This document shows, piece after piece, positions 1 through 64,000 of a stretch of 64,000 nucleotides of DNA. Under the pieces are notes generated by a model that made no database searches, had not been told where the DNA came from, and saw nothing but the letters and a program-made list of their open reading frames with translations. The position numbers and the translations under genes were made by a program. This DNA comes from Luscinia megarhynchos (Eukaryota > Chordata > Aves > Passeriformes > Turdidae). Location of the stretch: NCBI GenBank assembly GCA_034336665.1, contig JAPFBE010000067.1, positions 62,001 to 126,000 on the forward strand. The letters run 5' to 3'. Each line of letters begins with the position of its first letter. Position 1 is the first letter of the stretch.

Positions 1-1163
1 CCACCATGTAACTGGGATGGGGACAGGAACATTGTCACTGGGGTGTCACCAATCCCCAGTGTCACCACCACATTGGTAAGATAAGGGACAGGAAAGCACT
101 GCCACCGTTGTCACAGTGCTCCCAGCACACTGTCCCTGCTGTCCCAACCCCAGTGTCCCCATCCCAGTGTCCCCAGTGTGTCCCCACTCTGGTGTCCCAA
201 ATGTCCCCAGCATCCTCAGAGTGTCCCCAGCACACTGTCTCCAGTGTCCCCAGTGTGTCCCCAGAGTCCCCAAAGTGCCCCTTGTGTCCTCCACTCCAGT
301 GTCCCCAATGTCCCCAGAATGTCCCCAGGTCCCCACAGTGTCCCCAGTACACTGTCCCCAATGTCTTCAGTGTCCTCAGTGTCCCCAATGTCCCCAGAAT
401 GTCCCCAGGGTCCCCACAGTGCCCCCAATACACTGTCCCCAATGTCCCCAGTGTGTCCCCAGTGTCCCCAGAATGTCCCCGGGGTCCCCACAGTGCCCCC
501 AGTACACTGTCCCCGGTGTCCCCAGAATGTCCCCAGCACACTGTCCCAGAATGTCCCTGGTGTCCCCACAGTGCCCCCAGTACACTGTCTCCAGTGTCCC
601 CAGTGTGTCCCCAATGTCCCCAGCACACTGTCCCAGAATGTCCCTGGTGTCCCCACAGTGTCCCCAGTACACTGTCTCCAGTGTCCCCAGTGTCCTCAGT
701 GTCCCCAAAATGTCCTCAGCACACTGTCCCCACAGTGTCCCCAGAATGTCCCCATTGTCCCCAATGTCCCCAGCGTCCCCAGAATGTCCCCAGCACACTG
801 TCCCCAGTGTCCCCATAGTGCCCCCACTGTCCCCAGCACACTGTCCCCACTGTCCCCAGAGTGTCCCCCGGTGTCCCCACTGTCCCCAGCGTTCCCAGCA
901 CACTGTCCCCAATGTCCCCAGAATGTCCCCAATGTCCCCTTAGTGCCCCCACTGACCTCAGCACACTGTCCCCACTGTCCCCAGAGTGTGCCCGGTGTCC
1001 CCAATGTCCCCAGCGTCCCCAAAATGTCCCCAGCACACTGTCCCTGGTGTCCCCAGAATGTCCCCAGAGTGTCCCCGGTGTCCCCAGCGTTCCCAGCACA
1101 CTGTCCCTGGTGTCCCCAGAATGTCCCCAAAGTGTCCCCAAAGTGTCCCCAGAGCGTCCCCAC
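1..1163. repeat. HNRNPL intron 2 minisatellite (tgtccccag family)
   Basis: From about position 110 the stretch is built from a 9-12 base word, tgtccccag, interspersed with cagcacactgtcccc. The first 100 bases are less regular. It fills the intron on the 3' side of HNRNPL exon 2 and runs off the left edge. Because the word length is close to a multiple of three and holds no stop in most phases, all six frames stay open for hundreds of bases. None of those frames resembles a protein family. Confidence 0.9.
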
Positions 1164-1282
1164 CTGATGGGCCCGAACTCCTGCAGCGCCTCCACCAGAT
1201 CGGCCTCCACGATGCCGTCGATGAGGCCGCGGATGTGAACCACGGGCGACGCCGGCGTCTTGTGGGGATCCTCGTAATTCTC
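1164..1282 (-). CDS. HNRNPL: HNRNPL exon 2: start of RRM1
   Basis: Read on the minus strand, the 119 bases after a CCAG acceptor encode ENYEDPHKTPASP followed by VVHIRGLIDGIVEADLVEAL and QEFGPI. The exon ends in phase 2 at a GTGGGG donor. VVHIRGL is the RNP2-type first beta strand of RRM1 in hnRNP L. Only a few conservative changes from the human protein are visible, for example NYEDP for NYDDP, and there is no frame break. Confidence 0.95.
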
Positions 1283-1894
1283 CTGGGGAAAGGGGCACCG
1301 AGGGCTCGGGGACACCCCAAAAACCCCGCGGGCTCGGGGACACCCCAAAATCCCCGCGGCTTCGGGGCCACACGAGGCAAAACCGGTTTGACCTCCCCAA
1401 AACGGGCCTGACCTCGCCAAAACCAGTTTGACCCTCAAAAACGAGTATCTGACCCTCACAAATGGGTGTTTGCCCCTCACGAAATGGGTGTTTGACCCCT
1501 CACAAATGGGTGTTTGACCCTCACAAATGGGTGTTTGCCCCTCACAAATGAGTATTTGACCCTCACGAATGGGTGTTTGACCCTCACAAATATTTGCTCC
1601 CCTCAGCAATTCCCCTCTCAAAATTAATTTTTTTACCCCCCTCAGCCCTTCCCGCCATTCCTGTCCCCTCAGAATCTCCCTCCCCGCGTTTTCTCCCCTC
1701 ACAGAAATCTCTCCGCTGCTCTTCCCCTCATTTATCTTCATGAGGGTCTCCCGGCTCCCCTCAGCCCTTCCCGCCATTTTTGCTCCCTCACGGCAGCTCT
1801 TTCACCTCCTCAGCCCCGCTCAGAAGCTCCTTCTCCCCTCAAAGCGCGGTTCTGCCCCCTCTCCCCACACAAAACCCTTTCCCCGTTTTCTCAC
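1283..1894. repeat. HNRNPL intron 1 with a ~21-bp tandem block
   Basis: Between about 1431 and 1600 the motif gaccctcacaaatgggtgtt recurs roughly eight times with small changes. The remainder (1600-1894) is pyrimidine-rich on the plus strand with short cccctcag words. No exon-like segment was found. Confidence 0.8.
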
Positions 1895-2131
1895 CCCTCC
1901 TCCCGCTCCGGACCCGCCGCCCGCGCCCCCCGGCCCGCCGGGCCCGTGAGGCGGCGGCTCCGCTCCCTCGGTTTTCAGGCGTTTAGGAGCCCTCCCGCCT
2001 TCACCGCCGCCACCGCCTCCGTAATATCGGCCCGATCCGCCGCCGCCGCCGCCCGCCGCCATCTTCCCCATGTCGGTTCCGCGCCCGCCGCCCTCGGCGC
2101 CCTGAGGGCCGCGCCACCGCCGCCGCGACAT
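1895..2131 (-). CDS. HNRNPL: HNRNPL exon 1: start codon and Gly-rich leader
   Basis: The chosen start is the ATG at 2131, giving MSRRRWRG, followed downstream by DMGKMAAGGGGGGSGRYYGG and GRAPKRLKTEG. The human protein likewise begins MSRR and carries KMAAAGGGG and GRAPKRLKT. The 237 bases are exactly 79 codons to a phase-0 GTGAGA donor. An internal start at MGKMAAGG is an alternative. The segment is disordered and glycine-rich and lies inside a CpG island. Confidence 0.9.
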
Positions 2132-2700
2132 GGCGCCGCGCTCCGCCGTCCCGCCCACGACACGCCCCCATTGGCCCGCCCACACGTCAATCAAAGCTGC
2201 TCGCGAATCCCATTGGCTGACACAGTTCCCGCCGCGCCCGCGGGGCTGCACGCGGTTGTGATTGGCTCAGCCGCAGAGAATATCGCGCGTCTACTGGTCC
2301 GCTGAGCTGTCAATCATTGCCCTGCTGACGATACCATTGGTCGGCGGTGGCAGCGCTCCGCCCGCCCACCGCGTTGATTGGAGGAGTGGCTGCCCCTCAG
2401 CGCGAGGCTCCGCCTTTTTTCTTTCCCGAGCCGCAGCTCCCGCCTCCCTCTTCCCACAGCGCCCTTCGCGGGGACGCGGCGTCCATCGGCATCGTCGAGT
2501 CGTGATTGGCTCGGCTCGAGCAGCCCCGGCCTCTGCTCGTGCCTATCGAACCTGCCGCTCGCTGATTGGCTGAGCTGCGTCGTCAATCAATGCCCACGCA
2601 GGCGGCGCCGCGCTCTGATTGGTCAGTTTATTCAGGTCCTCGCTCGGGATTGGCTGGCGCGCGTTGGCCCCGCCCACGCGGTTCGTTTAAATTGTGACTT
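2132..2700 (-). promoter_or_regulatory. HNRNPL CpG-island promoter with nine CCAAT boxes
   Basis: The region is CpG-dense and unrepetitive. ATTGG, the reverse complement of CCAAT, occurs on the plus strand at 2170, 2212, 2261, 2336, 2377, 2505, 2565, 2618 and 2649, so all nine CCAAT boxes face in the HNRNPL direction. Spacings are 31-128 bases. CGTCAATCAA-type words (about 2186 and 2581) and GC boxes lie between them. NF-Y is the established CCAAT-box factor; promoter activity is inferred from position. Confidence 0.75.
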
Positions 2701-2764
2701 TTTTCCCTCCCCACCGTTACTGCAGGAGGAACTGGGAGCGCTGGGGGGAACTGGGAGCGCTCCA

Positions 2765-3450
2765 ATCTCACCTCGTATCAACCCCAGATCCCCCAAAATT
2801 GGGTTAAAACCCCCCCAAATGGGCTCCGACCACCCAAAAATGGGTTAAAACCTCCCCAAAAAGAGTGAGACCCCCCCAAAATGGGCTCAGACTCCCCCAA
2901 AATGGGTGAGAACCACCCAAAAATGAGCTCAGACCCCCCCAAAATGGGTTCAGACCCCCAAAAATGGGCTCAGACCATCCAGAAATGGACTCAGACCCCC
3001 CAAAATGGGTGAGAACCACCCAAAGATGAGCTCAAACCACCCAAAATGGGTTCAGACCATCCAAAACTGGGCTCAGACCCCCCAAAATGGGCTCAAACCA
3101 CCCAAAAATGAGCCCAGACCCCCCCAAAATGGGCTCAAACCACCCAAAATGGGCTCAGACCCCCCCTAAAATGGGTGAGAACTACCCAAAAATGAGCCCA
3201 GACCCCCCTAAAATGGGCTCAGACCCCCCCAAAATGGGTGAGAACCACCCAAAATGGGCTCAGACCCCCCTAAAATTGGGTCAGACTCCCCCAAAATGGG
3301 TTCAAGCTCCTCCCAAAATGGGTTAAAACCACCCCAAAATTACATCAGACCCCCCCCCCAAAATGACACCAGATCCCCCAAAATGAGTCCAGAAACCCCA
3401 AAATTATCTCCGACCCCCCAAAATTTGGCTCAGCCCCCCAAAACTCCCCC
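2765..3450. repeat. Intergenic minisatellite (ccccaaaatgggctcagac, ~20-23 bp)
   Basis: About thirty imperfect copies fill most of the gap between the HNRNPL promoter and the NOP53 poly(A) signal. No coding similarity is visible. Confidence 0.9.
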
Positions 3451-3474
3451 AGCCCCGCAGCTGCTCCATTGAAT

Positions 3475-3480
3475 TTATTG
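3475..3480 (-). terminator. NOP53: NOP53 poly(A) signal AATAAA
   Basis: The minus strand reads CAATAAATTCAATGG here, 137 bases after the NOP53 stop codon and inside a short non-repetitive segment. A short 3' UTR fits human NOP53. Cleavage would fall just left of this site. Confidence 0.75.
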
Positions 3481-3611
3481 ATTTTTGGGGGTGGGGGAGG
3501 GGTCCCAGGCTCCGTCACAACCTGGAACAGAAGAAGGGGGGGGAGGGGAGGGCTCAGGGGGGGTCCCAGATTTTGGGGTCCCCCCCAATTTGGGGGTTTT
3601 GCCCCCCAGAC

Positions 3612-3672
3612 TCACGTGATTGCCCGGAAGGATCTTTTCTCCACGACACTTGACCCGGTACCGGCGCCGAAC
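3612..3672 (-). CDS. NOP53: NOP53 last exon (13) with stop
   Basis: After a TTCCAG acceptor the in-frame reading is F-GAGTGSS-VVEKRSFRAIT-stop. Human ends [20 protein letters not shown]. The seven-residue basic block is missing from the frame, but the alternative frame of the same bases reads RRRYRVK exactly there. One base lost after TTC and one T gained before GTC explain it, so the exon keeps its length and stop. The same coordinates hold the TGA at 3612-3614. Confidence 0.88.
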
Positions 3673-3739
3673 CTGGAAAAAAACCCCCAAAAATTTGGGA
3701 ATGGGGGAGGGGCAGAGCCTGCAGGGCTGGGGGCTGGGC

Positions 3740-4390
3740 CAGGACTGGGGGTTTACCCAAATTTTGGGATTTTCCCCTTAAATTTTGGGATTTTTTTTCA
3801 CCTAAATATTGGGATTGTCCCATAAATTTTGGGATTCTCCCCCTAAATTTGGGATTTTCCCATAAATTTTGGGATTTTGCCCCTAAATTTGGGATTTCCC
3901 TTTTNNNNNNNNNNNNNNNNNNNNNNNNNNNNNNNNNNNNNNNNNNNNNNNNNNNNNNNNNNNNNNNNNNNNNNNNNNNNNNNNNNNNNNNNNNNNNNNN
4001 NNNNAAATTTAGGGATTTCCCCATAAATTTTGGGATTCTCCCCCTAAATTTGGGATTTTCCCACAAATTTTGGGATTTTGCCCCTAAATTTGGGAATTTT
4101 GCCCCTAAATTTGGGATTTTCCCATAAATTTTGGGATTTTGCCCCTAAATTTGGGGTTTTCCCATAAATTTTGGGATTTTTTCACCTAAATTTGGGATTT
4201 TCCCCTTTAATTTTGGGATTTTCCCATAAATTTTGGGCTTCTCCCCCTAAATTTTAGAATTTTCCCATAAATTTTGGGGATTTTCACCTTAAATTTTGGG
4301 ATTTCCCCTCTAAATTTTGTTATTTCACCCAAAATTTGTGGATTTTCCCCAAAATTTTTGCATTTTCCCCCTAGATTTGTGGATTTCCCC
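3740..4390. repeat. NOP53 intron minisatellite (~20 bp, ataaattttgggattttcc) with gap
   Basis: AT-richer tandem repeat of the form cctaaatttgggattttccc. It is interrupted by exactly 100 N (3905-4004), a conventional placeholder, so the true array length is unknown. Confidence 0.9.
3905..4004. other. Assembly gap, 100 N
   Basis: A run of exactly 100 unknown bases inside a minisatellite. The round number indicates a scaffold join of unknown size. Confidence 0.99.
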
Positions 4391-4432
4391 TGGAGTTTCC
4401 CCAAAACTCAGGTTTTTGTTCCCCTCTCTCAC

Positions 4433-4509
4433 TTGGCTCTGTCCCGGGGCTCGATCATGTTCCTCCTCTGCAGGCTCTTGAACCGATCCCTCAGCACGCT
4501 CCCCTCAGG
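4433..4509 (-). CDS. NOP53: NOP53 exon 12
   Basis: Seventy-seven bases after TTTCAG encode [20 protein letters not shown] then PRDRAK, ending in phase 2 at AA|GTGAGA. This is the most conserved stretch of NOP53; human has [26 protein letters not shown]. There is no frame break. Confidence 0.95.
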
Positions 4510-4786
4510 CTGAAACATTTGGGGACATCCCCAAAAATTTAGTTTTAATTTTTTTAGCAATTCCTGAATTCCCCAAATAAATTTTTTTTTTTCAGCACCC
4601 TCAGCTCCTCCCCGGGGTCTCATCCACACGACAAAACCCCGAGGTCCCCCCAGAATCCTTCACATTCCCCCCAAAAATCCGAGCCTGGGAATTCTCACAG
4701 CGCAAGGATGGGTCTCATCACGGGGTGCACCCCCCAAAAAAACCCCAAATTTGGGTTTTTCAGCCCGAAAAAGGGGCAGGACCCAC

Positions 4787-4853
4787 CCTGAGGCAGCGCA
4801 GGGACTCGGGGAGCTCCTCGCTCAGCTGCACCTCGGGCCCCGGATCCTCGTAC
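4787..4853 (-). CDS. NOP53: NOP53 exon 11
   Basis: Sixty-seven bases after TTGCAG encode (x)YEDPGPEVQLSEELPESLRC then LR, ending in phase 0 at a GTGGGT donor. It aligns with human [23 protein letters not shown] and joins exon 12 without loss. Flanks 4510-4786 and 4854-4900 are short non-repetitive intron. Confidence 0.92.
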
Positions 4854-4899
4854 CTGCAACGACCCAAATTTGGCATTTTCACCCCAAAAAAGGGCCCAG

Positions 4900-5540
4900 A
4901 AAAGGGAGATTACCCCAAATCCCACAATTTGGGGTTTATTCCTCAACTCCACCCTGAAATTCCCATTTCCCCCCCCAGTCCTGTTTTTTTCCACCCTAAT
5001 TTTCTCTTTTTCACCCCAAAATTCTTTTCCCTTCCCAAATCTTGTTTCCAACCCAAAATCCCCTTTTGCCCTCAGCATCAATTTTTGTTTTCCTCCCTAA
5101 ATCCCAATTCTTCCCTTCCAAATCCCAGTTCTCCCCATCCCAAACCCCATTTCCCCTCCCCAAATCCCTTTTTTTCCCTCTCCAACCCCCATTTCCCCCC
5201 AAAGCCTCTTTTCTTCCCCGAATTCCACATTTTTCCTCTCCAAACTCCCTTTCCCTCCCCATATATTTTCTCTTCTCAAACCCCAATTTCTCCCTCCCCA
5301 GACTCCAAACCCCAAATCCTCCTTTTCCCTCCCCATTTCCCTCCCCATTTCCATTTCCCCACCCAACTTCCCTAAACCCCATTTCCTCCCCTAAACCCCA
5401 AAGCCCTTTCTCCCTCTCCATTTTCCCCCATCCCAAAACCCCCATTTTCTCCCATTTCCCTCCCCAAACCCCAACTCTCTTTTTCCCCTCCCCCATTTCC
5501 CCTCCCTCATGCCCCGCAACCAAATCTCAAATCCCACAAT
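4900..5540. repeat. Polypyrimidine tract in a NOP53 intron
   Basis: Over 600 bases the plus strand is almost only C and T with short A runs (ccccaaatcccttttt-type words); the NOP53 sense strand is therefore polypurine. It is irregular, not a clean tandem repeat. Confidence 0.8.
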
Positions 5541-6107
5541 TTCCTCCCCAGCTGTTTTGGGGCCATTTCCCATTTCCCCAATTCCCATTATTCCCCCATT
5601 ATTTCCTCATTATCCCCCCATTATTCATTTCCCCACCATTTCCTCCCCAGCCATTTTGGGGCCATCTCCTGCAGTTTCCCCCATTCCCCCATTTCCCATT
5701 CCCCATTCCCCTATTATTTCCCCATTATTTATTTCCCCCATTTTCCCCATTGTTTCCTCCCCAGCCGTTTCGGGGCTGTCTCCTGCAGTTTCCCCATTCC
5801 CCATTCCTCATTTCCCCATTTCCCATTCCCCCATTATTCCCCATTATTTATTTCCCCATTCCCCATTTCCCCACCATTTCCTCCCCAGCCGTTTCCTGCA
5901 GTTTCCCCATTCCCCATTCCTCATTTCCTCATTTCCCCATTTCCCATTCCCCCATTTCCCCATTATTCATTTCCCCACCGTTTCCTCCCCAGCCGTTTCC
6001 TGCTCTCTTTTCCCTGCAGTTTTCCCATTTCCCCCAATCCCCATTCCCCACTCCCCTATTTCCCATTCCCCCATTCCCATTATTCATTTCCCCAATCGCT
6101 TTCCTCC
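5540..6107. repeat. Array carrying copies of a NOP53 exon 3' end
   Basis: Around 5549, 5647, 5760, 5886 and 5990 the plus strand repeats ttcctccccagccgtttc with variants, separated by cccatt-rich filler. The reverse complement GAAACGGCTGGGGAGGAAA resembles the coding end CCCAAGCGGCTGGGG (PKRLG) at 6108. The leftmost copy is followed by ATT|GTGGGA, a possible working donor that would give GRKL-YEDPG at the exon 11 join. That donor assignment is speculative. Confidence 0.6.
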
Positions 6108-6254
6108 CCCAGCCGCTTGGGACTGCCTCCTGTGCTTCAAGGCCTCCCAGCCGCCAGCAGCTCCCGGTCCCCAAGAGCTGTGAGCCTAGCGAAGCAGCTG
6201 GAAAATCCCCTGCAGCCTCTGCACAGCCAGCCTGGAGCGGGCCTGGGCCCCGGC
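6108..6254 (-). CDS. NOP53: NOP53 exon 9 region, copy nearest the exon end (frame-broken)
   Basis: After CACTCAG the minus strand reads AQARSRLAVQRLQGIFQLL, then a TAG and shifted frames, then SPKRLG. Human has [20 protein letters not shown] and, at the end, KPRRLG. At least two indels are needed to join these parts, and no GT donor follows directly. This copy contains the segment that leads into the PKRLG end, so I treat it as the residual true exon. Copy two (about 6330-6454) has the best middle, QLRSLRRALQLRERG. Confidence 0.5.
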
Positions 6255-7290
6255 CTGAGTGACCAGAGTGACCATCAGTGACCATGAGTGACCATCAGTG
6301 ACCATGAGTGACCACTGACCCCATGGATCCATCACTGACCCACCCCTGAGCCCTGACCCCGCTCCCGCAGCTGCAGCGCCCGGCGCAGCGAGCGCAGCTG
6401 GAACACACCCTGCAGCCTCTGCACAGCGAGTCTGGAGCGGGCCTGGGCCCCGGCCTGAGTGACCAGAGTGACCATGAGTGACCATGAGTGACCACTGACC
6501 CCATGGATCCATCCCTGACCCACCCCTGAGCTCCTGACCCTCGCCTCCCCTACCAGATGCTCAAGCCGAAAGCAGCTGGAGAATCCCTGCAGCCTCTGCA
6601 CAGCCAGCCTGAGCGGGCCTGGCCCTGCCTGAGGGACCAGGAGGGACCACAGTGAGGACCATGAGTGACTCACTGACCCCATGGATCCATCCCCTGACCC
6701 ACCCCTGAGCCCCTGACCCTGCCTCCCCAAGAGTCAGCGACCCCAAGCAGCTGACAGCTGGGAGATCCCCCTGCAGCTCTCTGCACATGAGTTCTGAGCT
6801 GGCCTGGGCCCCGCCTGAGTGACCAGGGAGTGACCATGAGTGACCATGAGTGACCACTGACCCCATGGATCCACCCCTGACCCCTGATCCCATCCCTGAC
6901 CCCAGCTGGAACACCCCTGCAGCCTCTGCACAGCCAGTCTGGAGTGGGCCTGGGCCCCGGCCTGAGTGACCAGAGTGACCATGAGTGACCAGAGTGACCA
7001 TGAGTGACCACTGACCCCATGGATCCATCCCTGACCCACCCCTGAGCTCTGACCCTCGCTCCCAAGAGTCAAGAGCCAAGAGCGAAAGCAGCTGGAACAC
7101 GCCCTGCAGCCTCTGCACAGCCAGCCTGGAGCGGGCCTGGGCCCCGGCCTGAGTGACCAGAGTGACCATGAGTGACCATGAGTGACCAGAGTGACCATCA
7201 GTGACCATGAGTGACCAGAGTGACCATGAGTGACCAGAGTGACCATGAGTGACCAGAGTGACCAGCAGTGACCATGAGTGACCAGCAGTG
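6170..7290. repeat. Six tandem units each holding a NOP53 exon 9 copy
   Basis: Units of about 147-200 bases start, on the minus strand, at acceptor-like CTCAG|GCC sites near 7148, 6961, 6814, 6628, 6454 and 6254. Each continues into RLAVQRLQG coding similarity, a diverged tail, GGGTGGGTC, GGATCCATGGGGTCAG and a tggtcactc microsatellite. Coding similarity fades differently in each copy. Confidence 0.85.
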
Positions 7291-7299
7291 ACCACTGAT

Positions 7300-8215
7300 C
7301 CCAATCCCATTCCTGACCCCAACCCCAGTCCCAACCCTGATGCTGACCCCATTCCCATCCCAATCCCCATTCCCATTCCCCATTATCCCATTCCCATTAT
7401 TCCCATTCCCCATTATTCCATTCCCATTCCCATTATAGCATTCCCATTATTCCCAATCCCATTTCCATCCCCATTCCCATTATTCCCATTCCCCATTATT
7501 CCCATTACCCCATTCCCATTATTTCCATTATTCCTATTTCCATTATTCCCATTCCTATTATTCTCATTATTCCCATTCCCCATTATCCCATTATTCCCAT
7601 AACTCCCACTATCCCATTATTCCCAATACCATTCCCATCCCCATTATTCCCATTATTCCCAATCCCATTCCCATTATTCCCATTCTCCATTATCCCATTC
7701 CCATAATTCCCATTATCCCATTATTCCCATTAACCCCATTATTCCCATTATCCCATCATTCCCATTATCCCATCATTCCCATAATTCCCATTATCCCATT
7801 ATTCCCATTAACCCCATTATTTCCATTATTCCCATAATTCCATCATTCCCATAATTCCCATTATTTCTATTATCCCATAGTTATCCCCATTATCCCATTA
7901 TTCCCATTATTCCATTATCCCCATTATCCCATCATTCCCATTATTCCCATTATCCCATTATTCCCATTAACCCCATTATTCCTATTATTCCATTATCCCC
8001 ATTATTCCATCATTCCCATAATTCCCATTATCCCATTATTCCCATTAACCCCATTATTCCTATTATTCCATTATCCCCATTATCCCATCATTCCCATAAT
8101 TCCCATTATCCCCATCATTCCCACTATCCCATCATTCCCATTATCCCCATTATTCCCATTATCCCATCATTCCCATCATTCCCACTATCCCATCATTCCC
8201 ACTGTCCCACCATCC
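7300..8215. repeat. NOP53 intron repeat (cccattattcccattat)
   Basis: About 900 bases of cccatt/attccc words with a loose 6-22 base periodicity. No coding content. Confidence 0.9.
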
Positions 8216-8231
8216 CACTCCCATCCATCAC

Positions 8232-8415
8232 CTTCTCTCTCTGCTCCTTCTCCTTCCGTCGCTGTTTCTCCGTTTTCCGGCCGGGCTGGTCCCGTTTCCG
8301 GGGGGGATCCCCCTTGTCCTTCTCTCCTGTCCTTGTCCTGCTCCTTGTCCTTGTCCTCTTCCTCCTCCTCCTCCTCCTCCAGCAGCCCCTGCAGCTGCTC
8401 CTGCAGCACGGCCTC
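8232..8415 (-). CDS. NOP53: NOP53 exon 8: acidic then basic segment
   Basis: After a CACAG acceptor the exon reads EAVLQEQLQGLLEEEEEEEE, then DKDKEQDKDR. A one-base shift leads into GEKDKGDPPRKRDQPGRKTE, then KQRRKEKEQREK, before a GTGATG donor. Human has STFQELCEGLLEES and TEKKTEQQRRREKA in the same order. The length of 184 is one more than expected from the flanking phases, consistent with a single inserted A in GACAGGAGAGAAG. Confidence 0.85.
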
Positions 8416-8429
8416 CTGTGGGACCCCCA

Positions 8430-9450
8430 GTTCCAGAGATGAGAGCCCCAATTCCCAGAGATCTGACCCCAAATTCTGCTCACACTCCCCACCTCGGGGC
8501 TCAGATCCCACTCCCAGAGATCTGACTCCCCAGTTCTGGGCTCAGATCCCAATTCCCAGAGCTCAAATCCCAAATTCCAGAGATGAGACTCCCACTCTGG
8601 GCTCAGATCCCAAATCCAGAGCTCAGATCCCAAATTCCAGAGATGTGACTCCCAAATTCTGGGGCTCAGACTCCCACTCCCAGAGCTCAGGACCCCACCT
8701 CCAGAGCTCAGACCCCCCAATTCCAGAGATCTGACTCCCAAATTCTGGGGCTCACTCCCCACCTCAGCTCAGATCCCAACTCCTAGAGATCTGACTCCCC
8801 AGTTCTGGGCTCAAATCCCAAATTCCAGAGCTCAAATCCCAAATTCCCAGAGATCTGACTCCCACACTCTGGGCTCACACCTCAAAATTCTGGGCTCAAA
8901 TCCCCAAATTCCAGAGAGATCTGACTCCTGGAATTCTGGGCTCTAGATCCCAAATCCAGAGATCTGACCCCCAGGTTCCAGAGATGAGAGCCCCACTCCC
9001 AGAGAGATGAGAGCCCCACTCCTGGGGCTCAGATCCCCAAATCCAGAGCTCAAATCCCAAATTCCCAGAGATCTGACTCCCAATTCTGGGCTCACACCCC
9101 TGTAATTCTGGGCTCAGATCCCAACCAGAGATCTGACCCTACTCCAGAGATGAGACTCCCCATCCTGGGCTCACACCCCAAATTCTGGGCTCAAATCCCA
9201 AATTCCAGAAATGAAATCCCAATTCTAGGGCTCAGATCCCAAATCCAGAGCTCAGACTCCTAATTTGGTGCTCAAACCCCAAATCCCAGAGCTCAGACCC
9301 CAAAATCTGGGGCTCAAATCCCAAATCCCCGGAAGCTCAAAACCCCAAATTCTGGGGCTCAAACCCCAATTCCAGAGCTCAGACCCCAATTCCATAACAA
9401 AATCCCAAATTTTGAGGTTCCAATCCTGAATTTTGGGGTTCAGACTCCAA
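8430..9450. repeat. NOP53 intron repeat (gagctcagatcccaaattccagagatctgactccc)
   Basis: Roughly 35-base units alternating gctcagatccc and agagatctgactccc words. No coding content. Confidence 0.85.
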
Positions 9451-10625
9451 ATGTCAGAGCTCACACCCCAAATTCAGGGTTCAAACCCCAAATTCCAGAG
9501 CTCAGACCCCAAACTTTGTGGCTCAAATCCCGAATTTTGGGTTCCCAATCCCGAATTTTGGGTCTCCAACCCCAAATTTTGGGTTCCCAACCCCGGATTT
9601 TGTGGCTCCAACCCCAAATTTTGGGCTCCCAATCCCCAATTTTGTGACTCCAATCCCAAATTTTGGGTCTTCAATGCCAAATTTTGGGTTCCCAACCCCG
9701 AATTTTGTGGCTCCAATCCCAAATTTTGGGTTCCCAATCCCCAATTTTGGGTCTCCAACCCCAAATTTTGGGTTCCCAACCCCGGATTTTATGGCTCCAA
9801 TCCCAAATTTTGGGCTCCCAATCCCCAATTTCGGGTCCCCACCCCCAGTTTTTGGTGTCCCTAACCCCCCAATTTCGCATGTCCCCACCCCCCACTTCGG
9901 TCCCCAATCCCAAATTTCGGGTCCCCACCCCCACTTTTGGGTCCCCAATCCCGAATTTTTGGGCTCCCAATCGCGAATTTTATGGCTCCAATCTCGAATT
10001 TTGTGTCCCCAATCCCCAATCTTTCTGTCCCCAATCCCCAATGTCGGGTCCCCAATCCCAAATTTCGGGTCCCCACCCCCAATTTTGTGGCTCCAATCCC
10101 AAATTTCAGGTCCCCAATTCCAAATTTCGGGTCCCCAATCCCCAATTTTGTGTCCCCAACCCCCAATTTCGGGTCCCCAATCCCCAATTTTGGGCCCCCA
10201 ATCCCCAATTTCGGGTCCCCACCCCCAATTTCGGGTCCCCAACCCCCAATTTCGGGTCCCCAATCCCAAATTTCGGGTCCCCAATCCCCCAATTTCAGGT
10301 CCCCAACCCCCAATTTCGGGTCCCCAATCCCCAATTTCTCGGGTCCCCAATTCCCAAATTTCGGGTCCCCAATCCCCAATTTTGTGTCCCCAATCCCCAA
10401 TTTTGTGTCCCCAATCCCCAATTTCGGGTCCCCAATCCCCAATTTCGGGTCCCCAATTCCAAATTTCGGGTCCCCAATCCCCAATTTTGTGTCCCCAATC
10501 CCCAATTTTGTGTCCCCAACCCCCAATTTCGGGTCCCCAATCCCAAATTTCGGGTCCCCAATCCCCAATTTCGGGTCCCCACCCCCAATTTCGGGTCCCC
10601 ACCCCCAATTTCGGGTCCCCAATCC
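9450..10625. repeat. NOP53 intron repeat (ccccaatcccaaatttcgggt, ~21-24 bp)
   Basis: About fifty units. The left part has aaattttgggttcccaacccc, the right part caatttcgggtccccaatcc. It keeps long open frames on both strands (GPQSPIS-type and GDPKLGIG-type peptides), which are repeat artefacts. Confidence 0.92.
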
Positions 10626-10641
10626 CAAATTCGGGCCCCAC

Positions 10642-10740
10642 CTGCGAGGGCGGCTCCCCGGGCACGCTCAGCCTCCGCTGCAGCTTCTGCTCCTCCCTCG
10701 TCCTGCTCGTCTCCAGCTCCAGCGCCCGCAGCAGCAGAGC
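10642..10740 (-). CDS. NOP53: NOP53 exon 7
   Basis: Ninety-nine bases after GGCCAG encode ALLLRALELETSRTREEQKL then QRRLSVPGEPPSQ, phase 0 to phase 0, with a GTGGGG donor. Human has [31 protein letters not shown]. The frame is intact and a coiled, charged helix is likely. Confidence 0.9.
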
Positions 10741-10754
10741 CTGGCCAGGGCACC

Positions 10755-11690
10755 CGATGCACCCCAAAACGTCCCAGAAACACCCCAAAAACACCCTGGG
10801 ACCCCAAAAACATCCCAAAAACACCCTGGGACCCCCAAAAACACCCCAAAAACACCCTGGGACCCCAAAAACACCCCAAAAACACCCCTGGGACCCCAAA
10901 AACACCCCAGAAATACCCCGAAACACCCTGGGACCCCCAAAAACATCCCAAAAACACCCTGGGACCCCAAAAACACCCCAAAAACACCCTGGGACCCCCA
11001 AAACACCCCAGAAACACCCCGAAACACCCTGGGACCCCAAAAACATCCCAAAAACACCCCCAAAAACACCCTGGGACCCCCAAAAACATCCCAAAAACAC
11101 CCCAAAAACACTCTGGGACCCCAAAAACCACCCTGGGACCCCCAAAAACACCCCAGAAACACCCCCAGAAATACCCTCAAAACATCCCAGAAACACCCCA
11201 ATGCACCCCAAAAACACCCTGGAACCCCAGAAACACCCCAGAAACACCCTGGGATCCCCAAAAACCACCCTGAGATCCCCCAAAACACCCCATGAACCAA
11301 GCTGGGACCCCAAAACCATCCTGGGACCCCCAAAAACCATCCTGGGATCCCAAAAACCACCCTGGGACCCCAAAAACCACCCTGGGACCCCCAAAAACCA
11401 CCCTGGGACCCCCAAAATGCACCCCCAAAACCACCCTGGGACCCCAAAACCACCCTGGGACCCCCAAAAATCAACCTGGGATCCCCAAAACACCCTGGGA
11501 CCCCCAAAAACACCCCAAAACTGCCTGGGACCCCAAAAAACACCCTGGGACCCCAAAAAACCACCCTGGGATCCCCCAAAACACCCCATGAACCAACCTG
11601 GGACCCCAAAATGCACCCCAAAAACCATCCTGGGATCCCAAAACCGACCTGGGACCCCAAAAACCCACCTAGGATCTTCCAAACCCCTCT
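10755..11690. repeat. NOP53 intron repeat (caccctgggaccccaaaaa, ~30-36 bp)
   Basis: Around thirty copies of ccctgggaccccaaaaacac with aaaacaccccaaaaacacc spacers. The plus strand is poor in G, so the transcript is G-rich. Confidence 0.9.
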
Positions 11691-11699
11691 GAGTCCCCC

Positions 11700-12470
11700 A
11701 AAATCCCCTTAACCACCCCCCAAATCCCCTTAAATTGCTCCCCTAAAAATCCCCCGTAGGACCCCCCAAATCCCCCTCAGAGCCCCCCAAAATCTCCTCA
11801 GGGCCCCCCCAGAATCTCCTCAGAGCCCCCCAATCCTCCACAAGAAGCCCCCAAATCCCCCCAGGACCCCCCAAAATCCCCTCAGAGCCCCCCAAAAATC
11901 TCCCCAGGACCCCCCAAACCACCCCTGCACCCCCCAAAATCCCCTCAGGACCCCCAAAATCCCCCCAGGATGCCCCCAAAATCTCCTCCAGGACCCCACA
12001 AAATCTCCCTCAGGACCCCCCCAAATCCCTTCAGGACCCCCCCAAAATCTCCTCAGGACCCCCCAGCATCTCCTCAGGACCCCCCAAAATCTCCTCAGAG
12101 CCCCCCCAATCCTCCACAAGAAGCCCCCAAAATCCCTCCAGGACCCCCCAAAATCTCCCTCAGGACCCCCAAACCACCCCCTGCATTCCCCCAAAATCCC
12201 TCAGGACCCTCCAAAATGCCCCCCAGGATGCCCCCAAAATCTCCTCCAGGACCCCCCAAAATCTCCTCAGAGCCCCCCAATCCTCCACAAGAAGCCCCCA
12301 AAATCTCCCCAGGACCCCCCAAAATCTCCCTCAGGACCCCCCAAAATCCCTCAGAGCCCCCCAAAATCTCTCTTAGGACTCCCCCAAAATCCCCTCAGAG
12401 CCCCCCCAAAATCCCCTCAGGACCCCCCAAACCACCCCTGGACCCCCCAAACTCCCCCAGGTCCCCCAAA
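11700..12470. repeat. NOP53 intron repeat (ccccccaaaatctcctcagga, ~22-24 bp)
   Basis: About thirty units of caggaccccccaaaatctcc with occasional caatcctccacaagaagccc blocks that recur as a higher-order unit about every 260 or 170 bases (near 11830, 12110 and 12285). Confidence 0.9.
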
Positions 12471-12471
12471 C

Positions 12472-12564
12472 CTGGTGGTCCTGGAAGGGGGGTTGTAGGA
12501 GCCCCCTGGCCGATGACCTCCACGGGGGGGAGGGGCGAGGGCTTCACCTGCAGCCGGGGGGGCG
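12472..12564 (-). CDS. NOP53: NOP53 exon 6 (three one-base shortfalls)
   Basis: After CTTCCAG the coding frames read RPP / RLQVKPSPLPPVEVIGQGA / SYNPP / FQDHQ, each step needing one extra base: in a run of seven C, at GGGGC-TCC, and in a run of six C. Human has KRPARLHTKPSQAPAVEV and ASYNPSFEDHQ. The donor is CACCAG|GTTTGG. All three shortfalls look like under-called bases; as printed, the exon contains an early stop. Confidence 0.85.
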
Positions 12565-12649
12565 CTGGAAGGGGGAGGGGGGACACCCCAAAAATGAGAC
12601 CCCAGAACCTCGGGGAGAGGGGGCTCAAAGGGGATCTGGGGGGGTCCCA

Positions 12650-13760
12650 GGAGGGGTTTGGGGGGATTGAGAAGATTTTTGGGGGTCCCAGGAGGGGTTT
12701 GGGGGATTGGAGAAGATTTTGGGGGTCCCAGGAGGATTTGGGGGATTGGAGAAAGATTTTTGGAGGTCCCAGGAGAATTTGGAGGAGCTCAGAGAAAATT
12801 TTGGAGGGTCCCAGAAGATTTTGGGGGGTCCCAGGAGGGCTCAGGAGAGATCTGGGGGATGCCAGAGCTGCTCTGGGGGCGCTTCAAGGAATTTTGGGGG
12901 GCTGGCAGAAATTTGGGGGAGACTCCAGAGAGTTTGGGGGAAGCCTGGGGGGAGTTTTGGGGGGTCCCAGGGGAAATTTTTGGGATTTTTTGGGACTTTT
13001 GGGTGGTAGAAAAAATCTGGGGACACGCCAAAGAGTTTAGGGAGGGGGGTCTGGGGGGTCCCAGGTGCATTTTTGGGGTTTTTGGGAAAAAACCACATTT
13101 GGGGAGACTCCAGAGAGTTTGGAAGAACCCTGGGGGCGTCCCTGGGGAAATTTTGGGGATTTTTGGGTGGGAGCAAAAATTTGGGGGGACTCCAAAGAGT
13201 TTGGGGGATTCTGGGGGTCCCAGGTGGGTTTTTGGGCTGGTTTTGGGAGTTTTTTGGGAAAAAAAAACATTTGGGGAGACACCAGAGAGTCTAAGAGAAC
13301 CCTGGGGGGATTCTGGTGGAAATTTTGGGGATTTTTGGGTGGGAGCAGAAATTTGGGGAGACTCCAAGGAGTTTGGGGGAAGCCTGGGGGGTCCCAGGTG
13401 GGTTTTTGGGGTGTTTTTGGGAGTTTTTTGGGGAAAAAAAGCATTTGGGGAGACTCCAAAGAGTTTGGGGGAATCCTGAGGGGGTTTTGGGGGGCTCCCA
13501 GGGGAAATTTGGGGATTTTTTGGGAGTTTTGGGTGGTAGAAAAAATCTGGGGACACACCAAAGAGTTTGGGGAGATTCTGGAGGGTCCCAGGTGCATTTT
13601 TGGGAAAAAAAAACATTTGGGGAGACTCCAGAGAGTTTGGGGAAGCCTGGGGGTCTCTGGGGAAATTTTGGGGATTTTTGGGTGGGAGCAGAAATTTGGG
13701 GACACACCAAAGATTTTGGGGGGATTCTGGGGGGTCCCAGGTGGATTTTTGGGGGTTTTC
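12650..13760. repeat. NOP53 intron repeat, G-rich on plus strand (~100-250 bp higher-order)
   Basis: Units combine ggagactccagagagtttgg, ggggggtcccaggtgggttt and gggattttttgggagtttt. Unlike most arrays in the window, the G-rich strand here is the plus strand, so the transcript is C-rich. Confidence 0.9.
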
Positions 13761-13764
13761 CCAC

Positions 13765-13834
13765 CTGCACAGGAAGTTTCTTGGTCTGCTGGAGGTACCA
13801 GGGGTCCTGCCCGGCCAGGGGGCGTCCAGGGGGT
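13765..13834 (-). CDS. NOP53: NOP53 exon 5 (one base short)
   Basis: After CCCCAG the exon begins (S)NPLD and then, one base out of frame, PLAGQDPWYLQQTKKLPVQ to a CAG|GTGGG donor. Human reads [24 protein letters not shown]. The length of 70 should be 71 by the flanking phases; a missing base at GAC-GCCCCC restores the match. Confidence 0.88.
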
Positions 13835-13879
13835 CTGGGGGCACAGAGAGCTCAGGGAGGGGGTCCCCAAAATCCCCCC

Positions 13880-15650
13880 CACCCCTAAAATAATCCCAAA
13901 CCTCCCCCACCCCAAAACCCCCCAAAAATCCCATCAAATTTTACCAAAGCACCAAAAATCCCATCAAATTTTTTACAAATTTTAACCCAAATTCCCCAAA
14001 AATCCCCCCAAATCCCCAAAATTGACCCCAAACCCTCCAAAACTGCCCCCAAATTCCCCAAAATTGACCCCCAAACCCCCCAAAATTGATCCCAAACCCT
14101 CCAAAACTGCCCCCAAATTTCCCAAAATTGCCTCCAATCCCCCAAAATTGATCCCAAACCCCCTGAAGTTGCCCTCAAGCCCCTAAAATTGCCCCCAAAC
14201 CCCCCAAAACTGCCCCCCAAATCCCCCAAAATTGCCCCCCAAACCCCCCAAAATTGATCCCAAATCCCCTAAAATTGCCCCAACCCCCCAAAACTGATCC
14301 CAAATCTCCCAAAATTGCCCCAACCCCCAAAATTGATCCCAAACCCCCCAAAATTGATCCCAACTCCCCAAAATTGTCCCCAAAATTGCCCCAAACCCCC
14401 AAAATTGCCACAAACCCCCAAAATTGATCACAAACCCCCTGAAATTGCCCCCAAACCCCCCAAAATTGATCCCAAAGTCCCTGAAATTCCCTCAAGCCCC
14501 CCAAAATTGCACCAACCCCCCAAAATTGAATTCAACCCCCCAAAATTGCCCCCAAAAATTTCCCCAAACCCCCAAAATTGATCCCAAACCCCCCCAAAAT
14601 TGCCCCCAAATCCCCCAAAATTGATCCCAAACCCCCCAAAATGGATCCCGAACCCCCTAAAATTGCCCCCAACCCCCCTGAAATTGCCCTCAGACCCCCA
14701 AAACTGCCCCCAATCCCCCAAAATTGATCCCAAATCTCCCAAAATTGCCCCCAAACCCCCAAAATTGATCCCAAACCCCCTAAAATTGCCCCCAACCCCC
14801 CCCTGAAATTGCCCTCAGACCCCCAAAACTGCCCCCAATCCCCCAAAATTGATCCCAAATCTCCCAAAACTTCCCCAAACCCCCAAAATTGATCCCAAAC
14901 CCCCCCAAAATTGCCCCCAAATCCCCCAAATTGCTCCAAACCCCCCAAAACTTCCCCAACCCCCCAAAATTGATCCCAAACCCCCCAAAATTGATCCCAA
15001 ACCCCCCAAAATTGCCCCAAACCCCCAAAATTGATCCCAAAGCCCCTGAAATTGCCCCCAAAATCCCCCAAAATTGATCCCCAAACCCCATGAAATTGCC
15101 CCAAACCCCCCAAAACTGCCCCCAATCCCCCAAAATTGATCCCAAATCTCCCAAAATTGCCCCAAACCCCCCAAAATTGATCCCAAACCCCCAAAATTGA
15201 TCCCAAACCCCCTAAAATTGCCCCCCAAGCCCCCCCTGAAATTGTCCTCAGACCCCCAAAACTGCCCCCAATCCCCCAAAATTGATCCCAAATCTCCCAA
15301 AATTGCCCCCAAACCCCCAAAATTGATCCCAAACCCCCCAAAGTTGCCCCAAATCCCCCAAATTGCTCCAAACCCCCCAAAACTTCCCCAAACCCCCAAA
15401 ATTGATCCCAAACCCCCCAAATTGCCCCAAACCCCCAAAATTGATCCCAAAGCCCTGAAATTGCCCCCAAAATCCCCCAAAATTGATCCCAAACCCCATG
15501 AAATTGCCCCAAACCCCCAAAACCGCCCCCAAACCCCCAAAATCCCCCCAAAACTGCCCTCAAACCCCCTGAAAATTGCCCCAAACCCCCAAAATTGCCC
15601 CAAACCCCTGAAATTTCCCCCAACCCCCAAATCCCCCCAAACCCCCCAGG
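13880..15650. repeat. NOP53 intron repeat (ccaaaattgatcccaaacccc, ~21 bp)
   Basis: About eighty units. Related larger blocks recur, for example cctgaaattgccctcagacccc near 14680, 14800 and 15235, showing segmental duplication inside the array. Confidence 0.93.
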
Positions 15651-15657
15651 CTCTCAC

Positions 15658-15878
15658 TGTGCTGCCCCCAGATGTCGTAGAAGCCGCGCTGGGGGTCGGA
15701 GCGCCCCAGCTCGGGGGGCTTGGGGGGGTTCTGGGGGTTTTGGGGGGTCCCCCCCCGGGCCAGGCGCGCCCGCAGCCGCCGCTCCCCCCGCGGGAAAATC
15801 CCCAGGCGGGCTCGGCCCTCCCAGAACCGGCGGCGCCGCTTCTCCTTCCGCCCGTTGGGCGTCTGGTGGGCGCAGATG
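15658..15878 (-). CDS. NOP53: NOP53 exon 4
   Basis: After GGCAG the 221 bases encode (N)ICAHQTPNGRKEKRRRRFW, EGRARLGIFPRGERRLRARL, a proline-rich stretch and DPQRGFYDIWGQH, ending in phase 1 at A|GTGAGA. Human has [20 protein letters not shown] and ERPFYDLWASD. The frame is intact. Substitutions favour Arg, Gly and Pro, as expected from a strongly GC-biased locus. Confidence 0.93.
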
Positions 15879-15949
15879 CTGCCAGGGAAACGGGGAAAGC
15901 AGCGTGAGGGGAGAGACTGGAATGGGACAGCAGAAATGGGACACCAAAA

Positions 15950-18900
15950 CGGAATCCTAAAAATGGAACCCAAAAATGGAACCCCGAAAATGGAATCCTA
16001 AAAATGAAACCTCAAAAAAACCAGCATGAAAGGAGAGACTGGAATGGGACACCAGAAATGGAACCACAAAAATGGAATCCTAAAAATGGAACCCCGAAAA
16101 AACAGCCTGAAAATGAGACCCCGAAAATGGAGCACCGAAAATGGAACCCTGAAAGTGAGATCCCAAAAATGGAACCCAAAAAATGAAACCCCAAAAAAAA
16201 CCAGCATGAAAGGAGAGCCTGGAATGGGACCCCAGAAATGGAACCACAAAAATGGAATCCTAAAAATGGAACCCCGAAAAAACAGCCTGAAAATGAGACC
16301 CCGAAAATGGAGCACCGAAAATGGAACCCCAAAAATGGAACCCTGAAAGTGAGATCCCAAAAATGGAACCCAAAAAATGAAACCCCAAAAAACAGCCTGA
16401 AAGGAGAGCCTGGAATGGGACACCAGAAATGGAACCCCAAAATGGAATCCTAAAAATGAAACCCCGAAAAAACAGCCTGAAAATGAGACCCCGAAAATGG
16501 AGCACTGAAAATGGAACCCTGAAAGTGAGATCCCAAAAATGGAACCCAAAAAATGAAACCCCAAAAAAAACCAGCATGAAAGGAGAGCCTGGAATGGGAC
16601 ACCAGAAATGGAACCACAAAAATGGAATCCTAAAAATGAAACCTCAAAAAAACCAGCCTGAAAGGAGAGCCTGGAATGGGACACCAGAAATGGAACCACA
16701 AAAATGGAATCCTAAAAATGGAACCCCGAAAAAACAGCCTGAAAATGAGACCCCGAAAATGGAGCACTGAAAATGGAACCCTGAAAGTGAGATCCCAAAA
16801 ATGGAACCCAAAAAATGAAACCCCAAAAAAACCAGCATGAAAGGAGAGCCTGGAATGGGACACCAGAAATGGAACCACAAAAATGGAATCCTAAAAATGA
16901 AACCTCAAAAAAACCAGCATGAAAGGAGAGCCTGGAATGGGACACCAGAAATGGAACCACAAAAATGGAATCCTAAAAATGGAACCCCGAAAAAACAGCC
17001 TGAAAATGAGACCCCGAAAATGGAGCAGCGAAAATGGAACCCTGAAAGTGAGATCCCAAAAATGGAACCCAAAAAATGAAACCCCAAAAAAAACCAGCCT
17101 GAAAGGAGAGCCTGGAATGGGACCCCAGAAATGGAACCCCGAAAATGGAATCCAAAAATGGAACCCCGAAAAAACAGCCTGAAAATGAGACCCCGAAAAT
17201 GGAGCACCGAAAATGGAACCCTGAAAGTGAGATCCCAAAAATGGAACCCAAAAAATGAAACCCCAAAAAAAACCAGCATGAAAGGAGAGCCTGGAATGGG
17301 ACACCACAAATGGGACAGCAGAAATGGAATCCTAAAAATGAGATCCCAAAAAAACCAGCATGAAAGGAGAGACTGGAATGGGACACCAGAAATGGAACCC
17401 CGAAAATGGAACCCTGAAAATGAGATCCCGAAAATGGAACCCTGAAAGTGAGATCCCAAAAATGGAACCCAAAAAATGAAACCCCAAAAAAACCAGCCTG
17501 AAATGAGAGCCTGAAATGGGACCCCAGAAATGGAACCACAAAAATGGAATCCAAAAATGGAACCCCGGAAAAAAACAGCCTGAAAATGAGACCCGAAAAT
17601 GGAGCACCCGAAAATGGAACCCCAAAAATGGAACCTGAAAGTGAGATCCCAAAAATGGAACCCAAAAAATGAAACCCCAAAAATCCAGCCTGAAAGGGAG
17701 AGCCTGGAATGGGACCCCAGAAATGGAACCACAAAAAATGGAATCCTAAAAAATGGAACCCCGAAAAACAGCCTGAAAATGAGACCCCGAAAATGGATCA
17801 CCGAAAATGGAACCCTGAAAGTGAGATCCCAAAAATGGAACCCAAAAATGAAACCCCAAAAACAGCCTGAAAGGAGAGACTGGAATGGGACACCACAAAT
17901 GGGACAGCAGAAATGGAATCCTAAAAAATGAGATCCCAAAAACCAGCATGAAAGGAGAGACTGGAATGGGACACCAGAAATGGAACCCTGAAAATGGAAC
18001 CCTGAAAATGAGATCCGAAAAATGGAACCCTGAAAGTGAGATCCCAAAAATGGAACCCAAAAAAATGAAACCCCAAAAAAACCAGCCTGAAAGGAGAGCC
18101 TGGAATGGGACCCCAGAAATGGAACCACAAAAATGGAATCCAAAAATGGAACCCCGAAAAAACAGCCTGAAAATGAGACCCCGAAAATGGAGCACCGAAA
18201 ATGGAACCCAAAAAATGGAACCCTGAAAGTGAGATCCCAAAAATGGAACCCAAAAAATGAAACCCCAAAAAATCCAGCCTGAAAGGAGAGCCTGGAATGG
18301 GACCCCAGAAATGGAACCCCGAAAATGGAATCCAAAAATGGAACCCCGAAAAAACAGCCTGAAAATGAGATCCCGAAAATGGAGCACCGAAAATGGAACC
18401 CTGAAAGTGAGATCCCAAAAATGGAACCCAAAAAATGAAACCCCAAAAAAAACCAGCCTGAAAGGAGAGCCTGGAATGGGACCCCAGAAATGGAACCACA
18501 AAAATGGAATCCAAAAATGGAACCCCGAAAAAACAGCCTGAAAATGAGATCCCTAAAATGGAGCACCGAAAATGGAACCCCCAAAAATCAAAACCCCAAA
18601 AAAACCAGCCTGAAATGAGAGCCCTGAAATGGGACCCCAGAAATGGAAACCCAAAATGGAATTCTGAAAATGAGACTCGAAAATGGAGCACCGAAAATGG
18701 AATCCTAAAAATGAAACCCCAAAAAAACCAGCATGAAAGGAGAGACTGGAATGGGACACCAGAAATGGAACCCAAAAATGGAATCCTGAAAATGAGACCC
18801 CGAAAATGGAGCACCGAAATGGAACCCAAAAAATGAAACCCCAAAAAAACCAGCCTGAAATGAGAGCCTGAAATGGGACCCCAGAAATGGAACCCCAAAA

Positions 18901-20190
18901 ATGGAATCCTGAAAATGAGACCCCGAAAATGCAGCACCGAAAATGGAACCCTGAAAATGAGATCCCAAAAATGGAACCCCAAAAATGGAAACACAAAAAT
19001 GGAATCCAAAAAAAACAGCTCGAAAATGAGATCCCAAAAATGGAGCACCAAAAAATGGAACCCTGAAAATGAGATCCCAAAACAGAACCCAAAATGGAAC
19101 CCCAAAAACAGCCCGGAAATGGAACCCCCAAAAATGGAACCACAAAAATGGAACCCTGAAAATGAGACCCGAAAATGGAACACCAAAAATGAAACCCTGA
19201 AAATGAGATACCAGAAATGGAACCCCAAAAATGGAACACCAAAAAAACACCCTGAAAATGAGACTCCAAAAATGGAACCCAAAAATGGAACCCAAAAAAA
19301 ACAGCTCGAAAATGAGATCCCGAAAATGGAACCCCAAAAATGGAACACCAAAAATGAAATCCCAAAAATGAAACCGCAAATAAACACCCAGAAAATGAGA
19401 CCCCAAAATGAGACCCCCAAAAGTGGAACACCAAAAATGAAACCCTGCAAATGAGACCCGAAAATGGGACCCTAAAAAATGGAACCACAAAAATGGAACC
19501 TCAAAAATGGAACCCCCAAAAATGGAACCCCCAAAAAATGAGACCCCCAAAAATGGAACCCGCGAAAATGGAACCCCAAAAAATCAGCCTGAAAATGAGA
19601 TCTCAAAAATGGAACCCCAAAAATGAAATCCCAAAAATGAAACACTAAAACTGGAACACCAAAAATGGAACCCCACAAAAACAGCCCGAAAATGAGATCC
19701 CAAAAATGGAACACCAAAAATGAAACCCTGAAAATGAGACCCCAAAAATGGAACACCAAAAATGGGACCCCACAAATGAAATCCAAAAATACACCCCGAA
19801 AATGGAACCACAAAAATGGAACCATAAAAATGGAACCCAAATAAACACCCTGAAAATGAGATCCCAAAAATGAAACTCCAAAAATGAAACCTCAAAAACG
19901 AGACCCTAAAAAGCATCCCACAAATGAAACCCCAAAATTGAAACCCCAAAATTGAAACCCTAAAAATGAAACCCCAAAAAACACCCCAAAAATGAAACCT
20001 CAGAAATGAGACCCAAAAAAGAAACCCCAAAAATGAAACTCCAAAAAACCCCCAAAATCGAACCCCCAAAATCGAACCCCCAAAATCGAACCCCCAAAAT
20101 CGAACCCCAAAATGAAACCCCAAAAAACACCACAAAAATTAAACCGCAAAATTGAACCCCCAAAATTGAACCCCCAAACTGAAACCCCAA
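15950..20190. repeat. 4.2-kb array of a ~13-bp word (aaaatggaacccc) with ~240-bp higher order
   Basis: The basic word aaaatggaacccc varies to gaaaatgagacccc, aaaatggagcaccg and aaaatggaatccta. These are arranged in larger units marked by ccagcatgaaaggagagcctg and ggaatgggacaccagaaatg, repeated about fifteen times between 15950 and 18800. The right end (18900-20190) loses the higher-order order. It sits in NOP53 intron 3. Confidence 0.93.
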
Positions 20191-20313
20191 AACCCAGCGC
20201 GGCTCCCTGAGGGGAAATTCGGGTTCCAAGGGGATTTAGGGAGGGGGAACAATTTGGGGAGCCACAAAAATCCATTTTTAGCTCCCAAACCCCCCAAACC
20301 CCCCCAGACTCAC

Positions 20314-20416
20314 TTTTTCGGGGGGGGCACCTTGGAGAGGGGCTGCAGCACCAGGTCCACGTGCAGGGGCTTCTGGGGGGGCTTCTGGGGGGGCTTCTGG
20401 GGGGGCTTCCTGGGGC
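20314..20416 (-). CDS. NOP53: NOP53 exon 3 with internal PPQK repeat
   Basis: After CCAG the exon encodes (G)PRKPPQKPPQKPPQKPLHVD then LVLQPLSKVPPPK, ending in phase 2 at AAAAA|GTGAGT. Human has [20 protein letters not shown]. The PPQK units are an in-frame 12-base tandem repeat (aagccccccccag type), an expansion absent from my recollection of the human protein. Confidence 0.92.
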
Positions 20417-20506
20417 CTGGGGGGTCAAAAAGCCAAATTCACATTTTGGGCAGCCCAAAATCCTCAGGGAGGCAAATTTGGGGATGGAAAGAATAAAATT
20501 TGGGAC

Positions 20507-20571
20507 CTTGAGGGGCGTGGCCAGTGTCCAGGAAGAAAAGGGTTTTGTTGGGCTGCTCCGAGATCAGACCC
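20507..20571 (-). CDS. NOP53: NOP53 exon 2: MTR4 arch-interacting motif
   Basis: After TTCCAG the exon encodes (G)GLISEQPNKTLFFLDTGHAPQ, ending in phase 1 at CAAG|GTCCCA, a weak donor. Human has GGLLSEAPNEKLFFVDTG. LFFLD matches the arch-interacting motif (L-F-x-hydrophobic-D) by which Nop53 docks on the exosome helicase Mtr4. Phases with exons 1 and 3 agree. Confidence 0.93.
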
Positions 20572-20599
20572 CTGGAAGGGAATTGCACACGGGAGTGAG

Positions 20600-21590
20600 A
20601 GAGTCAGCCGGGGAAGTGAGAGATTCATCATGAAATGAGAGATTTGCACACAGAAATGAGAGATTTCCACACAGAAATGAGAGATTTCCACACAGAAATG
20701 AGAGATTTCCACACAAAATCAGAGATTCACCCATGAAAATTAGAGATTCACCATGAAATGAGAGATTCACCATGAAATGAGAGATTTCCACACAAAAATG
20801 AGAGATTTCCACACAAAAATGAGAGATTTCCACACAAAATTAGAGATCCACCCAGGAAAATCAGAGATTCAACATGAAATGAGAGATTTACACATAAAAA
20901 TGAGAGATTTCCACACAAAATTAGAGATTCGCCCATGAAAATGAGAGATTTCCACAAAAAAATGAGAGATTCACCCAGGAAAGTCAGAGATTTACACACA
21001 AAAGTGAGAGATTTACACACAAAAATGAGAGATTCACCCAGGAAACTCAGAGATTCACCACGAAATGAGAGATTTACACACAAAAATGAGAGATTTCCAC
21101 ACAAAATTAGAGATTCACCCAGGAAAATCAGAGATTCACCCATGAAATGAGAGATTTCCACACAAAATTAGAGATTCACCCAGGAAAGTGAGAGATTCAC
21201 CCAGGAAAGTCAGAGATTCACCACAAAATTAGAGATTTTCACACAAAAAATAAGAGATTTCCACACAAAATGACAGATTTCCACACAAAAATGAGAGATT
21301 TCCACACACAAAATGAGAGTTTCCACACAAGGTGGGGATTCACCCATGAAATGAGAGATTTCCACACAAAAATGAGAGATTTCCACACAAAAATGAGAGA
21401 TTTCCACACAAAAATAGGATTTCCAAAAACGAAAGTGGTGATTCACCCACAAAAAATTAAATTCACCCATGAAAATGAGAGATTCCCCACACAAATGAGA
21501 GATTCCCCCACGAAAATTAGATTCCCCCACACACAAATGAGATATTCTCCCACAAAATGAGGAGATTCACCAAAAATCAGAATTTCCATA
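20600..21590. repeat. NOP53 intron 1 repeat (gagatttccacacaaaaatga, ~21 bp)
   Basis: Nearly fifty units of agagatttccacacaaaaatg with agagattcacccaggaaaatc variants. A 70-base unique island follows at 21590-21660. Confidence 0.92.
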
Positions 21591-21659
21591 AACCTCATGG
21601 TCCCCAGGTCCGCCTCCAAAGGAACCCCCAGGGGCTCCGGGACCCCCAAAATCCTCAGG

Positions 21660-22175
21660 GAAACCCCCAAAATCCCCTAAAAACCCAAAAAATCCCCCAA
21701 ATCCCTCAAATCCCCCTAAAAACCCAAAAATCCTCAAAATCCTCAATCACCTCAATCCCCCAAACTCCTCAATCCCTCAAATCCCTCAATCCCCCAAACC
21801 CCTCAACCCCCAATCCCCTAAAAACCCCTAAATCCCCTCAAAACCCAAAAATCCCCCAAATCCTCAGCCACCTCAAAGCCCCCTCAAAATCCTAAAAACT
21901 CTCAGTCCTCTCAAACCCCCCGAAACCTCTAAAAACCCTCAAATCCCTCAATCCCCCTCAAACCCCTAAAGAGCCCCTTAAACCCCTCAAATCCCCTCAG
22001 TCCCCTCAATCCCCTAAACCCCTCAAATCCCTCAATCCCCTCAATGCCCCCAAAGCCCCTCAATCCCCTCAGGCCTCAGTCCCCTCAAACCCTCAATCCC
22101 CTCAAATCCTAAAACCCCAAAATCTCCCTAAAACCCTCAGTCCCCTCAATCCCCTCAGTCCCCTCAGTCCCTCCG
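21660..22175. repeat. NOP53 intron 1 repeat (cctcaatcccctcaaa)
   Basis: Short, degenerate cccctcaa/ctcaatccc words reaching to the exon 1 donor. Confidence 0.85.
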
Positions 22176-22185
22176 CCCCCCTCAC

Positions 22186-22384
22186 CCCGCCGCTCGCTCC
22201 TGCAGCCCCACGTCCTCCAGAAAATCGCCGATCTCGCGGCCCAGCCGCCTCGGGGACCGCTCCAGCGCTTGCCCAGCCCTTCTGCGGTTGCGGGGCCCGC
22301 GGCAGCAATGGCGGCGGGGAAGGCGGCGGCGCGCCACTTCGAGCCGCGGGGTTGAAGGGCGAGGTACGATTCGGCCGCCGCCAT
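22186..22384 (-). CDS. NOP53: NOP53 exon 1 with start codon (one base short)
   Basis: The ATG at 22384 gives MAAAESYLALQPRGSKW, comparable to human MAAGGSG and FLGLRP. After about 17 codons similarity moves one frame over to RGPRNRRRAGQALERSPRRL then GREIGDFLEDVGLQERAAG, against human RGPRNKKRGW and FLEDVRLQERTSG. The exon ends in phase 2 at GG|GTGAGG, in agreement with exon 2. Its length of 199 is one short. A start further upstream in the second frame is possible but lacks N-terminal similarity. Confidence 0.85.
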
Positions 22385-22900
22385 TTCGTGAGAGGGAACC
22401 GCGTGAGGGAGCCGGAAGTTCTCTGAGGCGGCTTCCGGTTATCGGGGCGAGAAAAGCGCGGGAAGTGCGGGGCCGCCATCTTAGGGGAGGGGTGACAGCG
22501 CGGCACCGCCATCTTAGGAAGGTCGGAAGCCCCAAAAGCGGCTTTAAAATGCGTTAAAAATACGCCGAGATGCGCCCGAATCTCCCAAATGTTCCACGAA
22601 TCCTCCCAGATGTGCTGCAAGCCCCGCTCCGAACGTCCCCGAGCACCGCGGGGAGGGAAAGGCCTTGCCGCCATCCTGTGAGAGACCCTGAACAACACGG
22701 TCGCCATCTTTGGAAGGAACGGAAAAAAATTGTCGCCCTCACGGGAAGGGACCGGGAAATGCTCCTGACGCCATCATGGTAAGGACCGGGAAGGGCGGAA
22801 ACAGCTTTCGCCGCCATCTTTGGGAGGGCCGGAAAAGCCGCGCCGCCATTTTGAGAAGGGGCTCGGCACGGGCGTGACGCCGCCACCTTGGTGAGGTCGG
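22385..22900 (-). promoter_or_regulatory. NOP53 promoter with repeated gccgccatctt elements
   Basis: The CpG-rich segment carries gccgccatctt or close variants near 22472, 22505, 22667, 22701, 22767, 22810, 22842 and 22880. On the minus strand these read AAGATGGCGGC, the consensus associated with YY1, and most are flanked by GGAA or CCGGAA (ETS-type). They also echo the genuine start ATGGCGGCGG at 22384, so the array may derive from the exon 1 edge. Each introduces an upstream ATG on the sense strand. Confidence 0.7.
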
Positions 22901-22904
22901 GGTC

Positions 22905-23880
22905 CGTCAGCAGATGAGGGGCCAAACGAGCCCCAAATCCCCCCAAAAACGAGCCACAAATCCCCCAAGAGCAGGCCCCAAATTCCCCAAAAATGAGCCC
23001 TAAACTCCCCAAAAATGAGACACAAATCCCCCAAAAATGAACCCGAATCCCCCAAAGGCAGGCCCCAAATCCCCTAAGCACTTGAACCTCAAGTCCCCTC
23101 AAAAATGAGCCCTAAATCCCCCAAAATGAGGCCCCCAAATCCCCCAAAAATGAGCCCTAAACTCCCCAAAATGACCCCCAAGTCCCCCAAAAATGAACCC
23201 GGATCCCCAAAAGCGAGCCCCGGATCTCCCCAAAAATGAGCCCTAAATCCCCCAAAAGAGCAGGCCCCCAAATCCCCCAAAAATGAGCCCGGATCCCCCA
23301 AAACGAGCCCCGGATCTCCCCAAAATGAGCCCTAAATCCCCCAAAAGCGAGCCCCAAATCCCCCAAATATGAGCCCCCAAATTACCCCAAAATGAACCCA
23401 AATCCTCCCAAAAATGCACCACAAATCCCCTCAAAATAAGCCCCAAATCCCCCAAAATGAGCCCCAAATTGCCCCAAAACGACCCCCAAGTGCCCCAAAA
23501 ATGAGCCACAAATCCCCCAAAATGAGCCACAAATCCCCCAAAAATGGGCCCCAAATTCTCCCAAAAATGAGCCACAAATCCCCCCCAAAATGAGCCTCAA
23601 ATTGCCCCAAAACGAGCCACAAATCACCCCAAAAGCGAACCACAAGTGGTTCCAAAAATGAGCCCCAAATCCCCCAAAATGAGCCCCCAAATCCCCCAAA
23701 AATGAGCCCCAAATCCCCCCAAAACGAGCCACAAATCTCCCCAAAAATGAGCCCCTAAACTCCCCAAAAATGACCCCCAAGTGCCCCCAAAATGAGCCAC
23801 AAATGCCCCAAAAATCAGCCCCAAATCCCCAAGCGAGCCCCAAATCCCCCAAAATGACCCCCCAAATCCCCCCCAAATGT
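22905..23880. repeat. Intergenic repeat between NOP53 and EHD2 (ccccaaaaatgagccccaaat, ~19 bp)
   Basis: About fifty units of ccccaaaaatgagccacaaatc. Lies between the NOP53 promoter and the EHD2 poly(A) signal. Confidence 0.9.
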
Positions 23881-23928
23881 GCCTTTGCCCCCCAAAATCC
23901 AGCGCAGCCCCCTCAGCTTGGCTCTGCC

Positions 23929-23934
23929 TTTATT
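23929..23934 (-). terminator. EHD2: EHD2 poly(A) signal AATAAA
   Basis: The minus strand reads CCAATAAAGGCAGAGCC in a short unique segment (23885-23960) at the downstream end of the stop-codon array. It is the first AATAAA after the EHD2 stop in non-repeat sequence, giving a 3' UTR of about 1.4 kb. Confidence 0.7.
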
Positions 23935-23997
23935 GGGGTGTCCTGGGCTTGGGGGGTGGGGCCGGTTCTTTTTGGGGAGATTTTGGGGATTTTGGGG

Positions 23998-25295
23998 TCA
24001 CTCAGGGAACCCCCCGTGCCTCCTCTTGGGGGGTGTCTGTGAATCCCCGATTTTGGGGGTTTTCTGGCTGGATTTTGGGGAGATTTTAAAGGATTCCGAG
24101 AATCACTCAGCCGAGCCCTTGTGCCTCCTCTTGGGGGGTGTCTGTAAATCCCAGATTTTGGGGTTTTCCTTGCTGGATTTTGGATGGCCAGTTTTGCAGG
24201 GGGATTTTCTGGGAATTTCTAGGGTCACTCAGCCGAGCCCTTGTGCTCCTCTTGGGGGGTGTCTGTAAATCCCCTGATTTTTGGGGTTTTCAGGCTTCTG
24301 ATTTCTGGGTGGATTTTGGAGCTCTTTAGCCCTATTTTTGGGGGGGATTTTTGGGGAATTTCGAAGTCACTCAGCCGAGCCCTTGTGCTCCTCTTGAGGG
24401 TGTCTGTAAATCCCTGATTTTGGAGATTTCCTGGCTGGTTTCTCCATGAATTTTTGGGGGTTTCTGACTGAATTTTTGGGCTGTTTTCGGGATTTTGGGG
24501 TCACTCAGCGAGCCCTTGTGCCTCCTCTTGGGGGGGTGTCTGTAAATCCCAGATTTTGGGGATTTTCAGGCTGGTTTCTGGATGGATTTTGGAGCTCTTT
24601 GGGATATTTTGGGCTATTTTGAGTCACTCAGCCGAGCCCTTGTGCTCCTCTTGGGGGGTGTCTGTAAATCCCAGATTTTGGGGTTTTCCTTGCTGGATTT
24701 TGGACGGATTTTTAGGGGGATTTTTAGGAATTCCGGGGTCACTCAGCCGAGCCCTTGTGTGCTCCTCTTGGGGGGTGTCTGTGATTCCCTGATTTTTGGG
24801 GGCTTTTAAGGCTTGATTTCTGGATGGATTTTGGAGCTCTTTGGGATATTTTTGGGGTCACTCAGCCCGAGCCCTTGTGCCTCCTCTTGAGGGGTGTCTG
24901 TAAATCCCAGATTTTTGGGGATTTTCAGGCTGGTTTCTGGATGGATTTTGGAGCTCTTTAGCCTATTTTTTGGGGGGATTTTGGGGAGCCCCGAGTCACT
25001 CAGCCGAGCCTTTGTGCCTCCTCTTGGAGGGCGGCACCAGGCGGGGGGGGTGTCTGTAAATCCCTGATTTTGGGGTTTTTCAGGCTGGTTTCTGGATGGA
25101 TTTTGGAGCTCTTTGGAATATTTTGGGCTATTTTCGGGGTCACTCAGCCGAGCCCTTGTGCCTCCTCTTGGAGGGCGGCACCAGGCGGGGGAGGTGTCTG
25201 TATATCCCAGATTTTGGAGATTTTCTGGCTGGTTTCTGTGCGGATTTTTGGGGTTTCTGACGGGATTTTTTGGGCTGTTTTCGGGATTTTTGGGG
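23998..25295. repeat. EHD2 3' UTR array: ten copies of the coding end and stop codon
   Basis: The plus-strand block tcactcagccgagcccttgt with gcctcctcttgg, which on the minus strand encodes [13 protein letters not shown], recurs starting at 23998, 24103, 24225, 24367, 24501, 24624, 24739, 24858, 24996 and 25140, before the genuine stop at 25296. Periods are 105-156 bases. The two copies nearest the exon also retain PRLVPPS. Filler is ttttggggattttcaggctgg. Several copies have one-base changes such as gtgctcctc. Confidence 0.95.
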
Positions 25296-25814
25296 TCACT
25301 CAGCCGAGCCCTTGTGCCTCCTCTTGGAGGGCGGCACCAGGCGGGGGGGCAGGTCTGCGGGCAGCCCCCTCCCCTCCAGCTTGGCCCCGATCAGGTGCCC
25401 GGCCAGCGCGAACTCCTCGTGGTCCAGCATCCCGTCCCTGTCCACGTCGCTGAGCTGCCAAATCCTGCCCAGCACCGAGCTGGGCAAGTTGCTCTCCACC
25501 ATCCAGCCCTTGGCCCTCCTCCCGCTCAGCTTGCCCCCGCTGGGCGCCAGCCCGTAGAAAATCTCGTCGTATTTTGCCTTGTCCTTCATCACCACCCACT
25601 CGTCCCCATCCTCATCCTCCTCCTCCTCCTCCTCCGAGCCCGCCGCGAACGGGCCCAGCGCCCCCTCGAAGGCGCCCCCGCGCACCCCCGGCGCCTCCTC
25701 GGTGAGGAGGGGGCTCAGCGCCGGCAGGTCGCGGCTCAGCAGCTCCTCCAGCCCCGCCAGCAGCCGCCGCTTGGGGCCGGGCAGGCGGGACAGGTCCCGG
25801 GCCAGCAGCTGCTC
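25296..25814 (-). CDS. EHD2: EHD2 last exon: helical region, acidic linker, EH domain, stop
   Basis: After CCCCAG the exon opens [20 protein letters not shown] and [17 protein letters not shown], aligning with human ELLMAHDFTKFHSLKPKLLE. A GGAFEG segment and an acidic run follow, then the EH domain from [19 protein letters not shown] through [20 protein letters not shown] (EF-hand loop) to [14 protein letters not shown] and a stop at 25296. The open frame is 172 residues, phase 0 start, with no indel. Confidence 0.96.
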
Positions 25815-25930
25815 CTGGGGGGGGACACGGGGGGACACGGAGTTAGAGCGGGGGGGGGGCGGGGGAAGGTGTGGGAGGGGGAAAATGGGGGGGGTGGGGT
25901 GGTGGGAAAATTGATTGGAGGGCAGTGAAA
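25815..25930. other. EHD2 last-intron start, unique G-rich segment
   Basis: A short stretch of ggggggacacgg and gggggaaaatgggg words between the acceptor of the last exon and the 41-bp array. No exon. Confidence 0.6.
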
Positions 25931-27570
25931 TGGGGGCAGAGCCACAAAAAATTCATTGGAGCCCGAAATAAAATGGGGCAGATCCACAAAAAATTCATTT
26001 GAGCTAAATAAAATGGGGCAGATCCACAAAAAACTCATTGGAGCTCAAAAAAGTGGGTCAGATTCCCCAAAAAACTCATTGGAGTTCAATAAAATGGGAG
26101 AGATCCACAAAAAACTCATTGGAACAAAATAAAATGGGGCAGATCCCCAAAAAATCTCATTGGGTTCCAAAAAAATTGGGGAAGATCCCCAAAAAAACTC
26201 ATTGGGTTCCAAAAAAATGGGGCAGATCCCCAAAAAAACTCATTGGGTTCCAAAAAAATTGGGGAAGATCCCCAAAAAACTCATTTGAGTTCAATAAAAT
26301 GGGGTAGATGACTAAAAAAATTCATTGGAGCGAAATAAAATGGGGCAGATCCACAAAAAAACTCATTGGGTCCCAAAAAAATGGGGCAGATTCCTCAAAG
26401 AAAATGATTGGAGCTCAATAAAGTGGGTCAGATCCCCAAAAAACTCATTGGAGCTCAATAAAATGGGGCAGATCCCCAAAAAAACTCATTGGATCCAAAA
26501 AAAATGGGGCAGATCCCCCAAAACCCCATTGGAGCAAAATAAAATGGGGCAGATCCCCAAAAAAACTCATTGGAGTTCAATAAAATGGGGCAGATCCCCA
26601 AAAAACTCATTTGAGTTCAATAAAATGGGGCAGATCCCCAAAAAAACTCATTGGAGTTCAATAAAATGGGGCAGATCCACAAAAAACTCATTGGGTCCCA
26701 AAAAAATGGGGCAGATTCACAAAAAACTCATTGGATCCCCAAAAAATGAGTCAAATTCCCCAAAAAAACTCATTGGAGTTCAATAAAATGGGGCAGATCC
26801 TCAAAAAAACTCATTGGAGCTCAAAAAAGTGGGTCAGATTCCCCAAAAAACTCATTGGAGTTCAATAAAATGGGGCAGATCCCCCAAAAAAACTCATTGG
26901 ATCCCAAAAAAATGGGGCAGATCCCCCAAAACCCCATTGGAGCAAAATAAAATGGGGCAGATCCCAAAAAAACCTCATTGGATCCCCAAAAAATGGGTGA
27001 GATCCCTCAAAAATCTTGATTGGAGTTTAATAAAATGGGTCAGGTCACTAAAAAAACATCAGATCCAAAAAAAAAAATTCATTTGAGTTGAATAAAATGG
27101 GGCAGATCCCCCAAAAAAACTGATTTAAGCTCAATAAAATGGGTCAGATCACTAGAAAAAAAAATCAGATCCCCCAAAAAACCTCTTTGGAGTTCGATAA
27201 AATGAGTCCGATCCCAAAAAAACTCATTTGAATTCAATAAAATGGGGCAGATCCCAAAAAAAAACCTGATTGGAGCTCAATAAAAATTGATCAAATCATT
27301 TTTTTAAAAAATCATATCCCCAAAAAACCTGATTGGAGCTCAATAGAAATTGATCAAATCATTTTTAAAAAATCATATCCCCAAAAAAACCTGATTGGAG
27401 CTCAATAAAAGAAATTGATTAAAGTCATTTTTTAAAAATCATATCCCCAAAAAACCCTGATTGGAGCTCAATAAAAATTGATTAAATAATTTTTTAAAAA
27501 ATCATATCCCAAAAAAAACCTGATTGGAGCTCAATGAAATGGATCAGATTACCCAAAAACCTCATTGGAT
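25930..27570. repeat. EHD2 intron array, ~41 bp (actcattggagctcaataaa)
   Basis: About forty units of the form aaaaaactcattggagctca followed by ataaaatggggcagatcccc. The right-hand 500 bases are AT-richer (aaaaaatcatatccccaaaa). Each unit has ATTGG and AATAAA on the plus strand, antisense to EHD2. Confidence 0.95.
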
Positions 27571-27649
27571 CCTGACAAAATCCAGCAAATCATAAAAAAA
27601 ACCACCTCATTGGATCCCAAGAAATTGCATCAGATCACCAAAACCAAAA

Positions 27650-29050
27650 CCATTGGATCACAAAAACCCATCAGATCCCCCAGATCCCAGCAGGTCCTGG
27701 TGGGTCCTGGCAGATCCCAACCCCCCCAAACCCTCCAGATCCCATCAACCCTCCCCCAGATCCCATCAGATCCTGGGTTCCCCCCAGATCCCAGTGGATC
27801 CCAGCAGATCCCATCAGGGTCCCGGCAGGTCCTGGCAGATCCCAGATCCCTCAAATCCACCCAGATCCCCCAGACCCCCCAACCCCTCTCAAACTCCTAG
27901 ATCACATCAGATCCCGGCTGATCCCCCCGAAATCCTGGCCGATCCTGGTGGGGCCTGGCAGATCCCAGATGCCCCAAACCCCCAAGCCCCCAGATCCCAG
28001 CAGATCCTGGGTGATCCCCCAAAATCAAAGCAGATCCTGGTGGGTCCTGCCAGATCCCAGATTCCCCAAACCCCCCAGATCCCATCAGATCCCGGCAGAT
28101 CCGTCCCCTGACCTGCAGAGTATGATCGGGCAGGTCCCGGTGGATCCTGCCAGATCCCAGACTCCCCAGATCCCCAAACCCCCAGATCCCCAGCAGATCC
28201 TGGGTGATCTCCCGGGAAATCCTGGCAGATCCCAGACCCCCAAACCCCTCAGACCCCCAGATCCCATCAGATCCCCAGCAGATCCCTTCCCTGACCTGCA
28301 GGCGAGGCATGGTCGGGCAGGTCCCTGGTGGATCCTGGCAGATCCCAAATCCTCCAAACCCCAAACCCCCAGATCCTGGGTGAGTCCAGGTGTGTTTTGG
28401 CAGATCCCAGACCCCCAGACCCCCCCCCCAGATCCCATCAGATCCCGGCCAGATCCCAGACCCCCAGATCCCCAAACCCCCCAGATCCCGGCAGATCCCG
28501 TCCCCTGACCTGCAGAGGCGGGCACAGTCAGGGCAGGTCCTGGTGGATCTCAGCAGATCCCAGACCCCCCAAACCCCCAAAACCCCCAGATCCCATCAGA
28601 TCCCGGCGGATCCCGGGTGATCCCCAGAAACACTGGCAGATCCCGGTGGATCTGGCAGATCCCAGACCCCCAGATCCCCCACACCCCAGATCCCCCCAGA
28701 TCTTGGGTGATCCAGGTGGAGTTTTGGCAGATCCCAGACCCCCAAACCCCCCAGATCCCATCGGATCCCGGCAGATCCCGGCAGATCCCGTCCCTGACCT
28801 GCGGGGGAAGCAGTCGGGCAGGTCCTGGTGGATCTGGCAGATCCCAGATTCCCCAAACCCCCCAGACCCCCCAGATCCCATCAGATCCCATCAGATCCCA
28901 TCAGATCCCGGCCGATCCCGGCCGATCCGTCCCTGACCTGCAGGGGGAAGCAGTCGGGCAGGCCCTGGTGGATCTCAGCAGATCCCAGATTCCCCAAACC
29001 CCCAGATCCCATCAGATCCCGGTGGATCCCATCAGATCCCGGCCGATCCG
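27650..29050. repeat. EHD2 intron array with five copies of the donor edge of the 29060-29218 exon
   Basis: Background words are cagatcccatcagatcccgg and cccccaaaccc. Embedded near 28099, 28289, 28502, 28793 and 28932 are copies of the exon end: on the minus strand GACCTGCCCGACTG...CTGCAG|GTCAGG, encoding DLPDC-x-PLQ and the donor. The copy at 28932 reads DCFPLQ without an indel and may preserve the true exon end better than the exon itself. Confidence 0.88.
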
Positions 29051-29059
29051 TCCCCTGAC

Positions 29060-29218
29060 CTGCAGGCGAGGCGCAGTCGGGCAGGTCCCAGGCGGGGATC
29101 TGCTGCTTCAGCTCTGCAGCCGCCCCAGCAGCGCCGGCAGCCGCTCCTGCAAACGCTTCCGGCCCTTGGCTAGCAGCGCCGGCAGCTCCTGCCGCAGCGG
29201 GACAGGATCAGCGTGCAG
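29060..29218 (-). CDS. EHD2: EHD2 stalk exon (diverged, two indels)
   Basis: After CCCCAG the exon reads LHADPVPLRQELPALLAKGR and KRLQERLPALLGRLQ; an extra AG; then LKQQIPAWDLPDC; an extra base near the end; then the donor CTGCAG|GTCAGG. Human has VHAYIISYLKKEMPSVFGKE, LPVIFAKIQLEHHISPGDFPDC. Positions align one-to-one after removing the extras, though many residues are replaced by Arg, Leu, Ala or Pro. The extras sum to three, so exon length stays in phase. Confidence 0.8.
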
Positions 29219-29224
29219 CTGGGG

Positions 29225-30235
29225 GGAAAGATCCACTGGGTCACCCCAAAATCCATGGGAGCACCCAAAAACCCCCAGGGACCCGGGATGGGATCAGCGT
29301 GCAGCTGGGGGAGGAAAGGATCCCACTGGGTCACCCCAAATCAATGAGATCCCAAAAATCCCCAGGGGGAACCCAAAAGAAACCCCCCAGGGACCGCTGA
29401 TGGGATCAGGGGAGTGCAGCTCCTGCACTTGGCAGGGACAGGATCGGGGCATGGAGCTGGGGGGAGAAAGGATCCACTGGGTCACCCCAAAATCAGGGAG
29501 CACCCAAAAACCCCCAGGGACCGGGACAGGATGGGGAATGCAGCTCCTGCACTTGGCCGGGACAGGATCAGGGAATGCAGCTGGGGGGAAAAGATCCACT
29601 GGGTCACCCCAAAAATCCCCAGGGGACCCAAAAACCCCCCAGGGACCCGGGACAGGATCAGGGGCGTGGAGCTGGGGGGAAAGATCCACTAGGTCACCCA
29701 GAATCCCAGGGAGCACCCAAAAAACCCCAGGGGCCGGGGATGGGATAGGGGCATGCAGCTGCGGGGGAAGATCACTGGGTCACCCCAAAAATCCCCAGGG
29801 GATCCCAAAAAACACCCCAGGGACCGGGACAGAATCAGGGGCATGGAGCTCCTGCACTTGGCGGGGCGGGATCAGGGGGCATGGAGCTGGGGGGGGCAAG
29901 AGAATTGGGATCCACTGGGTCACCCCAGAATCATAGAAACATCAGGGGAACCCAAAGCCCCCAGGGACCGGGACAGAATCAGAGTGGAGCTGGGGGAAAT
30001 AGGGGTTGGGATAAGCCCCCCAAAATCCAGGGGAACAAAAAAAAACCCCCCAGGGACCCCAGGACGGGATCTGGGCATGCAGCTGCAGGGGGGAAGGGGA
30101 GTGGGATCCACTGGGTCACCCCAAAAATCCATGGGAGCACCCAAACAGCCGGGGGATCCCAAAAAACCCCCCAAGGGCCGGGACAGGATCAGGGTGTGCA
30201 GCTGAGGGTGGGGGAGGGGGTGGGATCACTGGATG
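29225..30235. repeat. EHD2 intron array with ~9 copies of the acceptor edge of the 29060-29218 exon
   Basis: The plus-strand word ggatcagcgtgcagctgggg, on the minus strand CCCCAG|CTGCACGCTGATCC (acceptor plus LHADP), recurs in diverged form near 29293, 29440, 29573, 29659, 29746, 29880, 29975, 30066 and 30187, with atccactgggtcaccccaaa and cccccagggaccgggacag between. Confidence 0.88.
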
Positions 30236-30239
30236 GCCC

Positions 30240-33200
30240 CCCAAATCCATGGAGACATCGGGGGATCCCCCCAAGCCCAAACCTCAAAACCATCTCAAAG
30301 CCCCAATCCCCCAAAGCCCCAAGAGCCCCCAGAGCCCCAAAGCTATCCCAAACCCCCCAGAGCCCCCCAGGCCCCAAAACTATCCCCAGACCCCCCAAAG
30401 GTCCCCAGAGCCTCAGAGCTATCTCCCAGAGCAAGGTCCCCAGAGCCTCCAAAGGCAAATCCCCAAGTCCCCAGAGCCCCAGATTCACTAGAGCCCCAGT
30501 CCCCAGGCCCCCAGGCCCAAGGCTGTCCCCCAGGCCACAGGCCCCCAGGCTGTTCCAGGCCCTCCAGACCCCAAGGCTCCTCCCAGAGCTCTCCAGGAGT
30601 CCTGGCCCCAGAGCCATCCCAGGCCCACAGGCCCCCAGGCTGCCCCCAGGCCCAAGGCCATCTCAGGACCCCCAGAGCATAGAATATCCCAGGCCCTCCA
30701 GGCCATCCGAGGCTCCCCCAGGCCCAGGCTCCCAGGAGCCGTCTCCAGATCAGCCCTCCCCAGGCCCACGGTCCCCCAGAGGCCACTACTAGGCCACAGT
30801 GCTACAGGCCCAAGGCCATCTCCAAGGCCCCAAGAGCCCAGGTCATCCCCAGGCCCCAAAGGCCATCTCAGGCCCCCAGGCAAGGCCAAGTCCCAGGCCC
30901 CCAGGCCCCAAGAGCCATCTCAAGGCCCCCAGGCCCTGCAAAGCCATCCCCAGCCCCAGGCCCCAAGCCACCAAAGGCCCCAGACCCCAAAGCCACCCCA
31001 AAGCAGGGCCCCCAGGCCCCAAGACCGTCCCCAGGCAGAGACAAACCTGAGCCCCCAGACCCCACAGGCCCCCAGGGCCCCCCAAGGCCCCAAAACCATC
31101 TCCAAACCCAAGACTACGGACGCCCACAGGCCCAAAGCGCCCCAAGCCACAGGCAAGACCCCAGGCATCTCAAAGCCCAAAGACTGCAAGGCCACAAGCC
31201 CCAAAGAGCTAGGCCACAAGACCAGCCAGAGGCCCTATGGGCCCCAGACCCCAAAGCCAGAAACCGTCCAAGGCATACACCACGCAAAACCACACACAAG
31301 CAAGACAAGTCCGGGCCCCAAAGCCACAGGCCCCAAATCCCAAAAGCCACTTCAAGGCCACACAAGACCCCCAAGCAAGCTAGTCCCCAGGCCAAAAGCC
31401 ATCTCCAGAACCCAAAGAGCCACACAGGCCAGGGCAGGCATCCCCAAGCCCCCAAACGCCCCAGGGCATCTCAGACCCCCAGACCCCCACAGCGACAGAA
31501 CCCCAAAGTCCCCGAGTACAGGCCCCAGAAAACCACAGCCAAAGCCAGTCAGAAACCATCTCAAACCCAAAGCCACCCCAAACCCCAAAACCATCCCAAG
31601 ACCCCAAAGTCCCCAGCCCCAAAGTACCATCCCAAACCCCCCAAACCCAAGTCCCCAAACCCCAAAACCATCCCCAAACCCCCAAACAGGCAAAACCACC
31701 CAAACCCCCAAACCCACAAAACCACATGCCCCCAAAGCCCCCAAACTGCCCCCAAACCCCAAAGCCATCTCAAACCCCCAAACCCAAAAACCACCCCATA
31801 CCCCCAGAACCCCAGTCTAGCCAAAGGCCCCAGACCCCCCAAGTCCCCAGGCCCCAGGGCCCAAGGCCAATCCCCCAAACAAAGCCAGTCCCAAACCCAT
31901 CAAGCCCCAAACCCCAAATACAAACCTACCATCCCATGGGCCCACAAGACCACCCCAAGACCCCAGAGCCTCTCCAGGCCCTAGGGCCAAGACCATAGGC
32001 CCAAGACCACTTTCAGGCCCGTCCCCAGAAACCACTAGACCAAGCCCCAAACCCCAAGACCATCCCCAAAGCCCCCAAGGCCACCCAAACTAGGGCAGAC
32101 CCCAGACCACTCCCAAAGCCCAAGCCAAGTCCCTGAGACCCCATCTAAACCCCCAGTCTAGAAACCACTGAGGCCCCAAAGCCCCAAAGCCCAAAGCCAT
32201 CCCCAGGCCACAGACACAAGGCCCAAGGCCATCTCTAGGCCAGAGCCACTAGACAAGACCCCAAGGCCAAGTCCCCCAAGGCAAAGCCCCAGGCCTCAGG
32301 ACCTCAGGCCCCACAGGCCCAAGGCCACTCCCAAGGGCCACAGGCCATCTCAGACCACTGAGAGCCAGACCCCCAAGGGCCATCACAGACCGAAATGCCC
32401 CCAGGCCCAGGCCATCCCCAGGCACCCCAAGGCCAGTCCCAAGCCCCCAAGTCCCCAATACAAGTCCATCAGGCAAACCCCAAGTCCACAGACGCCAAGA
32501 TCTCCCAGACCCCCAAGACCCACTAGGCCAGAGCCCCCAAGGCCACAGGCCACCCCCAGGCCACTGTCCCAAGCCACAGTCAAGTCCCCATGCGTCTCAG
32601 GCCCCAGACCCAAGGCCATCCCAAAGTCCCCCAGGCCCCAGGCCCCAAAGGCCACTAGACCCACAGACCCCCAGGCCACAGGCCCCAGGCAGGAGCCCCA
32701 GACCTGGCACACTGGGCCCAAGGTCAAGGCCATCCCCAAACTCTGACAGGCCCCCAAAGCCACTTGGGACACAGGCCCCCAGACCCCCAAGGCAAGTCCC
32801 AAGGCCCCCAAAGCCCCCAAGACCTGTCTCAGGCCAGGCCACCCCAGGCCCCAAGACCCCAAGTCTAGGCCGGCCAGTCCCCAAGCCACATCCCAAGGCC
32901 ACAGGCCATCTCAGGCCAAGCAAGGCCCCCAGACACAAGTCCCAGGCTCCCCAGACCCCAGGCAAGGCCACAGGGCCCCAGGCCCCCAGGCCCCAGGCCC
33001 ACAGGCCCCCAGAGCCACAGGCCACACAGGCCCCAGTCCAAGACACAGTCCCCAAAGTGCCCAGGCCACAGACCAAGAGCCACCTGAGACCCCCAAGCCA
33101 CAGGCCAAGGCCATCCCAGGCCCCAAGGCCCCAAGGCCCCAAGGCGTCTCAGGCCAAGAGCCACCCCAAACCCCAAGCACAGGCCAAGACCATCCCAAGT

Positions 33201-33435
33201 CCCCAGTCCGACAAAGGGCACAGGCCATCTCAAAGCCCAAAGGTCCCCGAGCCCCAAGGCCATCCCAGGTGCCCCAGGCCCAAGACTGCCCCAAGACCCC
33301 AGACCATCTCAAGCCCCCAGGCCCCAAGAGCCGTCCCAAGACCCCCAAAGGTCCCCCAGCCCCAAAGTCCGTCCCACAGGCCCAGGCCCAGGCCCCAAGT
33401 CCCGAGAGCCCCAGGCCCCAGGCCCCCAGGCCCGG
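30240..33435. repeat. EHD2 intron, 3.2-kb degenerate aggccccaag repeat
   Basis: Degenerate words aggccccaaggcc, ccatctcaggcccc and ccacaggcccc cover the stretch. The sense RNA would be very rich in GGGGCCTTGGGG. No exon similarity was found. Confidence 0.9.
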
Positions 33436-33445
33436 GCCGGCTGAC

Positions 33446-33820
33446 TGGGATGGAGTGGCTCTCTTGACCAGGTGGGTTGGGGCTTGCTGGTGCGGCTGGC
33501 TCCTGGATCTCGTGGAACAGATCCTGCTCCTCCGGCTCGAGACAGCGCGGTTCTGCGTTCGCCAGTGGCCCAGAAGGAGCCGATGAACACCCGCGGCACC
33601 TGGTGTCCCCGCCTTGCCGCGCCCATCAGGCCCGTGAGCGGCATCGGCTGCTGCGTGCCCAGCGTCCGCCTTGTTCGGCACCATGCCCGCTTCTCGTGGA
33701 GTGGCGGCCCAGCGCCAGCCGAGGACTTCGTCCGAGGATCTCAGTTTGTCGCGTCGAGACAGCAGGGATCACCAGGTCGTGGGCTCGTGAACCCAGCAGC
33801 ACGGCCAGGGAAGTCGTGGC
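33446..33820 (-). CDS. EHD2: EHD2 NKxD exon (heavily indel-ridden)
   Basis: After TTTTTAG the exon begins (G)HDFP, for human GYDFP. Fragments in changing frames follow in the human order: VL-WF, DLVI-LL, DA-KL-I-SDE, NKAD (nucleotide-specificity motif), TQQPM, GLMGAARRGHQVPRVFIGSF, LEPEEQDLFHEIQ and HLVKRA. Roughly a dozen one-base gains or losses are needed. The donor is uncertain; CCCA|GTCAGC at 33446 is the best candidate. Identity is secure, but no usable protein can be read as printed. Confidence 0.8.
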
Positions 33821-33824
33821 CTAA

Positions 33825-34600
33825 AAAGCGGGGTTTGGTTTGAAAATTCCCTAAATCAGTCCTAAATTGATCCCGAATTCTGAAATAATCCAGCCCAGGA
33901 ACCAGCGCAGCAAGGGCGGGAAGTAGTGGCCTGGGAAAAAGCGGGATTGAGCCAAAATTCCCTAAATGAATCCTAGAGTTCAGCCCTAACCCGAGTAGTC
34001 CAGCCCAGGAACCAGGCAGCCGCGGACGGTCGTGGCCTGGGGGAAAAACCACGATTGGAAAGCCAAAATTCCCTGAGATTAATCCTAGGTTTAACTCCTA
34101 ATCCCAAAGTGATCAGCCCAGAACCAGGCACTTGACGGGAAGTCCTAGCCTGGAGAAAAAGCGGGATTGGAAACCAAATTCCCTAAATGAATCTAAATTC
34201 AGCCTAATCCCAAAATAATCCAGCCCAGAACCAGGCAGCAGTGAAATCAGTGGCCTAAAAAACCGGGTTGGTTTGAAGAAATTCCAATGGGAAATCACTA
34301 AATTAATCCCGAATTCTGAAATAGTGGTGGTAGGAACCAGGCTTGGCCGGAGGTAGTAGCCTGGGGGGAAGCGGGTTAGAGCCAAGAATTCCAATGGGAA
34401 ATCCCAAATCCAGCCCTAAACCCGGAATAATTCATTGTGGGAACCAGCTCAGCGAGGGCGGAAGTCGTAGCCTGGAAAAAAAGCGGGGATTGGAGACCAA
34501 AATTCCCTAAATGGATCTAAAATTAATCGAATTCTGAAATAATTCATTGTAGGAACCAGCACAGCACGGCTGGGAAATCATAGCCTGGGGAAAAATTGGG
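33825..34600. repeat. EHD2 intron array with ~7 copies of the NKxD exon acceptor edge
   Basis: Units of about 106-110 bases repeat aagtcgtggcct-aaaaagcgggg with ccaaaattccctaaat filler near 33922, 34029, 34143, 34249, 34355, 34465 and 34578. On the minus strand each gives AGGC(T/C)ACGACTT, acceptor plus (G)YDF. The copy near 34465 reads exactly GYDF, whereas the exon itself reads GHDF. Confidence 0.85.
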
Positions 34601-35495
34601 ATTTGGTTCGAAAATTCCAGTGGGAAACCCAAATCAATCCCAAATCCAACCCAAACTCCAAAATAATTCATTGTGGGAACAGTGAGCGGGATTGGATCGA
34701 AATTCGGATAAAAACCCCAAACCCGCCCCCAAATCCGGCCCCAAAATCCCACTAAACCCGCCCCAAATCCCCTAAATCCGGCCTCAAATCCCCAAACCGA
34801 TCCCAATTCAATCCCGATCTCATTTCCCTCCCCACAGATTTTCCCCATTCCCAAATCCCCCAAAATCCCCCAAATCCCCAAATCCCCAAATCCCCAAATC
34901 CCCAAATTCCCCGATCCCCTTTTTCCCCCGTTTCCCCCCTCCCCTTTTCCCCGCCCTCCCCCACCCTCCTTGGCAGCGCCATGGGGTTGGGGTGGGGAGA
35001 ATGAGGAGGGGCAGGGGAGGTCCGAGGTTTTGAGCCCGCCTGGAAAGATTCCTGGTGGAATTCCCCGGGAATTCCGGCCCGCCCTTTGGCACCCAAATCT
35101 TTGGCGGAATTCCCAAAATTCCCCAAATATCCCAAATCCCCAAAAGCTTCCCCAAAATTCCCCCAAAACTTCCCCGAATCCCCTCCCGAGTTTTGGGATC
35201 GGCTCCTTTCAGGGCTGAATTTTTGGGGCTTTCCCGATTTTGTTTTTTTTGGGATCCCCATTCCAGCCACCCCTCCCCATTCCAGGACCCCTCCCCAATT
35301 TCGGGACCCCCTCAGACCCCCAAATTCTGAGGCCCTCCCCCCAAAGGGACATCGGGATCCCCCTCCCCAGATTTTTGGGATGTCTCCCTTTCCCACGCGG
35401 TTTTGATTTTTTCCCGGATTTTTCCCGCCCCTCCCCAATCCCAGACCCCTCCCCAATTTCAGGGACCCCTCCCCAATTTCGGGGACCCCCCTTAC
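34600..35495. other. EHD2 intron, mixed low-complexity and unique sequence
   Basis: From 34720 to 34930 there are short ccccaaatcc words. From 34960 to 35100 the sequence is unique, and 35120-35480 holds ccccaatttcgggac words. No exon-like segment with both splice sites was found. Confidence 0.6.
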
Positions 35496-35592
35496 CCCTG
35501 CAGACCCTCTGCTTGGCCCCCATCAGAGATCAGAGGTGTCGATCAGGCTGATGCTCTCCAGCACCTGATTGTTCAGCGTGGCACAAAAGAAC
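35496..35592 (-). CDS. EHD2: EHD2 G3-region exon (frame-broken)
   Basis: After CCCCAG the exon encodes (R)FFCATLNNQVLESISLIDTS, then DL-stop as printed; another frame then gives GAKQRVCRG before GG|GTAAGG. Human has FMCAQLPNQVLESISIIDTP GILSGAKQRVSRG. The segment between IDT and GAKQRV should hold the switch motif DTPGILS, but TCTGATCTCTGATGG stands there. Flanking residues and splice phases are right. Confidence 0.87.
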
Positions 35593-35599
35593 CTGGGGG

Positions 35600-36340
35600 G
35601 GGCCAGGGGGGTTAAAAAAATCCCAAAAACCCAAAAACAACAAAAAAACCCCCCAAACCAGCCCCGGCCCCACCCAGCGCCGGCAGACTGGCAGAGGGCG
35701 GAATTCAAAGGGATGCCTCATCCCGGGCAGGGGCACCAGAAACGGAGGAAAGGGGAAAAAATGGAAAAATGAGAAAAAAGGGGGAAAAAAGTGTGGGGGA
35801 GGGGAGGGAAGGACCCAGGGTTTGGGGAATGAGGGGAGTGGGGGGCGTCCAAATGGGAAAAAAGGGAAAAAAACAATGGAAATGGGGATAATCAGAGAAT
35901 TGAGGAGGGAAATTTGGGGGATGGAGGGAGGAGAAATCGGATTTTGGGGTGGGGGAGGAAGAGAAATGTAAAAAAGAAATTTGGGAAAATGTGAAAAACA
36001 GGGGAAAATCGGGGGAGTTTGGGGGAGGTGAGGAGAGGTGGGATCTGGGTTTGAAGTGGGGAAAAAGTGAGGAAAATGGGAAAAAAGTGGGGGAGGGATA
36101 TTTGAGGATAAATGGGGAGAACTGGGGGAAATGGGAAAATGGGAAAATCTGGGGAAATTGGGGAAAATTGGGGAAATGGGAAAATGGGGAAAATCTGGGG
36201 AAATTGGGGGAAAATGGGAAAATCAGGAGGAAATGGGGGGCAGGGGGAGGTTGAGAAGCTGAGGTGGGAAACAGGAGAGTGGGAAATGCAGCAAATGGGG
36301 GAAAAGCGAGGGAGGGCTGAGGGTGGGACTGAGCAGTTTG
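35600..36340. repeat. EHD2 intron, polypurine tract
   Basis: From about 35740 the plus strand is nearly all G and A (gggaaaatgggg, aaaaagtgggg) for 600 bases. A short unique segment (35640-35740) precedes it. Confidence 0.8.
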
Positions 36341-36359
36341 GGCTGGAACTGTGATCGGG

Positions 36360-37840
36360 GGGAGCCCAGGCAGATCCCAGAACTGAGCCCAGATTCCAGA
36401 TCCCAAATTCCAGCTCAGATCCCAAATCCCAAATTCCAGCTCAGATCCCAAATCCCAAATTCCAGCTCAGATCCCAGAGCTGATCCCAAATTCCAGACCC
36501 CAGATCCCAAATCCCCAAATCCGGCTCAGATCCCAGATCCCAAATCCCAGATCAGATGCAGATCCCAGCTCAGATCCCAAATTCAGCTCAGATCCCAAAT
36601 TCCAGCTCAGATCCCAAATCCCAAATTCCAGCTCAGATCCACCCCAGACCCAATCCCAGATTCCAAAGTCCCACCCAGAACTGATCCCAAATCCCAGCTC
36701 AGATCCCAAATCCCAGGTCCCAAATCCCGACTCAAATCCCAAATTCCAGCTCAGATCCCAAATCCCGACTCAGATCCCAAATTCCAGCTCAGATCCCAGA
36801 TCCTGGCTCAGGTTTCCAAATCCCAGCTCAGATCCCAGATCCCAGTTCAAATCCCCAGATCCCAGCTCAGATCTCACCCCCAGATCCCAAATCCCAGATC
36901 CCAAATCCCAAATCCTGGCTCAGATCCCAGATCCCAAGACTGATCCCAGATTCCAGGGTGGATCCCAGCTCAGATCCCAGATCTCCAGATCCCAAATCCC
37001 GTAGTCCCAAATTACAGCTCAGATCTCAAACCCCAGCTCAGATCCCAAATCCCAGCCCAGATCAATCCCAGATCCTAAATCCCAGCTCAGATCTCAGCTC
37101 AGATCCCAGAGCAGATCCCAGGATGGATCCTCGGGGTGAGTCCCAGCCCAGATCCCAAATCCTGGCTCAGATCCCAGCCCAGATCCCAAATCCTGGCTCA
37201 GATCCCAGCTCAGATCCCAAATCCCAGACCCCAAATCCCAGCCCAGATCCCAGCTCAGACCCAGACCCTGAATCCCAGTTCAGATCCCATCCCAGATCCC
37301 ATCCCAGATCCCATCCCAGATCCCAGGACTGGCCCCAGATTCCAGGGTGGATCCCAGCTCAGACCCCAGAGTAGATCGAGTTGATCCCAGATCCCAGCTC
37401 AGATATCAAACCTCAGCTCAGGTCCCAGATCCCAGATCCCAGATCCCAGATCAGATCCCAGACCCCAGATCCCAGATCAGATCCCACCTCAGACCCAACC
37501 CCAGATCCTAGATCCCAGCTCAGATCCCAAATCCCAGATCCCAAATCCCAAAATCCCAGCTCAGATCCCAGCTCAGATCCCAGAGTAGATCCCGGGATTG
37601 ATCCCAGATCCCAGCCCAGATCCCAAATACCAAAATCCAGCTCAGATCCTAAATTCCAGATCCCAGATCCCAGATCAGATCCCACCCCAGACCCAACCCC
37701 AGATCCTAAATCCCAGCTCAGATCCCAAATCCCAGATCCCAAATCCCAGATCCCAGCTCAGATCCCAGATCCCGGGATTGATCCCAGATCCCAGCTCAGA
37801 TCCCAGCCCAGATCCCAAATCCCAAAACCCCAGACCCCGC
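36360..37840. repeat. EHD2 intron repeat (cagatcccaaatcccagct, ~10-22 bp)
   Basis: Words agctcagatcccaaatccc and cagatcccagatccc, about 1.5 kb. No coding content. Confidence 0.92.
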
Positions 37841-37849
37841 CCCTCCCCC

Positions 37850-38378
37850 TCACCTGTTCAGGAAGCCGTTCCCGAAGGGTCCAGGTGCCGGGAGGGTTTT
37901 TGGGGATCCACCACCAGCGCGTTGTGACCCCAAATCCCAAATCCCAGATCCCGGATCCCAAATCCCAGATCCCAAATCCCAAATCCCAAACCCCAGATCA
38001 GATCCCAACCCCCAAACCCCAAATCCCAGATCCCGGATCCCAACCCCCAAACCCCTCACCTGTTCAGGAAGCCGTTCCCGAAGGGGTCCAGGTGCGGAAG
38101 GGTTTTGGGGATCCACCACCAGCGCGTTGTGACCCCAATCCCAAATCCCAGATCCCGGATCCCAAATCCCAGACCCGGATCCCAAATCCCAAACCCCAAA
38201 CCCCAAACCCCCACCCCGCCCCTCCCCTCACCTGTTCAGAAACCCGTTCCCGAAGGAGTCCAGGTGCCGGAAGGGTTTTTGGGGGATCCACCACCAGCAG
38301 CGTTGTGACCCCAAATCCCAGATCCCGGATCCCAAATCCCAAACCCCAGATCAGATACCCCAAACCCCGCCCTCCCCT
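37850..38378. repeat. Three copies of the EHD2 first coding exon donor edge
   Basis: At about 37851, 38057 and 38229 a ~75-base block beginning cacctgttcaggaagccgtt and ending accaccagcgcgttg repeats the true exon end at 38379. On the minus strand it encodes NALVVDP-x-x-FR-LDPFGNGFLNR followed by GTGAGG. Filler is caaatcccagatcccgg. Some copies have fewer frame breaks than the exon. Confidence 0.92.
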
Positions 38379-38380
38379 CA

Positions 38381-38784
38381 CCTGTTCAGAAACCCCGTTC
38401 CCGAGAGAAGTCCAGGTGCCGGAAGGGTTTTGGGGATCCACCACCAGCGCGTTGCAGGGATCAGCCCCTACGCTCTCGCCGTGCATCACGGCCACAGAAA
38501 GGGAATCCGTGGTGGGCTCGGGGCCCCACACTTGCCCCAGGGATCTCCTGCTCCAGCAGGAACTGGATGAAAGGAGGTTTTGCCGCTCGAGTACTGCCCC
38601 ATCACCAGCACCATGGGCTTGGCCTCGAAGTCCCGCGTCCTGCAGCGCGGCCGAGTGGAAGAGCCGAAAGCCGTAGGAGGTGTTCCACCGGCAGCAGCTT
38701 CGCCTTGTACAGAGCCTTAGGCACCTCCGTCACCAGCTGCACCGCGCGGGGCAGGGGGCGCTACCACCACAACCAACTGAACAT
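38381..38784 (-). CDS. EHD2: EHD2 first coding exon: start codon, P-loop (frame-broken)
   Basis: The ATG at 38784, shortly after CTCCCCCAG, gives MFSWL as in human EHD2. Further blocks in shifting frames are VQLVTEV-KALYKAKLLPVE, FHSAAL, DFEAKPMVLVMGQYSSGKTS (P-loop GxxxxGKT/S), FIQFLLEQEIPG, VGPEPTTD, AVMHGES, NALVVDP and the end FLN(R) at AG|GTGAGG, phase 2. About six to eight indels separate the blocks. A 5' UTR exon must lie upstream. Confidence 0.88.
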
Positions 38785-38799
38785 GCCGGGGGCTGGGGG

Positions 38800-39340
38800 A
38801 GAGTGGGGGGAGAGGTTAGAGGGATTTTGGGGGAGTTAGAGAGGGATTACGGGGGGATTTAGGGGGTCCTGGAGTGATCCTGGGGGGCCAGGGGGGTCCT
38901 GGGGGAGAGTTGGGGGGAGTTAGAGAGGGATTTGGGGGGGGAGTCTGAGGGGTTAGAAAGAGGGATTTGGGGGGGATTTGAGGGGTCCCTGAAAAGAGGT
39001 CCTGGGGGGACAGTTAGAGGCTTAGGGGGGCTTTGAGGGGAGATTTGGGGGGTTTAGAGAGGGACTTGGGAGAGATTTTGAGGGGGATTTGGGGGGTTTG
39101 AGAGAGCTTTGGGGGGATTTGAAGGGGTTCTTGGGGGTTCTGGGGGTCTTAGGGGTCCTGAGAGAGTAGGGGGTTAGGAGGGACTGGGGGGATTCTGAGG
39201 GGTCTTGAGAGAAGTGGGGGGATTCAAGTGAATTCAGGGGGGATCCTAGGGGAGGGTTGAGAGAGATTTTAAGGGGGATCCGAGGGGGATTTGGGGGGGA
39301 TCCCAGGGGGATTTTGGGGGATCCCAGGGGCAGGAAGGGA
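38800..39340. repeat. EHD2 5' intron, G-rich low-complexity (gagggatttggggggatt)
   Basis: Imperfect gggggatttgagggg words on the plus strand. No exon. Confidence 0.8.
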
Positions 39341-39394
39341 GGGTGGGGAGAAAGGGATCCCCTGAAATCCCAGGAAAACCACTTGGGGATCCCC

Positions 39395-39790
39395 CGGGAG
39401 TTGGGAAAAAAGGGGGAAAAAGGAGGAAAAATGAGAAGAAAATGAGGGAAAAAAAGGAGGAAAAAAGGAGGAAAAAGAAGAAAAACGAAAGAAGAAAATC
39501 AGGGAAAAAAAGGAGGAAAAAGAAAGAAAAAAATCAGGAAAAAATCAGGAAAAAAGGAGGGAAAAAAGGAGGAAAAATGAGAAAGAAAAAACAGGGAAGA
39601 AAATCAGAAAAAGGAGGAAAAAGGAGGGAAAAGGAGACAAAAAATCAGGGAAAAAAAAGGAGGGAAAGGAAGAAAAAAATGAGAGAAAATCGGGGAAAAA
39701 GGAGGAGGAAAAAGGGGTGAAAATAAGAAAAGAGGAGGAAAAATGAGGGAAAAAGGAGAAAAAATAAGAAAAAAGGGGAGGAAAAGGGAG
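39395..39790. repeat. Polypurine GGAAAAA tract
   Basis: About 400 bases of ggaggaaaaaggagaaaaa words containing only A and G apart from isolated bases (atgag, atcagg). Confidence 0.88.
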
Positions 39791-39834
39791 GGAGCGCAGC
39801 TGGGGGGCCGTGGGGAGGGAGCCAGGAGTCTCAC

Positions 39835-40250
39835 CTGGATCCGCCGGAAAAATGAGAATTCAGGGAGGAGTGGGGAGAATTCGAGGTGGGAAAAGGCGGC
39901 AGGAAAAGCGAATTTCAGGGATTTCTCCCCAAAATCCGGGCGGGAAATGAGGATTTGGGGAGGGGAGTCCCATAAATGGATTCGCAAAAAGAGATTTAGG
40001 GGATCCCTGCTGGAAAAAATGAGACGAAAAATGAGGAGAAAAAGGAGAATTTCGGGTTTTTCTCTGGTAGGGAGGAGGAAAAAAAAAGTTTTTTCGGGAT
40101 CTTTTTCCCTTAAAAGGAGGAGGGCAAATGAAGCTGCGGAATTTTTTCCATAAAACGGAGCCAAAGTGAAGTTTTGCTGCCGTGAACTCAGGGAAAAGGA
40201 GCTCGACGCGATTTTGGTTTTTCGCTGTCAAAACAAGCGGAGAAATCAGA
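39835..40250 (-). other. EHD2: Candidate EHD2 5' UTR exon
   Basis: The minus strand has a strong donor, GGATCCAG|GTGAGACTC, at 39835. It is preceded by unique, moderately CpG-containing sequence and lies 1.05 kb upstream of the acceptor of the first coding exon. No long ORF is present. The 5' limit is unknown; the assignment rests on position and donor only. Confidence 0.35.
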
Positions 40251-41058
40251 TTTTAGGGATTTTTCCCATCGAGGCAAGGGGGGAAAAAGAGGAGTACGGG
40301 GGATTTTCCTAGAAAAAATAAGGAGAAAACCAAATTCCGGGGTTTTCCCCGAAAATGAAGATTTGGGGATTTTTTAAAAGTAAAATCAGAGCCCTGAAAG
40401 TGACGTTCTTGGGATTCCCTGCGGGAATTTCGGGATTTTCCCAGAAAAAACAAAAGAAACAAAAACCAAAACAAAACAAAAAAAATCACCAAAACAAACA
40501 CGAGAGATCCCGAACTTCCCCACCCGGGATTTCCTCGCTCAATCAAAAATTCCCTTTTCCCTCCCCCGCCCTTCCCACCCCTGCCCGGGGATTTTTCACT
40601 TTTCCGCCCCAAAATTCTCATTTTCCGCCCTAAAATTCTCATTTTTCCGCCCTAAAATTTCCATTTTCCGCCTCAAACTTCGCAATTTTCGGCCCTGCAA
40701 TTCCCGTTTTCCCCATAGTTTTTCCCGGAGTTTTCCGACCTTTTCCCGCGGGTTCCGCAGTTTTCCCGCCAGTTTTTTCCAGGAATTCGCTCCCGATACC
40801 GCAGGCGCAGCTCTGAAGCGGAGACCGGGGGGGCAGAACTCAAATCCGGCGGGATTTGCATAAGTACATAAATCTGAATAAATCTGAATAAAATCTGCAT
40901 AGAGCGGCGCGGCGGGGGGCGGAGCCGCGCCGTGAAAAAGACGGCGGAATTAATAAATTAATTAATGGGGCGTGATTCAATTAATGAATAATTAATGATT
41001 GAGGGGAGGGGCCCCGGGAGGGGAGGGCGAGGGACGAGCGCGAGGGGATGCCAGGGAG
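40250..41058 (-). promoter_or_regulatory. Candidate EHD2 promoter region
   Basis: Non-repetitive sequence with a GC-box cluster (ggcggggggcggagccgcg near 40910), CpGs, and AT-rich aattaataaattaattaatg nearby. It lies upstream of the candidate 5' UTR exon and between EHD2 and the inferred BICRA 3' end. Confidence 0.35.
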
Positions 41059-41059
41059 T

Positions 41060-41570
41060 TCCCAAAAAAATCGGGAATTTCGAAAAAACCCGGGAATTCC
41101 CAAAAAAACCCGGAAATTTCCCAAAAAATCGGGAATTTCGGGAAAAAACCGGGAATTCCCAAAAAGGGGAATTCCAAAAACCCTGGAATTCCCAAAAAAC
41201 CGGGAATTCCCAAAAACTCGGGATTTCCCAAAAAACCGGAATTCCCCAAAAGGGAATTCCCAAAAAGCCTAGATTCCCAAAAACCGGGAGATCCCAAAAA
41301 ATCGGGGAATTCCCAGAAAAAACCGGGAATTCCCAAAAAGGGGAATTCTCAAAAACCGAGATTCCCAAAAAAACCCGAATTCCCCAAAAAGCGGGAATTC
41401 CCCAAAAACCTGGGAGTTCCCAAAAAAAACGGGAATTCCCAAAAAACCCGGGAATTAAAAAAACCCTGAGAGTTCCCAAAAAACTCGGGAATTCCCAAAA
41501 AACCCCGGGAATTTCGAAAAAATCCCGGGAATTAAAAAAAATCCTGGGGATTCCAGAGAGTCCCAAATTT
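41060..41570. repeat. Repeat of gggaattcccaaaaaacc (~17-19 bp) with palindromic kappaB-like cores
   Basis: About twenty-five units. Around nine contain the perfect palindrome GGGAATTCCC, which fits GGGRNNYYCC; others are gggatttccc or ggaattcc variants. Confidence 0.9.
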
Positions 41571-41699
41571 TTTTTTTAATCCCAAAAAATTCCAGAGGGT
41601 CCCAAAAATCTCCAAAAAATCCCCAAAAATCCCCCTCCCCCTTCCCATTTTTAATTTTTTTGGAAATTTTTCCCTTTTCCCGCAGTTTTGTTTTTTTTT

Positions 41700-41860
41700 C
41701 CAGGAATCAGCGGTTCAGTAATTAAGTCATTAATTAATTAAAAGCGATTTTTTTTAATTTACACCAGAAATAGTAAATGTCCAGAATTCCTTAAAAAACT
41801 ACGGTATAGACAATAAATACAGTACAAAAATTCCAGCCCGGAATTCCGGGAATTCCCAAG
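41700..41860 (-). other. BICRA: Candidate end of BICRA 3' UTR
   Basis: A unique AT-rich segment. On the minus strand it contains CTGTATTTATTGTCTATACC, TTCTGGACATTTACT and TGTAAATTAAAAAAAATC, typical of a conserved vertebrate 3' UTR end with an ATTAAA-type signal. It would give BICRA a 3' UTR of about 3.5 kb including the arrays at 44160-45215. Sequence 41860-43230 is mostly low-complexity without an exon. Confidence 0.45.
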
Positions 41861-43230
41861 AAACCATCCAGGGACTTTTTTTTTTTTCTTTTTTTTCTTT
41901 TTTGGGAATTTTTTTCCTCCTCAAAATTGGGATCCGACCCGCCCGACAGCGAAACCCCCCAGAAATCCGGGAAAAATGGGAGGAAAGGGTTAAAAAAAAA
42001 TTTAAATGCTTTTCGGAATTCCCGGTGGGGAGAAAAGGGGAGGCGAGGAAAAAAATTCAGGGATTTTGGGGGGTTAAAATAGGGAATTTGGGGGTAAAAA
42101 ATTGAGATTTTTCTTGGGGCTAAAAATGAGATTTTTTAACTGAAAAACGAGGGATTTCGAGGGGTGAAAAGTGATTTTTTGGGGGGGATAAAGGGAATTT
42201 TTGAGTAAAAATGAGGATTTGGGGATGAAAATGGAAATTCTGAGAATTCAGGATTTTTTAGGTTTTTTTTTAAAGGTGGGAATATTGTGGTTTTAAAAGA
42301 TTTTTGGGGGTTAAAAAGAAGCGATTTTTAGGGGTTTTCCAGTGCAGGTTCACCTGGTAGAAAATTGGAAAATCTAAACTTGGCAAAAATCGGGATAAAA
42401 GAGGTTTTTAAAAAATGGGGGTAAAAAATGGGGAAAAAAAGAGTGGGAAAAATAATAAAAAATTTGATTTAAAAATGGACAAAAATATCAATGCAGCAAG
42501 AAAAAAGAAACAGGAATTTAAAAAAGGGAGAAGAAAAATAAAAATAAATTTTAAAATTGGATTAAACTTGGAAAATAAATAGGAGAGAAAATGATAAAAT
42601 AAAAAAAATTTTAAAATAAATGTGATGGAGGAAAAAAGGGATTTAAAAAGGAGGAAAAAAATTAATTATTGGGATTTGGGGAAAGTCGTTATTTGGATTT
42701 GGGGGAAATTAATTATTTGGATTTGGGAGAAGTTAATTAATTTTGGGAAAATGGGATCCCACTGGAAAATTCCATTTTTTAAAAGGAATTTTGGGTTTTC
42801 TGCTTCTTTTTCACCCCAAAATCTTTGGAATTTGTTTAAAAAAACCAAAAGCTGCAATTGTGGAATTTCACCCCCAGTTTTGGGAATTTTTGAGGAGGCA
42901 GGATTTGGGGGAGGGTCAAAACCTCAGAATTTGTTAAAAAAATAAAAATGCGAGGAAAATTTGGGATTTCTGGGACGGGGTTTTGGGGGGGAGGAGTTTA
43001 AAAAACTCTGGAATGAGTTAAAAAAAAAAATTTAAAAGGTGAAGAATTCCGGGGATAATTTGGGATTTTGTTCCTTTTTGGGGGAGATTTTTGAGGCGGG
43101 AATTCCGTCCTGGGCCTGGGGCAGATCCCAAAAAATTCGATTTGGGGGAAAAAAAGGGGAAAATAGAGAATTCCTGTTCCTGATCCGGGGAGGCGCCCGA
43201 CGGGGTTTGGGACCTTCCCGCTACTGCTGC
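41860..43230. other. Inferred BICRA 3' UTR or downstream, A-rich low complexity
   Basis: Irregular aaaaatgaggatttgggg and aaaaataaaaaa words, with some unique sequence at 42740-42960. No exon or tandem array of note. Confidence 0.5.
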
Positions 43231-43760
43231 TCGACCCCAAAATCCAAATCCCAAATCCCAAATCCCAGAATTCAATTCAAATCCCAAATCCCAATTCCAA
43301 TCCCAAATCCCAAATTCAATCCCAAATCCCAAATCCCAATTCCAATTCCAATCCCAAAATCCCAAACCCCAACTCAATTCCAATTCCAAAATCCAAAATC
43401 CAAAATCCCAAATCCCAATTCCCAATTCCAATTCCAAAATCCCAAATCCAAAATCCCAAATCCCAATTCCAATTCCAATCCCAAAATCCCAAATCCAAAA
43501 TCCCAAATATCAATTTCAAATCTCAAATCCCAAACTAGCTCAATTCCAATTCCAATCCCAAAATCCCAAATCCCAATTCCAATCCCAAAATCCCAAATCC
43601 AAAATCCCAAATATCAATTTCAAATCTCAAATCCCAAACCCCAACTCAATTCCAATTCCAATCCCAAAATCCCAAATCCCAATTCCAATCCTCAAATCCC
43701 AAATCCCAATTCCAAATCCCAAATCCAATCCCAAAATCCCAAATTTCAATCCCAAATCCC
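43230..43760. repeat. Repeat caaatcccaattccaatcccaaaa
   Basis: Degenerate 6-18 base words, about 500 bases. Possibly within the BICRA 3' UTR. Confidence 0.88.
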
Positions 43761-44159
43761 GGTCCGAGAAATTTGGGGTTCCCATTCCGATAAATAAATT
43801 CGGGTTTCCCCAATTTCCTCTCGAGACCCGATCGAATTTCTGATCCGGAGGGCTCCAGCGTTCGAACTTCCAGTCCTGGGAAGTCCGGGAAAAAAATTCC
43901 CCGAAATCCGGGAAAAAAATCGAAATCTCGGGAAAAAATCCGACCCGAATTTCCAACCCGGGGCTGATCGAATTTCCAATCCCGCATTCCAATTTCCACC
44001 CGGGGCTGATCCCGCGTTCCCAAATTTTTCAATCCCAGAGCTCGGCTCCTCTCCCCCATTCCGAATTCCCTTATCCGGGGGCCCGATCCCGAATTTTCTC
44101 TCCCTCATTCGAATTTCCAATCCGGAAACCTCCGCTCCTTCCCCTCATTCGAATTTTCT

Positions 44160-44330
44160 TTCCCTCATTCCCAAATTTTCTCTCCCTCATTCCCGAATTT
44201 TCTTTCCCTCATTCCCAAATTTTCTTTCCCCCATTCCCGAATTTTCTTTCCCTCATTCCCAAATTTTCTCTCCCTCATTCGAATTTTCTCTCCCTCATTC
44301 CCGAATTTCCTCTCTCTCCCTCATCCTCCT
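44160..44330. repeat. ~20-bp repeat (attttctctccctcattccc)
   Basis: Eight or nine units, pyrimidine-rich on the plus strand. Confidence 0.88.
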
Positions 44331-44419
44331 CTCCATTCCGGCCGTCTCTCTTTTGTGCGGGGGATCTCTCCATTCGAATTTTCTCTCTCCTCCATTCCCG
44401 AATTTTTCCTTCCCCGCTC

Positions 44420-45215
44420 ATTCGGACCATTTCCCGTTTTTTCCCCATTCGGATCCTTTTCGGTTGTTTTCCCCATTCCCAGAACATTTTTCCCATTTTT
44501 TCCCCATTCCCGGATCATTTTTCCCGTTTTTTGTTTTTCCTCATTTCCCGGATAATTTCCCGTTTTTTTCCCCATTCCCAGATCATTTCCCCATTTTTTT
44601 CCCCATTCCCGGATCATTTTACGCTTTTTGTTTTCCCCATTCCCGGACCATTTTCCCGGTTGTTTTTTCCCCATTTCCGGATCATTTTGCGGTTGTTTTT
44701 CCCCATTCCGGACCATTTTCCCGGTTGTTTTCCCCCATTCCCAGATCATTTCCCGTTTTTTCCCCCATTCCGGACCATTTTTTCCACGGTTGTTGTTTCC
44801 CCATTCCGGATCACTATCCCGGTTGTTTTCCCCATTCGGATCATTTTCCCGTTTTTCTATTCCCCATTCCCAGATCATTTTTCCCGGTTGTTTTCCCCCA
44901 CTCGGACCATTTTCCCAGTTTTTTTCCCCATTCCCGGACCATTTTTCCGGTTGTTTTCCCCACTCCCGGACCATTTTCCCAGTTTTTCCCCATTCCCGGA
45001 CCATTTTCCCGGTTGTTTTTCCCCATTCCCGGACCATTTTCCCGTTTTTTGTTTTCCCCCATTCCGGACCATTTTCCCGTTTTTGTTTCCCCATTCCCGG
45101 ACCATTTTCCCGGTTGTTTTCCCCATTCGGACCATTTTCCCGTTTTTTTGTTTTCCCCACTCCGGACCATTTTCCGGTTGTTTTTCCCCCATTCCCGGAC
45201 CATTTTCAGTTGTTC
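44420..45215. repeat. ~33-bp repeat (ttcccggttgttttccccat)
   Basis: About twenty-five units of cccggaccattttcccggttg with ttttccccattc. It ends 65 bases downstream of the BICRA stop. Confidence 0.92.
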
Positions 45216-45281
45216 CGTTCCGTCCGTCCGTGTGGTTTTGTTTGTTTGTTTCCTTTCCCCCTCCCCGTTTTTTCCCGGCCG

Positions 45282-46312
45282 TCATCTCGTGCACGTCCGG
45301 GCGGCGCCAGGCCGCCGTTGTGGCTGGGGGGGCACCGGCTGTACAACTCGGGGGGGGGCGCCAGGGCGGGCCAGGGCGGATCCAGCGCCAGTGCCGATCC
45401 AGTCCCGATGCCAGTCCCGAGTGCCGCCGCCCGCTACCCGGTGCCGGTGCCGGTGGCGTGGCGGTGCCGCCCGCGGCAACTGCTACGGGATTCAGGATGC
45501 TGTCGATGGCGCTCTGCAGGTGCTCGCTCAGCGAATCACGTCCTGCGGGCTGTCGCTGGAGAAGGACGCGTTGTCCACGTCCGACACCTCCGCCTTCCTC
45601 CTCTTGCCGCCCCACAGCCCGGCCCTGCCCGCCGCTCCTCCTCCTCCTCCTCCTCCTTCCTCCTCCTCCTCCTCCTCCCCGTCCGACGCCTCCTCGGCGC
45701 GCCCTTCCCGCGGCCCGCAGCTCGCCGCCCGCAGCCGCTCGGGAGCTCTCCCGGTAGCTCTTCCTCAGCGGCAGGCGGCACGGCACGGCGGGCGGGGACG
45801 ACGACGACGACGAGGGACGATGAAGACGAGCAGCTGGGCGGCGTTTTTTTCTCCAGGGAGCCGTTGAGCTGCGCGGCGCCCGCCGGCACGCAGCAGCTCC
45901 AGCGCCGTGTTGTGGATCACCTTGCTCAGCCCGGCCTCCTGCTTGATCTTCAGCAGAGCCCGATGCGGCTCCGCGCCTCGTACGTCTTCATCGGGGGCGG
46001 CTGCGCGGGCGGCAGCGCGTCCTCGTCCCCTCCCCGCCCCGGGCGTCCCCTCCCCCAACCCACCCAGGAATCCCCTCGCCCCCGAAATCCCGGGGGGGTC
46101 GCGGAGATTAGAGTCACGCCCTCCCCAGCCAGGTGACGCTGGGGGCCCTACGTGCTTGATGGAGCGGTTTGGGGGGCGAGAGGGGCGCGAGGAGGAGGGG
46201 GCGGGGGAGGTTGGGGGAGGGCAGGGAGGAGGAGGAGGAGGAGGAGGGAGGAGGAAGGGGAGGGTGGGAGCAGGAGGAGGAGGAGGAGGGAGGGACGAAG
46301 AGACGTATTCGT
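45282..46312 (-). CDS. BICRA: BICRA last exon: C-terminal tail and stop (several indels)
   Basis: After CTTGCAG the exon starts (D)EYVSSSLPPPPP, as human DEYVSSSRSLGLP, through a (TCC)n tract. Further blocks are PPSVTW, DEDALPP, MKTYEARSRIGL, LKIKQEAGLSKVIHNTALEL, CRLPLRKSYRES, DSLSEHLQSAIDSILN and SHNGGL, ending ARTCTR-stop at 45282 (human GARTLTR). Blocks alternate between frames, so at least five indels exist. A G-rich stretch at 46020-46120 has no human counterpart and might be a small intron. Confidence 0.85.
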
Positions 46313-46319
46313 CTGCAAG

Positions 46320-47040
46320 GGGAAAGAGCAGGGGCGCCCGTTAGAGCTCATCTGCGTTACACTAATTACACTAATTACATTAATTACATTAATTACATTC
46401 ATTTCTCCTTCTTTTGCTGCCCAAAATTTGCCTTTTCCCGAGGGATTAGATCCCTCAGGACCCCAAAAAATCAGAGTGGGCGGGGGCCTTGAAACGACCC
46501 TTGATTGACCCTTGATTGACCCTTCATAAAGCTTTGATTGACCCTGACTGACCCAGAAGTGACCTGTGATTGACCTTTACCTGACCTTGAACAAACCCTT
46601 AATTGACCTGTAATAAACCTTTAATTGACCCTTAATAAACCTTTAACTTGTGTAGTGGCCTGAACACTCGTTTAATTCACCCTTAATAAACTCTGAATTT
46701 ATCCTTAGTTGACCCATAGTAAACCTTTCATTGACCCTTAATTGACCCGTAATAAATCTTTCCTTTGTCCTTAATTGACCCTTAATAAACCTCTAATTGA
46801 CCCTTAATAAACCTCTAATTGACCGTAATAAACACTTAACTAATCCTGAACAAACCTTAATTGATCCTTAATAAACCTTTAATTTACCCATAATTGACCC
46901 TAAATTGACCCTTGATTAACCCTTAGTGACCCTTGGTTAACCCTTAGTGACCCATGATTAACCCTTAATTGACCCTTGATTTTTGGGCCGGGCCTGGCGA
47001 GGGTCCCCCAAAAACTAACGACCCCACCCCAAATCTGGGA
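46320..47040. repeat. BICRA intron repeat (cttaattgacccttaataaa, ~22 bp)
   Basis: From 46490 to 46985 about twenty units of gacccttaataaacctttaa. Upstream (46350-46400) is a short attacattaattacatt tract. AATAAA occurs repeatedly on the plus strand only. Confidence 0.9.
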
Positions 47041-48200
47041 ATCCCATTCCCAGAATCCCACCCATTCCCGTCAGGGATCCCAATCCCAGATCCCAAATCC
47101 CAAATCCAGATCCCAAATCCCAGATCCCAAATCCCAGATCCTAAATCCCAAATCCCAATCCTGCTCCTCCTCAGGCTGGTCCCGGATCCCATTCCCAGCC
47201 CCATTCCCAAATCCCAAATCCTGGATCCCAGATCCCAGATCCCAAATCCCAAATCCCAAATCCCAGATCCCAAATCCCAAATCCCAAATCCCAATCCCTA
47301 ATCCCAGATCCCATTCCCAGCCCCATTCCCAAATCCCAAATCCCAAATCCCAGATCCCAGATCCCAACCCGGTTCCCTCACCAGGCCGGTCCGGATCCCA
47401 TTCCCATTTCTAGATCCCAATCCCATTTCCAATCGCCAAATCCCAAATCCTGGATCCCAAATCCCAAATCCCAGATCCCAAATCCTGAATCCTAAATCCC
47501 AAATCCCAAATCCCAGATCCTAAATCCCAAATCCCAAATCAATCAGCTCCTCACCAGGGCTGGTCCCGGATCCCATTCCCAGCCCCATTCCCAGATCCCA
47601 AATCCCAAATCCCAGATCCCAAATCCCAAATCCCAGATCCCAACCCAGTTCCCTCACCGGGCTGGTCCCAGATCCCAGCCCCATTTCACAAAGAAACCAA
47701 TCCCATTTCCAAATCCCAAATCCCAAATCCCAAATGCATAAATCCCATATCCCATATCCCAAATCCCAAATCCCAAATCCCAAATCCCAAATCCCATATC
47801 CCATATCCCAAATCCCAATCCCGGCTCCTCACCGGGCTGGTCTGGATCCCATTCCCAGCCCATATCCCATATCCCAAATCCCAAATCCCAAATCCCAATC
47901 CCAGATCCCAGATCCCAAATCCCAAATCCCAATCCCAGATCCCAGCCCGGCTCCTCATGTGGGCCAGTCCTGGATCCCAGCCCCCATTCCCAAATCCCAA
48001 GTCCCAACCCCCAAATCCCAAATCCCATTCCCAGATCCCATATCCCAGCCCCAAATCCCAAATCCCAAATCCCACATCCCAAATCCCAAATCCCAAATCC
48101 CAAATCCCAAATCCCACATCCCAAATCCCAAATCCCAAATCCCAGATCCCAAATCCCAGATCCAAATCCCAAATCCCAATCCCAGATCCCAGCCCGCTCC
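47040..48200. repeat. BICRA intron array with ~6 copies of the 48205-48296 exon donor edge
   Basis: Background is caaatcccaaatcccagatc. Near 47160, 47378, 47549, 47651, 47824 and 47948 occurs ctcctcaccgggctggtcc or a variant, on the minus strand GGACCAGCCCG|GTGAGGAG, meaning D-Q-P plus the donor. These copies have the extra G (CCCG|GT) that the exon phase requires and that is missing in the exon as printed. Confidence 0.85.
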
Positions 48201-48204
48201 TCAC

Positions 48205-48296
48205 GGGCGGTCCAGCCAGCTGCGGTCGTAGCCAGCGCCGTTTTCTCCTCCTGGATGAGAAAATCCTGTCGATCATCACCATCTCTGCCCGAGGGG
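48205..48296 (-). CDS. BICRA: BICRA exon, GLTSCR1 domain end (indels)
   Basis: After CTTCCAG the blocks are PS-(A)EMVMIDRIF, IQEEKTALA and YDRSWLDRP, with one-base extras between, ending at CCGCCC|GTGAGG. Human has SPSAEMVMIDRMFIQEEKTTLALDKQ. Phase to the next exon requires one more G at the donor, which is present in the neighbouring array copies. Confidence 0.88.
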
Positions 48297-48424
48297 CTGG
48301 AAGCTCTTGAGGAACCGCAGGTTGGGATTGGGATCAGGATTGAGATTGAGATCAGGGGTTTGGGATTTGAGATCAGGCTTGGGATTGGGATCAGGGACTG
48401 GGATTTGAGCAAGGCTGGGGTTTG

Positions 48425-49288
48425 AAACTCCTGCCGACTCCTCCAGCAGCAGCAGCTGGTGTTTGTTGAGCATGGATTTGGGATTTGGGGATCAGGGATT
48501 TTGGGATTTGGGAGTCAGGATTTGGGGTCAGGGTTTGAGGGAATGAGATTTGGGATCAGAATCAGAGATTTTGGGGTCAGGATTTAGGGGTCAGGGTTGG
48601 GATAGGGATCAGATTTAAGGTCTCACCCGTGACTCCTCCAGCAGCAGCAGCATTTATTTGTTGAGCAGGGATTTGGGATTTCAGGGTCAAGGCTTTAGGG
48701 ATTTGGGATCAGGATTTGGGAGTCAGGGTTTGGGATCAGGATCAGGATTTGGGATCAGAGGGATTTTAGAGGGTCAGGAGTCTGAGATCGAGAGACTCAG
48801 GGATTGAGGAGTCAGGGACTCAGGAGCTCTACGACTCCTAGAGCAGCAGCAGCGCGTGTATTTGTTGAGCAGGGATTTGGGGTCAGGACTGAGGATCAGA
48901 GATTTGGGATTAGGATCAGAGATTTGGGATTAGAGATCAGGATTTGGGGTCAGGGGACTGGGGTTAGAGCTCCTGCTGACTCCTCCAGCAGCAGCAGCCG
49001 GTGTTTGTTGAGCAGAGATTGGGGTTTTGGGGGTCAGGGATTTAGGGATCAGAGATTTCAGGTCTCACTCAGCGACTCTTGAGCAGCAGCAGGTATTTGT
49101 TGAGCAGGGATTTGGGATTTGAAGTCAGGGATTTGAGGATGGGATGAATTTGAGGTCAGGATTTCAGGGTTTGGGAGCTCACCAGCGAACTCCTCCAGCA
49201 GCAGCAGCGGTATTTGTTGAGCAGGGATCAGGGTTTGGGGTTTGGGATCAGGATTTGGGGTCAGGGTTTGAGGAGTTTGGGAGCTCAC
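48425..49288. repeat. Array with ~6 copies of the 49289-49384 exon donor edge
   Basis: Near 48436, 48632, 48830, 48978, 49073 and 49189 the block gactcctccagcagcagcag with tatttgttgagca recurs, on the minus strand encoding LNKYRLLLLEES or variants (the first copy gives MLNKHQLLLLEES). Periods are 95-200 bases, with gggatttggggtcagg filler. Confidence 0.93.
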
Positions 49289-49384
49289 CAGCGACTCCTC
49301 GAGCAGCAGCAGCGGTATTTGTTGAGCATGGCCAGCGTGCGGCGCAGCAACTGCTCCGACACACGCCTCGAACTCCTAGATCCA
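49289..49384 (-). CDS. BICRA: BICRA exon, GLTSCR1 domain (one or two indels)
   Basis: After CCCAG the exon reads (V)D-x-EFE, VSEQLLRRTLAMLNKYR, then one frame over LLLLEESL before GTGAGC. Human has VDEEFETVSTQLLKRTQAML then NKYRLLLLEESRR. The CTG run encoding LLLL is the likely site of one shift. Confidence 0.9.
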
Positions 49385-49389
49385 CTGGG

Positions 49390-50480
49390 AGCAGGAATAA
49401 CAGGAATGGGATAGCAGGAATGGCGGGAATAACTTGAGGGGATGGGATACTTGAGGAATGGGATACTTGGGAATACTTGGGATAATGGGGATGGGATAGC
49501 AGGGAATGGGATAGCAGGGAATAACGTGATAATGGGGATGGGATAATGGGAATACTTGGGAATGGGATAGCGGGATACTTGAGGAATAACGGGATAGCAG
49601 GGAATAACAGGATACTTGAGGGATGGGATACTTGAGAATAATGGGAATAGGGAATGGGATACTTGGGGAACAGGATAATGGGAATGGGATAATGGGAATA
49701 CTTGGGAATAATGGGAATAACAGGATAATGGGATAACGAGGGAAAAGATAGCGGGATAGCAGGACAATGGGAATAGCAGGGAATAATGGGAATGGGGTAG
49801 CAGGGAATGACAATGAGAATGGGATAATGGGGATGGGATAATGAGAATGGGAACAGGAATAATGGGAATGGGATACTTGGGAAATGAGGCCCGGGGAGGC
49901 TTGAGGGAATGGGAACTGATGGGAATGGGATAATGGGAATGGGAATGATGGGAATAATAATGGGAATGGGATAGCAGGATTAATGGGAATTACAAGCGAG
50001 GAATAATGGGAATGGGAACAGGAATAATGGGAATGGGATAGCAGGAGCGGGAATAACGGGGAATGGGATACTTGGGGAATCATGGGAATGACAAGCGAGA
50101 ATAGCGGGGAATGGGAACAGGAATAATGAGAGTGGGATAGCAGGAATAACAGGAATGATGGAAATAACAACAGGAATGACAGCAGGAATACGGGGAATGG
50201 AATAAGGGGAATAACGGGAATGACAGCGGGAATACGGGGAATGGAATAACGGGAATAAGCGGGGAACAGGATAGCGGGAATAGCAGGGAATAGCAGGGAA
50301 TAACAGGAATAGCAGGGAGCGGAATAGCAGGAATAACAGGAATAGCAGGGGAAGGGGATAACGGGAATAACAGGAATAGCGAGGAGCGAGGGATAGCGAG
50401 GGAATAACAGGAACAGGATAACGGGAATAACGGGAATACTTGGGAATAACGGGAATAGCAGGGAGCGGAATAGCAGGGAA
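49390..50480. repeat. BICRA intron repeat (gggaatgggataacaggaat)
   Basis: Degenerate words gggaatgggatag, ggaataacagg and ggatacttggg over 1.1 kb. Confidence 0.92.
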
Positions 50481-50559
50481 TGGGAGCGAGAGAGAGGCAG
50501 GGAGGGAGGGAAGGGGGTAGAGCAGAGCAAAGGGGGCCCCGTTACTGCAACGTGCCGGA

Positions 50560-51134
50560 CATTGCCGCATTCCCGATGTCGCGACATCCCGATATATCGC
50601 TGATGTATCCCGGGTGCGTGACATCCCGATGTATCGCGACATATCGCGATATCCTCTCACCCTCTGGCTGTGTCTCACTGCTATGCTTGGCAGGGCAGCG
50701 TTTACCCACACCCCACACCCCACATATCCCATGTACCCCATTATCCCATATCGCGACATTCCGACATATCCCGATATTCCCAGTACACATGACATATCGC
50801 GATATACCCTGACATATCGCGATATCTCACCCCTCTGGCACAGGGGCAGCGCCCCCTGGCGAACATGGCAGGGCAGCCCATACCCCACACATACACCCCA
50901 TATCCCGATACACCCCGACATATCGCGATATACCCTGACATATCACAGCATATGGCGACGTGTCAGCGACATCTCACCCCTCTGGCACTTTTCGGGCTGG
51001 CGGGCAGCACCCCCTGAGTACCTGCGTGGTAGGGCAGCTCATACCCACACACCCACACATCCCTTATCCCGACATACCCCAACATATCGCAATATCACGG
51101 CGACATATACGTGAGCATATCAGCGATATCTCAC
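50560..51134. repeat. Array with palindromic atatcgcgatat words and three copies of the 51135-51284 exon donor edge
   Basis: The motif acatatcgcgatatac (with core TATCGCGATA, a perfect palindrome) is repeated around 50630, 50800 and 50920. Blocks near 50655, 50831 and 50974 repeat tctcacccctctggca with ctggcgggcagcacc and tggtagggcagc, on the minus strand encoding LPYHA, VLPASP and the GTGAGA donor. Confidence 0.85.
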
Positions 51135-51284
51135 CCCTCTGGCACTCGGGCTGGCGGGCAGCACCCCTGAGTACTGCGATGGTAGAGGGCAGCAGCGAGC
51201 GAGGCGTCGCCATGGAGGAAGCAGGGTCGCGGAACTTCGGGGAGTGCAACACGAGCCCTGGTGCTTGATGCAGCTGCTCAGGAG
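51135..51284 (-). CDS. BICRA: BICRA exon, GLTSCR1 domain core (several indels)
   Basis: After a CGCGAG acceptor the blocks are LLSSCIKHQGS, VLHSPKFRDP, FLHGDA, SLLPYHA-YSG and VLPASPSARG to GTGAGA. Human has FLEHLHKHQGSVLHPDYKTA, FEDALHRLLPYHVYQGALPS. Indels fall at GTG-TTG, CCCTGC and around TACCATCGC. Confidence 0.85.
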
Positions 51285-51299
51285 CTCGCGGGGCACAAA

Positions 51300-52160
51300 G
51301 GGGTTTAGGGAATTTTAGGGGGTGGGGAATTTTGGGGGATTTTTGGGGGAGATTTTAGGGGGAATTTTTGGGGGAATTTTGGGGGGTGGGGAAATTTGAG
51401 GGGTGGGGGTGGAGATTTAGGGGTGGAAATTTTGGGGGTGGGGGGAATTCCGGAGAATTTTGGGGGAGTTATTGGGGGTGCAGATTTTGGTGGAGATTTG
51501 GAGATTTTGGGGAAATTTGGGGGAATTCGAAATTTTGGGGGAATTTTAGGGGATTTGGGATTTAGACAATTCGGAGTTCTGGGAATTCAGGGGTTTGGGG
51601 AATTCCGGGAATTTTGGGAATTTGGAGGATTTGGGGAATTTCGGGAATTTTGGGAATTTTGGATTTCGGGGGATTTGGGGAATTTTGGGGAATTTTGGGA
51701 ATTTGGGAATTTGGGATTTCGGGGGATTTGGGGAATTTTTTGGGAATTCGGGGATTTCCAGATGGGGAATTCTGGGGTTTGGGATCAGGGAATTCTGAGA
51801 TTTTTGCAATGGGGGAATTCGGGGGTTTGGGAATTCTGGGGATTTGGGATTGGGAGTTCTGGGATTTGGGGAATTCAGGATTTGGGGAATTCGGGATTTT
51901 TGGAATTTTGGGGAATTTCGGGATTTTGGGGAATTCTGGGATTTGGGGAAATTTCGGGATTCTAGGAATTTGGGGATTCCGGGATTTGAGGTTGAGGATT
52001 CAGGGATTTGGGGAATTCTGGGATTTTGTAATCAGGAATTCTGGGATTTTGGGGATCAGGAAATCGGGAGATTTTGGGATTGGGAATTCTGGGATTTTGG
52101 GATAGGGAATTCTGGGATTTTGGGATCAGGGAGGAATTCTGGGATTTGGGATTGGCCATT
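51300..52160. repeat. BICRA intron repeat, G-rich on plus (gggaattttggggatttgg)
   Basis: Degenerate ggaattttgggaatttgg words, about 850 bases. Confidence 0.9.
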
Positions 52161-52189
52161 CCCAATTTCCAGAACAAGCAAGGACGGGA

Positions 52190-53080
52190 TTTCCCATCCC
52201 ATCATTCCCAGTAAGAATTCCCAGCAGGAATTCCCATCATTCCCAGTATTCCCAGCAGGAATTCCCATCATTCTCAGTAAGAATTCCCATCATTCCCAGC
52301 GGGAATTCCCAGCATTCCCAGTAAGAATTCCCATCATTCCCAGTATTCCCAGTGGGAATTCCCAGCATTCCCACCATTCCCAGTGAGAATTCCCATCATT
52401 CCCAGAGGGAATTCCCATCATTCCCAGCAGGAATTCCCAGTATTCCCAGTAAGAATTCCCATCATTCCCAGTAAGAATTCCCATCATTCCCATCAATCAT
52501 TCCCAGCATTCCCAGTAAGAATTCCCATCATTCCCAGTGGGAATTCCCATCATTCCCAGTCAGAATTCCCAGCATTCCCAGTGAGAATTCCCATCATTCC
52601 CAGCAGGAATTCCCAGCATTCCCAGTAAGAATTCCCATCATTCCCAGCGGGAATTCCCAGTATTCCCAGTGGGAATTCCCATCATTCAGAGAATTCCCAC
52701 CATTCCCAGTAAGAATCCCCATCATTCCCAGTGGGAATTCCCATCATTCCCAGTCAGAATTCCCATCATTCCCAGTGAGAATTCCCATCATTCCCATCAA
52801 TCATTCCCAGCATTCCCAGTAAGAATTCCCATCACTCCCAGTGGGAATTCCCATCATTCCCAGTGAGAATTCCCAGCATTCCCAGCAGGAATTCCCATCA
52901 TTCCCAGTAAGAATTCCCATCACTCCCAGTGAGAATTCCCATCACTCCCAGTGAGAATTCCCATCATTCCCAGTCAGAATTCCCATCACTCCCAGTAGGA
53001 ATTCCCATCATTCCCAGTAGAATTCCCATCATTCCCAGCTGGGAATTCCCATCATTCCCAGCGGGAATTCCCAGTGTTCC
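52190..53080. repeat. BICRA intron repeat (~21 bp, cattcccagtaagaattccc)
   Basis: About forty units of attcccatcattcccagtgag type, very regular. Confidence 0.95.
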
Positions 53081-53091
53081 CAGTTCCTTAC

Positions 53092-53150
53092 CAGGCCTCC
53101 TTGCTGGGCTGCAGCACCGGGGGTTTCTTCAGCGCCAGCTTCGCCTCCAG
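53092..53150 (-). CDS. BICRA: BICRA exon (LEAKLALKKPPVLQPSKEA)
   Basis: After CCGCAG the 59 bases encode LEAKLALKKPPVLQPSKEA and end in phase 2 (TG) at GTAAGG. Human has YESKLSGLKKPPTLQPSKEAC. Intact; both splice sites are strong. Confidence 0.95.
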
Positions 53151-53159
53151 CTGCGGAGA

Positions 53160-53720
53160 AAACCCGGATTGGGCAGAATTCCCGGGAATTTGGGGAAAAT
53201 TAACGAGATTTGGGAGAATTCCCGGGAATTTGGGGAAAATTAACGAGATTTGGGAGAATTCCCGGGATTTCGGCAGAATTCCCGGGAATTTGGGGAAAAT
53301 TAACGAGATTTGGGGGTGGATTCCCAGAATTTTGGAATAGATTAAAGGGATTTTGGGAAATTCCCAGGATTTTAGGATGAATTCCTGGGATTTTGGGGTT
53401 AATTCCTGGGATTTCGGAGTGATTTCCCAGGATTTTGGGGAGGATTCCCGGGATTTTGGGGTCAATTTCCAGGATTTTGGGATAGATTCAAGGGATTTTG
53501 GGAAATTCCCAGGATTTTAGGGTGAATTCCCAGGATTTTGGTGAATTCCCGGATTTGCGGGGAATTAATGGGATTTTTGGGTGAATTCCCAGGATTTTGG
53601 GATAGATTCCAGGGATTTTGGGAAATTCCCGTAATTTTGGGGTACATTCCTGGGATTTTTGGGTGAATTCCCACGATTTTGGTAAATTCCCGGGATTTTG
53701 GGTGAATTTTGGGGATTTGG
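53160..53720. repeat. BICRA intron repeat (gggattttggggtgaattccca)
   Basis: Units of 20-35 bases; three larger copies of gggaatttggggaaaattaa with cgagatttgg at 53180-53310. Confidence 0.9.
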
Positions 53721-53728
53721 GGACTCAC

Positions 53729-53791
53729 CATGGGCGGGGCCTTCCCGCCCCCCGAGGGTTGGGGGGGGCCCTTGATCCCACCCGGCTTCAC
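53729..53791 (-). CDS. BICRA: BICRA small exon (VKPGGIKGPPQPSGGGKAPP)
   Basis: After CTGCGGAAAA-side acceptor CGCAG the 63 bases encode VKPGGIKGPPQPSGGGKAPP plus M, phase 0 to phase 0, with an ATG|GTGAGT donor. It precedes LEAKLALKK exactly, as human GPGKPSG precedes YESKL. Intact. Confidence 0.88.
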
Positions 53792-53799
53792 CTGCGGAA

Positions 53800-54480
53800 A
53801 AACGGGAAAAGAATTGGGAAAAGAACTGGGAAAAATGGGAAAAATAATCGGGAAAAACAGGGGAAAAAATGGGGAAAAAAAATGGGGGAAAAGTGGGGGG
53901 AAAATGGGGAAAAAAATTGGGAAAAATGGAAAGAGAATGGGAAAAATGGGGAAAAAACAGAAAGAAAAAAGGGGAAAAATGGGGAAAATGGGGAAAAAAA
54001 ATTGGAGTAAAATGGGAAAAAATTGGGAAAAGATTTGGGAAAAATGGAAAAAAGAATCGGGAAAAACGGGGAAAAAATGGGCAAAAAAAAGGGGAAAAAT
54101 GGGGGGAAAAATTGGGAAAAGCCAGGAAATTCCTGGGGCTGGGAAAGGGGGGAAACCCAAAGGGGAAAAAATGGGAAATAAAAGTGAGAAAATGGAGAAA
54201 ATCAGGAAAAGAAACGGGAAAATGGTGAAAAAATGGCGAAAAGTGGGAATTAAATTGGGAAAAAATGGAATTAAAAAGAGAGAAAATGGAATTAAAGGGG
54301 GAAAAATGGAATTAAAGTGAGAAAATTGAATGAAAGGGGGAAATCTGGAATTAAATTGGGAAAAATGGAATTAAAGGGGGGGAAACTGGAATTAAAGTAG
54401 GAAAAATGGAACTAAAAGGGGGAAAATTCGAATTAAAAGGATAAAATTGGAATTAGAGGGGGAAAACTGGAATTGAAGGC
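53800..54480. repeat. BICRA intron repeat (gggaaaaatggggaaaaa)
   Basis: Polypurine with isolated T, about 650 bases, becoming aaatggaattaaagggg on the right. Confidence 0.9.
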
Positions 54481-54594
54481 AGAAATGGGGAAAAAAGGGG
54501 AAATGCAGGAAATAAACGGGAAAATGCTCGGAAAAGGCTGGAAAAGTTCTGGAAAGTTCTGGGAAGTTCTGGAAAGTTCTGGAAGGTCTCTCAC

Positions 54595-54884
54595 CTGTGC
54601 GGGCTGCTGGGGGGGGAGGGGAGCCCCCGGTTTGCCGGGAGCCGGGGCCCCTTTGCCGGCGGGAACAGAACCCGGAGCGGAACCCGAGGCCCGGAGCAGG
54701 AGCGGAACCCGAGAACAGAACGGGCCGGAACCGGGGAATGGAGCAGGAGGCGGAGCTGGGAGCAGAACCGGAGCGGAACGGGAGCAGACCGGGAGGGAGG
54801 CGGAGCTGGGGAATGGAACGAGGCAGGCGGGCAGCTGGCCCGCTGCAAACGGCTTGAGTGCGGCAGAGGCGGAACCGAGCACCT
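54595..54884 (-). CDS. BICRA: BICRA Pro/Ala/Ser-rich exon
   Basis: With an acceptor at CCCTCAAG the exon reads (G)[20 protein letters not shown] and onward without a stop to [22 protein letters not shown], phase 1 in and phase 0 out (290 bases), ending at CACAG|GTGAGA. Phases fit both neighbours. Direct residue similarity to human is weak because this is a low-complexity linker. The acceptor is the least certain element. Confidence 0.65.
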
Positions 54885-54889
54885 CTTGA

Positions 54890-55740
54890 GGGAATAGGGA
54901 AGCGGGAAACTGGGAAGCTGGGGTGGGGATGGGAAACTGGGAAGTGGGAATTGGGAATCCAATGGGAGCGAGAAACTGGGAGAGTGGGGTGGGGTGGGGA
55001 TGGGAAGCTGGGGTGGGGAATGGGAAATGGGAATGGGAAATGGGAATTCCTAATGGGAATGGGAAACTGGGAAATTGGGAGTTGGGAATGGGAATCCAAT
55101 GGGAACGGGAAACTGGGAAATTGGGAATTGGGGATGGGAAACTGGGAAATTGGGAATTGGAAATGGGAATGGGAAACTGGGAAATTGGGAATTGGAAATG
55201 GGAATGGGAAATGGGAATTCCTAATGGGAATGGGAAACTGGGAATTGGGAAATGGGAATGGGAAACTGGGAAATTCGGAATTCCTAATGGGAATGGGAAA
55301 CTGGGAAATTGGGAATGGGGAATGGGAATAGGGAATGGGAATTGGGAATTCCTAATGGGAATGGGAAACTGGGAAATTGGGAATGGGAATGAGGAATTCC
55401 TAATGGGAATGGGGAATGGGAAACTGGGAATTGGGAAATGGGAATTTCAATGGGAATTGGGAAATGGGAATGGGAATGGGGAATGGGAAATTGGGAATTG
55501 GGAAATGGGAAACTGGGAATTGGGGAATGGGAATGGGAAACTGGGAATTGGGAATTGGGGAATGGGAATTGGGGAATGGGAATAGGAAACTGGGAATTCC
55601 TAAATGGGAATGGGAATGGAAATGGGAAATTGGGAATGGGACCGGGAAATTTGAAACAGGAATGGGAATTCCAACATGGGAATGGAACAGGAATTCCGAA
55701 GTGGGAATTGGGAAATTGGGAATGGGAATGCTGGGAATGG
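54890..55740. repeat. BICRA intron repeat (gggaatgggaaactgggaaattggg)
   Basis: GGGAATT/GGGAAAC words of 6-7 bases in higher-order blocks marked by aattcctaatgggaatggg, which occurs at least six times. Confidence 0.93.
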
Positions 55741-55839
55741 ATCCCAGGGAATTCCCAAATGTGGGGGTGGGACACTGGGGGATACTGGGGGACACTGGGA
55801 TGTTGGGATCTGGGATATCGCCGTGCCACGATGTTGGAA

Positions 55840-56680
55840 TTTCAGGATTTGGGGATTTGGGGATTTGGAGATTTGGGGATTTAGGAATTTAGGGATTTGT
55901 GGATTTGAAGATTTCAGGATTTGGAGATTTGGGGATTTAGGAATTGGGGATTTATAATTTGGGGATTTTGGGATTTGGAGATACTGGGATTTGAAGATTT
56001 GGGGATTTAGGAATTTGGGAATTTGTGGATTTGAAGATTTCAGGATTTGGAGATTTGAGAATGTAGGAATTGGGGATTTATAATTTGGGGATTTAGGATT
56101 TGGGGATTTGGAGATTTGGTGATTTGGGGATTTGGGATTTGGGGATTTTGGAATTTGAAGATTTCAGGATTTGGGGATTTGGGGATTTAGGAATTGGGGA
56201 TTTATGATTTGGGGATTTGGGGATTTGGGGATTTTGCGATTTAGGTATCATGGAATTTGGGGATTTTGGGATTTGGAGATTCTGGGATTTGGGGATTTGG
56301 GGATTTGAGGATTTGGGGATTTTGGAATTGTGGGGATTTGGAGATTTGGACATTTGGGGATTTTGTGATTTGGGTATCATGGAATTTGGGTATCATGGAA
56401 TTTGGGGATTTTGGGATTTGGAGACTTGGGGATTTGGGGATTTAGGATTTGGAGATTTGGGGATTTAGGATTTGGGGATTTGGGGATTTAGGATTTGGGG
56501 ATTTGAGGATTTGGGGATTTGGGGATTTGGGAATGTGAGGATTTGGAGATTTGGACATTTGGGGATTTTGGGATTTTGCGATTTGGGTATCATGGAATTT
56601 GGGTATCATGGAATTTGGCGATTTTGGGATTTGGAGATTTGGGGATTTGGGGATTTGGGGGTTTAGGATTTGGGGATTCG
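55840..56680. repeat. BICRA intron repeat (ggatttggggatttgg, 8 bp)
   Basis: GATTTGGG octamers with higher-order duplications, for example gtatcatggaatttgg four times (56240-56620). Confidence 0.95.
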
Positions 56681-56687
56681 GACCCAC

Positions 56688-56865
56688 CTGAGGCCGCGGC
56701 GCCGCCGGTGCCGGTTGCGGTTCCGGTCGCGGTTCCGGCTGTGGCTGCCAGGGCCGGGCCGGGCGCTCCCGGAGCCGCCGGAACCAGGACGGGAGCGGCC
56801 GGAGCCGGGAACGGGGCCGGGCTGGACGGGGGCGGCTTCGGCTGCAGCAGCAGCCCCTGGGGCAC
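56688..56865 (-). CDS. BICRA: BICRA exon beginning VPQGLLLQ
   Basis: After TTTCCAG the exon encodes VPQGLLLQPKPPPSSPAPFP, then APAAPVLVPAAPGAPG and a TATGTATGT-rich end to TCAG|GTGGGT, phase 0 in and phase 1 out. Human has VPSGIILQNKAGGAPAAPQT and SPAASVLVSGQAPSG. The frame is intact. The GTATGTATGT residues come from an ACCGGAACCGCG mini-repeat. Confidence 0.92.
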
Positions 56866-56874
56866 CTGGAAACC

Positions 56875-57420
56875 CAAACACACCCCAAATGTCAGGAACG
56901 GAGGGAAACCCGAAAAAAATCCCAAAATCCCAAACAACTCCCCCAAAAAATCCCGTCAGGAACGGATGGAAACCCGAAAAAATCCCAAAATCCCCAAAAA
57001 CACCCCAAACCCTGTCAGGAACAGATGGAAATCCGAAAAAAACCCCCAAATCCCAAACAACTCCCCCAAAAAATCCTGTCAGGAACGGAGAGAAACCCAA
57101 AAAAACCCCAAATCCCCCAAAACACCCCAAACTCCATCCCCAAACCCCATCAGGAACTGATGGAAACCCGAAAAAAAACCCCAAAAATCCCCAAAAAATC
57201 CGTCAGGAACAGATGGAAACCCGAAAAAACCCCAAAATCCTCCAAAAATCCAAAAACCATGTCAGGAACACATGGAAACCCAAAAAAACCCAAAAAACCC
57301 CCCAAAATCCCCAAACCCGTCAGGAACGGATGGAAACCTGAAAAAATCCCAAAATCCCAAACAACTCCCCCAAAAACCCCCCAAAAACCCATCAGGAATG
57401 GACGGGAACCCCTAAAAACC
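56875..57420. repeat. BICRA intron repeat (~63 bp, gtcaggaacggatggaaacc)
   Basis: About nine units of gtcaggaacggatggaaacc cgaaaaaatcccaaa type. The ggaaaccc word resembles the polypyrimidine side of the exon acceptor at 56866. Confidence 0.9.
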
Positions 57421-57439
57421 CAAAAACGTGTCAGGAATG

Positions 57440-58420
57440 GCTGGGAAATCCCAAAAGCCCCAAATCCAGAGGGATCCCACTCCAGGAACCCCCAAAAAAT
57501 CCCAAATCTGGCAGGATCCAACAGGTGACTCCCCCCAGATCCCAAATCCAGAGAGACCCAAATCCTGGATCCCCGAAATCCCAAATCCCAAATCCTGGAT
57601 CCCCGAAATCCCAAATTCAGGATCCCCCAAATCCCAAATCCAGGATCCAAATCCTGAATCCCTGAAAACCCAAATCCCAAATCCAGGATCCAAATCCTGA
57701 AATCTCAAATCCTGAATCCCAAATCCTGAATCCCCGAAATCCCAAATCCATCAGGAACCAAAATCTGAATCCCCCAAATCCCAAATTCAGGAGGATCAAA
57801 ATCCTGAATCCCTGAAATCCCAAATCCTGGATCCCTGAAATCCCAAATCCTGAATCCCCGAAATCCCAAATCCCAAATTCAGGATCCCCCAAATCCCAAA
57901 TCCCAAATTCAGGATCCCCCAAATCCCAAATTCAGGATCCCCCAAATCCCAAATTCAGGATCCAAATCCTGAAATCTCAAATCCTGAATCCCAAATCCTG
58001 AATCCCCGAAATCCCAAATCCATCAGGAACCAAAATCTGAATCCCCCAAATCCCAAATTCAGGATCCCTGAAATCCCAAATCCAGGATGCAAATCCCAAA
58101 ATCCCAAATCCTGAATCCCCCAAAATCCCAAATCCTGAATCCCTGAAATCCCAAATCCCAATTCCTGAATCCCCCAAATCCCAAATTCTGAATCCCCCAA
58201 AATCCCAAATCCTGGATCCCTGAAATCCCAAATCCCAATTCCTGAATCCCCCAAATCCCAAATTCAGGATCCCTGAAATCCCAAATCCAGGATGCAAATC
58301 CCGAAATCCCAAATCCTGAATCCCTGAAATTCCAAATCCCAATTCCTGAATCCCCCAAAATCCCAAATCCTGAATCCCTGAAATCCCAAATCCAGGATCC
58401 AAATCCTGAAATCCCTCAGG
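57440..58420. repeat. BICRA intron repeat (aaatcctgaatccctgaaatccc)
   Basis: Units of 18-24 bases, with larger duplicated blocks such as atccatcaggaaccaaaatc at 57746 and 58018. Confidence 0.93.
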
Positions 58421-58439
58421 ATCTGAGCAGGGGCCGGGA

Positions 58440-59290
58440 TTTGGGATTTCTCCAGGAATTTGGGATTTCCCAGGAATTTGGGATTTCCCAGGAATTTGGG
58501 ATTTTTTTCAGGGATTTGGGATGTCTCCAGGAATTTGGGATTTCCCAGGAATTTGGGATTTTTTTCAGGAATTTGGGATTTCTCCAGAGATTTGGGATTT
58601 TTTTCAGGAATTTGGGATTTTTTTCAGGAATTTGGGAACGGGGAAATTCCACCTGAACCCTCCAGGAATTCCCAGGAATTCCCTGCTGGAATCTCCCAGC
58701 CCAGAATTTTGGGATTTCCCAGGATTTCCTCTGGGATATTTGGGATTTCCTGGGATTTTTCCCCAGGAAATTTGGGATTTCCCAGGATTTTCCCCAGGAT
58801 TTTTGGGATTTCTCAGGATTTCCTCTGGGATTTTTTTGATTTCCCAGGAATTCCCCTCAGGATATTTGGGAATTCCTGGATTTTTCCCCCTGAGATATTC
58901 GGGATAATTTTTGGGATATTCGGGGTAATTTTGGGGATATTTGGGATAATTTTTGGGATGACATTTCTGACAATTTTCAGGATGTTTAGGACAATTTTTG
59001 GGATATTTGTGATAACATTTGAGATATCATTTCCAATATTTTTTGTGATAATTTTTGGGATATGGGTGATAATTTTGGGATATTTGGGATAACTTCAGGA
59101 ATATTTGTCATAATATTTGGGGTGTTGATTGTGATAATTTTTGGGATATTTAGGACAATATCTCTGATAATTTTTGGAATATTTCTGATGAATTTTGGGA
59201 TATTTCTGATGAATTTTGGGATATTTCTGGTAAATTTTGGGATATTTCTGGTAAATTTTGGGATATTTCTGATAACTTTAGTGACAATTT
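58440..59290. repeat. BICRA intron repeats (gggatttttttcaggaatttg, then ggatatttgggataattttt)
   Basis: The left part (58440-58640) has about nine units of ~24 bases. The right part is a T-rich gatattt/gataattttt repeat that continues into the next array. Confidence 0.88.
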
Positions 59291-59294
59291 TTGG

Positions 59295-60584
59295 GACCTT
59301 TTACCTGCTGGAAGCGCTCGGGGCCGGGATGTTTGGGATATTATTTGGGATAATTTTTATGATAATTCTTGTGATTTTTGTGATAATTTTTGTGATAAAT
59401 TTTGGGATATTTTGGATAATATTTGTGATAATTTTTACAATATTTGAGATAATTTTTGTGATAACTTTTCTTATATTTCTGATAACTTTTGGGATATTTT
59501 GGATAATATTTGTGATAATTTTTACAATATTTGAGATAATTTTTGTGATAATTTTTCTGATATTTCTGATAACTTTTGGGATATTTTGGATAATATTTGT
59601 GATAATTTTTACAATATTTGAGATAATTTTTGTGATAACTTTTCTTATATTTCTGATAACTTTTGGGATATTTTGGAAAATATTTGGGTAATTTTCTGGG
59701 ACATTTGTTACCTGCTGGAAGCGCTCGGGGCTGGGATATTTTGGATATTATTTGGGATAATTTTTGTGATGATTTTTACAATATTTGAGATAACTTTTGT
59801 GATAAATTCTGGAATGTTTCTGGTAACTTTTAGTGAATATTTTTGGTCAGTTTTACCTGCTGGAAGCGCTCGGGGCCGGGATATTTTGGATATTATTTGG
59901 GATAATTTTTGGGATAATTTTTACAATATTTGAGATAACTTTTGTGATAAATTTTGGAATATTTCTGGTAACTTTAGTGAATATTTCTGGTCAGTTTTAC
60001 CTGCTGGAAGCGCTCGGGGCTGGGATGTTTGGGATATTATTTGGGATAATTTTTGGGATAATTTTTGGGATAATTTTTGGGATAATTTTTGTGATATTTG
60101 TGATAAATTTTGGAAAATTTCTGGTAACTTTAGTGAATATTTCTGGTCGGTTTTACCTGCTGGAAGCGCTCGGGGCCGGGATGTTTGGGATATTTTTGGG
60201 ATAATTTTTGTGATGATTTTTGTGATAATTTCTGTGATATTTGTGATAAATTTTGGAATATTTCTGGTAACTTTAGTGAATATTTCTGGTCGGTTTTACC
60301 TGCTGGAAGCGCTCGGGGCCGGGATGTTTGGGATATTTTTGGGATAATTTTTGTGATGATTTTTGTGATAATTTCTGTGATATTTGTGATAAATTCTGGA
60401 ATATTTCTGGTAACTTTAGTGAATATTTCTGGTCGGTTTTACTTGCAGGAAGCGCTCGGGGCCGGGATGTTCGGGATATTATTTGGGATATTATTTGGGG
60501 TAATTTTTGTGATGATTTTTGTGATATTTGTGACAAATTTTGGAATATTTCTGGTAACTTTAGCGAATATTTCTGGTCGGTTTT
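59295..60584. repeat. Array with seven copies of the 60587-60967 exon donor edge (~144 bp)
   Basis: The block ttacctgctggaagcgctcg with gggccgggat, on the minus strand GPERFQQ followed by GTAAAA, recurs at 59303, 59710, 59855, 59999, 60155, 60298 and 60441, then the real donor at 60585. Six of seven intervals are 143-156 bases; the first is 407. Filler is ggataatttttgtgatattt. Confidence 0.96.
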
Positions 60585-60586
60585 AC

Positions 60587-60967
60587 CTGCTGGAAGCGCT
60601 CGGGGCCGGCCTTGGGGCCGGGCAGGGCCTGGAACGGCCCCAGGCTCCCCAAATTCCCCAAAGGCGGCCGGCAGCAGCGGGGGAGGGGCGAAGCTCCGGG
60701 GGTGCTCCGGGGGGGAGGGGCCTTGAGCAGCTGGAAATGGGGGGGCTGGGAGTGGGGGGAGGGGAGTCGCGGGGGGCTCAGGGAACACCCCGAACATGGG
60801 GGGAGGGGAGCTCGGAGGGGGCAGGGCTGGGAAGGGGGGCAGGGGCTGGGAGGGGGGCAGGGCTGGGAGGGGGGCGCGCGGGGATTTAGGGGGATTTGGG
60901 GGGATTTGGGGGAGCTGGGCCGGGATTGGGGGCGGGGGTCGCCCGGGGAGGCTCCCGGGAGCTTCGG
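60587..60967 (-). CDS. BICRA: BICRA Pro/Ser-rich exon ending ERFQQ
   Basis: After TGTTGCAG the exon encodes PKLPGASPGDPRPQSRPSSP and continues through PCPPPSPCPP-type sequence to LGPFQALPGPKAGPERFQQ, phase 0 to phase 0 (127 codons), donor GTAAAA. Human ends TTPFPALPQPKALLERFHQ at the same junction. Intact frame; low complexity limits alignment of the first two thirds. Confidence 0.88.
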
Positions 60968-61029
60968 CTGCAACAGAAGGAGAGGAGAGAGCTCGGTTAG
61001 TGCGGGGGAGGGGCGGGGAGAAGCGGAGA

Positions 61030-62130
61030 ATTTGGGGAAAGCGGCGGGAAACAGCCCCAAAAATCCCCGTCCCAAAATCCGAAACCCCCGTCCCAAAATC
61101 TGAAATCCACGTCCCAAAATCAGGACTCCAAAAGCCAAAATTTCCACTCCAAAATCCAAAAACTCGACTCAAAAATCCAAAATCTCGACATCAAATCCCC
61201 ATCCCAAAATCCGAAATCCCCATCTCAAAATTCCCGTTCTAAAATCCAAAACGTGGAGTCTAAAGTCCAAAATCCTCATTCCAAAATCCAAAATCCTCAT
61301 TCCAAAATCCAAAATCCCAACTCCAAAATCCAAAAATTCCCAACTCCAAAATCCAAAAACTCGAGTCTAAAATCCAAAATCTCGACATCAAATCCCCATC
61401 CCAAAATCTGAAATCCTCATTCCAAAATCCCCATCCCAAAATCCAAAATCCCATCTCAAAATTCCCCTTCTAAAATCCAAAACGTGGAGTCTAAAGTCCA
61501 AAATCCTCATTCCAAAATCCGAAATCCCCGTTCCAAAATCCGGATTCCAAAATCCAAAATCCGGACTCAAAAATCCAAAAATTCCCAACTCCAAAATCCA
61601 AAAACTCGAGTCTAAAATCCAAAATCTCGATACCAAAATCAAAAATCCCAACTCCAAAATCCAAAATCCAATATAAAAAACCTGACTCTGAAATCCAAAA
61701 TCTCGACTCCAAAATCAATTCCAAAATCCCCGTCCCAAAATCCGAAACCTCCGTCCCAAAATCCGAAACCTCCGTCCCAAAATCCGGACTCCAAAAGCCA
61801 AAATTCCCACTCCAAAATCCAAAAACTCGACTCAAAAAGCCAAAATCTCGATGGCAAATCCCCATCCCAAAATCTGAAATCCTCATTCCAAAATCCCCGT
61901 CCCAAAATCCGAAATCCCATCTCAAAATTCCCATTCTAAAATCCAAAAACTGGAGTTGAAAGTCGAAAATCCTCATTCCAAAATCCAAAATCCTCATTCC
62001 AAAATCCAAAATCCTCATTCCAAAATCCAAAATTCCCATTCCAAGATAAAAAAAAACCTCGACTCAAAAATCCAAAATCTCGATACCAAATCCCCATCCC
62101 AAAATCTGAAACCCTCATTCCAAAATCCCA
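61030..62130. repeat. BICRA intron repeat (ccaaaatccaaaatcctcattcc)
   Basis: Words of 10-22 bases with larger duplicated blocks (tctaaagtccaaaatcctca at 61260 and 61490). Confidence 0.93.
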
Positions 62131-62139
62131 ATTCCAAAA

Positions 62140-62350
62140 TCCAAAATTGCAGGAAAATCCCAGGAAAGTCCCAGGAAAATCCTGAGAAAATCCAAGGAAA
62201 ATTCCAGGAAAATTCCAGGAAAATTCCAGGAAATTCCCAAGAAAATTTCAGGAAAATCCTGGGAAATCCTGGGGAAAAATCCCAATAAAATTCTGGGAAA
62301 ATCCCAGAAAAATCTTCAGAAAATCCCAGGAAAGCCCCGGGAACAACTCC
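62140..62350. repeat. Repeat (aaattccaggaaaatccc)
   Basis: About fifteen units of ~14 bases. Confidence 0.88.
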
Positions 62351-62790
62351 AGGAAAATCCCCCCCAATCCCATTTTTTGGGACCATTTTTGGGGCATTTG
62401 GTCAATTTTTGGAAATCCCCAAATCGGCTGCGATCAACCCCAGAAAAAATCATTCCTCCTCTTTTCTCCCATAAAAAATCCCCAAATCCTGATTTTCGCC
62501 CCATCCCGGGGATGATTTCGGATGGACCCGCCCCTCCCCTCCCCCCATTCCCGAGTTCCCGGATTTTGGGGGATTTTGGGGTGAATTTGGGGGATTTTGG
62601 GGGCGCGGCAGAGCAGCAGCAGCAGCGGGGCCGGGGTTAGAGAGCGCCAAGCGAGCGGAGCAGGAGCACGGGGCTGGAATTTGGGATCTGGGATTTGGGA
62701 ATTTGGAAATTTGGGATCCAGAATTTGGGATCTGGGATTTGGGAAAGGCTCAGATTGCAGCCAGGGGGAGGAATTTCGGGAGACCCGGGA
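62350..62790. other. Mostly unique BICRA intron with a weak exon candidate
   Basis: After AAATTCCAG the minus strand (62676 leftward) reads PRAPAPLAWRSLTPAPLLLL and onward, including a (CTG)5 run, but no GT donor follows and nothing matches BICRA as I know it. The rest is unique or low-complexity intron. Confidence 0.25.
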
Positions 62791-62799
62791 GGATTTGGG

Positions 62800-63990
62800 G
62801 GGGATCCGATCCCAAATTTCCACTCCCAAATTTCCACTCTCAGATCCCAAATTTCCACTCTCAGATCCCAAATTTCCACTCCCAAACCCCAAATTTCCAC
62901 ATCCAAATCCCAGATTTTCACTCCTGAAACTCCAAATTTCCTTTCCCAGATCCCAGATTTCCACCCCTGGATTCCAACTTCCCATTCCCAAATCCCAAAT
63001 TTTCACTCCTGGATCCGACATTTTCACTGCTGGATCCTCATTTTCCAGCCCTGGAAATTCCCAAATCCCCAAATCTTGGGAATCCTCAAATCCCTGAACC
63101 GCAGGAATCCCCTAATTTTGGGAACCCCCAAATTCTGGCAATCCCCAAATCCCAGAAACCCCGAAATCCTGAGAACTCCCAGATCCTGGGAATCCCCAAA
63201 TCCTGGGAATTCTCAAATCCCTGAGCCACAGGAATCCCCGAATTTTGGGAACCCCCGAATTCCACCACCCCCCAATCCCAGAAACTCCGAAATCCTGAGA
63301 ATTCCCAAACCCTGGGAATTCCCCAAATCTCGGGAATCGCCAAATCCCCAAATCCTGGGAATCCCCAAATCCTGGTAATTCTCAAATCCCAGAACCACAG
63401 GAATTTCCCAGTTTTGGGAACTCCCAAATTCCGGCAATCCCCAAATCCCAGAACCCCCAAATCCTGAGAATTCCCAAATCCTGGGAATCCCCGAATCCTG
63501 ATAATTCCCAAATCCCTGAACCGCAGGAATCCCCAAATTTTGGGAACCCCCAAATCCTGGGAATCCCCTAATCCTGAGAATTCCCAAACCCTGGGAATTC
63601 CCCAAATCCCAGGAATCGCCAAATCCTGGCAATCCCCGAATCCTGGCAATTCCCAAATCCCAGAACCCCCAAATCCTGAGAATTCCCAAATCCTGGGAAT
63701 CCCCGAATCCTGATAATTCTCAAATCCCTGAACATGGGAATCCCCAAATTTTGGGAACCCCCAAATCCTGGGAATCCCCTAATCCTGAGAATTCCCAAAC
63801 CCTGGGAATTCCCCAAATCCTGGGAATTCCCAAATCCTGGCAATCCCCGAATCCTGGCAATTCCCAAATCCCAGAACCGCAGGAATCCCCGAATTTTGGG
63901 AACCCCCAAATCCTGGGAATTCCCCAAATCCCATTAACCCCCAAATCCCCAAACCCCCCAAACCCCCAAATTTCCCCCCAAAATCCCAAA
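62800..63990. repeat. BICRA intron repeats (ccaaatttccactcccagat; cccaaatcctgggaatcccc)
   Basis: 62800-63060 has ~20-base ccaaatttccactc units. 63060-63990 has ccaaatcctgggaatcccc units within a ~170-240 base higher-order repeat marked by aatccctgaaccgcaggaat. It runs to the window edge. Confidence 0.93.
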
Positions 63991-64000
63991 TCCCGGCTCA

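Follow-up and report, generated by a model that had tools for sequence, protein, structure and literature searches.

Copies of exon edges in the tandem arrays of BICRA, EHD2 and NOP53 in Luscinia megarhynchos: a probable case of exon stuttering

Introduction

In the genome of Luscinia megarhynchos, the tandem arrays next to many exons of BICRA, EHD2 and NOP53 contain pieces of these same exons, which raises the question of how coding ends, splice sites and even a stop codon came to be part of repeat units. The DNA analysed, referred to here as the window, is a stretch of 64,000 nucleotides (assembly GCA_034336665.1, contig JAPFBE010000067.1, positions 62,001 to 126,000), and all positions are counted within it. 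A related phenomenon is known from chicken, where a genome instability named exon stuttering was described mainly on dot chromosomes (Hron et al. 2026, PMC12954441). According to the main text of that paper, 190 of 236 affected introns lie on dot chromosomes, 115 genes are concerned, the median copied length is 36 bp, more than 90% of the expansions come within 1 base of the exon border, and length variation between individuals is a listed trait. Donor and acceptor are each named once in that main text, with no counts, and it makes no mention of EHD2, BICRA or NOP53 (the supplements were outside the scope). In the literature searched, the terms "exon stuttering" and "sequence stuttering" occurred in Hron et al. 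2026 alone.

The locus and its gene map

BICRA, EHD2 and NOP53 are neighbouring genes on the minus strand, as are all features given below. In total, 27 exons were mapped in the window; the first coding exons of BICRA were searched for there and not found. TRF covered 79.8% of the 42,725 intronic bases vs 14.9% of the exonic bases. Repeat units are mostly spaced about 90–290 bp apart, with shorter repeats nested within them, and gene content and repeat texture suggest that the locus lies on a dot chromosome. Uncertain edges are the acceptors of BICRA 54884, 51284 and 48305 and the donors of BICRA 46090, EHD2 33432 and NOP53 6097, the last being without GT. BICRA exons 54884–54595 and 53791–53729 are based on weak similarity and splice borders and enter denominators only; no copies of them were found in the window.

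Copied exon edges in BICRA and EHD2

Eleven exon edges are copied in the 64 kb, namely three acceptors and eight 3' edges, of which seven are donors and one is the EHD2 stop. The initial annotation had counted at least ten such places, and every edge it named was checked and confirmed. Extra copies amount to 42 at 3' edges and 19–21 at acceptor edges, all in the adjoining arrays, at edit distances of at most 34% for 3' edges and at most 38% on the acceptor side. Several source exons (EHD2 exons 1 and 3, NOP53 exon 9 and BICRA exons at 45–51 kb) seem to contain frame-breaking indels, which are read as noisy long-read consensus, so that neither fine divergence nor exact copy number can be relied on.

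Four BICRA donors are concerned. At exon 60967–60587 (59294..60617), the last 22 coding bases, CAG/GTAAAA and the intron start (the slash marks the exon border) recur in seven extra copies, spaced 143–156 bp apart with one spacing of 407. All seven retain GT, and the serial donors comprise six CAG/GTAAAA, one CAA/GTAAAA and one CAG/GTAACA. At the exon ending at 51135 (50809..51194), the tail with its donor GTGAGA has two extra copies, at 155 and 161 bp spacing. The exon ending at 49289 (48418..49338) contributes the coding tail LNKYRLLLLEES and its donor to six extra copies, of which three retain GT, and the exon ending at 48205 (47160..48220) contributes about 11–16 exon bases and the donor GTGAGGAGC to five, again with GT retained in three.

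In EHD2, the last 73 coding bases of the first coding exon (38784–38382) and its donor CAG/GTGAGG have three extra copies (37838..38456). Exon 29218–29060 is copied on both sides: AG/CTGCACGCTGATCC of the acceptor has ten upstream matches (29195..30218), eight of them with an in-register AG and two that are probably parts of neighbouring units, and the tail with CAG/GTCAGG has five extra copies (28088..29099), all of which retain GT. The acceptor of exon 3, which starts at 33820, is copied with its polypyrimidine tract, AG and about 16–30 exon bases (33790..34602); its six upstream copies are diverged, with a best 30-mer distance of only 7, and all six have the AG.

The initial annotation had also proposed that the arrays seed decoy splice sites and stop codons. 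This agrees with an in-register GT in 23 of 28 donor copies (excluding NOP53 exon 9, where it is 0 of 4), an AG in 19 of 21 acceptor matches and ten copies of the EHD2 stop.

NOP53 exon 9

Exon 9 of NOP53 (6254–6097) had been thought to be copied as a unit. This had to be revised, as its head recurs five times upstream and its tail, separately, four times downstream. On the acceptor side (6195..7158), the five copies hold AG and 60 to about 100 bp of the exon head (at least 60 bp; about 100 as judged by eye), and the copy at 6454–6356 reads open for 33 codons. On the donor side (5622..6132), about 26–36 bp of the tail and the donor region are repeated, with GGTGGGG in three of the four copies; the source reads GATTGGGG and has no GT.

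The EHD2 stop codon and 3' flank

The last exon of EHD2, with its stop at 25296, provides the C-terminal codons, the stop TGA and the start of the UTR to ten extra copies downstream of the stop (23990..25335), spaced 105–156 bp apart. The sole AATAAA/ATTAAA within 3 kb past the stop is an AATAAA at 23929..23934 on the minus strand, beyond all ten copies. Donors, acceptors and the stop alike are affected, and the chances are about even that copying is not tied to splice sites as such but acts at any border between constrained coding and free transcribed sequence. On this reading, the EHD2 mRNA would carry ten additional sets of its C-terminal codons and stop within its 3' UTR. The stop-codon and 3' UTR case is less covered in the literature than intron cases, and a screen limited to introns misses it, as EHD2 shows.

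Anchoring at exon edges and tests against chance

For the anchoring test, 4440 exon 30-mers were compared, at an edit distance of up to 6, with the sequence on the 3' side of the exon they came from. Matches were obtained for 174 probes, 170 of which came from within 60 bp of the exon 3' end, where 1478 of the 4440 probes lie; the other four belong to the last exon of BICRA and are of low complexity. Among the 609 probes from 61–100 bp inside the exon, none matched the downstream region, so the copies are anchored on the exon edge. With the last exon of BICRA excluded, the matching block begins at the edge or 1 bp away from it in all seven exons concerned, and random placement inside the same seven exons gives a product of chances of about 10^-15. 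Non-adjacent non-coding sequence was also matched by 106 of the 4440 probes, with no concentration at 3' edges.

Short and diverged cases, such as the BICRA tail at 48205, which is below the length needed for the 30-mer test, were compared with 40 block shuffles and with other introns. Shuffles and other introns both yielded 0 matches for BICRA 48.2k (five matches in its own array), the EHD2 33.8k acceptor (four, at a stricter cut), the EHD2 29.2k acceptor (seven), the EHD2 29.06k donor (five) and BICRA 51.1k (two). The donor side of NOP53 exon 9 had five matches vs a shuffle mean of 0.23 and 2 in the 39 kb of other introns. When the patterns were made longer or looser, a few background matches appeared in this control (at most 2). 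Chance as an explanation, already dismissed in the initial annotation, is thus not compatible with the position of the matches, the placement estimate or the mostly empty shuffles.

Relation to exon stuttering

The screen of PMC12954441 was rerun with its BLAST settings (threshold of 42.1 bits, plus strand only) on the exon map of this analysis and without the paper's filter on multiple source ranges. It returned 26 matches adjoining their source exon, 0 distal matches and 0 in five shuffles, with a median length of 35.5 bp compared to 36 bp in the paper. Nine of the 26 lie in the EHD2 3' flank, and two at 51.02k fall in one copy. The threshold was passed by 5 of 24 introns and by the EHD2 3' flank, with more edges at looser thresholds. 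The border was reached within 1 base by only 18 of the 26 matches and, counted per expansion, by five of six, compared with more than 90% in PMC12954441, which speaks somewhat against the assignment. Proximal matches above shuffles, contact with the exon border and heavily tandem-repeated introns are thus all found at this locus. As in the chicken description (PMC12954441), a lateral part of the exon is repeated together with its splice site in direct tandem through an adjacent, largely repetitive intron. Taken as a whole, the edge copies in BICRA, EHD2 and NOP53 are very probably exon stuttering. The EHD2 stop-codon and 3' UTR case lies outside the screen of PMC12954441, which was restricted to introns.

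Alternative explanations

The copies had been taken to suggest that the arrays nucleate at exon-intron boundaries and grow outward; a break linked to splice sites or transcription would be one conceivable trigger. Downstream copies do begin at the exon edge, but contiguity and selection predict the same anchoring: no special nucleation is needed because arrays straddling an edge copy the contiguous edge and arrays in coding sequence are selected out. The statement that most copies are donor-side holds as a count of 3' vs 5' edges with the stop included (8:3), although the excess is not significant (p 0.23; 7:3 and p 0.34 without the stop). Arrays were also seen to begin right at the edge, sharing no long stretch with the exon, at 10 of 27 3' edges (tolerance −10 to +4 bp) and at 11 of 27 5' edges (within 13 bp, with a start codon among the 11), after onset calls at BICRA 53150 and NOP53 exon 10 (3' edge) and at BICRA 60967 and NOP53 exon 10 (5' edge) had been dropped as artefacts with an offset beyond the exon or low complexity. 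The first copy is nearest to the source sequence in five of eight families, one being the poorly aligned 48.2k, but such an outward gradient is absent in the other three, and at BICRA 60.6k the farthest copy still agrees with the source at all 22 exon bases. For G4-like motifs, no clear difference was seen between the surroundings of straddled 3' edges (5/8) and those of other edges (7/18, EHD2 exon 3 excluded). Nucleation at boundaries therefore finds no support beyond what contiguity and selection already predict and is considered unlikely. With regard to unit length as a possible predictor of straddling, periods of at least 80 bp occur at 5 of 8 straddling vs 1 of 12 other edges on the 3' side (p 0.018), at 2 of 3 vs 6 of 12 on the 5' side (p 0.55) and at 7 of 11 vs 7 of 24 on both sides together (p 0.06); these comparisons are post hoc, exclude edges without a measurable period and are blurred by nested short periods.

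An assembly artefact, in which a noisy long-read consensus or false duplication made or multiplied the copies, would fit the apparent frame-breaking indels in several source exons. Of the nine exons with at least two inferred frameshifts, six are copied vs 4 of 18 others, a weak lead (post hoc p 0.03) from counts against human proteins, with unreliable alignments for proline-rich BICRA exons. However, the copies are separated by unit-sized, differing spacers, they also adjoin the clean last exon of EHD2 (0 frameshifts over 516 bp), and the only assembly gap in the window (3905–4004) lies away from the copied edges. In chicken, the general repeat structure was checked in raw nanopore reads at PHF8 (PMC12954441). 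An artefact is hence regarded as very unlikely. Selection might also maintain the copies for a function as spare splice sites or as decoys in regulation, in line with the frequent retention of GT and with exon-derived parts that are more alike than the following intronic parts in six of eight families (the exceptions are 51.1k and the weak 48.2k). Low-complexity parts, however, change by slippage, and mean similarity is 0.77 for the exon part, 0.75 for the 30 bp just upstream and 0.68 downstream, a small excess over the upstream flank. By family, the exon part is above the upstream flank in three of seven (0.85 vs 0.73 in the EHD2 stop family), equal in one and below in three, at a laxer threshold that admits extra weak matches (9, 3, 8, 3, 11, 11 and 7 copies vs 7, 2, 6, 3, 5, 10 and 4). 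As most of the similarity signal vanishes against the upstream flank, selection on decoys was rejected and appears highly improbable.

Proposed origin and tolerance by splicing

For exon stuttering at this locus, a mechanism may be proposed in which recurrent tandem duplication, followed by gain, loss and homogenisation of units, would fill the introns and one 3' UTR. A duplicated segment that by chance straddled an exon edge would yield a unit with the exon end, the splice site or stop and some intron, whereas duplications wholly within coding sequence would be purged by selection. After an edge-straddling duplication, the intact exon would remain attached to the first copy in the case of donors and stops and to the last copy in the case of acceptors. 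Splicing at the site closest to the exon body could then still yield normal mRNA. How the duplications arise, their filtering by selection and the preference for the nearest splice site are all inferred. Substitutions between source and copies amount to 1.8–6.2% in seven families (48.2k excluded), so the copies are young or homogenised. Tandem genomic duplication has reportedly also led to intron gain, with duplicated genic sequence linked to new splice sites; in that case a new intron arises, whereas at this locus introns already present become longer and the exon is retained.

If the first donor is read through, a stop follows at codon 9 in BICRA 60.6k and at codon 2 in EHD2 exon 1; in three further exons, for which the phase is not fixed, the first stop lies between codons 2 and 77. 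Selection should therefore act on the use of the first site, and these premature stops suggest that the exon-nearest copy alone may be used. A comparable arrangement is described for intron 7 of human F7 (PMC6627357), where the genuine 5' splice site lies in the first unit of a series of 37-bp repeats, the following units are highly homologous and splicing normally relies on the most upstream 5' splice site alone. At the present locus, tolerance of the copied sites is probably explained by preference for the site closest to the intact exon, in line with the report on F7. F7 is a single human locus with a short unit and variable copy number (PMC6627357), whereas many edges in three adjoining genes are affected here, with longer units and with acceptor and stop cases.

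Implications

If copying does act at any border of constrained coding sequence, the introns at this locus would form natural runs of as many as eight nearly identical donors, among which only position could decide. How the splicing machinery chooses among equal sites could readily be tested on them; the row of donors at BICRA 60.6k, which are similar in strength, would make a direct test of nearest-site-wins splicing possible. Exon-edge copies would also help to explain why these genes are difficult to assemble and annotate. The finding would extend a newly described instability to a dense cluster of three genes, including one stop-codon case.

Genes, repeats and copy counts

Mapping by tblastn and frame-tolerant alignment placed BICRA (from its first mapped exon at 60967 to about 45.3 kb), EHD2 (coding part, 38.8–25.3 kb) and NOP53 (22.4–3.6 kb) successively, all on the minus strand. 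Of their 27 mapped coding exons (10, 5 and 12, respectively), most have AG and GT borders. The introns are for the most part tandem repeats, as TRF covered 79.8% of 42,725 intronic bases versus 14.9% of 5,223 exonic bases. A 100-base N gap (3905–4004) lies outside the arrays described.

Extra copies of exon edges were counted one by one with edge-specific patterns on the minus strand; edges are named by position in kb, and 3′ means the donor or stop side. On 3′ edges, 42 extra copies were found in total: seven at BICRA 60.6k, two at 51.1k, six at 49.3k and five at 48.2k, three at the EHD2 first coding exon, five at EHD2 29.06k, ten at the EHD2 stop and four on the donor side of NOP53 exon 9. 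Leaving out NOP53 exon 9, 23 of 28 copies keep the donor GT in register. Acceptor-side copies occur at EHD2 33.8k (six), EHD2 29.2k (ten matches, eight with AG) and NOP53 exon 9 (five), and 19 of these 21 matches carry AG.

NOP53 exon 9 had been proposed to be copied as a unit, which was not the case: copies of its head lie upstream and copies of its tail downstream of the exon. The source exon ends without GT, and GT is in register in none of the four donor copies, yet three contain GGTGGGG. In one head copy (6454–6356, AG in register) the frame stays open over 33 codons, compared with 22 before a stop in the source exon, a difference tentatively ascribed to consensus noise. This upstream copy (6356–6454), cleaner than exon 9 proper, could serve as an alternative exon.

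At 22377–22889 (minus strand), nine near-copies (at most two mismatches) of AAGATGGCGGC are packed into about 500 bp, and the last of them falls at the NOP53 start codon. The whole window holds 17 matches versus 17.8 expected by shuffling; thus, the clustering and not the total is unusual. The cluster may represent an array on the start-codon side or promoter sites, presumably of YY1 type. A reading at 1895–2071 (minus strand), MGKMAAGGGGGGSGRYYGGGGGGEGGRAPKRLKTEG, which we take to resemble the HNRNPL N-terminus, was seen as a chance match.

Anchoring of the copies at exon edges

Of 4440 exon 30-mers searched against the window at an edit distance of up to 6, 174 had a match downstream of the exon they came from, and 170 of these probes lie within 60 bp of that exon's 3′ end. 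No downstream match was found for the 609 probes 61–100 bp from the 3′ end, and beyond 100 bp there were four among 2353, all of low complexity in the BICRA last exon. The 170 edge matches belong to seven exons, and the matching block of every one starts at a distance of 0–1 bp from the edge; if blocks were placed at random within these exons, the product probability would be near 10^-15. The exon-edge copies reported by the initial annotation are therefore real, and chance is discounted as their cause. Upstream of their own exon, 60 probes matched (NOP53 exon 9, 43; EHD2 29.2k, 4; BICRA 60.9k, 13), the last 13 representing a stretch 48–61 bp inside the exon, probably of low complexity. Non-adjacent sequence was matched by 106 of the 4440 probes, with no concentration at 3′ edges.

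Where an edge was too short or too diverged for the 30-mer comparison, 40 block shuffles and other introns served as controls. The best short patterns of such edges gave 2–7 matches in the adjoining intron versus 0 in shuffles, except for the NOP53 exon 9 donor side (5 matches, shuffle mean 0.23).

Relation to exon stuttering in chicken

These copies belong to a class already published for chicken as exon stuttering, described there for 115 genes and 236 introns; dot chromosomes hold 190 of these introns, and 3.4% of dot-chromosome introns are affected (Hron et al. 2026, PMC12954441). According to the main text, the copied exon part has a median of 36 bp and of 4 copies and reaches within one base of the border in over 90% of expansions; BICRA, EHD2 and NOP53 are not mentioned there. 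The BLAST settings of that paper were reapplied, plus strand only, with our own exon map and 3′ flanks added, leaving out its multiple-source-range filter and manual review. This gave 26 matches of at least 42.1 bits (median length 35.5 bp), every one adjoining its source exon, versus none at that threshold in five shuffles; two at 51.02k share one copy. Nine lie in the EHD2 3′ flank, whereas the published screen, as described, would not take in such flanks. The threshold was passed by 5 of 24 introns (21%) versus the 3.4% in chicken, but the window was picked for the feature and the rates are not comparable as samples. Counting against our assignment, the border is reached within one base in 18 of 26 matches and 5 of 6 expansions, compared with over 90% in the paper.

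Origin of the copies

Of the 27 edges on each side, ten 3′ and eleven 5′ edges coincide, within test tolerance, with the beginning of an array; at nine 3′ edges (16–87 bp; one an uncertain donor) and three 5′ edges (33–74 bp) the array begins inside the exon. Arrays thus often fill the intron wall to wall; other edges were clear of an array, without one or dropped as artefacts. Some founding segments would have straddled an exon edge, contiguity would anchor straddling copies on it, and selection should clear arrays from inside exons. Nucleation specifically at exon–intron boundaries is possible, but contiguity and selection suffice to explain the edge-anchored pattern.

Between source and copies in seven families (a source edge with its copies), substitutions amount to 1.8–6.2%, and the units are thus young or homogenised; indel bases (0.7–30%) are probably inflated by sequencing noise. 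A function of the exon-derived parts is hinted at by better conservation than the following intron in six of eight families, although they differ little on average from the upstream flank (means 0.77 and 0.75); in the EHD2 stop family they still exceed it (0.85 and 0.73). Assembly may contribute to copy number, as copied exons more often carry indels that seem to break the frame (post hoc p 0.03). Thirteen frameshifts were inferred in EHD2 exon 3 and eight in EHD2 exon 1. Exons at 33432–33820, 38382–38784, 6097–6254 and 45282–51284 appear broken by small indels near clean ones, such as the EHD2 last exon, clean across 516 aligned bases.

Tolerance of the copies

If the frame is continued beyond the first donor, a stop follows at codon 9 (BICRA 60.6k) or codon 2 (EHD2 exon 1), and therefore the exon-nearest donor would normally have to be used at both. 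Exon definition, the pairing of splice sites across the exon, would prefer the nearest copy at both exon sides. Human F7 intron 7 is described as having its real site within the first of several 37-bp repeats, with normal use limited to the most upstream site (PMC6627357).

At the EHD2 stop, the ten copies comprise C-terminal codons, TGA and the bases after it, and lie between the stop (25296) and an AATAAA at 23934, the sole AATAAA or ATTAAA detected within 3 kb after the stop. If this signal is used, the mature EHD2 mRNA contains the ten copies.
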